Positions 1 through 46,059 of a DNA stretch of 46,059 nucleotides are shown here, piece by piece. Source of the stretch: Chitinophagales bacterium (GTDB lineage: Bacteria; Bacteroidota; Bacteroidia; Chitinophagales; LD1); NCBI GenBank assembly GCA_025057415.1, contig JANWXI010000010.1, positions 1 to 46,059 of the forward strand. Reading direction: 5' to 3'. Both the position numbers and the translations under genes were made by a program. Each line of letters begins with the position of its first letter. Within the stretch, counting starts at the first letter, position 1. Under the pieces are notes generated by a model. That model searched no databases, was not told the origin of the DNA, and saw only the letters and a program-made list of their open reading frames with translations.

Positions 1-12
1 CGCGGGCGGGGG

Positions 13-83
13 CGGGGCGGGGGGGGGTTTTGCTTTGGGCTGCTAGCGGTTTTGGGCCCGCCCCCCCCCCCCCCCCCGCCCCG
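13..83. repeat. G-tract/C-tract inverted repeat (hairpin) at the left edge
   Basis: Positions 13-27 (G-rich with a single internal C) are perfectly complementary to 69-83 (C-rich with a single internal G), giving a 15-bp stem around a 41-nt loop. The flanking bases continue the G and C tracts. It directly abuts the left end of repeat copy 1. Homopolymer runs this long are prone to slippage and to assembly error, so the exact tract lengths should not be trusted. The G-rich strand also has G-quadruplex potential. Confidence 0.6.
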
Positions 84-85
84 TG

Positions 86-351
86 ACATCCACTCAACAC
101 ATTATATTTATTCTTTATACAAATCGTTACTGCCACACGTGCTCATCTGTGCTGCTTTGCGCAAAACAAGGGCTGCCGGAGCGCTTGCCCGGGTGAGGGA
201 TGCGAAGGGCACGAGCGCAGCGAAGTGGCCGCACCCGCACCGTTGAAAAACATTCAACGCGCGGGCGCGGCGGGAGCGAAAGCGTACCCCGTAGTAAGCC
301 CGACCCCGCTTCTGCGCGTAGCTATGCGAAGCGCAGCAGCGGGGGCACCCC
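86..351 (+). repeat. GC-rich structured intergenic repeat, copy 1
   Basis: This 266-bp copy runs from ACATCCACT to GGGGCACCCC and closely matches copy 3 (42700-42963), especially from about position 168 onward. It has an AT-rich left third, then a conserved core beginning GGGTGAGGGATGCGAAGGGC. Next comes an inverted repeat (GCCGCACCCGC / GCGGGCGCGGC, one mismatch) whose loop carries its own 7-bp stem (CGTTGAA / TTCAACG). A conserved ACCCCGTAGYAAGCCCGACCCC block and a terminal 14-bp stem with one mismatch follow. It lies 60 bp beyond the 3' end of the pseudouridine synthase gene. ORFs across it are low-complexity and different in each frame, so it is treated as non-coding. Strand is nominal. 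Confidence 0.8.
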
Positions 352-411
352 ACAACAATTAAAATGCCATTGGGTGCAGCGTTGTACTTTAAAACATTTG
401 AGATTGCACTG

Positions 412-1482
412 CTATGGAGAGCGCTCTTCCTGCTGACTGAGTGTACCGTGGAAGTACTTGCGCCATTTTTCCAGCACTGTTGCGAAGTCATCGGGCAGGG
501 GACATTCAAAGTACATTTCGCGGCCGGTTCGCGGGTGTACAAAACCTAACGTGGCAGCATGCAGGGCTTGCCGGGGCATGATGGCGAAGCAGTTTTCGAT
601 GAATTGTTTGTAACGGGTGTAAACGGTGCCTTTTAGTATCTTGTTACCCCCGTACCGCTCATCGTTAAAAAGCGTGTGCCCGATGTGTTTCATGTGTACA
701 CGTATTTGGTGAGTGCGGCCTGTTTCAAGCTCGCACGATACGAGGGTTACGTAGTGAAATCGCTCCAGCACGCGATAGTGGGTGATGGCCGGCTTGCCAA
801 AGTCGCCTTCGGGAAACGCCTGAAACTGCCGGTGCTCGCGACCGTGCCTGCCGATGTTGACGGAGATAGTACCTGAGTCGTTTTTTATATCGCCCCATAC
901 GAGGGCGAGGTACTGGCGTTTTGTGGTTTTGTGATAAAACTGCCCAGCAAGGTGCGCCAGCGCCAACTCGCTTTTTGCCACTACCACCACGCCGCTGGTG
1001 CCTTTATCTATGCGGTGCACCAGTCCCGGCCGCAAGGGTTCACCGTCTTTTGGCGGTAGATCTTTGAAATGCCACAAGAGGGCGTTGATGAGTGTGCCCG
1101 AAGGGTTGCCAAGACCCGGGTGCATTACCATGTAAGGGTCTTTGTTGATAACGATTACGTCTTCGTCTTCGTACAGAATGTTGAGGGGTATGTTTTCGGG
1201 AATTAAATCGTACGAGGGAGGGCGGGGTATGATGAGGTCTATCACATCGCCTCCGCGTACTTTGTAGTTTTGTTTTACAGGTTTGCCGTTTACGGTGATG
1301 TTGCCGGCATCGGCTGCGTAGCGAATTTTGGTGCGGCTTATATTGCCCCCTATGAGGTGATGGAGGTACTTGTCTATGCGAAGAAGTTGCTGACCTTTAT
1401 CAACCGTAAAGGTCATTCGCTCTATGAGCTCGTCTTGTAACAAGTCCGGCTCACAGGTATCGTCTTCGTTACGTATAGTCAT
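412..1482 (-). CDS. RluA-family 23S rRNA/tRNA pseudouridine synthase
   Basis: This 356-residue enzyme should isomerise specific uridines to pseudouridine in rRNA or tRNA. An N-terminal S4-like RNA-binding segment (about residues 33-85, with RIDKYL and the VNGKPVKQNYKVRGGD stretch) precedes the catalytic domain. The RluA-family signature HRIDKGTSG is at 156-164, with Asp159 the expected catalytic residue. A downstream ETGRTHQIRVH motif is also typical of the family. The length fits the RluD branch, but the target uridine cannot be assigned from sequence. The ATG at 1482 lies 46 bp downstream of the SlyD-like gene on the same strand, so co-transcription is likely. Repeat copy 1 begins 60 bp past the stop codon. 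Confidence 0.92.
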   Translation of the reverse strand: MTIRNEDDTCEPDLLQDELIERMTFTVDKGQQLLRIDKYLHHLIGGNISRTKIRYAADAGNITVNGKPVKQNYKVRGGDVIDLIIPRPPSYDLIPENIPLNILYEDEDVIVINKDPYMVMHPGLGNPSGTLINALLWHFKDLPPKDGEPLRPGLVHRIDKGTSGVVVVAKSELALAHLAGQFYHKTTKRQYLALVWGDIKNDSGTISVNIGRHGREHRQFQAFPEGDFGKPAITHYRVLERFHYVTLVSCELETGRTHQIRVHMKHIGHTLFNDERYGGNKILKGTVYTRYKQFIENCFAIMPRQALHAATLGFVHPRTGREMYFECPLPDDFATVLEKWRKYFHGTLSQQEERSP

Positions 1483-1528
1483 AACCGCAATACCGGAGTG
1501 TGTGAGACGTTGGCTGGCAAATGGTTAA

Positions 1529-2035
1529 TCAGTCGTGGTGGTGGTTGCCGTGCGGATGTACGTGACCATGTTGAATTTCCATGGGGTGTGCATCGCGAAC
1601 GTCAACCACTTCGCCACTAAAGTAGAGCGTTTTGCCGGCGAGGGGGTGGTTGAGGTCAACCGTTACGTTATCGTTTACGATGTTGACAATGCGCCCGTGG
1701 AAAGGATTGCCGTCCTGGTCCATAAGCGGAATTACATTTCCGACAAAAATCATGTCTTCCTGAATAACGCCATTGTGGCTGAAGAAACTGCGGTTGAGTT
1801 GCAAAACGGCTTCTTCTTCGTAATCGCCATACCCTTCTGCCGGAGACAGTACGAAGTCAAATTTATTACCAACGGATTTACCTGCCAGGTTTTCCTCAAA
1901 TTTTTCCAAAACGTTTTGATGGCCGAAAAGAAAAGAGAAGGGATTTTGCCGGTCAGCGCGGTCAACTACATCGCCATCTGGTTCGAGACGTAGTTCGTAA
2001 GTTATACTGACTACTTTGTTGTGAGAAATTTGCAT
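1529..2035 (-). CDS. SlyD-like FKBP-type peptidyl-prolyl cis-trans isomerase
   Basis: This 168-residue cytoplasmic protein has an FKBP fold interrupted by an insert-in-flap chaperone domain, as in SlyD. It should catalyse prolyl isomerisation and act as a folding helper. Family landmarks are the N-terminal VSITYELRLEPDG strand, the FLFGHQNVLEKFEENLAGKSVG segment (the usual G-x-E-AL-x-G-x-xxG region) and SPAEGYGDY. The C-terminus is histidine-rich (HGHVHPHGNHHHD), resembling the SlyD metal-binding tail and suggesting nickel or zinc binding. The start is supported by a perfect -7 box (TAGCTTTG) just upstream. The pseudouridine synthase gene follows 46 bp downstream. Confidence 0.9.
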   Translation of the reverse strand: MQISHNKVVSITYELRLEPDGDVVDRADRQNPFSFLFGHQNVLEKFEENLAGKSVGNKFDFVLSPAEGYGDYEEEAVLQLNRSFFSHNGVIQEDMIFVGNVIPLMDQDGNPFHGRIVNIVNDNVTVDLNHPLAGKTLYFSGEVVDVRDAHPMEIQHGHVHPHGNHHHD

Positions 2036-2052
2036 TATAATGAGATTTGGCG

Positions 2053-2060
2053 CAAAGCTA
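2053..2060 (-). promoter_or_regulatory. Bacteroidota -7 promoter box for the SlyD-like gene
   Basis: The minus strand reads TAGCTTTG, an exact match to the TAnnTTTG -7 consensus, 17 bp upstream of the ATG at 2035. No TTTG is seen 19 bp further upstream, so the -33 element is weak or absent. Confidence 0.55.
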
Positions 2061-2089
2061 AAGATAATAATTCAGGCGGCATAAAAAAG

Positions 2090-2743
2090 TTATGCGCCAA
2101 CTTCTGCCGCTTGCTTTTCGCGTTTGAAAGTGGTGCGGTAAACCATATCCCAAAACGTTGTGCTGACTCCGAAACCGTTGTGGGGGTCGCTGTAGTGGTG
2201 TATCATGTGGTGTTGCTTCAGTTGAAGCCAGAATTTGCTTTTGAAGTTTGCATGATGAAGGGCGTAGTGCGTCATATCGTAAAACAAATAACCGGTTACA
2301 AACCCTACAAAAAAAGGATTGATAAAGTGTGGGTTGCCGAAAAGTTTCGTCAGTATAAATTTGAAGGAGAAATAAAACACCACGGCAAGCGGCACACTTA
2401 CAACAGGTACCATCACGAGGCGCTTGCTATCGCGCGGGTAGGCGTGATGCACTCCATGGAACATGAAATGCAACCTGGCGCCTAATTTGCCCGGCGGTTG
2501 CCAATGAAAAACAAAACGGTGCAGGTTGTACTCTGTGAAAGTCCATACAATCAGACCAATTACTATCAGGGGAGTGATGTACCAAAGGTTTACGGTTGTA
2601 AATGACAGGTAAAGGAAGTAAATAACAACCGGTACAAAGATGTAAAGCGGTACTTTGTAATCAACACGGCTCAGGTAGTCCATCCAGTCCTTCTCAAACA
2701 TCCGAACACTTACGTCAGCATTTGAGATATAGTGTTTGGCCAC
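2090..2743 (-). CDS. Sterol desaturase/fatty acid hydroxylase family protein
   Basis: This is a membrane di-iron hydroxylase of the FA2H/Scs7-like type, 217 residues long from the chosen start. All the histidine clusters expected of the diiron site are visible: HRFVFH, HGVHH, HYALHH and HHMIHH. Hydrophobic stretches between them suggest two pairs of membrane helices. Homologues 2-hydroxylate fatty acyl chains, often those of sphingolipids or ceramides; that substrate is an inference here. I chose the GTG at 2743 (VAKHYISNADVSVRMF) because a perfect -7 box (2765-2772) lies just upstream. A longer frame to 2878 is open but would start inside the PorP/SprF-like gene and upstream of that promoter. 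Confidence 0.85.
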   Translation of the reverse strand: MAKHYISNADVSVRMFEKDWMDYLSRVDYKVPLYIFVPVVIYFLYLSFTTVNLWYITPLIVIGLIVWTFTEYNLHRFVFHWQPPGKLGARLHFMFHGVHHAYPRDSKRLVMVPVVSVPLAVVFYFSFKFILTKLFGNPHFINPFFVGFVTGYLFYDMTHYALHHANFKSKFWLQLKQHHMIHHYSDPHNGFGVSTTFWDMVYRTTFKREKQAAEVGA

Positions 2744-2764
2744 GTAAAATAATTTTAACAGCCG

Positions 2765-2772
2765 CAAATGTA
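2765..2772 (-). promoter_or_regulatory. -7 promoter box for the fatty acid hydroxylase gene
   Basis: The minus strand reads TACATTTG, an exact TAnnTTTG match, 21 bp upstream of the GTG start at 2743. It is the main argument for the short form of that protein. No matching -33 TTTG is visible. Confidence 0.5.
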
Positions 2773-2829
2773 GGTAAAGTAAAAGATAAAATATTAGAAG
2801 GTTTGTGAACAATGCTGCACTGGGGGACA

Positions 2830-3894
2830 TCAAAAGAGGGCGGGACAATGGCCAGGACGCGGTTTTTTGCGATAACATCCCTGGTAAGTAAGAGCTATTT
2901 CGGGCGCTCCGATAGTTCCCGAGGCGGGTACAAGGCGCGATACGTTGATATCGTAACTCAAGCCGGCGCTGAAGCCCTTTACCTCAAAACGTGTGACAAG
3001 TATAACGGCATCATAAAAGTTGTTATGGAAAATGCCCCTGTATTGCATGCCAAAGGTAAGAGCCATTTTGCTGGTTTTGGTGTTGTTGCCCAGCATTGAG
3101 CGCATGCCCAGCCCCACGTTAAACTGATTGGCGGGACCTTGTACCAGTACCAAAAAGTTAGGCAGAAGTGATGTGCGGTTGTTTTTCCCGACGTTTATGG
3201 ATGAGCCCCCGTGCAGCGTTATTTTCATTCTGAGGCGTTCATTACCCAAATCACCGCTGGGGCGGAATGAAATTTTCGGTTGATTGAGGTGATGCAAGGC
3301 AAAGCCTAGGTAAAAATTATCGTTGCGGTTTGTGAGAGCACTGTAGAGCGCTCCTAATCCGGCATCACCGAATATAATACGTGTGCGAGCAAAATTCTCT
3401 TTAAGACCGGTAGGATTCACCGTGCCAGTGGTGGGGTCATATTGTGAGTCGAAAGTAGCTTTAGAGTCGTCAATGGTGCGGAAATTAAAGGCGCCCTGAA
3501 TGCCGGTAGAAATCTGCATGGTGCCCTTGCGGTTTAGCATAAAGTGATAAGCGAAGTTCAGGTCAGCATGATAGTTGGAAAAATTGAGCGCTCCGGCCTG
3601 GTCCATGAAAAGTTGCAGCCCTAATCCGGCAAAACTGTTGTACTTAGTAACCTTACCAATGGTCATGTCGGCTCCGGCAGATAAGGTTCGGTAAGTATTA
3701 CCCACTGAAACCGTAGGCCACTGTATGCGAAAGTTGGCATACACCCGGTAGTCACAGTTGTTCATACCTGCCAGTGCAGGGTTCAGCAACAAAGGCGCTG
3801 CGTTGTATTGAGAAAAGTGAATATCCTGAGCTGTTGCCACACAGGCAATCAAGAACGCAGTGGCAGAGGCATGAAAATTTAATAATGTTTTCAT
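2830..3894 (-). CDS. PorP/SprF-family type IX secretion outer-membrane protein
   Basis: This 354-residue predicted outer-membrane barrel belongs to the PorP/SprF family. Members work with the T9SS, typically with a specific large surface protein encoded next door (SprF with the gliding adhesin SprB). A signal peptide ends near CVATAQ and is followed by the family hallmark DIHFSQYNAAPLLLNPALAG. Alternating hydrophobic beta strands and sequences such as FAGLGLQLFMDQAG continue the pattern. The ATG at 3894 follows the stop codon of the giant PKD gene (3901-3903) by only 6 bp, so the two are surely one transcript. The TTG at 3900 is a possible alternative start, but the ATG gives a cleaner signal peptide. 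Function is inferred from family and synteny. Confidence 0.92.
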   Translation of the reverse strand: MKTLLNFHASATAFLIACVATAQDIHFSQYNAAPLLLNPALAGMNNCDYRVYANFRIQWPTVSVGNTYRTLSAGADMTIGKVTKYNSFAGLGLQLFMDQAGALNFSNYHADLNFAYHFMLNRKGTMQISTGIQGAFNFRTIDDSKATFDSQYDPTTGTVNPTGLKENFARTRIIFGDAGLGALYSALTNRNDNFYLGFALHHLNQPKISFRPSGDLGNERLRMKITLHGGSSINVGKNNRTSLLPNFLVLVQGPANQFNVGLGMRSMLGNNTKTSKMALTFGMQYRGIFHNNFYDAVILVTRFEVKGFSAGLSYDINVSRLVPASGTIGAPEIALTYQGCYRKKPRPGHCPALF

Positions 3895-3900
3895 ACGCAA

Positions 3901-6900
3901 TTATCTTATAAGTGTAACATTACCTTTGCCGGATACGGTATCTCCGTTTATACATTCAATCTCATACGTGTAAACGAAAACTGCCGGATTAAGTTGCTCA
4001 CCGCTGCGGCTGGTGCCGTCCCAGCCCCATTTGGTTTCGTTGGGTACACCATCTACAGCTTCAAATACGAGTTTCCCCCATCTATCGTAAATGCGGAAGT
4101 AATTGATTTTAACGGCGGCTAAGCCGCGTATCATAAAGATGTCATTTAAGCCGTCACCGTTGGGAGTAAAGGTATTGGGTAAAAATATAACGCTCTCTTC
4201 ACAACGCCCGAGCACGGTGATAGTTACACTGTCCACCTGGGTACAGGTTACACCGTTTCGGCTATAATAAACTGTGGCGGTGTAAGTAGTGGTTTGGGTA
4301 GGTTGTGCAATCGGGTTGGGACAATCGCGGCAATCAAGGGTATTGTAGGGGCTCCAGATAATGCTGTCTATTTGCGCGGGTATTTGCGAGGTGATGTTAG
4401 ACGTGAGTCCCAATACAATTTTATCGGGGGCAGCGCTGACATCAAACGGTATGGGTTGAATTACAAAAACACTGAAAGTGCTGGTATCTGCCGGGCATAC
4501 TCCGTTTGTAGCTGTAATGTTATAACCGATACTCGCCAATGGGGTGATATTTACGGTGCCCGAGTTGGGGTTATCTATCCAGGTGGTGGGTGTCCATGTG
4601 AGATTATCATATACCCCGGCAACGGTATAAGTCAGTGTTTCACCCAAGCAGATAGTAGTATCGCCCGGGTTGATATATAACTCGGTTTGAGCATCTATGT
4701 TGAAAGATTTCACGATGGAATCGGAGCAGTTGTTTTGATCGGTCACTACCAACAGTACACTGTAGTTGCCCGGAGGAAACTGGAATGAGGTGTTACAGTT
4801 GTTATCAAAAACCGGATTTGGGGCACCGAGCCAGAATGTCCATTGGCAGGATACAATTTGAGCATCTCCTGGAAGAGATATGTTGTTGAAAGGTACCGGC
4901 TCAATTTCGCAGCCCGTTTTTACGTTGAAATTGGCAGTTGGCGCCTCGTGTAACGTTAAAGAGAGAGTAGTAGTGTCAAAACAACCATTTTGGTCGGTGA
5001 CAGTCAGGCTTATAGTATATGTGGGCAAATAAGGAGGGTTGTAGGTGTGGCATATCGGGCCAGTGCCTGTAGCGGTGAACCCGTCGCCAAAGTTAAATAC
5101 AGTAGATGTAATGTTTACAGCGCTGGTAGATTGACTTGTAACACACACTCCTTCGTAAGAGCATATTTCAGATTCACTGAGTGTGAATACTGCATTCGGG
5201 CTGGGTAAAATATTAACCGTACGGAAAGCAGAGTCAATACAACCATTATTGTTAACGGCTATCAGTTTGATGGTATAATTAGTGCCTGGAGCTGAGTAAT
5301 AGTGACAAGCATAGGCGGTGTTGTACGTAGTATTATCGCCAAAATCATATAACCAGCCAACGGTAGTGCCGTTTACGTTCGTACTTGCATCTACAACACA
5401 CACACTGTCATCCAAACAATAGTTGACCCCAGTGTTGAATGCTGCATCTATCAGCGAATGGGTTAAGTAAGCATAGTCGGTGTCGCGGCACCCGTATTGG
5501 TCTCCTACATAAAGTGCAATAAGTGTATCATAACAAATCGTTACTGAAGGATTAGGTATGCTGGGGTCAGAGAATAGCCCGGCGGGCTCCCATTGATAGG
5601 TTACACCTCCGCTGCCAATGAGTGTGGTAGTAACACCACAACATACAAACTTGTCTCCACCTGCATTTGCTACAGGGTTGTCAATAACTCTGATGACTAC
5701 GTTGGAGTCGCAGTCAGGGCACCCCACACTGTCAAACACACACATAGTAACCCGATAGTAGCCACCGGTATCATATGTGTGACATGCGAATGGAATACCT
5801 TTTACCGTATCAATTTGTCCATCACCCCAGTACCAAATCCAGTAATCGGCACCGGTTAGCGGGTAAATCCACGATGTGTCGTAAAAACATATCGGAGTGT
5901 TCTGACAAACAATTGAGTCCTGTGCATAAAAACCAGCAATGGGATACTCAGGTATAACCACTATTACACCTACAGAGGAATCAATACAACCATGGTTACT
6001 CTCAATATATAGTTTTACGTTGTAACCACCAACGTTGGCATAATAGTGACACGGAGCGGGGTTTTGCGATGAATCAATCGGAGAACCGTCTCCAAAATCC
6101 CAGTACCTTTTCACGGTGTAGGAGTGGGTGGATGGTAGCGAGTAAGTAGTCATATCCTGAAAGCAAACTGTACCATTTACACACACACCATAGTTGTTAA
6201 ACGTAAATTGAACAGACGGGGAGTCAATGTATAAGTAAGCGGAGTCAATGTAAACCTGACAACCTGACGCATCGCCAAGTACTACTTGAGGGAGACACGA
6301 GTCAACATAACAGTAAGGTAATTTAGTTGAGATGCACTGCGGGTTACTTTCTGTGCCAACAGGATTAAAATTGTAGAACAGCGTAAATAAGCTACAACCG
6401 GAGAGCAATGCAAGATTGGTAGCTTTTATGGTGCACACATTAAATTCTACCGAGTCGTTGCAGGCACAGATATAGGGGGAAGGGTTAAGGTTAAATGTAC
6501 CGGAAGGTCCTAATACAATCACAGTATCTACGTAAGAGCTGTCGCAACAACCCGCGTTGCAAACAGTTAAATGAACGGGGTAATTTCCGGCGGAATTATA
6601 GATATGTGAAGGATTTTCTTGATTAGAAACACTTCCATCACCAAAGTCCCACAAATATGTTGAATTGGCATCAGCGTAAAGTGATGAGTTTATAAAAGAG
6701 AGTACTTGTGGAGGGTTAGGACAAGTAAGTGTATCATTACTGACTGTGCCCATTGCTTCAGGGTATTGTGCATATATCATTATGCTATCCTCTTTTGTGC
6801 AAGCGTTTGCGCCACCTACAGTTGCCACTACTTTGATTAAATAATTGCCTGGCGTTGGGAAATTAAAACAGGGAGCTACAGCAGTTGATGAGGAGGGTAT

Positions 6901-9816
6901 TGCTCCCGGACAAGTCCATAAATAACTAACATTCTGAGCAACTGTGTTGTTTGTAATGCACCGCGATTGGCCCGGGCAAATTAACGTGTCAATACTGTAG
7001 TTTAAATAAAGAGGAGCGCCCACTTGAACCTGCTTTGTTATAGAACTGACGCAACCTTGTGGATTTTGAGGCGTTTGGTTGCTTCTGACTGTTAGCGTTA
7101 CATTGTAAGTGCCCTGTGAGGGGAATTGATAGTTGGGCTCCCAATCGGTTGAAGTAGCAGGGGGATTTCCACCGAAATTCCACAGCACTGAAGTAATCTG
7201 ACAGTTGGTAGTGTCAGAACTTAAGTTTACGAAATTGGTAGAGTCAGGCAGGCAGGCAATGTTTGATGAGAAGTTGGCATTGGGTTTACACACATACACA
7301 TAACCATAAACGGTATCTTTACAACCACTTTGATTAGTAGAAATCATTCTGACGCACCACCTGCCTAAGAAGTTGAAAATTTTTGTCACTGTATTGGTGG
7401 TGTGAGTAGAGGAGAGCGCAGCACAATTATTTCCTAATGTGAATCGCCAAGACGTACTTACAGCGTTGGGTGTTAAATTAGTAAATGTAACCGAGTTGTT
7501 TAAGCATATGGTGGTATCGAGTGGAGTAAAACTGCCTAAGTTACAGGGACCGGTGACCGAGCTATCTACAACTCTGTGTACACAACCAAATGTGTCATTG
7601 TAAGCAATTAACTCTATGGGGCAACTTATACATGCTGGTAAGTTAACGTTGACATCTCCTGTTGGGTTGATGTTTTTGGAGGCATCAATGGTGTCATTTG
7701 TACATTGTAGTACCCAATACAGCCGGTTATATCTCTCTGATTTGTTGTCCAGAAATACGGAACCTTGATTTCCGCTACATGGGATGGTAAAATCAAAATC
7801 AGCTCTTGGAGGATTAACCGTTATTGGTAAAAATGTAGTATCACTGTAACAGCTATCTCTCATCGTTATTATCTTGGCTTGAAATTGTCCGATGGATGAG
7901 TAGGGCAAGCAGAAAGTAAATGGGTATAAATTTTGGGGACAGTTGGGATAATTCGGACAAACGGTGAAACATGACCAGTTCCCATCCCCGTAGGGATCAA
8001 TGCACACTTCATTAACTGTATCCGGGCATGACAGGGTAAAACAAACTGTGTCTTCGTAACAAACGGTAGTAGGATTTGCAGTAATACCGCAGTTTATTTT
8101 TTTACCGACACAAACAGCTTTTATCTTTTTTACAGTATCCACGCAACCGCCTACTGTTCGGGCTATAACCCATACGTCATAACATCCCGGGTTATTGAAG
8201 CACTGCTGATGTGTGTAGGGAGGAGATGTGTAGCATGCCAGAGGAGTACCGGTGTTAGGAAAGTACCAGCAAACTTGCTGTATAGCATCACCCGGAGGTA
8301 TGTTTTGAGCAGGTATTTGCGCTGAAAAATTTACACATAACGGAGAACATCCCTTAACTTTGTTTTGAATTATAGTGGGTTGTAGCTTTCTGATTTTAAT
8401 GTAGTTTGATTTTCTTAATGTATCTGAACATCCAGACGGTGAAGTTACTACATGCTGAACCGTGTAAAAAGTGAAACTGTTAAGAGTAATAGATGGGTTT
8501 GGTGAAGTTGAAAACACAGAAGCAAGTGACGGAGGTGAAATCATCCATTGATGAGTGCAGTTAGGGCAGTTAGATAAATCAGTAAGTTGAACTGTATGAG
8601 GAACTTTGCAAGCTATGGTGTCTGCCGTAGTGAATTCGGCAATGGGTTTGGCAGAAGTGCTGAATTGTTGGGAGTAGCTATTCTGACAACCTGGGGCAAA
8701 GATAACAGTATGTGTTACCGTGTAAGTACCTTGAGCATTAACACAGTAAGTGGCATTTTGTGTATTGTAAGTAACATTTCCGGGGGTGATGTTCCAAACA
8801 TGTTGTGCATTACTGCTTCCGGGTGTATTGTCTGTAAAGGTTATACAACCAGGAGTGAAAGGATTTACACAGAAATTGTTACCGGATGCAGTAAAAGATG
8901 TATTTGGTGTGGGACGGTTACAGATCATATTTGTATAGACAATAGAATCAGCACAACCGGATGGGTGATATGCGACCAGTTTAACTGTATAACAATCCGG
9001 ATTTACAGGGAAGACATGCTGGTAAGTTTTTGCAGTATCATCTTTTACAACAACATTGTTAATAATAATTTTATATTTAGTGAGTGGGCTGGGAGATGGA
9101 TTGCAAATTGTAAAATTTGTGGTCAATGGAGTTGTTGAGCAGTTCTTTGTGGTACTGTCAGCAGTTAAACATGCCACGGGTGGAGGTATTTTACAAGTAA
9201 CGTCATCTAATCTTTTACGGCCTACACAACCAATATTGTCAATTGCAATAAGTGTAAGATCCTGACATCCATAAGGACAATAAGCCGGAAAAGTGTAACT
9301 GGTAAGAGCAGCACCCTGAGTAGTAACCGGTGCACCGCAACTAGGTTGGAAAATAGTAGAGGCCAACGAACCAACAGGAATGTTGATTGACGGAGTGATG
9401 GTAATGGTATGCGGCGGACAACTCTCGTAAGGGCTTACGGTAAAATTCACAGTGGGTGTATCGCGCACTACAATATTGTTTACCACTTTCGTGCAGGACT
9501 GTCCATTACTCCCGGTCACGGTGGCTGTAAGCCGGAATGTACCGGGAGTTGTAATCACGTATGAGAAGTTCTTTTGTAAGCTTGTGGCGACTACAGTGCC
9601 CCCTGGTACCGTTACTAATTGCCAATTGTATGTAGGATTAGGCAATGGTGGTACTATACTGACAAATGAATCAACCAGTAGATATGGACTACAGGTGTTT
9701 GTATCTTTTGAAAGTATCACACAGTTAATCTGCGATTTAACTGTGTAGGTAATGGAAAGCAATGAAAAAAAAACTACAATCGCTATGAAACAAATTGACT
9801 TGTTGGTCTGTCTCAT
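3901..9816 (-). CDS. Giant Cys-rich PKD-repeat surface protein with gliding-motility (CHU_C, type B) C-terminal domain
   Basis: This 1971-residue secreted protein has an N-terminal signal (hydrophobic run FIAIVVFFSLLSITYTV, cleavage probably before QINC). Most of it is a tandem array of PKD/Ig-like modules. Clear WDFGDG-type motifs occur in the second half (WDFGDGSVSNQENP, WDFGDGSPIDSSQNP, WYWGDGQ, YDFGDNTT, FNFGDG). Cysteines recur throughout; in several modules Cys sits just before the His-x-Tyr of the repeat (PCHYY, ACHTY, ACHYY, ICHTY), suggesting disulfide-stabilised modules. The last ~90 residues are a CHU_C domain (LPNTFTPNGDGLNDIF...RIYDRWGKLVF...GNVTLIR), the type B T9SS sorting signal. 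The adjacent PorP/SprF gene supports secretion and surface attachment by that partner. The role is probably adhesion or gliding, but no ligand is indicated. Confidence 0.93.
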   Translation of the reverse strand: MRQTNKSICFIAIVVFFSLLSITYTVKSQINCVILSKDTNTCSPYLLVDSFVSIVPPLPNPTYNWQLVTVPGGTVVATSLQKNFSYVITTPGTFRLTATVTGSNGQSCTKVVNNIVVRDTPTVNFTVSPYESCPPHTITITPSINIPVGSLASTIFQPSCGAPVTTQGAALTSYTFPAYCPYGCQDLTLIAIDNIGCVGRKRLDDVTCKIPPPVACLTADSTTKNCSTTPLTTNFTICNPSPSPLTKYKIIINNVVVKDDTAKTYQHVFPVNPDCYTVKLVAYHPSGCADSIVYTNMICNRPTPNTSFTASGNNFCVNPFTPGCITFTDNTPGSSNAQHVWNITPGNVTYNTQNATYCVNAQGTYTVTHTVIFAPGCQNSYSQQFSTSAKPIAEFTTADTIACKVPHTVQLTDLSNCPNCTHQWMISPPSLASVFSTSPNPSITLNSFTFYTVQHVVTSPSGCSDTLRKSNYIKIRKLQPTIIQNKVKGCSPLCVNFSAQIPAQNIPPGDAIQQVCWYFPNTGTPLACYTSPPYTHQQCFNNPGCYDVWVIARTVGGCVDTVKKIKAVCVGKKINCGITANPTTVCYEDTVCFTLSCPDTVNEVCIDPYGDGNWSCFTVCPNYPNCPQNLYPFTFCLPYSSIGQFQAKIITMRDSCYSDTTFLPITVNPPRADFDFTIPCSGNQGSVFLDNKSERYNRLYWVLQCTNDTIDASKNINPTGDVNVNLPACISCPIELIAYNDTFGCVHRVVDSSVTGPCNLGSFTPLDTTICLNNSVTFTNLTPNAVSTSWRFTLGNNCAALSSTHTTNTVTKIFNFLGRWCVRMISTNQSGCKDTVYGYVYVCKPNANFSSNIACLPDSTNFVNLSSDTTNCQITSVLWNFGGNPPATSTDWEPNYQFPSQGTYNVTLTVRSNQTPQNPQGCVSSITKQVQVGAPLYLNYSIDTLICPGQSRCITNNTVAQNVSYLWTCPGAIPSSSTAVAPCFNFPTPGNYLIKVVATVGGANACTKEDSIMIYAQYPEAMGTVSNDTLTCPNPPQVLSFINSSLYADANSTYLWDFGDGSVSNQENPSHIYNSAGNYPVHLTVCNAGCCDSSYVDTVIVLGPSGTFNLNPSPYICACNDSVEFNVCTIKATNLALLSGCSLFTLFYNFNPVGTESNPQCISTKLPYCYVDSCLPQVVLGDASGCQVYIDSAYLYIDSPSVQFTFNNYGVCVNGTVCFQDMTTYSLPSTHSYTVKRYWDFGDGSPIDSSQNPAPCHYYANVGGYNVKLYIESNHGCIDSSVGVIVVIPEYPIAGFYAQDSIVCQNTPICFYDTSWIYPLTGADYWIWYWGDGQIDTVKGIPFACHTYDTGGYYRVTMCVFDSVGCPDCDSNVVIRVIDNPVANAGGDKFVCCGVTTTLIGSGGVTYQWEPAGLFSDPSIPNPSVTICYDTLIALYVGDQYGCRDTDYAYLTHSLIDAAFNTGVNYCLDDSVCVVDASTNVNGTTVGWLYDFGDNTTYNTAYACHYYSAPGTNYTIKLIAVNNNGCIDSAFRTVNILPSPNAVFTLSESEICSYEGVCVTSQSTSAVNITSTVFNFGDGFTATGTGPICHTYNPPYLPTYTISLTVTDQNGCFDTTTLSLTLHEAPTANFNVKTGCEIEPVPFNNISLPGDAQIVSCQWTFWLGAPNPVFDNNCNTSFQFPPGNYSVLLVVTDQNNCSDSIVKSFNIDAQTELYINPGDTTICLGETLTYTVAGVYDNLTWTPTTWIDNPNSGTVNITPLASIGYNITATNGVCPADTSTFSVFVIQPIPFDVSAAPDKIVLGLTSNITSQIPAQIDSIIWSPYNTLDCRDCPNPIAQPTQTTTYTATVYYSRNGVTCTQVDSVTITVLGRCEESVIFLPNTFTPNGDGLNDIFMIRGLAAVKINYFRIYDRWGKLVFEAVDGVPNETKWGWDGTSRSGEQLNPAVFVYTYEIECINGDTVSGKGNVTLIR

Positions 9817-10017
9817 GAAACTCAGGGTTGGGTTACTGACAATGCAAAATAGACAATAATTAGATAATTCTCATAAACAATTCGTTGCATCGCAAAAACC
9901 ACAAAACAATCCTAGTGAACTCAAATAAAATGATAATCCGGTGATTCACAAAACCCTGTTGAAAATTATTTCTACATAAATCTTATTGGTTGGTTATGTA
10001 CTCGTATAATTGAGAAA

Positions 10018-10785
10018 ATGACTGGATGTTGTACGCTTAGTGCTGTGCCTGTACGGGCAGAACCGGGTCACCGAAGTGAAATGATCAATCAGCTTCTGTT
10101 TGCCGATACTTATCATGTACTGTCAGAGCAAAATGGCTGGCTGAGAATTGCCACTTTTCACGATGGCTACGAGGGCTGGATACACAGCAATCAGCATACC
10201 CCGCTTAAAACAAAACCGGAAAAAGAAACTGTTGCACGCCAACCGGCAGTAGTATATGATTTGGTAAGCCTAATATCTTATCAAGGTCGTACGGTTTTGA
10301 TAACATGCGGTACTTCCTTGCCCGAATTTGATGGTTTGAATTTTCGCCTTGTTAAAGAAAAAATAACATTCAACGGGCAGGCGGTTAAAGCCGGGCAGTC
10401 AAATATCACCATGGTAGAGAAAATTGCCTCCCGTTTTCTCGGAGTACCTTACCTGTGGGGTGGCCGCAGCCCTTTTGGGATAGATTGCTCGGGCTTTACA
10501 CAAGTGGTGTTCAAATTTATGGGAGTTAACATGCCCCGCGATGCCTATCAGCAAGCCGTGCAGGGTGAAATTGTTAATTTTGTATCGGAGACAAAGCCCG
10601 GTGACCTGGCTTTTTTCTCAAATGAAGAAGGTAAAATTATTCATGTGGGCATCGTATTGAGCGATGAGCGCATAATTCACGCATCGGGCAGAGTTCGTAT
10701 CGACCGGCTGGACCATTTCGGGATATTCAACCAAGAGATAGGTAAATACACCCACCAACTAAAAATTATTAAGCGCGTTGTATGA
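10018..10785 (+). CDS. NlpC/P60 (C40) family peptidase with N-terminal SH3-like domain
   Basis: This 255-residue protein has a bacterial SH3-like module (about 5-60, VPVRAEPGHRSEM...WLRIATFHDGYEGWI) and a C-terminal NlpC/P60 cysteine peptidase domain (about 130-250). The catalytic Cys157 is in DCSGF, His209 in HVGIVL, and the third polar residue is likely His221 in HASG. Such enzymes cleave gamma-D-Glu-meso-DAP bonds in cell-wall peptides. No signal peptide is visible and no upstream in-frame ATG exists before the region becomes AT-rich. A cytoplasmic role in recycling muropeptides is therefore more likely than a role in the periplasm. The stop overlaps the sirtuin start by 4 bp, making it the first gene of a four-gene operon. 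Confidence 0.9.
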   Translation: MTGCCTLSAVPVRAEPGHRSEMINQLLFADTYHVLSEQNGWLRIATFHDGYEGWIHSNQHTPLKTKPEKETVARQPAVVYDLVSLISYQGRTVLITCGTSLPEFDGLNFRLVKEKITFNGQAVKAGQSNITMVEKIASRFLGVPYLWGGRSPFGIDCSGFTQVVFKFMGVNMPRDAYQQAVQGEIVNFVSETKPGDLAFFSNEEGKIIHVGIVLSDERIIHASGRVRIDRLDHFGIFNQEIGKYTHQLKIIKRVV

Positions 10786-11471
10786 AGAAAAAAATCGCGG
10801 TACTTACAGGGGCCGGTATCAGTGCAGAAAGCGGTATTAAAACTTTCCGCGACTCGGGCGGTTTATGGGAAGAACACCGTATTGAAGATGTGGCAAGCCC
10901 CGAGGGTTGGAGGCGAAACCCCCAACTTGTGCTTGATTTTTACAATCAACGCAGGCGACAGCTACTGCAGGTAGCTCCTAACCGCGCGCATTATGCTTTA
11001 GCTGAGTTAGAGAGTAAGTATAGCGTCACCATCATTACACAAAATGTTGACGACCTGCACGAGCGCGCAGGCAGCACACAGGTGATTCATCTGCACGGTG
11101 AATTGCTCAAAGCGCGAAGTGTACTGAATGAACATTGTATTGTTCCCTGCCACTCGGATATTAAACTGGGCGACAAGGCGCCCGATGGTGCGCAGCTTCG
11201 CCCGCATATCGTATGGTTTGGCGAGGCAGTGCCGGAAATTGAAAACGCTATCCCGAAAGTACGCGAGGCAGATATTTTTATCATAATCGGCACTTCACTG
11301 GTCGTTTATCCTGCTGCCGGGCTTGTAAACTACGCCCGTTATGAAGCGAGAAAATGGCTTATTGACCCCAATGATACCCCCATGCCCCTTGTACCAAACC
11401 TTCGGTTTATACAACAAAAAGCGACTGTGGGTGTAGATATGCTGGTTAAGCAACTTTTGGCAGATGTCTGA
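10782..11471 (+). CDS. cobB: SIR2-family NAD-dependent protein deacylase (class III sirtuin)
   Basis: This 229-residue enzyme removes acyl groups from protein lysines using NAD+. Visible motifs are GAGISAESGIKTFRDS (NAD binding), TQNVDDLHERAG, the catalytic His105 in HLHGE, PHIVWFGE and GTSLVVYPAAG. Tyr54 and Arg57 in FYNQRRR match the Y-x2-R pair that marks SIRT5/CobB-type desuccinylases. The usual zinc module of two CxxC pairs is missing: between HLHGE and RPHIVWFGE only Cys119 and Cys123 occur. My recollection is that Bacteroidota homologues also lack the zinc site. The start overlaps the NlpC/P60 stop by 4 bp and the end overlaps menC by 8 bp. Confidence 0.93.
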   Translation: MKKKIAVLTGAGISAESGIKTFRDSGGLWEEHRIEDVASPEGWRRNPQLVLDFYNQRRRQLLQVAPNRAHYALAELESKYSVTIITQNVDDLHERAGSTQVIHLHGELLKARSVLNEHCIVPCHSDIKLGDKAPDGAQLRPHIVWFGEAVPEIENAIPKVREADIFIIIGTSLVVYPAAGLVNYARYEARKWLIDPNDTPMPLVPNLRFIQQKATVGVDMLVKQLLADV

Positions 11472-12528
11472 AATTTCCGTAAGTGACGCATGGTTTGTTC
11501 CCTACCGGCTGAAGTTCGTCAGCCCTATCCTTACCTCGCGTGGGTCAATGCAGTATAAAACGGGCTTTTATGTGTTTTTAAAACACGGCGCCCGTATCGG
11601 CACAGGTGAGTGTAGCATTATAGAGGGTCTAAGTTTGGAGAGTCATGCTGAAGCACGCAATGAATTGGAAGAACTATGTCATTGGGTGAAAAAAACTCAG
11701 CGTGCAGAGGAGGGTAAATGCCGGTATGCCTCAGTACAGTTTGCATGGGATAGCGCCATAGCAGACCTTAAAAACGGTGGTAATAAAATATTGTATCCTT
11801 CTGATTTTACTGCCGGTAAGGGGAAGATTCCCATTAACGGTTTGATATGGATGGGAGATGAGGAGTTTATGGCACGGCAGATACAGGAAAGAGCCGGAGC
11901 GGGTTTTCGGTGCATAAAAATGAAGATAGGCGCTCTGCCTTTTGAACGTGAAGTGCAGTTGCTGGATAATTTCCGTAGAAATTATCCACCCGGCAAAACA
12001 GAGTTGCGTTTAGATGCCAACGGCGCTTTTACAGAAAAAGACGTTTGGGAAAAACTCCAACAACTGGCGGTGTTTGACGTACATTCCCTCGAGCAGCCCG
12101 TGCCACCGGGTCAGCATGAATTGATGCGCGAAATTTGTAAATCATCACCCATACCCATAGCACTGGATGAGGAGCTTATACACATAGCTGCGGAGCGGGC
12201 ATATGATGTGATTGATTATCTAAAACCGGCTTACCTTGTCATCAAACCATCTTTGGTCGGTGGTTTCAAAGTAGCGGAGGAGTTTGTACAGCGAGCTGAG
12301 CGATTACGCATCGGCTGGTGGGTTACCAGCGCGCTGGAGTCAAACATAGGTTTGAATGCTTTAGCGCAGTGGGTGGCTAATCGAAATGTCAGCGCAGTTC
12401 AAGGATTAGGCACGGGTTTGTTATACACTAACAATGTCTCATCACCCCTCTGTGTGAAGGATGGATACCTGCTGTATGATTGCAGCAAGGAGTGGGGTGA
12501 TATTTCCGTTACTTTTGATAATCCGTAA
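11464..12528 (+). CDS. menC: o-Succinylbenzoate synthase
   Basis: MenC dehydrates SHCHC to o-succinylbenzoate in menaquinone biosynthesis. The 354-residue protein is an enolase-superfamily member of the dipeptide-epimerase/OSBS branch. The catalytic lysine pair is K152-M-K154; metal ligands are Asp184 (RLDANGAF), Glu210 (SLEQP) and Asp235 (ALDEE); the second catalytic lysine is Lys261 (IKPSLVGG). The N-terminal capping domain has the expected FVSPILTSRG and IGTGECS motifs. The next gene encodes MenE, the following step in the pathway, which separates OSBS from the related epimerases. The ATG overlaps the sirtuin gene by 8 bp, implying translational coupling. Confidence 0.93.
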   Translation: MSEISVSDAWFVPYRLKFVSPILTSRGSMQYKTGFYVFLKHGARIGTGECSIIEGLSLESHAEARNELEELCHWVKKTQRAEEGKCRYASVQFAWDSAIADLKNGGNKILYPSDFTAGKGKIPINGLIWMGDEEFMARQIQERAGAGFRCIKMKIGALPFEREVQLLDNFRRNYPPGKTELRLDANGAFTEKDVWEKLQQLAVFDVHSLEQPVPPGQHELMREICKSSPIPIALDEELIHIAAERAYDVIDYLKPAYLVIKPSLVGGFKVAEEFVQRAERLRIGWWVTSALESNIGLNALAQWVANRNVSAVQGLGTGLLYTNNVSSPLCVKDGYLLYDCSKEWGDISVTFDNP

Positions 12529-12534
12529 GTGAAG

Positions 12535-13632
12535 ATGCAGTCATTCATTTCTGTTCCCTGCCACCAGCTCGCACAGGCACAACTGCATGCCCTGGCAAAA
12601 GAGAACCTGTTGAACGTAACAGAGGAATGGCAAAGAGCGTGCTGGAACCTCATACTTCACTTTACAGATCCTCAGCAACATTCGATTACATTTACTACCT
12701 CAGGCAGCACCGGTGCACCCAAAGTCATCTCCATCAGCAAAACTCATATTACCCGCAGTGCGCGAGAGACCATTGCATTTTTAAACATTAAAGAAAATAT
12801 TAATACTTTATGTTGCCTGCCGGTTGATAAAATTGGCGGAGCGATGGTGGTATTGCGCGCCATAGTATGCCGCTTACAGCTGATTGTTGTAAAACCTTCG
12901 CTCAACCCTTTTCTATGTGAGTTGCCCGTCAAAATTCACCTGACGTCTCTTACCCCCATGCAATTGAATGCTACATTGCAAGATGTACGCACAAGCCATA
13001 TTCCTGCCGGTATTCACACTGTACTTTTAGGTGGGAGTGATGTGCCACGTACGCTGCTTGATAAAATTGCCGGATTTAGTAACCGGATATACGCCACGTA
13101 TGGCATGACAGAAACTATCAGCCACATCGCATTGCGCAGATTAACTGCACCCGCGCAGGAGTATTATGTCCCTTTACCTGGCGTGCGCTGCTTGCTGAAC
13201 GAGCATAAATGCCTGGTGATTGATGCCCCACACCTTGGTGTTCACAACCTCAACACCCGTGATGTAGCAGAGTTGCGTGATGACGGTTCGTTTAAATGGA
13301 TTGGGAGATTAGACCTTGTTATTAACTCAGGCGGAGTAAAAATTCACCCGGAAATTCTGGAAGAAAAACTGCAACCGCTCATACCATATCCTTTTTTTGT
13401 GGGAGGAGTGAGCGATGATGTAAGCGGTGAGAGGCCGGTGTTGTTTGTTGAAACCGATGAAGGCGTGCATGAAGACATGATGCGTGGGTGGTACACATTC
13501 ATGAATAAGAATTTTACTAAATACGAAGTGCCTGTAAAAATTGTTTTTGTCCGTGAGTTTGTTCGCACGCCCACCGGGAAAATAAACCGCAAAGCCACTA
13601 TCAACAAGTTGCAGGAGATGAATGAGTTGTAG
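12535..13632 (+). CDS. menE: o-Succinylbenzoate-CoA ligase (AMP-binding enzyme)
   Basis: MenE activates o-succinylbenzoate to its CoA thioester through an acyl-adenylate. At 365 residues it is the short form I associate with Bacteroidota, with a reduced N-terminal domain. Motifs include the P-loop-like TFTTSGSTGAPK, YGMTETISHIALR (AMP binding), the WIGRLDLVINSGG hinge region and the C-terminal lysine in PTGKINRK. It follows menC by only a few bases. The GTG at 12529, immediately after the menC stop, is an alternative start adding two residues; ATG 12535 is preferred by codon only. The other menaquinone genes are not in this window. Confidence 0.9.
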   Translation: MQSFISVPCHQLAQAQLHALAKENLLNVTEEWQRACWNLILHFTDPQQHSITFTTSGSTGAPKVISISKTHITRSARETIAFLNIKENINTLCCLPVDKIGGAMVVLRAIVCRLQLIVVKPSLNPFLCELPVKIHLTSLTPMQLNATLQDVRTSHIPAGIHTVLLGGSDVPRTLLDKIAGFSNRIYATYGMTETISHIALRRLTAPAQEYYVPLPGVRCLLNEHKCLVIDAPHLGVHNLNTRDVAELRDDGSFKWIGRLDLVINSGGVKIHPEILEEKLQPLIPYPFFVGGVSDDVSGERPVLFVETDEGVHEDMMRGWYTFMNKNFTKYEVPVKIVFVREFVRTPTGKINRKATINKLQEMNEL

Positions 13633-13772
13633 GCAGACAGTTCCACGGAAGGCAGCGGGTAAATGGTATGCACACAGTAAATAAAACCTATGCTAACAAA
13701 CCGGTGCGCCGGAGGGTTAACCCCAGGTAATTACCTGATAAAGTATATTGGTTATTGAAAATGACGGTGGGG
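13633..13772. other. Tail-to-tail spacer with short palindromes
   Basis: This 140-bp spacer lies between the convergent menE and cytochrome genes. It holds CCGGTGCGCCGG and a perfect 14-bp palindrome, CAGGTAATTACCTG (13724-13737). Neither is followed by a T-tract, so I do not call a terminator. Confidence 0.35.
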
Positions 13773-14882
13773 TCAATTAACAGCGCAAGGAGCGTTGGCG
13801 GGCATGCTTGTAATCCACTCCCGGATGAGCGCTACCCCTTCGGTGTGTACAAGATTTTTGCCGACCTCTGGCATTTTTACCCCCGGGTCTTCTGACTCCA
13901 TTCGGTGCACCATAATGGAGGCATCGGGTTTGCCGGGTACAATGCCGTAAAGTCGCCCTCCGGTGGCTTTGCCCGCGGCAACGGGTGGCTTGCAAACTCC
14001 GAGGTTTTCGGGATTTGTATTTTCTAAGTTTAGGTGTAGCCCCGAAGTGTAAGCCGGTCCGTTGGGGCTGTGACAGTGGCCGCAGTTTACTTCCAGGTAA
14101 GCCCGGGCGCGTTCGTTAACGTTGTAACGGGTTTTATCAGCCCAATCGGCAATTTTCGGGCAGGCATCGGGTGCGGGGGCTCCTTGCAGAATACCGGCTT
14201 TTGTCCAATACACAAGTTGGTTGTACTCGCCCTCGGTGTAGCGCAAGTTACAGTTCAGGTTGCGAACCTTAGGTCCTATGGGGGTAATGGCGGAGAGGTC
14301 GTTTCGCCAGTGACAGCTTTTGCATTGGTTTTTGTTGGGAACTATGTAGGTAGATGTGCGACGGTTGCCATCGTAGTGTTTCCATGATACTTCGGTAAGT
14401 GCGCCTGTATTTTCTAAAAATGCTTCGGTTTGTTCCTCGTTCCAGATGTAATCGAGCGCTTCCCAACCGCTTTGGCGGTGTACGAGCAGGCGCGTTTCGA
14501 TAATGCGGCGTTTACCCTCGGGTTTGCTGAAATCTTCGGGATAGTAGAAATTTTTAATAAGACACGAACCCACCGGGAACTGCAAAACCTGTGAGGTATC
14601 GTAAACCACCGATTTGCCCTCAGGTACATATACAAAGCGCGCCTTGAAGGCATAGTCGGTAAACAGAGGAGTGATGAGCTCGTAAGGGATAACGCGGTCG
14701 TTCGGTTTTAAATCTGCCAGAGGCCACTTAAAGAAACCGTAATCGGATAATTTTTCGTAGGGCTGCCGGGTAACATCCAACATTACCTTTTTGGGAGTTC
14801 CTTTTGTACATGATGATAGATGGAACCCATACACCAACAAGGCAAATGGTAAAGAATAAGCAATAATTCTGCACAGTGACAT
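13773..14882 (-). CDS. Diheme c-type cytochrome lipoprotein (SO2930-like)
   Basis: This 369-residue exported protein has two c-type heme-binding motifs, CKSCH (187-191) and CGHCH (267-271). The N-terminus has a hydrophobic segment ending in a lipobox-like HLSSC (Cys25), so it is probably a lipoprotein in the outer part of the envelope. The architecture (GFFKWPLADLKPNDRVIPYELITPLFTDYA near the start, hemes in the C-terminal half) fits my memory of the SO2930/HNE_0200 family (TIGR03806) of diheme cytochromes. Members are often encoded beside a parallel beta-helix protein, which is absent here. The redox partner and reaction are unknown. It is transcribed divergently from uppS. Confidence 0.8.
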   Translation of the reverse strand: MSLCRIIAYSLPFALLVYGFHLSSCTKGTPKKVMLDVTRQPYEKLSDYGFFKWPLADLKPNDRVIPYELITPLFTDYAFKARFVYVPEGKSVVYDTSQVLQFPVGSCLIKNFYYPEDFSKPEGKRRIIETRLLVHRQSGWEALDYIWNEEQTEAFLENTGALTEVSWKHYDGNRRTSTYIVPNKNQCKSCHWRNDLSAITPIGPKVRNLNCNLRYTEGEYNQLVYWTKAGILQGAPAPDACPKIADWADKTRYNVNERARAYLEVNCGHCHSPNGPAYTSGLHLNLENTNPENLGVCKPPVAAGKATGGRLYGIVPGKPDASIMVHRMESEDPGVKMPEVGKNLVHTEGVALIREWITSMPANAPCAVN

Positions 14883-15120
14883 AGCGAGCCGGTTTCTTTA
14901 TGCAAATATGCAATAAACAAATTATAGTTTTCAGATTTCATCACCCGGCCCGGTGCCTGAAAGTGGTAAGCGGTAGTGACGAGGTTTAAGTGGTTAGGCA
15001 AATGTTGTATGCCGGTGTATGTGATTAAGGCATGATAAGTTTTTACACCGCCGGTTAAGGGAGTAGCGTAAGACATGAGCGTATGAAATTTAACCGGATG
15101 AAATGCAAAGGGCGGTGAGG
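14883..15120. other. Divergent intergenic region, left part
   Basis: No convincing gene is present between the cytochrome start and repeat copy 2. An AT-rich stretch directly upstream of the cytochrome ATG (about 14890-14930) presumably carries its promoter, but I see no exact TAnnTTTG box; CATATTTG is one mismatch away. A short inverted pair, ACCGCCGGTTAAG and TTTAACCGG (about 15046-15096), is visible and its role is unknown. Confidence 0.4.
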
Positions 15121-15272
15121 TAGCGTGCGCCAGCGGGTGAGGGATGCGTAGGGCGCGAACGGAGTGAGCGGTGCGTAACGCAGTGGAGCACGGGAGCGAA
15201 GCGCACCCCGCAGCAAGCCCGACCCCCTGCGCGGCGCGTGAGGTACGAGCGCGGCGCGCAGGGGGGCACCCC
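15121..15272 (+). repeat. GC-rich structured intergenic repeat, copy 2 (shorter, divergent)
   Basis: This copy shares the core (GGGTGAGGGATGCG, GGGAGCGAAGCGCACCCCG, GCAAGCCCGACCCC) and the GGGGCACCCC end with copies 1 and 3. It lacks the AT-rich left third and the long internal stem. Its terminal hairpin uses a different sequence, CCCCCTGCGCG paired with CGCGCAGGGGG, around a GTACGAGC-containing loop. It therefore keeps the pairing while changing the bases. It lies between the divergent cytochrome and uppS genes. The left boundary is approximate and the strand nominal. Confidence 0.75.
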
Positions 15273-15401
15273 AAAATGTAAAAATAATGTATTCAGGTAT
15301 TTTGTCTTTGGCAGTGGTGTGAGGTATGTGCGGTAGAATATTTTGTGCACACAATATCATAGTGTCGCGAGCGTTGGGGTTCATGCCTTCGTGCATTTGG
15401 C

Positions 15402-15409
15402 TATCTTTG
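15402..15409 (+). promoter_or_regulatory. -7 promoter box for uppS-bamA
   Basis: TATCTTTG is an exact TAnnTTTG match, 36 bp upstream of the GTG start of uppS. It predicts a start site near 15416 and a leader of roughly 30 nt. It lies between repeat copy 2 and the gene, so copy 2 is probably outside the transcript. Confidence 0.55.
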
Positions 15410-15445
15410 CGGGCGCTTAGGTAAAATGAGAGTAAATTTATCTGC

Positions 15446-16192
15446 GTGAGTTACAAGGATAAAATTGATTTGACGCGCTTGCCACGACATATTGCCGTGA
15501 TTATGGACGGAAACGGGCGGTGGGCGAAGGCGCGTGGCAAGAACCGGATATTCGGGCATACGAACGGGGTTCGTGCCGTGCGCGAAACGGCCGAGGCGTG
15601 TGCGGAATTGGGAGTGGAGTACCTTACGGTGTACGCATTCAGTACCGAAAACTGGAGCCGACCCGAAAGGGAGGTAAATGCGCTGATGTCGCTGCTGGTG
15701 AAAACGATAGATAAAGAAATTGATACATTGTTAAAAAATGATATACGATTGGGCATGATTGGCGATATGAGCGCTTTGCCTAAATCTGTGGCTGACAAGC
15801 TGCGACACGCCATAGAAACTACGGCACACTGCAAGCGCATGCAACTTACGCTTGCGCTAAGTTACAGCGGCAAAGCTGAGTTGGAACGTGCCATAAAGCT
15901 GATAGCTAAGGATGTATTGAACGGCTCTCTGATACCCGAAGACATTACGCAAGAACTCATTGAGCAGTATTTATATACGTATGGCATGCCCGACCCGGAG
16001 TTGCTCATACGCACCAGCGGAGAGCAACGGCTGAGTAATTTTTTGCTGTGGCAGATGGCGTATGCCGAGTTTTATTTTACGGATGTGATGTGGCCCGACT
16101 TTGACCGCGAAGAGCTTTACAAAGCGGTGTATGATTTTCAGCATCGTGAAAGGAGGTTTGGTAAAACCAGTGAGCAGTTGGCAGTTTCATAA
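15446..16192 (+). CDS. uppS: Isoprenyl transferase (undecaprenyl diphosphate synthase)
   Basis: This cis-prenyltransferase of 248 residues condenses isopentenyl diphosphate onto farnesyl diphosphate to make the undecaprenyl carrier lipid for peptidoglycan and O-antigen. The signature HIAVIMDGNGRWAK (15-28) contains the catalytic Asp21. FGHTNGVRAVRE, YAFSTENWSRP and the C-terminal PELLIRTSGEQRLSNFLLWQ are also diagnostic. The start is GTG at 15446: the only nearby upstream ATG (15426) runs into a stop, and the N-terminus VSYKDKIDLTRLPRH matches the family. The bamA gene follows directly. This uppS-bamA pairing is familiar from Bacteroidota and couples carrier-lipid synthesis to outer-membrane biogenesis. 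Confidence 0.95.
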   Translation: MSYKDKIDLTRLPRHIAVIMDGNGRWAKARGKNRIFGHTNGVRAVRETAEACAELGVEYLTVYAFSTENWSRPEREVNALMSLLVKTIDKEIDTLLKNDIRLGMIGDMSALPKSVADKLRHAIETTAHCKRMQLTLALSYSGKAELERAIKLIAKDVLNGSLIPEDITQELIEQYLYTYGMPDPELLIRTSGEQRLSNFLLWQMAYAEFYFTDVMWPDFDREELYKAVYDFQHRERRFGKTSEQLAVS

Positions 16193-16208
16193 AATTTGTC
16201 CACGAGTT

Positions 16209-18899
16209 GTGCCTGCAAGCCGATTGTATATAAAGTATTTACTATTTGTGTGGGGATTTGCCTGCCACCTGTTTGTGCAGGCACAGCTTGATACCAATTT
16301 GATTGATTACAGCCGCACGTATGAATTTGAGATAGCCGATGTACGGGTAGAGGGCGCCCGTTTTTTAGACCCCCGCATACTGGCCACTCTCTCGGGGCTG
16401 GTGCCGGGCGATAAGCTGAAAGTTCCCGGTGAGCAAATTCCGAAAGCCATTAAAACGCTCTGGAGGCAACGCTTGTTCACGAACGTATCTATTGAAGTAG
16501 AGAAGTTTCAAGGAAACAAAGCGTATTTGGTTATTAAGGTTGAAGAACGTCCGCGAATATCGCGATACAGCATCAAAGGCATCAAGAACAGTGAGAGCGA
16601 GGAATTGCGGAAGAAATTAGAGCTGCGCGCGGGGCAGATTTTTACCGAAAACCTGCGAAGTTTGACAATTAACACCTGCAAAAATTATTTTATTGATAAG
16701 GGATTTTTAGGTGTAACCGTGGAAGTGACGGAGACACCCGATACGCTGCTCGCCAACAGTGTGTTGGTGAAAATCAACATCCGTAAGGGGGAGAAAGTAA
16801 AGATAGACCACATTAATTTTTACGGCAATCATCAGTTGAATGAAGCGAAGCTGCGCCGGCAAATGAAAGAAACCCGTGAGCGGGTTAAGTTTGATATTGA
16901 CGGGCTACTGCGCGTGAAACAAAACCTGCTTCGCGACTCTGTGCGGTTGCGTTGGTATGCAGTGCCGGGGGGAATATCGCCTTCGGTATTGTGGGAGTAC
17001 GCATCGCGATATGTAAACCTGAATATTTTTAAGCAGTCGAAATTTAAACGTGATGATTACGAGGCAGACAAGCGAAAAATCATCGAGTATTACAATAACA
17101 AAGGGTATCGCGATGCAAAAATCGTGTGGGACAGTGTGTATCAAACCGATGCCAAAAACCTGAACATTGACATTGAGGTGAGCGAAGGAAGGCGGTACTA
17201 CTTCCGCAACATCTACTTTAAAGGCAATACCAAATACCCCGACTCATTGCTGGCGCGCATTGTTAACATAAAACGCGGAGAGGTTTACAGTCAAAAACTA
17301 CTGGAAGAGCGGATATTTATGAACCCCAACGGTGGTGATTTGAGTTCGTTGTATATGGATGACGGGTATTTGTTTTTCAATGTTACGCCCCTGGAGGTGT
17401 TGGTGGAGAATGACTCGGTGGATATAGAGTTGCGCATACACGAAGGCGCTCAGGCCACTATTCGCGATGTGCGTATTGTAGGTAATACGAAGACGAACGA
17501 AAAAGTCATTCGCAGAGAACTTCGCACTTTGCCCGGAAACAAATTTTCGCGCACTGACCTCATACGCTCGCAGCGCGAAATCGTAAACCTCGGTTACTTT
17601 GATCCTGCGCAATTGGATGTGGTGCCGATGCCAAACCCCGAAAACGGCACGGTGGATATTGAATACCGCGTTACCGAAAAGCCATCTGACCAGTTGGAGC
17701 TTTCAGCCGGTTGGGGCGGCAGAGCTACCGCCAACACGGCAGGCGGCTTATTTGGTACGCTCGGGGTAAATTTTACCAATTTCTCTGTCCGAAACATAAT
17801 TGATAAAAAAGCATGGACACCCTTGCCTGCCGGTGACGGACAGCGGCTGAGTGTGCGCATTAACAGTAACGGGAGGGCTTTTCAGAGCTATATTGTATCG
17901 TTTACGGAGCCATGGCTGGGTGGTCGCAAGCCCTTATCGCTCGATTTTGCATTTAACCGGTTCCGCGCCAACAACTTCGCCACAACTGATTTTTCAAAAA
18001 TCATAGGGCGGTACTTCTCAACGAGCGTTTATTTAGGTTTAGCGACGCGCGTAAAATGGCCGGATGACTGGTTTACCGTTTCAGCGGGGTTAGAGTTTCA
18101 GCACTACATATTGGATAACTATGGAGCATTTTTCATTTTCAGTAACGGGCGCTCTACCAATCTGAACGCGCAGTTTACGTTAGCCCGTGATTCGCGTGCC
18201 CTGGCGGCACCCACGTTTTATGAAAGCGGTACCTTTCTCTCGGCACAGGTCAAAGTTACACTACCGTATTCTTACATATTCCCCTCCATCAGGCGACTGC
18301 CTTTTGAAAGCGACACGCTTTCCACCGCGTTGCGTTACCGGTTTGTTGAATACCACAAATGGAAATTGTTATTTGAATGGTACATGCCGGTGATACGCAA
18401 CAAAAAACTCGTATTTAAGGCATCGGCATTGATGGGATTTCTGGGCTTGTATAATCCACGCATCGGTTATTCACCCTTTGAGCGTGTAGAATTTGGGGGT
18501 GATGGTTTGAGCAACCTCAACATGGGCACGCAGCTCGGTCGCGACATTGTGTCGTTTCGCGGTTATCAGATTATGACCCCCCAGGGCGGCTCGCCTATTT
18601 ATAATAAATACAGTTTGGAATTGCGTTATCTTTTCACCGGCTCGCAGCAAGCCACTATTTACGGGTTGATATTTGCCGATGCCGGAAATTACTGGAACAA
18701 TATTCGCGATTATCGCCCTTATGATCTGGCGCGCAGTTTTGGCGCGGGTGTAAGGGTGTTTCTGCCGATGTTTGGTCTTTTGGGCTTCGATTACGGCTTG
18801 GGCATAGACCGCGCACGGTACGGTCAACTTAACCAGGGTAACAGTATTTTTGCTAAGTATGGGGCGTTCCGCATCATACTTGGACGTGAGCCGGAGTAG
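16209..18899 (+). CDS. bamA: Outer membrane protein assembly factor BamA
   Basis: BamA is the essential Omp85 barrel that folds and inserts outer-membrane proteins. From the GTG at 16209 it has 896 residues: a signal peptide (YLLFVWGFACHLFVQAQ), several POTRA repeats (for example RYSIKGIKNSESEELRKKL and RDVRIVGNTKTNEKVIRRELR) and a C-terminal 16-strand barrel with the FRGYQIMTPQGG-type conserved strand. The start is uncertain. The frame stays open upstream within uppS; a GTG at 16170 is preceded by AGGAGG (16151-16156) at 13 bp, and TTG 16224 is also possible. The protein ends RIILGREPE, without the terminal aromatic residue usual for barrel proteins. Confidence 0.93.
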   Translation: MPASRLYIKYLLFVWGFACHLFVQAQLDTNLIDYSRTYEFEIADVRVEGARFLDPRILATLSGLVPGDKLKVPGEQIPKAIKTLWRQRLFTNVSIEVEKFQGNKAYLVIKVEERPRISRYSIKGIKNSESEELRKKLELRAGQIFTENLRSLTINTCKNYFIDKGFLGVTVEVTETPDTLLANSVLVKINIRKGEKVKIDHINFYGNHQLNEAKLRRQMKETRERVKFDIDGLLRVKQNLLRDSVRLRWYAVPGGISPSVLWEYASRYVNLNIFKQSKFKRDDYEADKRKIIEYYNNKGYRDAKIVWDSVYQTDAKNLNIDIEVSEGRRYYFRNIYFKGNTKYPDSLLARIVNIKRGEVYSQKLLEERIFMNPNGGDLSSLYMDDGYLFFNVTPLEVLVENDSVDIELRIHEGAQATIRDVRIVGNTKTNEKVIRRELRTLPGNKFSRTDLIRSQREIVNLGYFDPAQLDVVPMPNPENGTVDIEYRVTEKPSDQLELSAGWGGRATANTAGGLFGTLGVNFTNFSVRNIIDKKAWTPLPAGDGQRLSVRINSNGRAFQSYIVSFTEPWLGGRKPLSLDFAFNRFRANNFATTDFSKIIGRYFSTSVYLGLATRVKWPDDWFTVSAGLEFQHYILDNYGAFFIFSNGRSTNLNAQFTLARDSRALAAPTFYESGTFLSAQVKVTLPYSYIFPSIRRLPFESDTLSTALRYRFVEYHKWKLLFEWYMPVIRNKKLVFKASALMGFLGLYNPRIGYSPFERVEFGGDGLSNLNMGTQLGRDIVSFRGYQIMTPQGGSPIYNKYSLELRYLFTGSQQATIYGLIFADAGNYWNNIRDYRPYDLARSFGAGVRVFLPMFGLLGFDYGLGIDRARYGQLNQGNSIFAKYGAFRIILGREPE

Positions 18900-18977
18900 T
18901 TATGCTTTTATTGAGCAATGTTGCGTGCAATGGCATGCGCAATGTGCCAAGGTGATACATATTGGCATGGTTTGCTG

Positions 18978-20621
18978 TTACTTTTTGCTCTTCAGGTTGT
19001 GTAGCAGTCCCGTGATAGGTTTGCCGATGCATCCGTTGGGTTCTTGTATTTTCAACATAGCGGCAAGGGTGGGGGCAATGTCAGTAATGTGCACCTCCGA
19101 AAAATCGGTGCCGCGTTTTACACCCCATCCGTACCATATCAAAGGGATGTGTGTATCGTATGGATACACGGTGCCGTGTGTTGTTCCCCGAGGCATATCT
19201 TCAAACCAGTTTGGCTTAACAAGTACGTACATATCGCCAGACCGTAGCGGATAAATACTGTTGACGATTTTCTCCTTAATAGTTGAAGGGATGTTTTCGT
19301 TGCAAAGTGCTTGCAGGTCGTAAACATTGGCAACGCCCGGTAATTGCATCAGCCAGCGTCTGATACTTTGTTTTATTTCTGATTCGTTCAGCCGGAAATG
19401 CTGCAGGCGTTTCTTATTAAAATAAATGTGCATATTTTCGTAAGCGAGTACGAGAGAGTCGTGTCCGGTGGCCATGCGCAATGAGTCGTTCAGTAGTTTT
19501 ACCAGTGCATCTGATTCATATACGCCGCCGTGCATTTTTTTCTTTTTCAGGTAGTCGGGTATGTGGGCTACGCCATGATCAGCCGTAATGAAAAGCAGGT
19601 AATGACCTTTTCCTACGTGTTTGTCTAAAAACGCGAAAAACTGCTCCAGCTCCCTGTCCAGTCGCAGGTAGCAATCTTCAATTTCTACGCTATTAGGGCC
19701 GAAGTTGTGACCGATATAATCGGTTGAAGATAAGCTTATGGCTAAGAAATCGGTGTATGCGTCTTTTCCTAACGCTTCATGCAGAATGGCACTTTCAGCA
19801 AACCTGAGGGTGAATGAATTGCCGTATGGCGTAGTCAATAAAATTTTGTAAGCAGGGCTAAGCCGCGAGGTGGTGTGCTGAAAACACGGACGTTCCTCCC
19901 CGGGCAACGGATTTTCATAGGGGACATCGTCCTCATCGCTTTCCCAATATTGCAGTATGGGCAGCAGTGTATTCCAGTTTTGCTGCAGGTATTTTTCGGG
20001 TAATTTTTGTTCGTTGAACTGAGTTACCCATTCAGGTAAGGATGAGAGATTGTAGTAGGTAGAAGTGACCCATTTACCTTCTGCCGGGTCATAAAAATAG
20101 GCAGCGTTGGCGGAGTGTCCGGCGGGCAGAATAGAGCCGCGGTCTTTGAGGGCTATTCCGATGCATTTGGAGCGAAAGTTGGTTGCCAGCCGAAGTTCAT
20201 CCGTAATGGTGCTCACTTGCATGCGCCCGGGCGACATTTGCCCTGCTTTGGATGCACTACCCACGGTGTTACATTTAGTATCAGCCGTACAGTAAACGTA
20301 CTTTCCCTCTGTGTAATCGTACCAATTATTACCTACTATGCCATGAACGGCCGGCACTGTGCCTGAATAGATACTCGCATGTCCGCAACCAGTATATGTA
20401 GGAGAGTAATTAATTTGGGTGTAGGCACAATGATAGCCCTCATTTAGCAGGCGTTTGAAACCCCCGCCGGTATATTTTTCGGCATAACGATACAAAAAGT
20501 CCCAGCGCATTTGGTCCACAACCAGCCCCACCACTAACTGAGGACGCGAGGCAACCGATTGAGCATTTGCAAAAAGCGTATATGAGCAGATCAAAAGAGC
20601 AAGACACCTCATTATTAACAT
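18978..20621 (-). CDS. pafA: PafA-type alkaline phosphatase
   Basis: This 547-residue secreted phosphate monoesterase has a signal peptide (CLALLICSYTLFANA). The alkaline-phosphatase-superfamily zinc site is complete: VVDQMRWD (Asp36), SSTDYIGHNFGP, TADHG and GTTHG. The nucleophile is Thr77 in SPTYTGCGH, equivalent to Thr79 of Elizabethkingia PafA. The GNNWYDY asparagine and the KDRGSILPAGH Lys/Arg pair that bind phosphate in PafA are conserved. It probably releases phosphate from organic esters in the periplasm or outside the cell. It is convergent with bamA (78-bp gap) and divergent from the T9SS cargo gene. The start was chosen as the first ATG; a second ATG lies nine bases in. Confidence 0.93.
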   Translation of the reverse strand: MLIMRCLALLICSYTLFANAQSVASRPQLVVGLVVDQMRWDFLYRYAEKYTGGGFKRLLNEGYHCAYTQINYSPTYTGCGHASIYSGTVPAVHGIVGNNWYDYTEGKYVYCTADTKCNTVGSASKAGQMSPGRMQVSTITDELRLATNFRSKCIGIALKDRGSILPAGHSANAAYFYDPAEGKWVTSTYYNLSSLPEWVTQFNEQKLPEKYLQQNWNTLLPILQYWESDEDDVPYENPLPGEERPCFQHTTSRLSPAYKILLTTPYGNSFTLRFAESAILHEALGKDAYTDFLAISLSSTDYIGHNFGPNSVEIEDCYLRLDRELEQFFAFLDKHVGKGHYLLFITADHGVAHIPDYLKKKKMHGGVYESDALVKLLNDSLRMATGHDSLVLAYENMHIYFNKKRLQHFRLNESEIKQSIRRWLMQLPGVANVYDLQALCNENIPSTIKEKIVNSIYPLRSGDMYVLVKPNWFEDMPRGTTHGTVYPYDTHIPLIWYGWGVKRGTDFSEVHITDIAPTLAAMLKIQEPNGCIGKPITGLLHNLKSKK

Positions 20622-20653
20622 TTACCGCAATATTAATATCATTCATTTAATTG

Positions 20654-20661
20654 TATTTTTG
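20654..20661 (+). promoter_or_regulatory. -7 promoter box for the T9SS type A cargo gene
   Basis: TATTTTTG matches TAnnTTTG exactly. It lies 48 bp upstream of the ATG at 20710, inside the divergent spacer shared with pafA. It also argues against the longer frame beginning at 20659. Confidence 0.5.
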
Positions 20662-20709
20662 TATTTCAGAAATAACGATATTTTAGCACAAACAAAATAC
20701 AACACAACC

Positions 20710-21618
20710 ATGAAAAGAATTTTTACTACACTTTCGGCCGTAGTCGGTCTTTATTATCTGAGTTTTGCTCAGCTTCAGTTACAGAATGGGGGATTTGAAC
20801 AGTGGACAGGCGACAACCCCAATAACTGGTACCACATTGAGCAACTGCTAAGCAATTTTGGTTTGAGCGCTGATTTGGTTAGAAAAGAAACCACTGGTGT
20901 TCCACAAGGCACCGCTTGTGTTAAGTTAATTAATCAAACTGTTACTGTACCCGGTCAAGGAAGCATTGTATTACCCGGTCTTATCTCGTTAGGTCAACTT
21001 GACTTTTCACAAAGTCAAGGTATAGTATGGGGTAAAATACCATTTGCCGCGCGTCCTGATACCATTAAGTTCTATTACAAATTTGAAACAGCCGGCCCTG
21101 ATACAAACGGTTTTAACTTTGTTTTCAGCAAAGGAGGTAATGATATTGGTGGGTCAGGTTCAAATAGCTTCTTCATATTACCACCAGCTGCCAATTTTAC
21201 CCAGGTTGCTATTCCTATCAGTTACTCCAGCTCTCAAACTCCTGATTCTTTGAGTTTGGTAATTATTTCTACACTTGAAGAAGATGCTACCGAAGGCACT
21301 CAGCTTCTTATAGATGATATAAGATTTGTTTATGCAGGGGGGGGTAGCGTTAGTCTTCAGGATGTGCTGCTCTCGGGTAGTGTGCGGGTTTATCCCAACC
21401 CGGCATCTGAGGGGTTACATGTTAATGTTCCTGCCGAATTTATCGGTTACGTTATAGAAATAGCAGATTTGCAAGGTCGTGTTTTGTTATCTGCATCTAT
21501 AAGCGATACACATAACACAATTTCATTGACAAACATACCCAACGGACAATACGTAACGCGCATTATCAGTAAGGATAAAGGTATTGTTCGCACAGAATCT
21601 ATCCAAGTAGCACACTAA
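20710..21618 (+). CDS. Secreted protein with T9SS type A sorting domain
   Basis: This 302-residue secreted protein has a clean signal peptide (MKRIFTTLSAVVGLYYLSFAQ). The following domain begins LQLQNGGFEQWTGDNPNNWYH, like the beta-sandwich carbohydrate-binding or PCMD-like domains of Bacteroidota, but no catalytic motif is seen. The last ~75 residues form a Por secretion (type A) sorting domain: VRVYPNPASEGLHVN, IADLQGRVLL, then IPNGQYVTRIISKDKGIVRTE. It should thus be exported by the T9SS and its C-terminal domain removed or replaced by a lipid anchor. I start at ATG 20710 because the signal peptide begins there and the -7 box lies just upstream. A strong terminator follows. Confidence 0.85.
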   Translation: MKRIFTTLSAVVGLYYLSFAQLQLQNGGFEQWTGDNPNNWYHIEQLLSNFGLSADLVRKETTGVPQGTACVKLINQTVTVPGQGSIVLPGLISLGQLDFSQSQGIVWGKIPFAARPDTIKFYYKFETAGPDTNGFNFVFSKGGNDIGGSGSNSFFILPPAANFTQVAIPISYSSSQTPDSLSLVIISTLEEDATEGTQLLIDDIRFVYAGGGSVSLQDVLLSGSVRVYPNPASEGLHVNVPAEFIGYVIEIADLQGRVLLSASISDTHNTISLTNIPNGQYVTRIISKDKGIVRTESIQVAH

Positions 21619-21640
21619 CAAAACGCGTCACTCATTAAGG

Positions 21641-21667
21641 AGCCATCCGGTTAGGATGGCTTTTTTT
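21641..21667 (+). terminator. Rho-independent terminator after the T9SS type A gene
   Basis: AGCCATCC (21641-21648) pairs with GGATGGCT (21654-21661) around a GGTTA loop and runs directly into seven T residues. It is the clearest intrinsic terminator in the window and separates the cargo gene from the GSCFA gene. Confidence 0.85.
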
Positions 21668-21672
21668 ATGTC

Positions 21673-21680
21673 TATATTTG
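21673..21680 (+). promoter_or_regulatory. -7 promoter box immediately upstream of the GSCFA gene
   Basis: TATATTTG is an exact TAnnTTTG match, but only 4 bp separate it from the ATG at 21685. If used, the transcript would be leaderless or nearly so. Confidence 0.45.
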
Positions 21681-21684
21681 GCTT

Positions 21685-22698
21685 ATGCAACATTCATACC
21701 GCACGGTTGTATCCCCTTCACCCGCACCTTTTACAATACATCACGACCATAAGATTTTGACTGTCGGTTCGTGTTTTTCAGAGAATATCGGCAACAAATT
21801 CAAGCAGTATAAGTTTAACATTTGCATAAATCCTTTCGGTCAGCAATACAACCCATATTCTATCGCGCAGGCGCTGGTTCGGCTGGTAGATGCACAGCCC
21901 TATTGCGAAGAAGATTTGGTTTTTCACGATGAGTTGTATCATTCTTTTGATCATCATGGATGTTTCTCAGCCCCTACAATTTCTGCAGCTTTAGAAAATA
22001 TCAATACCCGTTTAAAATCTGACGCAGCATTTTTACGCCATGCCGATTATATTTTTCTGACATTTGGTACATCGCATTACTTCTCACTTAAAGAAAACGG
22101 CCGCATAGTGTCTAATTGTCATAAACTCTCCGGAAATTTTTTTGACAGGAAACTATTCGCCCCTACCGAGATAACTGCCTGTATGCGTGAGGCGATCAGT
22201 AAAGTGAAGTCCGTAAATCCGGGAGTGAAATTTATCCTTACTATCAGTCCGGTTCGTTATTTCGCTTTTGGTGTTTATGAAAATTCAGTGAGCAAAGCCC
22301 ACTTGTTTACCGCATTGCATGAACTTCTCCAATCCATTGACAACCTGTTCTACTTTCCTGCTTATGAGCTTGTGATTGACGACCTTCGCGACTATCGTTT
22401 TTATGCTGAAGACATGCTGCATCCCAATTATCTCGCCACGCAATACGTATGGGAGAAAATATGTGAAACCTTTCTGAGCGAAAATACACGCAGTTTACTG
22501 CAAAAAATTGACGATGTGCTTATGGCAGCCCGACATCGCCCGCGCAACCCGAGCAGCGCTGCACACCGGAAATTTGTACAAAAGTATTTACAACTAATAC
22601 AGGAATTACAAGTTAAGCACAATCTGCAATTTGACGATGAGGCAACCCAACTGAGAAATTCGCTTTCAGAAGCGACATCCAAACCTCAGGTAGAGTGA
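21685..22698 (+). CDS. GSCFA family protein
   Basis: This 337-residue protein carries the motif that names the GSCFA family (GSCFSENIG, about residues 27-35), followed by INPFGQQYNPYSI and later LTFGTSHYF, TISPVRYFAFG and AEDMLHPNYLATQYVWEKI. The fold is an SGNH/GDSL-like hydrolase: Ser in GSCFS and Asp/His in the D-x-x-H-like DMLHPN give a plausible catalytic set. The substrate is unknown; a carbohydrate esterase role is only an inference. No signal peptide is evident, so it is probably cytoplasmic. Its last 33 bp overlap the convergent barrel-protein gene. The start is set by the family N-terminus (YRTVVSPSPAPFTI). Confidence 0.88.
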   Translation: MQHSYRTVVSPSPAPFTIHHDHKILTVGSCFSENIGNKFKQYKFNICINPFGQQYNPYSIAQALVRLVDAQPYCEEDLVFHDELYHSFDHHGCFSAPTISAALENINTRLKSDAAFLRHADYIFLTFGTSHYFSLKENGRIVSNCHKLSGNFFDRKLFAPTEITACMREAISKVKSVNPGVKFILTISPVRYFAFGVYENSVSKAHLFTALHELLQSIDNLFYFPAYELVIDDLRDYRFYAEDMLHPNYLATQYVWEKICETFLSENTRSLLQKIDDVLMAARHRPRNPSSAAHRKFVQKYLQLIQELQVKHNLQFDDEATQLRNSLSEATSKPQVE

Positions 22699-23982
22699 AG
22701 CGCCCGGAATAACAGCAGGTGCCATGAAGCCCGGCAGGTTATTACTGCCAAACGTAATGTCAAAGTATTTCCACTGTTTGGTGAACTCTGCTCCCAAATG
22801 AAGCATGTTGTAGGTACCGGCGCCTGCAGTTCCGGATACAACCATATCCGGACGTATGAAATAATTGGTTTTGATGAAGCAAAAGAAGTAATTGGGAATT
22901 AGGATGTAATTCAATCCGGCATTTAACACGAGCTTACTGCGCAGCAGTGATTTTGAAAAAACTAACTGTGCCTGCATGGGAGTCATGGTGCCGTACTCAC
23001 GGTTGCTTCGCTGGGGTAAGTTAGCCCTAACGGCGCTGTCGAGGTTAAGGGTATCAAATGTACCCGGGCTTAGTTTGAGTAGGTCGGGTAATACGATTCC
23101 TTGAAAACGTACCGTGTTGGCAGCGGTGTAGTTGTAAGGTGCTTTTCGGAAATATAAGTGACCGACATCACGTAAATCAACACCCACGCGCCAGTTGCCG
23201 GGTTTTTTTAACGCAAGATGTAAATCGCCCGATACTCCCTTACCGTTAAGTTGATAGAAACCCACTGCTCCTTCGCGCGCCCCGTTGAATGTCAGGTCAT
23301 ACTGAATATCTAAATACTCCCCGTCGGGAGCAGTGTATAAACTGGATTGGCGTGTAAATATCTGTTGGTGATTGGCACACTGTAAAAACGATAAGCTCAC
23401 ACCAAATTCCATCCACAGGCGGGGGTATTGAAACTCTTTGAAAACACCCAGAGAATATTGGTTATAAATGAAATTTTGTACCCGAATGTTGCTCAGGTCA
23501 ATGGTCTTGTCTTCAAATTGCGCATTACCGTAAAAAACCAGTTCATAAGCTTGTTTTCCTGCGCTCAGGTTACGGAATTGACGGTGGTGATAACCGAGGA
23601 ACACCTCTCCATCAAAATTTTTCAGATAGCGCCGGTAAACAATGCCTGTTTTCATTTGGTCATAGAACCGTATCTGTTTCCTGATACGTTGATGCGTACG
23701 GTCAATTATTTTCTGTTTCACCTGAGCGCCAAATAACATGCCGGCAGCAAACTGAAAGGGCGCAGTGTTGGAGCCGGTAATGTAATCAAAATCAATCGTG
23801 ATTCGGTTTAAAGCGCTGTCGCCAATGTGCTCGTTGAACGGGTTTGAAAGGGAAGGAGAGGAGAAGTCAAAAATACCCGCATGAACTTTATGGGAATGAT
23901 TGGTAGAGTCGGGAAAGGCAAAAGCGATATTTACGTAAAGAAAGCAAAACAGTATGCAATATACGCGGAGACCTCTGTTCAT
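22666..23982 (-). CDS. Predicted outer-membrane beta-barrel protein downstream of the second giant PKD gene
   Basis: This 438-residue protein has a signal peptide (YCILFCFLYVNIAFA). Long stretches of alternating hydrophobic residues end in YLRFGCRF, with a terminal phenylalanine as expected of a BAM substrate. It resembles the DUF5723-type outer-membrane proteins of Bacteroidota, but I cannot confirm the family. It lacks the FSQY...NPA(L/Y)AG signature of PorP/SprF. It lies 70 bp downstream of the giant PKD/CHU_C gene on the same strand, the position that a PorP/SprF gene holds after the first giant gene. A role as secretion or anchoring partner is therefore conceivable. Its 3' end overlaps the GSCFA gene by 33 bp tail to tail. 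Confidence 0.7.
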   Translation of the reverse strand: MNRGLRVYCILFCFLYVNIAFAFPDSTNHSHKVHAGIFDFSSPSLSNPFNEHIGDSALNRITIDFDYITGSNTAPFQFAAGMLFGAQVKQKIIDRTHQRIRKQIRFYDQMKTGIVYRRYLKNFDGEVFLGYHHRQFRNLSAGKQAYELVFYGNAQFEDKTIDLSNIRVQNFIYNQYSLGVFKEFQYPRLWMEFGVSLSFLQCANHQQIFTRQSSLYTAPDGEYLDIQYDLTFNGAREGAVGFYQLNGKGVSGDLHLALKKPGNWRVGVDLRDVGHLYFRKAPYNYTAANTVRFQGIVLPDLLKLSPGTFDTLNLDSAVRANLPQRSNREYGTMTPMQAQLVFSKSLLRSKLVLNAGLNYILIPNYFFCFIKTNYFIRPDMVVSGTAGAGTYNMLHLGAEFTKQWKYFDITFGSNNLPGFMAPAVIPGASLYLRFGCRF

Positions 23983-24052
23983 GGCAGAGGGCTAAAGTAA
24001 ATGAAATAGTGAAAGTAATAACGGGGAATTCAAATAAATCAACAATTGCGTG

Positions 24053-27000
24053 TTAACGTATCAGCGTTACATTACCCTGCACCTCTACTGAACTTCCGTT
24101 GGTACATTCACCTTTGGCTGTATAGGCATACACGGCAATATCGGCCGGCTTACCGTTAATGGTGCCGTCCCATCCGTTGTTAATAGCATCGGTTTCAAAT
24201 ACGAGTTTACCCCAACGGTCATAAATGCGCAGATAATCTAATTTGCGCAGCCCGATACCGCGCACGTACAGCACATCATTCAGTCCATCTCCGTTTGGTG
24301 TAAATGTGTTAGGTACAAACACCATTGTGGGAGAACATTCCACAACTTTCAGCACGACTGAGTCAAGCGTTTGACATCCCCACTGGTTGGTTGCCACCAC
24401 ATAAGCAGTTTGGTTTTGATTAACAGTGATGTATGGTCTGCGGCAATTTGTACAACTGAGTGGGTCAATGGCGGTCCAGGTGTACGTTACCTGATCGGGC
24501 GAGGCAGCATAAATCTGTACTTGTGTGCCGGGAGTAACTACCTGATCATCTCCTGCCTCCAGGTTGGGCAGAGGCGCAACCGTGATATTGACACTTTCCG
24601 TGTCGGGTGTACAGGTAGAGCTACTAACGATTACCGTGTAGGTATAATTTCCGAAAGGGGCATTCACTACCGGATCTTCTATGATGGTGGAGCTAAGGTA
24701 TTGAGCCGGTGACCATAGGAAAGAAGTATCATTGTAAGATGCCTCGCGTACCCTTAAGTCCAGTTGCACGGGGCCGCCTTCGCATACCAACGTGTCGCTG
24801 ATATTCAGGTCAGCAACCACTTTGTCTATCACATACACCCGCACTATACGTGATATAGAACAGCCCGTACTATTGCTGCCTGTTACTCTGTAAATCATGG
24901 TATCGGGAGGGAAAACTTTCGGGTTCACGCTCAGGGAGTCATCCATGTAAAGTCCCGGGGTCCAGGTGGCGGCAAGCACCCCCTGCCCGGCGCTGAGTTG
25001 CAGCGTATCGCCCGGGCAAATGCGGTAAAAGATGCCGGGGAAAATTGGCGGCAACGGGTCAACATTTACCGTTATGGTGTCGCGAGCCACGCATCCGATG
25101 GAAGTAGTAACTGTAACGTAGTACGTAATTGTGTCGGGCGCTGTGCTTAGCGGATTGCGGCAGGTATCACAGGTTAAGTATTTGGGATTTTGGTCGGCTT
25201 CCCACAAAAAATAATCCCCAAGCGGTAAGTAAAACTGCACGTAATTTCCTTTGCATATAGCCGTATCAGTTGGCAGATTTGGGTACGGTATCAGTCCTAC
25301 CACGATGGTATCTACCGGATACGCCACCACACAACCTAAGCTGTCGGTGAGGGTAAAAACCGGGTAGTACTTGCCGGGTTGTGTGTATGTGTAAACTATA
25401 TTAACCGTGTCTTCAAATACCTGGCCCGTACCTACATCGGCTTTAATGTCAATAGTATTGGAGCTATATGTACCACTGTAAGTAACTGTGAGAGGGACAC
25501 AACCGGTGTCAGGAGTAGCAAGGAAGTTTCCGAGCGGGCCTCCCACTTTGATGTATTTAAGTTTTATGATGGAATCGCGACAGCCCGAAGAGTCATAAGC
25601 TACCATGGCTACATCATACTCGCCCGGAAACTTGTACACATGCAGCGGATTGTAATCGGTGCTGGTGTCTCCATCGCCAAAGTACCACACCCACAAAAGG
25701 TCTGTTCTGTTGGTAGTGTTGAAAAACTTAACCGGAAAAGGAGGGCATGAAGCGAATATGGAATTTGCGTAGAAGTCGGCTACGGGGGTATCTACATTGA
25801 TGTAGTTGGGTTTAATGATGGTGTCAATGCATCCTGCGTTGCTACTTTTGATAATCAACATTACAGTATATGTACCCGCGTTGATGTATGTGTATGTAGG
25901 ATTTTTTTGTGTTGAGGTGCCACCATCGCCAAAATACCACTGGTAGGTTAAGCCGGTGGTTGGGAATGATGTGTTTGTGAAACTCACGGCTTCGCCAGGG
26001 CATACCACGGTATCGGATGTAAAATCCGGGATGTAATCCTGTGAAACGGACTGTTTACTGATGCTGGCCGAGCATCCGTTGTTATCGGTTACCGTGAGCG
26101 TTACAGCAAAATTACCCACTTGCGTAAACGTGTACGTGGGGTTGGGTACGGTGGCACTGTCGCCTGTACCGAATTTGTACTTCCACGACACGACACTCCC
26201 CATAAATGATGTGCTGGTGTTGGTGAACTGCACCTGGAAGGGTGCACATCCGATGATAGGGTTTCTCGTAAAATCCGCTATTACACCATTTACTCTTATG
26301 TATTGCGTTCTGACGAGCGTATCGGAGCATGCCTGGCCGGGATTTATAATCAGGCGCACTGTGTATAAACCGGTATCTGTATATGTGTATGTTGGATTTT
26401 GAACTGAAGATGTAGCGCCTGTACCAAAATTCCACAGCCAAGAGCTGGCAAAAGTAGAGCTATCGGTAAACTTAACGGTTAGCGGCCGGCAACCCACCAG
26501 CGTATCAGCAAAAAACAGCGCGTTGGGAGTGCCGATGGGTAATGTTTTTTTAATTGAATCAACACATCCGGTGGTAAAGTTGGTAACCACTAATGTGACG
26601 GTGTATGAACTTTGCGTTGGGAATGTGTGTACCGGATGCTGTTGGGTGGAGGTGGTGCCATCGCCAAAATCCCAAAACCATGTGTCTGCTCCCTGCGATG
26701 TATCGCGAAATGTAACCGTGGTTGGATTTGTACAATCAAACTCAAAGTTGAAGTCAGCTTTGGGCACTACGATGATAATATAATCAACCCGCTCGGTATC
26801 GGTAGCGCACCCCTGATTGATAACCGTAAGGGAGATGGAATATGTTCCTGTATCTGAATATTGGTGAGTAGGGTTGGGCAGGTTACTTGTTTGACCATCG
26901 CCAAACTCCCAGAAAAAAATGGTTTGTGAAGTGGTGCCGGATACGTTATGAGTAAAATTGATAGGCAAATTTACACATTGTACCAACGGAGTAGCCGTAA

Positions 27001-28582
27001 AGTTAGGGACCAGCGATTGACCCACGATTATGCTGCCGTTGTAATCAAAGGTGTCTTTACATCCCGATGCAGTTTGAATAATCAGTCGGGGCACATAAGT
27101 ACCTGCGTTTAGGTAGGTGTATTGCGGATTGGGTTGTGTAGAGGTGCCGCCATCGCCAAATAACCACAGGTAGCTAACTATCGGCTCTGCTGCTGTAGAT
27201 GTGTTGGTAAATTTTACTACGTGGGGAGTACAACCTTGCGGTGAGTCAAGTGTAAATGATGCATTCAACACGCCAATATCTATCAGGTTGGGAGCAGTAA
27301 TGGTGTTTACGCAACCTGATGCGTTTGTGAGTTGCAGCGTGACTGTGAAGCTCCCTGTGCTGGTGTATGTATGGGAGGGGTTGGGTAAATTGGAGGTGCC
27401 TCCATCGCCAAAGTTCCAGTTGTAAGCTACGGCTCCTGATGCATTGGTGCTAAAATTTACAGTATGTGGTGCATTGCATTCAAAAGTATCACTGGCAGTG
27501 ATGTTGCCGGTAGCGGGGCTGGATACATTGATAAAAGCGGTTTTGGTTTCAGAATCGGAGCAGTTGCCGTAGGTGACTGTCAGGGTTACGGTATAGGTAC
27601 CGTTGGTAGTGTAAGTGTGTGTAGGGTTTTGCAAGTTTGAAGTGCCCCCGTCACCAAAATTCCAGCTCCAGGAGGTGGCAAAGTTTGATGAGTCGATAAA
27701 CTGAATGGGAATGTTAGTACAAGCGTTTGTATTGGATACAGAAAAATTTGCCTGCACGTTTGTTACGGATACTACAATGGTATCTTTTGCCGTGCAACCG
27801 TAAGGGTCCGTAACCGTTACAACAGATTGATATATACCGGTTTGAAATAGTTGTGTGGGGTTTTGCTGCGATGACGTGCCGTTTCCGAAATTCCAACTGT
27901 ATGATACCGGTCCGTTAGATGATGAACCGTTGGCGGTGAAATTAACCAATAGCGAGCTGTTGCAGGTAGTAGGGGGATTTGGGTTACTATTAGCAGTTAC
28001 CTGCGGCTGAGGCCCTATGGTAACAAAATTGTTTTTGGTGATGCTTGATTGGCAACCGTTGCTATCAATCGTCACCAGAATAACATTAAATGAACCGCTG
28101 ATGTTGTAACAATGCGAAATATTATAGCCGGTATCTGCCGGCGTGCCATCTCCAAAATCCCATACGTATTGCACTATACCACTTTCACCAGGTATGGTTT
28201 GGTTAATAAAGCTCACGTTAAAGCACGGTTGAATACATCCGTTGGGGTCAGGTGAAGTAAAATTTGCCGTGGGCGGTTGAAAAACCCTGATTTGTGTAAA
28301 GCATGAATCAACACTGGAGCCGTTGCTTACGATATGTTTTACATTATAAATGCCCGGCAATGGATAAGACGTGGTTGGGTTCGGTAAGGTGGAAGTATTC
28401 CCGTTGTCAAAATCCCAAAAGTGGCTGGTGGGATTACCACTCGAAAGGTCGGTAAATGTAACGGCCGATAAAGGGGCACATCCCGTTTGTTGACTAACTG
28501 TAAAGAAACATTGTACCTGCTGCGCCTGGGCCCCGCAGTGTAATACTACAATCAAAATCAGAGCGTAAACCTTTATTTGCAT
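24053..28582 (-). CDS. Giant protein with tandem PKD repeats and gliding-motility (CHU_C, type B) C-terminal domain
   Basis: This 1509-residue secreted protein starts at ATG 28582, which gives a good signal peptide (IKVYALILIVVLHCGAQA). An open frame to 28636 only adds a non-signal extension. Twelve regular PKD repeats of about 85-95 residues can be counted by their W-x-FG(D/N/T)G motifs, each followed by NP-x-HTY-like and YTVTL-like strands; a thirteenth is degenerate. About three further Ig-like modules follow, some with CDTCRNP-type Cys pairs. The end is a CHU_C domain (VPNTFTPNGDGLND, RIYDRWGKLVFET, GNVTLIR), the type B T9SS signal. A rod-like surface adhesin is the best guess. A barrel-protein gene follows 70 bp downstream. 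Confidence 0.92.
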   Translation of the reverse strand: MQIKVYALILIVVLHCGAQAQQVQCFFTVSQQTGCAPLSAVTFTDLSSGNPTSHFWDFDNGNTSTLPNPTTSYPLPGIYNVKHIVSNGSSVDSCFTQIRVFQPPTANFTSPDPNGCIQPCFNVSFINQTIPGESGIVQYVWDFGDGTPADTGYNISHCYNISGSFNVILVTIDSNGCQSSITKNNFVTIGPQPQVTANSNPNPPTTCNSSLLVNFTANGSSSNGPVSYSWNFGNGTSSQQNPTQLFQTGIYQSVVTVTDPYGCTAKDTIVVSVTNVQANFSVSNTNACTNIPIQFIDSSNFATSWSWNFGDGGTSNLQNPTHTYTTNGTYTVTLTVTYGNCSDSETKTAFINVSSPATGNITASDTFECNAPHTVNFSTNASGAVAYNWNFGDGGTSNLPNPSHTYTSTGSFTVTLQLTNASGCVNTITAPNLIDIGVLNASFTLDSPQGCTPHVVKFTNTSTAAEPIVSYLWLFGDGGTSTQPNPQYTYLNAGTYVPRLIIQTASGCKDTFDYNGSIIVGQSLVPNFTATPLVQCVNLPINFTHNVSGTTSQTIFFWEFGDGQTSNLPNPTHQYSDTGTYSISLTVINQGCATDTERVDYIIIVVPKADFNFEFDCTNPTTVTFRDTSQGADTWFWDFGDGTTSTQQHPVHTFPTQSSYTVTLVVTNFTTGCVDSIKKTLPIGTPNALFFADTLVGCRPLTVKFTDSSTFASSWLWNFGTGATSSVQNPTYTYTDTGLYTVRLIINPGQACSDTLVRTQYIRVNGVIADFTRNPIIGCAPFQVQFTNTSTSFMGSVVSWKYKFGTGDSATVPNPTYTFTQVGNFAVTLTVTDNNGCSASISKQSVSQDYIPDFTSDTVVCPGEAVSFTNTSFPTTGLTYQWYFGDGGTSTQKNPTYTYINAGTYTVMLIIKSSNAGCIDTIIKPNYINVDTPVADFYANSIFASCPPFPVKFFNTTNRTDLLWVWYFGDGDTSTDYNPLHVYKFPGEYDVAMVAYDSSGCRDSIIKLKYIKVGGPLGNFLATPDTGCVPLTVTYSGTYSSNTIDIKADVGTGQVFEDTVNIVYTYTQPGKYYPVFTLTDSLGCVVAYPVDTIVVGLIPYPNLPTDTAICKGNYVQFYLPLGDYFLWEADQNPKYLTCDTCRNPLSTAPDTITYYVTVTTSIGCVARDTITVNVDPLPPIFPGIFYRICPGDTLQLSAGQGVLAATWTPGLYMDDSLSVNPKVFPPDTMIYRVTGSNSTGCSISRIVRVYVIDKVVADLNISDTLVCEGGPVQLDLRVREASYNDTSFLWSPAQYLSSTIIEDPVVNAPFGNYTYTVIVSSSTCTPDTESVNITVAPLPNLEAGDDQVVTPGTQVQIYAASPDQVTYTWTAIDPLSCTNCRRPYITVNQNQTAYVVATNQWGCQTLDSVVLKVVECSPTMVFVPNTFTPNGDGLNDVLYVRGIGLRKLDYLRIYDRWGKLVFETDAINNGWDGTINGKPADIAVYAYTAKGECTNGSSVEVQGNVTLIR

Positions 28583-28955
28583 TTTTGGGGGTGTATCTGA
28601 TAAAACAGATGCGAAAATAACCCTTTGTTGTTGCATCGGTACCTGCCTTAATCACATAATGTGTTTATACGTATACAGAGCACATAAAGTTTTAAGAAAT
28701 TTGGCAGATTATTTTGTTACTACTACTACTGCTAAGAAAATGTACATAGTTTTTCCTTTATCATAACAAGTTTCGGAGCACGAGCAAGTTAAATTTTGAA
28801 GGGTGTAATGCTGGTTACTGATGAAATTATTTGGAAGTTTATGGCGAATAATTGTTTCTGAAAATATGATATAACTTATAGAAAATCAACAAAATATGTA
28901 TCTAATAAGTTTTTGGCATAACAATGCAAAAAGCGGATGTGCTACTACTTTAAAA
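28583..28955. other. AT-rich intergenic region upstream of the second giant PKD gene
   Basis: This 373-bp region lies between the rsmI stop and the PKD gene start. The minus strand has TATTTTCG at 28612-28619, one mismatch from TAnnTTTG and 29 bp upstream of the ATG, a possible promoter. A short TAC/TAG-type tandem run is at about 28720-28734. The rest is AT-rich with no gene, tRNA or clear terminator that I can see. Confidence 0.4.
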
Positions 28956-29639
28956 TCATGCATCTTGTGGGTGCTTTAGTGGCCCTATTACGACCACAAA
29001 TTCACCCTTTGGAGTATTTTTTGAAAAATATTGTAACAAGTTGTTGGCGGTGTCGCGGACGGTTTCCTCGTACACTTTGGAAATTTCACGCGATACTGAC
29101 AAAGTTCGGGTGTCACCAATATGTTGGCTGAGTTCCTGTAGTAATTTCAGGATACGGTGTGGCGATTCGTATAGAATGACAGTGTAGGGCATTTCTGCTA
29201 TACGGCGTAGGGCAGTTTGCCTTCCTTTCTTATGCGGCAAAAAGCCCATAAAGTGAAATTCACCGATGTCAAAACCTGAATTTATAAGGGCAGGGATAAG
29301 AGCAGTTGCGCCAGGCAGAGTTTCTACCGAAATACCCTCAGATATACATAGCTGCACGAGCTTCAAACCGGGGTCAGATATACAGGGTGTGCCCCCATCG
29401 CTCACCAGTGCCCCGCTTGCGCCTGCTTTTAGTTTCTGGATAATAGAAACAGACGATTTGTGCTCATTGAATTTATGGTAGGGGTATAGGGTCTTGTGCA
29501 GTTGATAGTGTTTGAGCAATTTTGATGTCTGCCGTGTGTCTTCGGCTAAAATAAAATCAACCCCACGCAACACTTCCAGTGCGCGCAGTGTTATGTCTTG
29601 AAGGTTCCCGATAGGGGTAGGTACGATGTATAATTTCAA
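28956..29639 (-). CDS. rsmI: 16S rRNA (cytidine(1402)-2'-O)-methyltransferase
   Basis: RsmI 2'-O-methylates C1402 in the decoding centre of 16S rRNA. The 227-residue protein shows the tetrapyrrole-methylase fold signatures: MKLYIVPTPIGNLQDITLRAL at the N-terminus, DFILAEDTRQTSKLL, the SAM-binding loop LVSDGGTPCISDPG and LPGATALIPAL. The C-terminal FVVVIGPLK strand closes the domain. It is slightly shorter than the E. coli protein because the small C-terminal extension is missing, as I would expect for Bacteroidota. It lies 69 bp downstream of trxA on the same strand. Confidence 0.95.
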   Translation of the reverse strand: MKLYIVPTPIGNLQDITLRALEVLRGVDFILAEDTRQTSKLLKHYQLHKTLYPYHKFNEHKSSVSIIQKLKAGASGALVSDGGTPCISDPGLKLVQLCISEGISVETLPGATALIPALINSGFDIGEFHFMGFLPHKKGRQTALRRIAEMPYTVILYESPHRILKLLQELSQHIGDTRTLSVSREISKVYEETVRDTANNLLQYFSKNTPKGEFVVVIGPLKHPQDA

Positions 29640-29708
29640 TTTGCTATGAATAAAGACAACGCACTGCGGGTGTATAGCTCACCTGCAGTACGTTTTTACT
29701 CCTGTTTT

Positions 29709-30029
29709 TTAGGACAAATGCTTATTGAGCATTGCTACAAGGTGTGACTTGGGCACAGCCCCTACCTGCTTGTCCACCACCTGACCGTTTTTAATAAACA
29801 ATATGGTGGGTATGTTGCGAATGCCGTATTTCATGGCGGTTTCGGGGTTGTTGTCCACATCTAATTTACCGATGATGGCTTTGCCCTCATACTCGCGGGC
29901 AATTTCCTCAATTACCGGAGCGATGGCCTTGCAAGGTCCACACCACTCAGCCCAAAAGTCCACCATAGCTAATTTGTCGGAATTCAGTACCTCTTGCTGA
30001 AAATTGCTGTCAGTTAAATGTTTTGCCAT
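29709..30029 (-). CDS. trxA: Thioredoxin
   Basis: This 106-residue cytoplasmic thiol-disulfide reductant carries the canonical active site WCGPC, with Cys30 and Cys33, and the cis-proline loop RNIPT. DFWAEWCGPCKAIAPVIEE and KLDVDNNPETAMKYGIRNIPT are textbook TrxA. The length equals that of typical thioredoxins and no signal peptide is present. It has its own -7 box (30066-30073). The upstream neighbour on the same strand encodes a thioredoxin-type glutathione peroxidase, a plausible client. Confidence 0.97.
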   Translation of the reverse strand: MAKHLTDSNFQQEVLNSDKLAMVDFWAEWCGPCKAIAPVIEEIAREYEGKAIIGKLDVDNNPETAMKYGIRNIPTILFIKNGQVVDKQVGAVPKSHLVAMLNKHLS

Positions 30030-30065
30030 AGTATAGAATGTTTATGCTATAAGTAATACGTTTCC

Positions 30066-30073
30066 CAAAAGTA
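30066..30073 (-). promoter_or_regulatory. -7 promoter box for trxA
   Basis: The minus strand reads TACTTTTG, an exact TAnnTTTG match 36 bp upstream of the trxA ATG. At the -33 position TTAG occurs in place of TTTG. This suggests trxA is transcribed separately from the peroxidase gene. Confidence 0.55.
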
Positions 30074-30123
30074 GCAATTCGCGTGCCCTTACCTAAATTT
30101 GTTTATCAACATAGAATTTCAGG

Positions 30124-30618
30124 TCAATCTGTCGGTTGATTGAGTAATTTTTCTGTAAAGGCAGTAATCTTGTCATGTGTTACACGTCTGAGCGGATTGA
30201 ACCATCCAGCCACATTACCTTTACGATCAATAAAATATTTGTGAAAATTCCAAAAGGGATAAACGCCGGATTGTTGTTTCAGCCACCTGTATAGTGGTTG
30301 GGCGCCTGAACCCCGCACAGGTGCTTTTTCAAACACAACAAAAGGAGAGCGGTAGTTTATTTCACATACTTGCTGTACCTCTGAGCTGCTCTTTGGCTCC
30401 TGATAAAATGAGTTGGAAGGGAAAAGTAGTACTTCAAAGCCCCTCTCATGATACTTTTCGCGCATCATTTCTAAATCTTTCATTTGTGGCCAAAGTCCGC
30501 ATCCTGTGGCGGTGTTTACAATCAGTAGTACCTTTCCCCGATATGTGCTCATATCAACTTCTTTGCCCGAGGCATCTTTAAGCCGAAAATCGTAAATTGT
30601 TTTGTTAGAGCCGTTCAT
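30124..30618 (-). CDS. Glutathione peroxidase-family protein (probably thioredoxin-dependent)
   Basis: This 164-residue peroxidase should reduce hydroperoxides through a cysteine thiol. The catalytic set is present although the surrounding signatures diverge: peroxidatic Cys40 sits in NTATGCGLWPQ (usually NVASKCGFTPQ), Gln73 is in YQEP, and Trp123-Asn124 are in FWNF. The usual FPCNQFG reads FPSNSFY. Cys85 (QQVCEINY) occupies the place of the resolving cysteine of thioredoxin-dependent GPx enzymes. The nearby trxA gene supports that reductant. No signal peptide is present. It is divergent from the epimerase gene; the nearest -7-like box (TCTTTTTG) has one mismatch. Confidence 0.88.
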   Translation of the reverse strand: MNGSNKTIYDFRLKDASGKEVDMSTYRGKVLLIVNTATGCGLWPQMKDLEMMREKYHERGFEVLLFPSNSFYQEPKSSSEVQQVCEINYRSPFVVFEKAPVRGSGAQPLYRWLKQQSGVYPFWNFHKYFIDRKGNVAGWFNPLRRVTHDKITAFTEKLLNQPTD

Positions 30619-30784
30619 ATAAGTGTTTCAAAAAGATATGAATGATGTGTTAACAAATTATTGCATACAACAACACGCAATATCATGAAGTTGTTTTTAG
30701 CCGGTTTACTAAAAAATTTTCGTGTTCGCATATTTCGTTTAATACAATTTTTCGCAAAACACCAAAAATATTCACTTTTGATGA

Positions 30785-31792
30785 ATGAATTTAGTAACGG
30801 GAGCTACGGGATTTTTGGGGTCGTATCTGGTAAAGCATTTGCTGAAACATGGCGAAAAGGTTCGTGCCACTTACCGCCCCGGCTCTGATTTTTCTTTATT
30901 GGGTGATGCTAAAGAACAAGTAGAGTGGGTTGAAGCAGATGTATTGGATGTATGTGCGCTGCAAGAAGCTATGCGTGGTATTAACCACCTGTACCATTGT
31001 GCTGCCGTAGTAAGCTTTTTGCCTCGTGAGTATGAGGTGATGATGAAAGTGAACGTTGAGGGTACAGCCAATGTAATGAATATTGCCATGTATGCCGGAG
31101 TTAAGAAAGTTATGCATGTAAGCTCAGTAGCGGCGTTGGGTTTTCCTAATAGCAACAAAGTGATAGATGAAAACCACATTGACCCTTCTATTAACAATCG
31201 ACCGGCTTATTACGTGAGCAAACACTACGGTGAGCGTGAAGCGTGGCGCGCAGCCGCAGAAGGACTTGAGGTTGTGGTAGTTTGTCCATCAACTATTCTT
31301 GGCGCCGGTTGGTGGGATGAACCACCCAACTCGATTTTCCGGTTGGTACACGAGGGTTTAAATTTCTACACAGGCGCTACACATGGATTTGTGGATGTGC
31401 GTGATACAGCAGCATGTATGTATGAGCTTATGCAAAGCGGACAAAGCAGCAGGAAAAGATTTATTATAACCTCTGCCAACATGACGTTAAAATCCATTAT
31501 TGATTTGATTTCTGAGTCATTGGGTGTTTCGCCACCCCGCGTACATGCTGGAGATGTGTTGTTGGGTGTTGCCTGGCGTTTAGAAGGTATTAAGAGTTTG
31601 ATTACAGGAAAATCTCCGGTTATTACCCGCGATATGGCAAATATCTCAGCAACTTCATTTTCATTTTCCAACCGAAAAATATCTGAATTTCTGGGTTACA
31701 CTTTTCGCCCTGTTGAAGACACTATCCGTCAAACGGCTGCAGCTTACTTAGACAGTGTGCGCAGCGGTAAAAATTACGGTACTTTTACTTAA
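30785..31792 (+). CDS. NAD(P)-dependent epimerase/dehydratase (extended SDR)
   Basis: This 335-residue extended short-chain dehydrogenase/reductase has the Rossmann motif LVTGATGFLGSYL at the N-terminus and the catalytic YVSKHYGE (Y-x3-K). VSSVAALG carries the upstream serine, and CPSTILGAG completes the family pattern. It resembles the dihydroflavonol-reductase-like and 3-beta-HSD-like SDRs common in Bacteroidota; the substrate cannot be read from sequence. The start is set by the glycine-rich loop, which must be N-terminal. CACTTTTG, one mismatch from the -7 consensus, ends about 5 bp before the ATG. The 3' end overlaps the convergent permease gene by 8 bp. Confidence 0.88.
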   Translation: MNLVTGATGFLGSYLVKHLLKHGEKVRATYRPGSDFSLLGDAKEQVEWVEADVLDVCALQEAMRGINHLYHCAAVVSFLPREYEVMMKVNVEGTANVMNIAMYAGVKKVMHVSSVAALGFPNSNKVIDENHIDPSINNRPAYYVSKHYGEREAWRAAAEGLEVVVVCPSTILGAGWWDEPPNSIFRLVHEGLNFYTGATHGFVDVRDTAACMYELMQSGQSSRKRFIITSANMTLKSIIDLISESLGVSPPRVHAGDVLLGVAWRLEGIKSLITGKSPVITRDMANISATSFSFSNRKISEFLGYTFRPVEDTIRQTAAAYLDSVRSGKNYGTFT

Positions 31793-33008
31793 ACTGCATT
31801 TCGCGTTCACCCGCCCTGCGCGCCGGCAGGTACGATGCCAGCAATGCAATGCACACTATAATCACCAGAGTAAGCACAAAATCACGCGCGTGTAACTCAA
31901 CCGGGTAGTAGTCAATTACAAAAGTACTGCCTGCACCGCCAAGTTTTAAAAAGTGAAACTTCATTTGCAGCAGGCAGATTATGTAACCGATAAACATACC
32001 TGCTCCTGCACCGAGCATTGCTGCAAAAAGGCCGTTGAGCAAGTATATGTGCTTAATAAGACGTTGAGTGCCACCCATAGCTTTCAGAATGGCGATGTCT
32101 TTGGTTTTATCTATCACCAACATGGTAAGTGACCCGATGATATTGAAGGATATGATGAGCAGAATAAACGTTAGTATGGCTGTGGTGACCCATCGCTCTA
32201 TTTTCATGATGCGGTACATTTCGGCCTTTTGTTCGTAACGCGCGAGTACCCGGTAGTCGGTTCCGAGGGATTTTTGCAACGATACCTTTACCTGTTCTAT
32301 ATCCTCTTCCTGATTGACTTTTACTTCGTAAGCGCTGAGCGTATTTTCTGATTCCGTGAGCCGTTGTACAAAATGTAAGTCGGTTATAACATATTTACTG
32401 TCAAATTCCTGTTGGATAGAGAATACACCTGCCGGAATCGTAAACATTGTGTTGAATAATTCTCCGGGCAACAGAGCGTTTCGCACACCTTTGCGCGGCA
32501 CCGTTATGCGCAGAGGTTCAAAACTTTCCTCTACATCAATATTCATCGGGAAACTGATGTTAGCGCCTATAACAGCGCAAAACAGCGAGTCGCGGCGCAG
32601 GCGGTACTCTCCCAGTCGTACAAACTCGTGCACGCGGGTAACCTGCGTGTAATTATCATCTACACCTTTTATTACGCCTAGTTTTTTCTCATCGCCATAC
32701 TCAAAATACGCATTTTCTTCTAGTGTGCGCGAAACAGCTACAACACCGCTCACGCTCAGTATTTTTTTGATGACATCCGGTTTTTCTTCAAACGTTTTGC
32801 CCGCTTCTGCACGAACCTCAATATCCGGGTAAAAAGAGTTATACAGCGATAATACCAACCCTTCAAAACCATTAAACACCGAAAGCACGCACACCAATGC
32901 CATAGCGCCAAACCCCATTCCCAGCATACTTACCCATGTAATGAGATTTATTACATGTGTGCTCTTGGGTGAAAACAGATAGCGGAAAGCGATGCGGGCA
33001 GCAAGCAT
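31785..33008 (-). CDS. FtsX-like/LolC-LolE-like ABC transporter permease
   Basis: This 407-residue inner-membrane permease belongs to the MacB/FtsX superfamily. One transmembrane helix near the N-terminus (about 20-50, VINLITWVSMLGMGFGAMALVCVLS) is followed by a large periplasmic domain. Three C-terminal helices follow, including the VTTAILTFILLIISFNIIGSLTMLV segment and the conserved AILKAMGGTQRLI cytoplasmic loop. The layout fits LolC/E, which extract lipoproteins from the inner membrane with a separate LolD ATPase. No LolD gene is nearby, so the pairing is not shown. It starts 15 bp after the rbfA stop, so the two form an operon. Confidence 0.88.
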   Translation of the reverse strand: MLAARIAFRYLFSPKSTHVINLITWVSMLGMGFGAMALVCVLSVFNGFEGLVLSLYNSFYPDIEVRAEAGKTFEEKPDVIKKILSVSGVVAVSRTLEENAYFEYGDEKKLGVIKGVDDNYTQVTRVHEFVRLGEYRLRRDSLFCAVIGANISFPMNIDVEESFEPLRITVPRKGVRNALLPGELFNTMFTIPAGVFSIQQEFDSKYVITDLHFVQRLTESENTLSAYEVKVNQEEDIEQVKVSLQKSLGTDYRVLARYEQKAEMYRIMKIERWVTTAILTFILLIISFNIIGSLTMLVIDKTKDIAILKAMGGTQRLIKHIYLLNGLFAAMLGAGAGMFIGYIICLLQMKFHFLKLGGAGSTFVIDYYPVELHARDFVLTLVIIVCIALLASYLPARRAGEREMQFK

Positions 33009-33023
33009 CGAACTAACTCTTTT

Positions 33024-33443
33024 TTATTTTTTGTTTGGTGCTTTTTTCTCCTGGTTTACCTCATGGGCTTCGCGAAGAGCAGATATACGGGCATCCTCTT
33101 CTTTTATTTTTTTAAAAACGTTCTCCAGGTGAAATACCTGGTCGAGTGTATCGTCACGGTAAAACTCTATTTCAGGAATCCGGCGCAATTCATGTCGCAG
33201 TTTGGCGGCAAGAGCGCGTTTGATTTCGAAAGTATGCTCTTCAAATTTTTGCAGCACCACGTCTGGCTCGCGGGTGTTGTATATACTCAGATAAAAACGG
33301 GCGATGGTAAGGTCAGGAGTGACTTTGACATTCGTAACAGTAACCAGGGCATTTCCGTATATGTGCTTGCCCTCGCGCAGTAAGTAATCGGTAAAAACCT
33401 CGCGAATCACCGACCCGATTTTAAGTTGCCTGCGCGTATCCAT
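33024..33443 (-). CDS. rbfA: 30S ribosome-binding factor A
   Basis: RbfA helps mature the 30S subunit by acting on the 16S rRNA 5' helix. The 139-residue protein has the expected KH-like fold with RQLKIGSVIREVFTDYLLRE, VTNVKVTPDLTIARFYLSI and KLRHELRRIPEIEFYRDDTLDQ. The C-terminal tail is lysine-rich. I start at ATG 33443 (MDTRRQLKIG), which fits the family and lies 17 bp downstream of a perfect -7 box. The open frame to 33524 would reach past that promoter. It is divergent from the ABC exporter gene, with 79 bp between them. Confidence 0.93.
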   Translation of the reverse strand: MDTRRQLKIGSVIREVFTDYLLREGKHIYGNALVTVTNVKVTPDLTIARFYLSIYNTREPDVVLQKFEEHTFEIKRALAAKLRHELRRIPEIEFYRDDTLDQVFHLENVFKKIKEEDARISALREAHEVNQEKKAPNKK

Positions 33444-33460
33444 ACCTCGTGAATTTCGTG

Positions 33461-33468
33461 CAAAAATA
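33461..33468 (-). promoter_or_regulatory. -7 promoter box for rbfA
   Basis: The minus strand reads TATTTTTG, an exact TAnnTTTG match 17 bp upstream of the rbfA ATG. It decides the start codon of that gene. On the other strand, TATATTTA lies 7 bp from the ABC exporter ATG and is one mismatch from consensus. Confidence 0.5.
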
Positions 33469-33522
33469 AAATTAAACGGCAGCGATAACGTTACCTGTAC
33501 CATACATGCTATATTTACGCCC

Positions 33523-35346
33523 ATGCAGAATCTGCTACGCCTGTTACGTTACCTGAGTAATTACCGGTATCATATCATATGTAACATCGTCTTTAATCTA
33601 CTCACAGTAATTTTCTCGCTTTTTTCTGTAATGATGATTATTCCCTTTCTGCAGCTTCTTTTTGGAAAAGTGCCCATGGTGATGGAACCACCTGCCTGGC
33701 AGCTTTCGGCATCCTATCTGCTGGAATATTTAAAGTATGTGCTCAGTCGTGAAATCAGCACATCTGGTCATTTATCAGCACTTGTAAAGTTTTGTGTTTT
33801 TATAGCGCTGCTCTTTTTTTTAAAAAATCTGTTCCGTTTTCTTGCCGTGTTTTTTTTGGCGCCTATCCGCAATGGAGTAATTACCGACCTCAGAAATGAC
33901 CTATACCAAAAGTTGGTTACCCTGCCGCTTTCTTATTACTCCAAAGAGCGAAAAGGCGACATTATTGCGCGATTAAGTGATGATGTGCGCGAAGTGGAAT
34001 ACAGCATCATCAGTTTTGCTGAAGTTACCGTACGTGAACCGTTAAACATTATTATTTTTTTGGTTGCGCTGCTAATGCTGAACGCTTCACTTACGGCATT
34101 CGTGCTGGTAATGTTGCTAATTACGGGTCTGATAATCGGCAGAGTGGGCAAAACACTGAAACATCAGTCAAATGAGGCACAGTTTATTTACGGCCGGCTG
34201 CTTTCGGTGGTTGATGAAACCCTCAGCGGGTTGCGCATCGTGCAGGCATTCAATGCTGAAAAATTCATGACGGAACAATTTCGCAAAATCAACAACCGGC
34301 TCTATCAGGTTTCCACCCTCATACAGGCACGCAGGGAACTATCTTCTCCGCTAACTGAATTTCTGGCGATATGTGTAGTTTGTATGGTGCTTTACTACGG
34401 GGGTAGTTTGGTAATTGAAGGCAAAAATCTGGAGGCAGAGACATTTATCGGCTTTATGGTGTTATTTGCGCAACTCATACCTCCCGCCAAAAATTTTTCG
34501 AGCGCTTCATACAACATCCGCAAGGGTCTGGCTTCGGCTCAGCGAATATTTGAGGTGATTGATGCAGAGATAAAAATTACAGAAAAACCCGATGCCCTAC
34601 CGATTAAACAGTTTCAATCATCAATAACATTGCGAAATGTATCCTTCAGTTATCACCATTACGATGATAAAAAAATACTGAACAATATAAACTTAACTCT
34701 GCAAAAAGGAAAAGTTATTGCGCTGGTGGGGCAAAGCGGGGCAGGTAAAACAACTCTCGTTGATTTATTGCCTCGCTTTTATGATGTGAGTGAGGGGGAA
34801 ATATGTATTGACGGTATTAATATCAAAGAGTATCGCCTCAAAGACCTCCGCAACCTTTTCGGTATTGTGAGTCAGGAGTCGATACTTTTTAACGATACCG
34901 TACACAATAATATTGCTTTTGGTCATGAACGAGCCACCCGCCAGCAAGTAGAAGAAGCTGCCCGTATCGCCAATGCACATGATTTTATCATGAAATTAGC
35001 CAACGGGTACGACACGGAAATTGGCGACCGGGGCAGCAAACTAAGCGGAGGAGAGAGGCAACGCCTTACTATCGCACGGGCTGTACTGAAAAATCCTCCT
35101 ATCCTGATTTTGGATGAAGCCACTTCCTCTCTTGATTCAGAAAGTGAGAAACTTGTACAGGACGCCATAACTAAACTTATGAGGGGACGTACAACGATCG
35201 TAATAGCGCATCGACTCTCAACCATCCAGTATGCTGATGAAATTATTGTATTACAAGAAGGTCAAATTGTTGAACGCGGTAATCACTTAGGACTTTTAGC
35301 CAAAGGAGGTATTTACAAGAAATTAGTGGACCTGCAGGCATTTTGA
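33523..35346 (+). CDS. MsbA-like ABC transporter, fused permease and ATPase
   Basis: This 607-residue half-transporter has six predicted membrane helices in the first ~330 residues and one ATPase domain. The ATPase shows Walker A GQSGAGKTT, the Q-loop VSQESILFND, the signature LSGGERQRL, Walker B ILILDEATSSLD and the H-loop IAHRLST. It should act as a homodimer. The closest familiar role is lipid A or phospholipid flipping (MsbA), although multidrug export by the same fold is possible. The start at ATG 33523 fits the family. The gene stands alone: 79 bp upstream is divergent rbfA, and 154 bp downstream begins tetR with its own promoter. Confidence 0.92.
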   Translation: MQNLLRLLRYLSNYRYHIICNIVFNLLTVIFSLFSVMMIIPFLQLLFGKVPMVMEPPAWQLSASYLLEYLKYVLSREISTSGHLSALVKFCVFIALLFFLKNLFRFLAVFFLAPIRNGVITDLRNDLYQKLVTLPLSYYSKERKGDIIARLSDDVREVEYSIISFAEVTVREPLNIIIFLVALLMLNASLTAFVLVMLLITGLIIGRVGKTLKHQSNEAQFIYGRLLSVVDETLSGLRIVQAFNAEKFMTEQFRKINNRLYQVSTLIQARRELSSPLTEFLAICVVCMVLYYGGSLVIEGKNLEAETFIGFMVLFAQLIPPAKNFSSASYNIRKGLASAQRIFEVIDAEIKITEKPDALPIKQFQSSITLRNVSFSYHHYDDKKILNNINLTLQKGKVIALVGQSGAGKTTLVDLLPRFYDVSEGEICIDGINIKEYRLKDLRNLFGIVSQESILFNDTVHNNIAFGHERATRQQVEEAARIANAHDFIMKLANGYDTEIGDRGSKLSGGERQRLTIARAVLKNPPILILDEATSSLDSESEKLVQDAITKLMRGRTTIVIAHRLSTIQYADEIIVLQEGQIVERGNHLGLLAKGGIYKKLVDLQAF

Positions 35347-35435
35347 AGACATTCCCTCATGCTGCTTCTTGCTCCGTAAACAGTGCTATGTTGCATTGCA
35401 CAAATGGTATTAAGAAATTTTTCTTGAAAATTAAC

Positions 35436-35463
35436 GGAAACGAAAAAACTTTTTTTTGTTTCC
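35436..35463. promoter_or_regulatory. Candidate TetR operator (28-bp imperfect palindrome)
   Basis: The arms GGAAAC...GTTTCC enclose an A-tract and a T-tract. Twelve of the 14 half-site positions are complementary. The site overlaps the -33 TTTG of the tetR promoter (35455-35458), so binding here would block RNA polymerase. Its size and symmetry suit a TetR dimer. Binding by this TetR is an inference from position. Confidence 0.5.
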
Positions 35464-35485
35464 TACGTTTCTTGCCTTAGATTTG
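35455..35485 (+). promoter_or_regulatory. Complete Bacteroidota promoter for the tetR-tolC-RND operon
   Basis: TTTG at 35455-35458 is followed after exactly 19 bp by TAGATTTG at 35478-35485. This matches the TTTG-N19-TAnnTTTG primary sigma consensus at both boxes. The tetR ATG lies 15 bp further on. It is the only promoter in the window where I find both boxes intact. Confidence 0.7.
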
Positions 35486-35500
35486 CCCTGAATTTGGTAT

Positions 35501-36118
35501 ATGTCTTCAGCTGAAGCAACACTTTTACTCAAATCGCGCGAAATGTTTATGCGCAGTGGTGTCAAAAGTATGACGATGGATGACATTGCCCGCGAGTTAG
35601 GCATGAGTAAAAAAACCTTATATCAATATGTTAACAACAAAGCCGACCTTGTTTGCAAGGTTTTGCGAAAATACCTGCACGATGAGCGGCAACAGGTGGA
35701 GAATATCCTCCTTCAAAGCGATAACTCCATTGACGGCATGATTAAAATGATTGAATACTTACTCAATATTCTTCATGATTTTAATCCGGCATCGCTCAAC
35801 GATTTGCAAAAATATTACCCCGAGGCATGGAAAATGTTTAACGATTATCGCTACCAGTATGTATTTACGCGCATCCTTGAAAATCTTGAGAACGGTGTCA
35901 GACAGGGAGTTTACCGCGATGATATGAATCCGGAAATTATTGCACGCATCTATGTACGTGCTGTAGATATGATACTGGATCAGCAGATGTTTCCCTTCAA
36001 AAAATATTCATTTTATAGCTTATATAAAGAATTTATTAAGTATCATTTGCGCGGCATTGTATCAGCCAAAGGATTGAGAATACTGGAGAAACACGCTTTA
36101 TTCAAAAGTAAGATATGA
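35501..36118 (+). CDS. TetR/AcrR-family transcriptional regulator
   Basis: This 205-residue regulator has a clear N-terminal TetR helix-turn-helix: REMFMRSGVKSMTMDDIARELGMSKKTLYQYVNNKADLV in pieces across residues 13-51. The C-terminal ligand-binding domain is variable and not identifiable. It is the first gene of an efflux operon and overlaps tolC by 4 bp (ATGA). It is therefore probably a local repressor that responds to a pump substrate. A 28-bp imperfect palindrome over the -33 box is the likely operator, which would also give autoregulation. Confidence 0.93.
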   Translation: MSSAEATLLLKSREMFMRSGVKSMTMDDIARELGMSKKTLYQYVNNKADLVCKVLRKYLHDERQQVENILLQSDNSIDGMIKMIEYLLNILHDFNPASLNDLQKYYPEAWKMFNDYRYQYVFTRILENLENGVRQGVYRDDMNPEIIARIYVRAVDMILDQQMFPFKKYSFYSLYKEFIKYHLRGIVSAKGLRILEKHALFKSKI

Positions 36119-37575
36119 GAGTTTCAACATTGCTTGTGTTGTTTTACATACTTGCATTAGTGCCACCTCTGGCTGCTCAGCAAGCGGAGGTCAAAGCCCT
36201 TACACTTCAGGAAGCCGTACGGTTTGCGCTACAGAATACCAACACAGCTAAAAATGCGCGTTTGAATGAAGAGCTGGTTAGGGCCCGAAACTGGGAAATT
36301 ACCGCAACGGGGCTGCCTACCTTAAACGCTGAATTTGGTTACGCCTATTACTACAGGCGTCCTATTTCGCCTGCCTTTAACATGTTTTTTGCTGATACTA
36401 CCAGTGCACAATCTAAAATTTTTCGCCATCTTGCTCAGCAGGATCCTGTTATAGGACAAATACTCTATCAAAATGCTATTGCTTCCAAAGATATGGAGTT
36501 TTCCTTTGTACTGCCGCATAATATCAACTCCTCACTTACGATTTCACAACTACTGTTTGACGGTCGCTACTTAATAGGACTCAAAGCCACACGTGACTTT
36601 AGTAAAACCGCCCGGCTACAAACCGAGTTGAGTGATATAGAGATCAAGTACAATGTTACCAAAGCATATTATCAGGCTGCTGCGGCATCGGAAATTGTGC
36701 GTTTACTGAATCAGAATCTGCAAATCATCGAAAAGTTACTCAGCGATACGCGGGCAGTTTATAAAGAAGGTTTATTAGAAGAACTGGATGTTAATCGCCT
36801 TGAGCTGGCAGAGGCACAATTAAAGAGTCAGATCAACCTGCAAAAGCAATTGGCAAAGGTGGCTTTAGATAATCTCAAATTTCAAATGGGCATGCGCCTT
36901 AACGATGAACTCGTGTTAAAAGATAATCTCGAAGATTTACGCGCCGCGATCACCCTTGAAGTGGAACCGAAGTTTGATATAAACAAGCGACCGGAAAAGG
37001 AACTCCTTGAAACCGCCATTAAGTTACGCGGGTATGATGTAGCACAACGCAGAAGCGGTCATTTCCCCACCTTATTTGCCTACTTGAATTACGGCTGGCA
37101 GGCACAGGCCAATTCCCTCAGGCAGATTTTTGAAACAACCGTAATTACGTATCCCGATGGGGACACCCGCCGCCAGAACCAATGGTTTGACCAGGGCCTT
37201 GTAGGTGTCACCCTAAAAGTGCCCATCTTTGACTCGGGCAGTCGTATGGCTAGTGTAAAACAAGCCAAGCTGGAACTTCAGAAAATGCAAAACGACCTGG
37301 AGAACTTTAAAAACGCAGCAGAGCTACAATATCGTGCTTACCGCTCGGCATTTGATGCAGCGCTTATTGAAGAGGTCAATCAGCAACGCGCAGCCGAGCT
37401 GAGCGAAAAAATTTTCAAAACTAACCAGATTAAGTACAAAGAAGGAGTGGGCAATAGCTTTGAATTGGTGCAAAGTGAAAATGACTTTGCCACAAACCAA
37501 ATCAAAAGAGTGCAAAGCGTATTGAACCTCCTGAATGCCAAAGCCGACTTAGACAAAGCCATGGGTATTCGTTAA
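36115..37575 (+). CDS. TolC-family outer-membrane efflux protein
   Basis: This 486-residue protein has a signal peptide (LLVLFYILALVPPLAAQ) and the duplicated TolC architecture. LTLQEAVRFALQNTNTAKNARL opens the first repeat, and two long alpha-helical coiled-coil stretches make the periplasmic tunnel (for example RAVYKEGLLEELDVNRLELAEAQL). It forms the outer-membrane channel for the RND pump encoded two genes downstream. The ATG overlaps the tetR stop by 4 bp. The adaptor gene follows after 21 bp. Confidence 0.93.
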   Translation: MRVSTLLVLFYILALVPPLAAQQAEVKALTLQEAVRFALQNTNTAKNARLNEELVRARNWEITATGLPTLNAEFGYAYYYRRPISPAFNMFFADTTSAQSKIFRHLAQQDPVIGQILYQNAIASKDMEFSFVLPHNINSSLTISQLLFDGRYLIGLKATRDFSKTARLQTELSDIEIKYNVTKAYYQAAAASEIVRLLNQNLQIIEKLLSDTRAVYKEGLLEELDVNRLELAEAQLKSQINLQKQLAKVALDNLKFQMGMRLNDELVLKDNLEDLRAAITLEVEPKFDINKRPEKELLETAIKLRGYDVAQRRSGHFPTLFAYLNYGWQAQANSLRQIFETTVITYPDGDTRRQNQWFDQGLVGVTLKVPIFDSGSRMASVKQAKLELQKMQNDLENFKNAAELQYRAYRSAFDAALIEEVNQQRAAELSEKIFKTNQIKYKEGVGNSFELVQSENDFATNQIKRVQSVLNLLNAKADLDKAMGIR

Positions 37576-37596
37576 CAGTAATTATTTTACATATTT

Positions 37597-38730
37597 ATGA
37601 AAAACATTATATGCGTTGTTTTAGTGGCTGTCGTAGTTGCTGGTTGCAGTGAGTCAGAAATAGATAAAAAAAAGCGCGAGCTCAATAATGCCCGCAAGCA
37701 AGTTAAGTTATTGAATGAGAAAATTGCCAAGCTTGAACATGAAATCGCAAAACTGGATACCACCTATCTCCCCCAGGTAAAACCGAAACTGGTGCAGGTG
37801 CAACCACTAATACGCGAGGATTTCAGACATTATATTGAAGCACAGGGTATAGTGGATGCAGAAGAGAATGTGCTTGTATTGCCCCAACAACCCGGCATTG
37901 TTACCGCTATTTATGTGAAAGAAGGCGATAGGGTTTCAAAAGGGCAGGTGCTTGGCATTACTGAAACTACTGCCTCGTTAGAGGCAGCCATTGCCACACT
38001 GCAAACACAATACGAATTGGCAAAAACTGCCTTTGAAAAACAGGAGCGACTCTGGAACCAAAAGATAGGAAGTGAGATTCAGTATCTTTCAGCAAAAACG
38101 CAAAAGGAAGCCCTGGAGAAGCAAATTGCCGTGCAGCGCACGCAACTGCAAATGACAAAATTCATATCACCCATCAATGGTGTGGTAGATCAGGTAAACC
38201 TGAAAGTTGGCGATATGGCTGTCGGCTCACAACTGATGCCCGGCATTCGGGTAATCAACCACGCAAAGCTGACTGTAAAAGCTAAATTAGCTGACAGTGA
38301 TTTCGGGAAAGTAAAACCGGGCGATGCTGTGGAAATTGAGTTCCCCGATATAAACAAAACCATAACTGCCAAGGTTTCGCATGTTACCAAAACCATTGAT
38401 CCACGTAGCAGAACGTTTACGGTTGAAGTGAAACTTCCAAATCCCGGGGGAGAATATGCAGCCAACATGGTAGCCAAAGTGAAAATAAACGACCTTACTC
38501 TGAATGATGCCTTAGTAGTGCCTACCAATATCATTCAAAAGAGTGAAGAAGGTTATTATGTGATGACAGCCGAGCAAAAAAATGGCAGCGCCACAGCCCG
38601 TAAAAATCTTATTGAAAAGTCAGTAGAATACAATGGTCGTACTGTCATAGCCAGGGGGCTTAGCGAAGGGCAGCAAATTATCGTGAATGGTTACACCGAT
38701 GTGGTGGACGGGCAAAAAATCACATTTTGA
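37597..38730 (+). CDS. RND efflux periplasmic adaptor lipoprotein
   Basis: This 377-residue membrane-fusion protein has a lipoprotein signal with lipobox VVAGC (Cys17). An acidic/basic coiled coil follows directly (about 18-57), an addition before the usual domains. The lipoyl (biotinyl-like) halves flank a helical hairpin: VLPQQPGIVTAIYVKEGDRVSKGQVL, and later FISPINGVVDQVNLKVGDMA. The beta-barrel domain carries DPRSRTFTVEVKLPN. It links the inner-membrane pump to the TolC channel. It lies 21 bp after tolC and 44 bp before the pump gene. Confidence 0.93.
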   Translation: MKNIICVVLVAVVVAGCSESEIDKKKRELNNARKQVKLLNEKIAKLEHEIAKLDTTYLPQVKPKLVQVQPLIREDFRHYIEAQGIVDAEENVLVLPQQPGIVTAIYVKEGDRVSKGQVLGITETTASLEAAIATLQTQYELAKTAFEKQERLWNQKIGSEIQYLSAKTQKEALEKQIAVQRTQLQMTKFISPINGVVDQVNLKVGDMAVGSQLMPGIRVINHAKLTVKAKLADSDFGKVKPGDAVEIEFPDINKTITAKVSHVTKTIDPRSRTFTVEVKLPNPGGEYAANMVAKVKINDLTLNDALVVPTNIIQKSEEGYYVMTAEQKNGSATARKNLIEKSVEYNGRTVIARGLSEGQQIIVNGYTDVVDGQKITF

Positions 38731-38774
38731 TCAAATCTGCATGCAGCACTCCTATTCCCTAAACCACGCAACGC

Positions 38775-41700
38775 ATGAATCAGGAACACCCGGATATGAG
38801 TAACATGGGCTTTGCGGAGAAGCTCAAAGAATTGCGATTTACAAGTTGGTGTATTGAAAATGCTACCAGTGTTTATGTATTCACCGTGCTGATTATAGTG
38901 GCGGGTCTTTTCGTGTATCGCAGTTTACCCAAAGAGTTATTTCCGGATGTGGTAGTGCCTACTATTTCCATAGTCACCATTTATCCTGGGGCAACACCCG
39001 CTGATATAGAAAATGTTATTACCAAGCCAATTGAGAAACAGGTAAAAAGTTTGAATGGCGTTAAAAAAATTACCAGCAACTCGCTTTCAGATGTATCTAT
39101 CATTACTGTTGAGTTTTCAACCGATCTAAAACCCTCTGAATGTAAACAGCGTGTTACCGATGCGGTAGCTAAAGGTAAAAAGGATTTACCCAGTGACCTG
39201 AAATCAGACCCGCAGATACAGGAGTTCGACATCAACGAGTTGCCCATCATGAATATCAACCTGGCCGGTGACTTGCCTCTTGACCAGATAAAAAAGTATG
39301 CCGAGCAGTTGAAAGACCGCATTGAGAGCTTGAAGGAAATTACCCGCGTAGATATTGTGGGTGGCTTAGACAGAGAAATACAAATCAACGTAGATCTTTA
39401 CAAAATGACCTCAGCCGGTATAGCTTTCATGGATATTGAAAATGCTGTGCAAAGGCAGAACCTGAACATCAGCGGGGGTGATTTGCGGGTAGGAGAGTTG
39501 CGCAGAAATCTGCGCGTAACCGGTGAATTCAGAGATCCCAAACAGCTAGAAAACCTCATTGTGCGTTCATTCACCGGCACTACGGTATTTCTTCGTGATA
39601 TTGCAACCATTGAAGATAACTTTGCCGAAAAACAGGATTTTGCCCGACTTGACGGGAAAAAGGTTGTAACGCTGAATGTGGTGAAGCGGGCAGGCGAAAA
39701 CCTCATTAATGCAACCGATCAGATATACGAAATTATTGATGAGTACAAACGTACGCGGTTCCCGCAGGGGTTAGATATCCGCATTACGGGCGATACTTCT
39801 GAAAATACCCGCATACAGTTGCATGATTTACTCAATACGGTTGTACTTGGGTTCATATTTGTGGTGTTTATCCTGATGTTTTTCATGGGTTTTACGAACG
39901 CATTTTTTGTAGGTCTTAGCGTACCGTTGGCCACGCTCGTAGCATTTCTTTTTATGCCCGGCCTCGGTATGACAATGAACGTTATTGTGCTTTTCTCGCT
40001 TCTATTAGCACTTGGCATTATTGTAGATGATGCCATAGTAGTAATCGAAAATACTCATCGCATTTTTCATCAAACCGAGTTGGACATTAAGCGGAGCGCT
40101 AAGTTTGCGGCCGGTGAGGTATTCATACCCGTACTCTCAGGTACGCTCACCACGTTGGCGCCCTTTTTCCCCTTGTTATTCTGGCCGGGTATTGTTGGGA
40201 AGTTTATGAAAAATCTGCCGGTTACGCTCATTATTACCCTTGGCGCTTCTCTTTTCGTGGCTTTTGTGATGAATCCGGTTTTTGCTGTATCATTTATGAA
40301 GAAAGAGGAAATGGGGCACTCACGGCTTCGCGATTACAAGTGGGGTTTTATCATCTTCGGGCTTGTAGCACTGCTGGCTTACCTTACCGGGCATCATGGT
40401 GTCGGAAATTTTTGCGTCCTATGTCTGTTCCTTATTTTAATTTACCATTTTGTGTTTCACCGGATGATTATATGGTGGCAAACTAAGTTTTGGGTTGGCG
40501 TTAAGAATTTATACCGAAAGGTGTTGCAATCTTTTATTGTAGGCAAACGTCCCGCTCTGGTGGTAGGAATGACCGTAATGTTACTTGTGGCAAGCTGGAT
40601 ATTTTTTTATTTGTCAAAACCCGATGTAGTGTTTTTCCCCAGCGGAGACCCTAACTTCGTATATGTGTATTGCAAACTAGCGGACGGCACCGATGCAAAT
40701 GTGACTGATTCCATTACGCGTATCATTGAAGAAAAAGTTTACAAGGTAATCGGGCGCAACAATCCCGATGTTACCAGTGTGATTACAAATGTAGGAATTG
40801 GAGCAGGTGACCCGCAAAACCCCGATAAAGTAGCCACGCCTCATAAAAGCAAGGTAACGGTTGCCTTTAAAAAATATGCTGACCGCAAATATCCTTACAC
40901 CCGTGTCTGGTTAGACAGTATTCAAAAAGAATTCCGTAAGGTCGCAATACCGGGGGCGCAAATCTCTGTAGAGCCAGAGCGCAAAGGCCCCCCTGTAGGT
41001 AAGCCAATTAATATAGAGATAAGCGGGGATGATTATATCCGTTTGGCAGAGCTGTCAAATCAACTGAAAGAAAAAATAATTTCATCCGGCATCAAGGGTA
41101 TTGATGAACTGAAAAGTGATTTGCAAATCAGCAAACCCGAAATAATTGTTGACCTTGACGAGGAAAAAATGCAGCGCGAAGGCATATCGCTGGGGCAGGT
41201 AGCGGCTGAATTGCGCACAGCGCTATTTGGAAAAGAGGTTTCTAAGTTTCGGGACGCGAACGATGATGCCCCCATCCAGTTGCGCCTTCGTGCTGAAGAC
41301 CGGCGTAGCTTAGAGCAGCTACTTAACGTTTATATTTCCTACATGGATTTCAGCACCGGTAGCTTCCGGCAGGTGCCGGTTTCGGCAATTGCCAAAGTGC
41401 GTTATGAAAACACCATCACCGCCATTAATCGTAAAAATCAGCGCCGTGTGGTTACTCTCTCCAGTGATGTTAGTAGCGGATACAATTCCAATAACATCAT
41501 TCCACAAATACAGGAAATTATCAACAATATGAACTGGCCCGAAGGGTATGAAGCCCGTATTACCGGTGAGCAGGAACAACAACAGGAAACCAGCTCATTC
41601 CTGAGTGTGGCATTTCTGGGCGCGTTGGCGCTCATGTTTCTTATCATGGTGTTGCAATTCAATTCTGTTGTAAAACCCTTTATCATCTTCGGTACTGTTA

Positions 41701-42167
41701 TTTTTTCATTGATAGGAGTGGCATTGGGTTTTGGCTTTACCGGTATGACGTTCAGCGTAGTGATGTGTGGAGTGGGGGTGTTTTCGTTAGCCGGTATAGT
41801 GATACGCAATGGTATTCTGCTCATTGAGTTCATAGACGAATTGCGTGCACGCGGTGTGCGTGTAGAAAAAGCTGTAGTGGAAGGCGGTGCAACACGGATG
41901 ACTCCTGTTATCCTGACTGCAAGTGCTGCCATTCTTGGCTTAATACCCTTGGCAATTGGTTTGAATATTGACTTTGAAACAATGTTCACCAATTTTGACC
42001 CCAAGTTCTATCTGGGAGGCGATAACGTAATGTTCTGGGGGCCGCTTTCGTGGACAATGATTTTCGGGTTGATTGTAGCAACATTCCTGACCCTGCTGGT
42101 GGTACCAACTATGTACATGCTGGGTTACAAGGTTAAACATCGTTTGCTGCAGTTCGTGAATAAGTGA
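38775..42167 (+). CDS. RND-family efflux pump, inner-membrane permease
   Basis: This 1130-residue AcrB-type proton-driven exporter has twelve predicted membrane helices. Two large periplasmic loops open with FPDVVVPTISIVTIYPGATP and FPSGDPNFVYVYCKL. The proton-relay pair is present in LALGIIVDDAIVVIENTHR (the two Asp residues matching Asp407/Asp408 of AcrB). The C-terminal half has GVFSLAGIVIRNGILLIEF. It should form a trimer and drive substrate export through the adaptor and TolC. The N-terminal ~25 residues before the first helix include SWCIENATS; ATG 38775 is the first start, with another at residue 8. Substrate is not predictable from sequence. Confidence 0.95.
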   Translation: MNQEHPDMSNMGFAEKLKELRFTSWCIENATSVYVFTVLIIVAGLFVYRSLPKELFPDVVVPTISIVTIYPGATPADIENVITKPIEKQVKSLNGVKKITSNSLSDVSIITVEFSTDLKPSECKQRVTDAVAKGKKDLPSDLKSDPQIQEFDINELPIMNINLAGDLPLDQIKKYAEQLKDRIESLKEITRVDIVGGLDREIQINVDLYKMTSAGIAFMDIENAVQRQNLNISGGDLRVGELRRNLRVTGEFRDPKQLENLIVRSFTGTTVFLRDIATIEDNFAEKQDFARLDGKKVVTLNVVKRAGENLINATDQIYEIIDEYKRTRFPQGLDIRITGDTSENTRIQLHDLLNTVVLGFIFVVFILMFFMGFTNAFFVGLSVPLATLVAFLFMPGLGMTMNVIVLFSLLLALGIIVDDAIVVIENTHRIFHQTELDIKRSAKFAAGEVFIPVLSGTLTTLAPFFPLLFWPGIVGKFMKNLPVTLIITLGASLFVAFVMNPVFAVSFMKKEEMGHSRLRDYKWGFIIFGLVALLAYLTGHHGVGNFCVLCLFLILIYHFVFHRMIIWWQTKFWVGVKNLYRKVLQSFIVGKRPALVVGMTVMLLVASWIFFYLSKPDVVFFPSGDPNFVYVYCKLADGTDANVTDSITRIIEEKVYKVIGRNNPDVTSVITNVGIGAGDPQNPDKVATPHKSKVTVAFKKYADRKYPYTRVWLDSIQKEFRKVAIPGAQISVEPERKGPPVGKPINIEISGDDYIRLAELSNQLKEKIISSGIKGIDELKSDLQISKPEIIVDLDEEKMQREGISLGQVAAELRTALFGKEVSKFRDANDDAPIQLRLRAEDRRSLEQLLNVYISYMDFSTGSFRQVPVSAIAKVRYENTITAINRKNQRRVVTLSSDVSSGYNSNNIIPQIQEIINNMNWPEGYEARITGEQEQQQETSSFLSVAFLGALALMFLIMVLQFNSVVKPFIIFGTVIFSLIGVALGFGFTGMTFSVVMCGVGVFSLAGIVIRNGILLIEFIDELRARGVRVEKAVVEGGATRMTPVILTASAAILGLIPLAIGLNIDFETMFTNFDPKFYLGGDNVMFWGPLSWTMIFGLIVATFLTLLVVPTMYMLGYKVKHRLLQFVNK

Positions 42168-42499
42168 ATAATAATCAATGATTGACTACCTGATGCAATC
42201 CCTATCTAATGATAATGGAACATTGCTGCAGGCATTGTGATTTACGGATAGCGAACGGTTAATCTTCTGGCAAAAAGTACGCAATCATGCCTATACAACA
42301 ATACCTCCGCTAGTTAGTTTCTGCTACTTAAGTTTAAAGCCAAAAAAAAATACTTGTTGAAGTAGTCGCTTATTTGCCCCGATGAAATTTATATTCCGGT
42401 GTACACTTATTGTATGGAAAGAATGTAGATGGTAGGAGTGTATCGGAGGTGTTAGAACGAAATTTTACGATTAAGAGATTATTGGAATGTGGTTGTATG
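42168..42499. other. Gene-free region after the RND operon
   Basis: These 332 bp are AT-rich and contain no gene, RNA gene or recognisable promoter that I can support. A weak hairpin (CAATGATTG at about 42176-42184) lies just beyond the RND stop but has no T-tract. The region leads into the hairpin cluster. Confidence 0.4.
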
Positions 42500-42528
42500 C
42501 GGGTCGCCCGCCACAGGCGGGCGACCCG
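42500..42528. repeat. Perfect GC hairpin 1 (13-bp stem, ACA loop)
   Basis: CGGGTCGCCCGCC (42500-42512) pairs perfectly with GGCGGGCGACCCG (42516-42528) around a 3-nt loop. It has no T-tract and so does not look like an ordinary terminator. It is the first of three similar hairpins that lead up to repeat copy 3. Confidence 0.85.
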
Positions 42529-42605
42529 AAATGTTGTGTGTTGAATTTATGTGACGTGCCATGCAGGCGCTGGGCTATTGGGAACGGGGAAATTTGTGTA
42601 GTAAC

Positions 42606-42634
42606 CCTGCGAGCCGCCGCAGGCGGCTCGCAGG
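42606..42634. repeat. Perfect GC hairpin 2 (13-bp stem, GCA loop)
   Basis: CCTGCGAGCCGCC (42606-42618) pairs perfectly with GGCGGCTCGCAGG (42622-42634) around a 3-nt loop. The stem length and the central GCC-NNN-GGC match hairpin 1, but the rest of the arm differs. No T-tract follows. Confidence 0.85.
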
Positions 42635-42665
42635 ATGGTTGTTGTGATGTTTAGTTGGGTGAAGA

Positions 42666-42700
42666 TTTCTGGGCGCGCGCCTTTGGCGCGCGCCCAGAAA
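42666..42700. repeat. Perfect GC hairpin 3 (16-bp stem, TTT loop) abutting repeat copy 3
   Basis: The arms TTTCTGGGCGCGCGCC (42666-42681) and GGCGCGCGCCCAGAAA (42685-42700) are perfectly complementary around TTT. The centre is again GCC-NNN-GGC. Its last base is the first base of repeat copy 3, so the two elements are directly joined. Confidence 0.85.
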
Positions 42701-42963
42701 CATCCACTTATCACATTAGATTTATTCATTATACAAATCATCGCGGGAACGCCTGCTTACTTGTGCTGCTCTGCGCCATACAAGGGCTGCCGGAGCGCTT
42801 GCCCGGGTGAGGGATGCGAAGGGCGCGAGCGCAGCGAAGCGGCCGCGCCCGTGCCTTTGAAAATAAACATCACACGGGCGCGGCGGAAGCGGCAGCGTAC
42901 CCCGTAGCAAGCCCGACCCCGCTGCTGCGCGCAGCCCTGCGAAGCGCAGCAGCGGGGCACCCC
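42700..42963 (+). repeat. GC-rich structured intergenic repeat, copy 3 (best preserved)
   Basis: This 264-bp copy matches copy 1 closely. It has the AT-rich left third (ACATCCACT...TTATACAAATC), the core CCCGGGTGAGGGATGCG, then a perfect 12-bp stem (GCCGCGCCCGTG / CACGGGCGCGGC) around a 19-nt AT-rich loop. The conserved GCAAGCCCGACCCC block and a perfect 14-bp terminal stem (CCCCGCTGCTGCGC / GCGCAGCAGCGGGG) with a TGCGAAG-type loop follow, ending GGGGCACCCC. ORFs across it exist in several frames but look like by-products of high GC. It lies between the RND operon and the DUF6671-like gene. Strand is nominal. Confidence 0.85.
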
Positions 42964-43131
42964 ATAATAAAAAGCATGCAATCATTTGCCCCGTGGGGAT
43001 TTGGATAGTTCCCACACAAATTTTAAAGCTAATCTACTGGCAGTATTCGGCATTTTAATTTTATGTGCCTAATTAAATCGTTTAAATAACATTCATTTGT
43101 TGCTTATAAGCACAACTGCAAATCCTTCTCA

Positions 43132-43980
43132 ATGAGCGCTAAGGTCATATTTGCGGGTCGTAAACTCCTGATAGCCACCAAACACGGCAAAGAACGCCAG
43201 ATAGCCCCGGTGCTGGAAAAAGAACTTGGAGTGAAGCCATTTGTGATCCCTGATCTGGATACGGATGTGCTCGGTACCTTTACCGGAGAAATTGAACGAA
43301 AAGACGACCCGCTCACTACGTTGCGCAAAAAATGCCGTATGGGATACGAAGCCAGTGGCTGCGATTTGGTGGTGGCAAGCGAAGGCACTTTCACCACGCA
43401 TCCGGTGAGCGGGTTTATTCCGTTTCATTTTGAGTTGCTCATGCTGTGCGACTTCTCTAACGGACTTGAAGTAACCGTGCAGGAAACCACAACCGACACC
43501 AACATTTCTAAAGAGGAGATAAAGAATTGGGAGCAGTTGCAAAACTTTGCAGCGCGCACAGGATTTCCGCGCCATGCGTTGATTTTGCGCCTGCCCGATG
43601 ACAACCGGCACCTATACAAAGGTATTACCGATACCGAAACCCTCTCGAAGTGTTACATAGCGCTGCGCGCGATGCGCGAAGTAGTTGTTGCCGAAACTGA
43701 TATGCGCGCTATGCACAACCCCAAGCGCATGCAGGTGATAGCGCGCGCTGCAAAAGAACTGGTGAAAAAAATAAAAAGCGAATGTCCGGTTTGCCAATGG
43801 CCGGGCTATGGTGTAACCGATGCGCGCAAAGGATTGCCGTGTGCGCAATGCGGCGCTCCTACGCGCACCACGTTTTCATACATACTCCGGTGCGCCAGGT
43901 GCTCCCACAGTGAAGAAAAACTATACCCACAGGGCAAAACAACCGAAGACCCCATGTACTGCGACCTGTGCAATCCCTGA
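43132..43980 (+). CDS. DUF6671-like protein with C-terminal zinc ribbons
   Basis: This 282-residue protein of unknown function probably belongs to the DUF6671 family, judged from overall layout (moderate certainty). The N-terminal two thirds are soluble alpha/beta, with ATKHGKERQIAPVLEKELG and a GYEASGCDLVVASEGTFTTHP stretch that could hold an active site. The C-terminus has four CxxC pairs at 218-221, 237-240, 254-257 and 277-280, enough for two zinc ribbons. No signal peptide is present, so it is cytoplasmic. No operon partner is adjacent: the next gene is convergent and 4 bp away. TTCATTTG, one mismatch from the -7 consensus, is about 35 bp upstream. Confidence 0.75.
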   Translation: MSAKVIFAGRKLLIATKHGKERQIAPVLEKELGVKPFVIPDLDTDVLGTFTGEIERKDDPLTTLRKKCRMGYEASGCDLVVASEGTFTTHPVSGFIPFHFELLMLCDFSNGLEVTVQETTTDTNISKEEIKNWEQLQNFAARTGFPRHALILRLPDDNRHLYKGITDTETLSKCYIALRAMREVVVAETDMRAMHNPKRMQVIARAAKELVKKIKSECPVCQWPGYGVTDARKGLPCAQCGAPTRTTFSYILRCARCSHSEEKLYPQGKTTEDPMYCDLCNP

Positions 43981-43984
43981 GCCG

Positions 43985-44923
43985 TTAAAACTTGACCTGA
44001 TAGGCAACCCCGTAGTGGTCTGAAAGGTCTTTGCCTTTTTTGCGTGGGCCGGCTTTCCATAGCCGGGTAAAAATGGTCACTACGCGCTTAGAACTTTTGA
44101 TTTTGGCGCCGTTAGTGCGCACCAACACGTAGTCAAGCTGATGGCGGTACTTTTTCTTACCTGCCATAGCGCGAGCTATCTCGTTGCGCTCGCTATCGTG
44201 TGTGTATTTGTGAATGCCGCTCAACTCACCGTCCTCGGCATCCAGACAGTGAAGCATGTCGCAATACGCCTCCTCAAACTCGCGCTCGGTATTCATGTCG
44301 CCACATATTATCTGCACTACGCTGTCTCTGCGGTGAGGTAAAATAAGCTCAGTAAAAAGTTGTTCAAACTGTTTTTTGCGGATGCGGGGCTGTGCATCGG
44401 CTTGCAGGTGTGTGCCCAATATCTGAAACGGACGGCAGTTCCACTCCCCTTCAAGCATGATGGCGCCCTTGCGGGCAAAGGCATCGGGGCCCGCCTTATC
44501 GCGAAATTCAATGGTGCCAAGTACCTTTAAGGGTATGCTGCTGATAACATATACACCGCTGTTTGTTCTTATTTTGTTTTGAGCAGGATTGGCAGGGCCG
44601 TACTGATACGGAAATTTAGCGCGCAAACCCTCGCTGATGATACGGCGGGCTTTTTCCAAAAACGCCTCCTGAAATACAATAATATCGTAATCGGTGTGGA
44701 GCAGCGTATCTACAATAGCATGCGCCCGGCTAATACGGCCACGAAGCGGTACAAACTTGGGTAGCATGTAGATATTCCACGAAAGTATGTTAAGCTGCCG
44801 GTCGCAATCACCGCCGGATAGCTCAATCCTGTCTGTACCGGTAGCGGGACTGGGCTCAACCTGTGCGCAAACCATTCCAACTGCCAAAATCAAAAAAAAG
44901 GCATTGAAAATAAACGCTTTCAT
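43985..44923 (-). CDS. Secreted sphingomyelinase-like endonuclease/exonuclease/phosphatase family protein
   Basis: This 312-residue exported phosphodiesterase has a signal peptide (AFIFNAFFLILAVGMVCAQ). The EEP-fold metal and catalytic motifs are complete: ILSWNIYMLP, FQEAF, KGAIMLEGEW, LGTHLQADAQ, ICGDMNTE, HQLDYVLV and the terminal LSDHYGVAYQ. The WNIYMLP and GTHLQA forms resemble bacterial neutral sphingomyelinases (sphingomyelin phosphodiesterase) more than DNases, so hydrolysis of a sphingolipid-type phosphodiester is the likely reaction. ATG 44923 is chosen because a perfect -7 box (44942-44949) lies upstream and the signal peptide starts there; ATG 44944 overlaps the promoter. It is convergent with the DUF6671-like gene. 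Confidence 0.87.
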   Translation of the reverse strand: MKAFIFNAFFLILAVGMVCAQVEPSPATGTDRIELSGGDCDRQLNILSWNIYMLPKFVPLRGRISRAHAIVDTLLHTDYDIIVFQEAFLEKARRIISEGLRAKFPYQYGPANPAQNKIRTNSGVYVISSIPLKVLGTIEFRDKAGPDAFARKGAIMLEGEWNCRPFQILGTHLQADAQPRIRKKQFEQLFTELILPHRRDSVVQIICGDMNTEREFEEAYCDMLHCLDAEDGELSGIHKYTHDSERNEIARAMAGKKKYRHQLDYVLVRTNGAKIKSSKRVVTIFTRLWKAGPRKKGKDLSDHYGVAYQVKF

Positions 44924-44941
44924 CCCGTAATTTGCACTTGA

Positions 44942-44949
44942 CAAAATTA
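44942..44949 (-). promoter_or_regulatory. -7 promoter box for the sphingomyelinase-like gene
   Basis: The minus strand reads TAATTTTG, an exact TAnnTTTG match 18 bp upstream of ATG 44923. It excludes the ATG at 44944 as the start. Confidence 0.55.
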
Positions 44950-45017
44950 ACGATTGACCTTAAAAATTAGTGTTGACATCTTTAAATTTTTTTTAAGATA
45001 TCAACGCAACCGGCAAC

Positions 45018-45971
45018 ATGAATAAAATACGCCTCACGCAATGCATCAAAGACGAAGCCCTCCGCCTGGGTTTTGATGCCTGTGGCATTGCCAAAGCCGA
45101 AAAATTAGATAAAGAGGCGCTGTGGCTGGAGCAATGGCTCAACCAAAACCAACACGGAGCCATGAAATACATGGAGAATTACTTTGATAAGCGCATAGAC
45201 CCCCGGCTACTGGTTGAGGGGGCGCGCAGTGTCATATCGCTGGCGTGCAACTACTACACTGATGCCAAACAAGCCGACCCGAAAGCTCCCAAAATAGCCA
45301 TGTACGCTCTCGGCAAAGATTACCACGAGGTTGTAAAAGAAAAAACCGAAAAACTGCTTTCCTACATCCGCAGCATTGCCGGAAACATAAACGCACGCTG
45401 TTTTGTGGATAGCGCTCCGGTGATGGAAAAAGCATGGGCTGTCCGCAGCGGAATAGGTTGGATTGGAAAAAATTCTAATATATTAAGCAAGCGTCGCGGT
45501 TCGTATTTCTTTTTGGCTGAAATCATCACCGACCTGGAGTTGCACTACGACTCGCCCGTAAAGGACTACTGCGGACGTTGCACGCGTTGCATTGACGCCT
45601 GCCCCACAGGAGCTATCGAAAAGCCCTACTCCGTCAACGCCTCCAGGTGCATTTCATACTTTACCATCGAGTGGCGGGGCGACACAATCCCCGATGAACT
45701 CAAAGGCAAATTCGAAAACTGGATGTTTGGCTGCGACATCTGCCAGCAAGTATGCCCCATCAACGCTCAGGCAAAACCGCACAACGAACCGGAGTTAAGC
45801 CCCTTGCCCGCGTTGCTCCAAATGACAGCCGATGACTGGAAACAACTCAACGAAGAAACCTACCGGCTCATCACCCGGCGCTCTCCGCTTAAACGCGCAA
45901 AATTCAAAGGCATAAAACGAAACATCACATTTCTGCAGCAACACAAACCATCCCCCGAAAATTTGTCATAA
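45018..45971 (+). CDS. queG: Epoxyqueuosine reductase
   Basis: QueG reduces epoxyqueuosine to queuosine in tRNA, using cobalamin and two [4Fe-4S] clusters. The 317-residue protein has the expected N-terminal domain (GFDACGIAKAEKLDKEA) and the VDSAPVMEKAWAVRSGIGWIGKN active-site segment. Two ferredoxin-like cluster motifs follow, CGRCTRCIDACPTGAI and CDICQQVCPIN. The C-terminal HEAT-like extension of longer QueG proteins is absent, so it is the short form. It stands alone and divergent from the sphingomyelinase-like gene. No exact -7 box is seen; TTGACA at about 44972 is an AT-rich-flanked candidate only. Confidence 0.95.
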   Translation: MNKIRLTQCIKDEALRLGFDACGIAKAEKLDKEALWLEQWLNQNQHGAMKYMENYFDKRIDPRLLVEGARSVISLACNYYTDAKQADPKAPKIAMYALGKDYHEVVKEKTEKLLSYIRSIAGNINARCFVDSAPVMEKAWAVRSGIGWIGKNSNILSKRRGSYFFLAEIITDLELHYDSPVKDYCGRCTRCIDACPTGAIEKPYSVNASRCISYFTIEWRGDTIPDELKGKFENWMFGCDICQQVCPINAQAKPHNEPELSPLPALLQMTADDWKQLNEETYRLITRRSPLKRAKFKGIKRNITFLQQHKPSPENLS

Positions 45972-46028
45972 CAAGCGGACGCAAACACATTATACTTATT
46001 AAATATATAAATTTTTAAGTATTTGTTT

Positions 46029-46059
46029 GGGGGTGCCCCAGCTGCGTCCCGCTCGTACC
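46029..46059 (-). repeat. GC-rich structured intergenic repeat, copy 4 (inverted, cut by the window end)
   Basis: The last 31 bp begin GGGGGTGCCCC and, read on the minus strand, give GGTACGAGCGGGACGCAGC then TGGGGCACCCC. This matches the right end of copy 2 (GGTACGAGC loop, then 3' arm and GGGGCACCCC), with a different arm sequence. Only the terminal part is visible. It lies about 57 bp beyond the queG stop. Confidence 0.65.

Follow-up and report, generated by a model that had tools for sequence, protein, structure and literature searches.

Folded dispersed repeats of a Chitinophagales bacterium, their outer frame in common with Flavo-1, and replacement of hairpins at fixed sites in Saprospira grandis

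MITEs are recognised by terminal inverted repeats, a target site duplication and a parent transposon with the same ends. GTAG and CGTC REPs are high-copy palindromes of 20-40 bp with end tags; the GTAG type has RAYTs and the CGTC type is also reported from Bacteroidetes and Spirochaetes (PMC3733652). BOX and related pneumococcal repeats (PMC3049150) are small, interspersed and modular, a likeness to our elements that is one of description only. Flavo-1 (RF01705) is an unexplained Rfam family, which the tabulated entry of the 2010 paper (PMC2864571) marks 'RNA? y', that is, as a probable RNA, and which is given there as not cis-regulatory.

We analysed a window of 46,059 nucleotides, one whole contig (C11) of a genome of 3.22 Mb in 196 contigs that is 93.85% complete. 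An initial annotation of this DNA had described four copies of a structured repeat, and all four were indeed found in the sequence, three of them (copies 1, 3 and 4) with a gene end between about 58 bp and 0.64 kb away, as it had stated, while copy 2 sits between divergent ORFs. Positions 86-190 and 42700-42804, counted by that annotation as parts of the copies, form a shared 5' module lying outside the core. After a low-complexity contig end (1-85), copy 1 consists of this 5' module, a class A flank common to other copies (86..190, forward strand), and of the core (191..351, forward). Copy 2 is a core (15135..15272, forward) with a short middle hairpin, assigned to type 2 by reading, and without recognised extra modules. 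Copy 3 has a class A 5' module (42700..42804), a core (42805..42963) and an alpha-like 3' module (42964..43077), all on the forward strand; positions 77-249 and 42691-42863, which cover the 5' side of copies 1 and 3 into the core, are 84% identical. Instead of ending at 42700 and 42963, as first proposed, copy 3 belongs to a longer forward-strand element of about 42357..43077, whose left end was placed by search and right end by eye, with no duplication visible at its ends. It contains three forward-strand hairpins, two recognised by reading at 42500..42528 and 42606..42634, and a third at 42667..42700, the inverted repeat GGCGCGCGCC TTT GGCGCGCGCC, of which only the limits were set by reading. 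Copy 4 is the 3' end of a core on the reverse strand, cut by the contig end (46029..46059).

The initial annotation had proposed a dispersed, structured, GC-rich intergenic family, and this is borne out by the whole genome. The 22-mer ACCCCGYAGNAAGCCCGACCCC, with at most one mismatch, occurs at 106 forward and 88 reverse places, that is, at least 194 copies, and the reversed-pattern control gave 0 matches in the genome, so the repeats are not due to chance. The same 22-mer is absent from the 59 relatives searched, and repeat copy number varies strongly among relatives. In samples of this genome and of S. grandis, we found one element per ~7.5-17 kb. Among 105 sampled cores of the source genome, 2 overlap predicted ORFs and 27 lie at stretch edges; the remaining 76 are distributed over the four gene orientations as 28, 19, 16 and 13, roughly like the intergenic background, and show no preference for gene ends. 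In S. grandis, 16/40 and 13/40 elements fall inside ORFs of a crude caller whose frames are probably spurious, and that analysis was therefore used for orientation only. In both samples the orientation of the elements relative to genes looks indifferent.

The core measures 126-174 nt in the source genome and 79 nt or more in relatives. It folds with a 5-bp closing stem P1 (GGGTG/CACCC) and an inner stem P2-P4, in which certain unpaired bases are conserved. Inside lie one or several hairpins that vary between copies; the 3' hairpin, P8, varies as well, and a C(C)AAA-like sequence usually comes after it. The word GTAG precedes the 3' hairpin in most copies of the source genome and varies in other taxa. 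A recount of the 105 cores gave 65 of type 1, 33 of type 2 and 7 unclear. In the source-genome cores, 94.3% of 3130 cells are paired, and double-sided changes occur at 17/51 pairs versus 7.1 in shuffles. Across taxa, in 76 distinct sequences whose alignment was fitted to the structure, double changes were observed at 32/40 pairs versus 21.8 (275 such cells versus 82.3), P1 being 99.2% paired with four of its five pairs covarying; with shifted partners, paired cells fall from 90.5% to 32-50%. Template-switching self-correction of palindromes could mimic covariation in long hairpins.

A loose pattern matches at least 81 stretches, which come from Bacteroidota, Spirochaetota, a cyanobacterium and a 'Proteobacteria' MAG. 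Of 80 loci, 75 have a closing stem of 5 bp or longer, four have one of 4 bp, and one, cut by the locus end, has none; in displaced windows, the same 5-nt arm pairs in 109/1648. The core of the window repeats is one branch of a wide family of intergenic elements spanning several phyla, whose copies can number in the hundreds. Our query R2 found 0 matches in 10/18 genomes in which the pattern is known to occur; it is insensitive, so R2 counts are lower bounds. At the gathering score, Flavo-1 has no match in the window or in the whole source genome, and no Rfam family exceeds that score in the window: other families match only below it, at chance level around copy 3. Many relatives carry Flavo-1 matches, and a single genome from this order has at least 65; query R1 matches a congener's Flavo-1 locus at the same place and strand with 29.6 bits, at one of 12 loci only. 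Beside the head, a stem of 5 bp or longer is present at 11/12 Flavo-1 loci versus 81/571 control windows, in a test whose arms were narrowed down once the sequences had been inspected, and in which one match, that of locus L179, is far away and may be due to chance; an earlier version, before the restriction, was no better than control. Flavo-1 and the window elements have in common a head GGGAU or a like word, a AAGCCCGA-like tail, the closing stem and, in many cases, a 3' hairpin, but the inner domain is different, and the Flavo-1 Rfam model, as displayed by cmscan, has neither the closing stem nor the 3' hairpin. The window repeats share their outer frame (head, tail and closing stem) with Flavo-1 and are homologous to it in that part. 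The idea of an unrelated new family thus fails, since the frame is common to Flavo-1 and to elements of several phyla. According to the initial annotation, novelty would fail if the copies matched an RNA family already described, and this applies by half: no match exceeds the Rfam gathering score in the window, but there is homology to Flavo-1 in the frame. A literature search with both sequence words returned no bacterial-repeat paper by title, and we claim absence from print no further than that.

The proposal that the repeats might be MITE-like or REP-like holds in part, for some copies are embedded in elements of 0.5-0.9 kb which have inverted repeats, carry TTGAAGTAG at their ends and give a signal, though a decayed one, of an 8-bp duplication. 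By reading, the left end and the reversed right end of these long copies agree at 17/24 positions. For 10 end pairs, 8-bp direct repeats have an identity of 0.588 versus 0.352, a value reached in 0/5000 shuffles; the length of 8 bp was picked after scanning and the end pair L060 (span 175 bp) was left out as a wrong pairing. Within a sampled 1 Mb, 22 of 24 left-end matches have a core of matching orientation nearby, the wider list having been examined on one strand only. The inverted repeats and the candidate duplication signal concern the long copies, and no target duplication was detected for core-only copies. Of 155 closed elements from an exact-word search, 0 have an inner or 3' loop above 130 nt, so that no ORF-carrying copy was seen among them. 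A strict REP-like nature was not retained: unlike the GTAG/CGTC REPs, the window elements have a multi-stem frame of 126-174 nt, in which GTAG is internal rather than an end tag. A REP family mobilised by a RAYT (HUH) transposase would explain palindromic, intergenic repeats in many copies with GTAG before the 3' hairpin, but we consider it very improbable, as the element is several-fold longer than a REP, other taxa have variants of the GTAG word and the genome has no Y1 transposase above the cut-off, the best match (20.8 bits versus 23) being a 54-aa remnant; at 93.85% completeness, a missed RAYT is possible.

Among other candidate drivers, a stand-alone GIY-YIG nuclease, considered because of a weak COG2827 RNA match, was rejected since the single GIY-YIG match in the genome lies within a 627-aa frame. 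Carriage by phages or plasmids was also set aside: one Schleiferia copy had no match in phage and plasmid collections, and two patterns had 0 matches in viral contigs.

We then compared two strains of S. grandis, in which 36/40 Lewin elements were paired at orthologous sites with DSM 2844 and neither a clean empty site nor a transposition was seen. The h1, h2 or P8 module (~14, ~20 and ~13 nt) is replaced by an unrelated one in 19/36 pairs, although with such short modules some h1 and P8 'replacements' could be ordinary change; the count was 23/36 with h3 included, and four pairs differing only in the 6-7-nt h3 module were dropped. In 18 of the 19, another such module is kept at 90% or more, making these elements mosaics. 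The flanks are ~94% identical, with 8/144 control windows below 75%, and the immediate 60-nt flanks have diverged in 4/36 pairs on the 5' side and 2/36 on the 3' side. Over the whole inner domain, identity drops under 75% in only six of the 36 pairs and reaches at least 90% in 17. All replaced h1 and h2 modules still hold a hairpin (42/42), and where the 3' arm of P4 changed, both arms were altered to a new matching pair in 7/11 pairs, as read from the list. Within the 80 sampled elements, replaced h1 modules recur elsewhere in 8/8 cases for Lewin and 6/8 for DSM 2844, replaced h2 modules in only 3/13 and 2/13. For the source genome, a flanking protein of a window copy was matched in 3/18 genus genomes, its own included; the best other match has only 50% identity, so that no relative is near enough for an empty-site comparison. 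In 15 species of Chryseobacterium, an element is retained at one site just after a small ORF, with a spacer beyond it that is not alignable; such a pattern is as compatible with selection for a function as with an insertion of old date.

Taken with some reserve, the probable explanation in our opinion is an old, non-autonomous, folded dispersed repeat that is by now mostly fixed at the sites compared and has its hairpins swapped, probably by gene conversion. The repeats would be non-coding elements defined by their single-strand fold, spread in the past by enzymes acting in trans, some copies in the source genome sitting in a MITE-like element. Present copies would be mostly fixed, and short-tract gene conversion, with the conserved frame as its anchor, would pass hairpins between them; what selection would keep is the fold and not the hairpin sequence. 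A structured RNA with a function in protein binding or in regulation, multiplied across the genome, is a rather unlikely alternative: the conserved unpaired bases, the covariation, the retention in Chryseobacterium and the table entry for Flavo-1 (PMC2864571) speak for it, but gene orientation without clear preference and 194 copies in one genome, with no 22-mer match in 59 relatives, speak against it. We find it slightly harder still to believe in a REP-like site acting at the DNA level, with a link to the nucleoid, gyrase or replication, which would persist because either strand can supply the hairpin needed; it agrees with the density of intergenic, orientation-indifferent copies and with hairpins that persist while their sequence changes, but leaves the conserved unpaired bases of one strand unexplained, and copy number differs strongly among relatives.

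The old, mostly fixed repeat with swapped hairpins has a bolder form, which we put forward tentatively and rather doubt: a class of intergenic elements in several phyla built as a fixed frame with exchangeable hairpins, in which sites would be inherited, while a pool spanning the genome would supply new hairpin cassettes piece by piece and with compensation, through an exchange process that is either dedicated or guided by the frame, Flavo-1 being one branch rather than a conventional RNA gene. Through the frame, Flavo-1 is linked with a far larger group of dispersed repeats and gains a closing stem missing from its own model, and the orientation-indifferent behaviour of such repeats is a possible reason why a transcriptome study failed to place it. 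Hairpin replacement at fixed sites between strains offers a natural experiment on what selection keeps, namely the fold. The same S. grandis comparison informs on short-tract exchange between dispersed copies, which is testable in cultured strains.

Four copies of a GC-rich repeat had been marked in the window by the initial annotation, and all are present in its sequence. The folded cores (with a closing stem, P1, and a 3' hairpin, P8) lie at 191-351, 15135-15272 and 42805-42963 on the forward strand, and a fourth, on the reverse strand, is truncated at the contig end to its 3' end, 46029-46059. The window is an entire contig of a host genome of 3.22 Mb in 196 contigs. The family is indeed a many-copy one: with at most one mismatch, the 22-mer ACCCCGYAGNAAGCCCGACCCC was found at 106 + 88 = 194 places in the host genome, and the reversed-pattern control at none. 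No match was detected in 59 further genomes from the genus, family and order of the host, nor when GTDB genomes and viral contigs were scanned for exact matches (the host genome's own records were possibly left out there). A core lies no more than about 300 bp from the start of contigs C2, C3, C9, C33, C49, C61, C67, C111, C116, C146, C179, C180 and others. The repeat has thus probably interrupted the draft assembly, and the true copy number would then exceed 194.

We studied core anatomy in stretches around known copies, about 1.0 Mb including the window. This sample holds 121 core-like places, both ends being found by script in 106; one place (locus L121, + strand, 3494) was rejected on reading as a chance match within a coding region. 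After resetting of the starts, 105 distinct cores of 126-174 nt were obtained. The middle hairpin is of two kinds (65 and 33 cores; 7 unclear), and 65 type 1 cores of similar length were aligned, the remaining ones being left out, with a mean column identity of 85%. P1 is GGGTG/CACCC; besides it we observed an inner stem of short helices with conserved unpaired bases between them, a long variable hairpin and the variable P8. In this fold 94.3% of 3130 cells are paired, and two-sided changes occur in 17 of 51 pairs vs 7.1 in shuffles, none of 500 shuffles reaching 17.

Many cores are flanked, on one side or both, by shared AT-rich modules. The most complete copies form elements about 0.5-0.9 kb long, starting with TTGAAGTAGTCGCTTAGTTACCCC and ending with GGGGTATTTATGTGCCTGTTTCAA (consensus by reading), whose left end agrees with the reversed right end at 17 of 24 positions. 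Of 24 left-end matches in the sampled 1 Mb, 22 are co-oriented with a core at most 450 nt away, which some precede and others follow; of the remaining two, one continues to where its stretch ends, and the other is a weak, partial match. The flanks of the 10 best end pairs carry an 8-bp direct repeat signal (identity 0.588 vs 0.352 for shuffled partners, 0/5000), a length picked after scanning many lengths and offsets, 19 of the 20 best of which sum to 8. The long element around the third window copy (about 42357-43077, + strand) has no visible duplication. At core-only copies no target duplication was detected and wider offsets gave nothing convincing; these copies have C at -1 in 27 of 27 cases and A-rich sequence 3' of their end. 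In locus L088 (contig C108, about 3000-3070), a hairpin ending in GCACCCCC, like the core 3' end, stands directly before a long-element left end, an arrangement that looks like the insertion of one element next to another. In the host genome as far as assembled, no Y1 transposase scored above the cut-off. In locus L042 (contig C116), an IS200-like transposase remnant (1489-1653) and apparent broken frames of another transposase (about 690-1100) lie about 2-3 kb or less from a core.

A covariance model of the core (R1) matched 7 of 396 genomes of the order, its own and six others; one relative's locus is identical over its full length to Saprospiraceae bacterium UBA3362 (3068/3068 40-mers), which places the host genome in the order of UBA3362, Chitinophagales in GTDB. 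In the relatives the frame is kept and the closing stem is mostly altered in step (GCGTG/CACGC, CTGTG/CACAG, GCATG/CATGC). A loose pattern scan of GTDB genomes gave at least 81 stretches. Among the matches listed, the Bacteroidota are Chitinophagaceae, Hymenobacter, Chryseobacterium, Saprospira, Schleiferia, Cyclobacteriaceae, Pedobacter, Niabella, Segetibacter and Bacteroidales, and the other taxa are Treponema, a Leptospiraceae MAG, a Spirochaetes MAG, Leptolyngbya and a 'Proteobacteria' MAG. The closing stem has at least 5 bp in 75 of the 80 listed loci and 4 bp in 4, one locus being cut; as a control, the same 5-nt arm is paired in 109 of 1648 displaced windows. A second model, R2, matched 77 places in these 80 loci. 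In its alignment of 76 distinct sequences, which was fitted to the structure, P1 is 99.2% paired, double changes affect 32 of 40 pairs (shuffles 21.8) and 275 cells (shuffles 82.3), and sliding the partner by 1-3 columns lowers paired cells from 90.5% to 32-50%. R2 found at least 40 copies in Schleiferia thermophila and 13 in Chitinophagaceae UBA4857, and none in 10 of the 18 genomes holding the loose pattern.

We then compared collinear blocks (about 94% identity) of Saprospira grandis Lewin and DSM 2844, which contain 40 elements each in 300 and 360 kb, extrapolating to about 490-580 per chromosome. For 36 of the 40 Lewin elements a partner stands at the orthologous site; the other four have one unalignable flank (140-1029 bp), and no clean empty site was seen in these blocks. 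A long hairpin module (h1, h2 or P8) is less than 75% identical in 19 of the 36 pairs, only the short h3 differs in 4 more, and none in 13 (counted separately: h1 8, h2 13, h3 9, P8 4). The flanks have a median identity of 94%; among 144 control windows of 22 nt, 8 are less than 75% identical. The changes are piecemeal, since 18 of the 19 pairs retain at least 90% identity in another long module. A hairpin is still present in every one of the 42 replaced h1/h2 modules. The 3' arm of P4 is changed in 11 pairs. In 7 of them the other arm, at least about 60 nt away, has changed with it; three more show C-to-T changes leaving a G-U pair, and in one the pair is broken. Against hairpin replacement count the whole inner domain, below 75% in only 6 of 36 pairs and at least 90% in 17, and some 60-nt flanks that diverge as well (4 and 2 of 36). 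Replaced h1 modules are found again elsewhere among the elements sampled (8/8, 6/8), replaced h2 modules seldom (3/13, 2/13). At two sites, block positions 121741 and 258366, a recurrent insert of about 75 nt (..CATGAGGGTTT.AACCCTCAT..) nested in P8 occurs in one strain and is missing from the other. Of 77 distinct 3' ends in the host genome of the window, 5 are combined with middle hairpins of either kind, which suggests that parts of cores are shuffled there too.

In 15 Chryseobacterium species the element occupies one orthologous site, shortly 3' of the stop codon of an ORF of about 48 codons (in the rows covering it); a 16th locus, L210, was omitted as different. The element can be aligned, the spacer that follows it cannot. 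The loci come from a search with a pattern of 22 fixed bases, and the conservation of those bases reflects sample selection; the closing stem beyond TG and a ACCGGAACGAAGTGGAGCCCGGAG-like stretch lie outside the pattern. Behind the element, several species (L196, L201, L212, L225, L239) have a TTGCTTCGCTTCG..GCAATGACG-like stretch, which resembles the CGTC-type REP. Some Hymenobacter, Treponema and Niabella loci have flanks common to several species; 7 Saprospira loci share none among themselves, nor do 6 UBA4857 loci.

The simplest account, and in our opinion a probable one, is a folded non-autonomous repeat. It would have spread in a number of lineages, partly within a MITE-like element in the window's genome, and its copies, where testable, would stay in place and trade hairpins via the conserved frame. 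Such a trade would probably be gene conversion. That the repeat is instead a functional RNA, or a DNA site for a chromosome protein, seems to us rather unlikely.

The predicted RNA family Flavo-1 (RF01705) is listed in a published table as a probable RNA, not cis-regulatory, from Bacteroidetes (PMC2864571), and this published record fits a dispersed repeat. RF01705 has matches at E 0.001 in 29 of 60 relatives, above the gathering score in 20, with at least 65 in one of them and 62 in another; it has none in the window's own genome. Of 12 Flavo-1 loci R1 recovers a single one, which belongs to a congener and coincides in place and strand (29.6 bits). Next to the head, a closing stem of 5 bp or more is present in 11 of 12 Flavo-1 loci vs 81 of 571 control windows; in the Rfam alignment as displayed by cmscan this region is unpaired.

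As to gene context, judged with a simple codon-usage caller that missed some genes, 2 of 105 cores overlap ORFs and 27 lie at stretch edges. The remaining 76 fall into the gene orientations -+, --, ++ and +- as 28, 19, 16 and 13, for an intergenic background of 65.6, 46.9, 31.3 and 19.9 kb, so that a position downstream of a gene, as noted initially for window copies, is not a rule. S. grandis elements outside ORFs are distributed as 6/7/6/5 and 8/5/7/6 over the four orientations. The window also contains very large ORFs at 24053-28636 and 3901-9816, both on the reverse strand (1527 and 1971 aa); the former has units about 250 bp apart sharing CCATCGCCAAA..CCA, perhaps repeated surface-protein domains.
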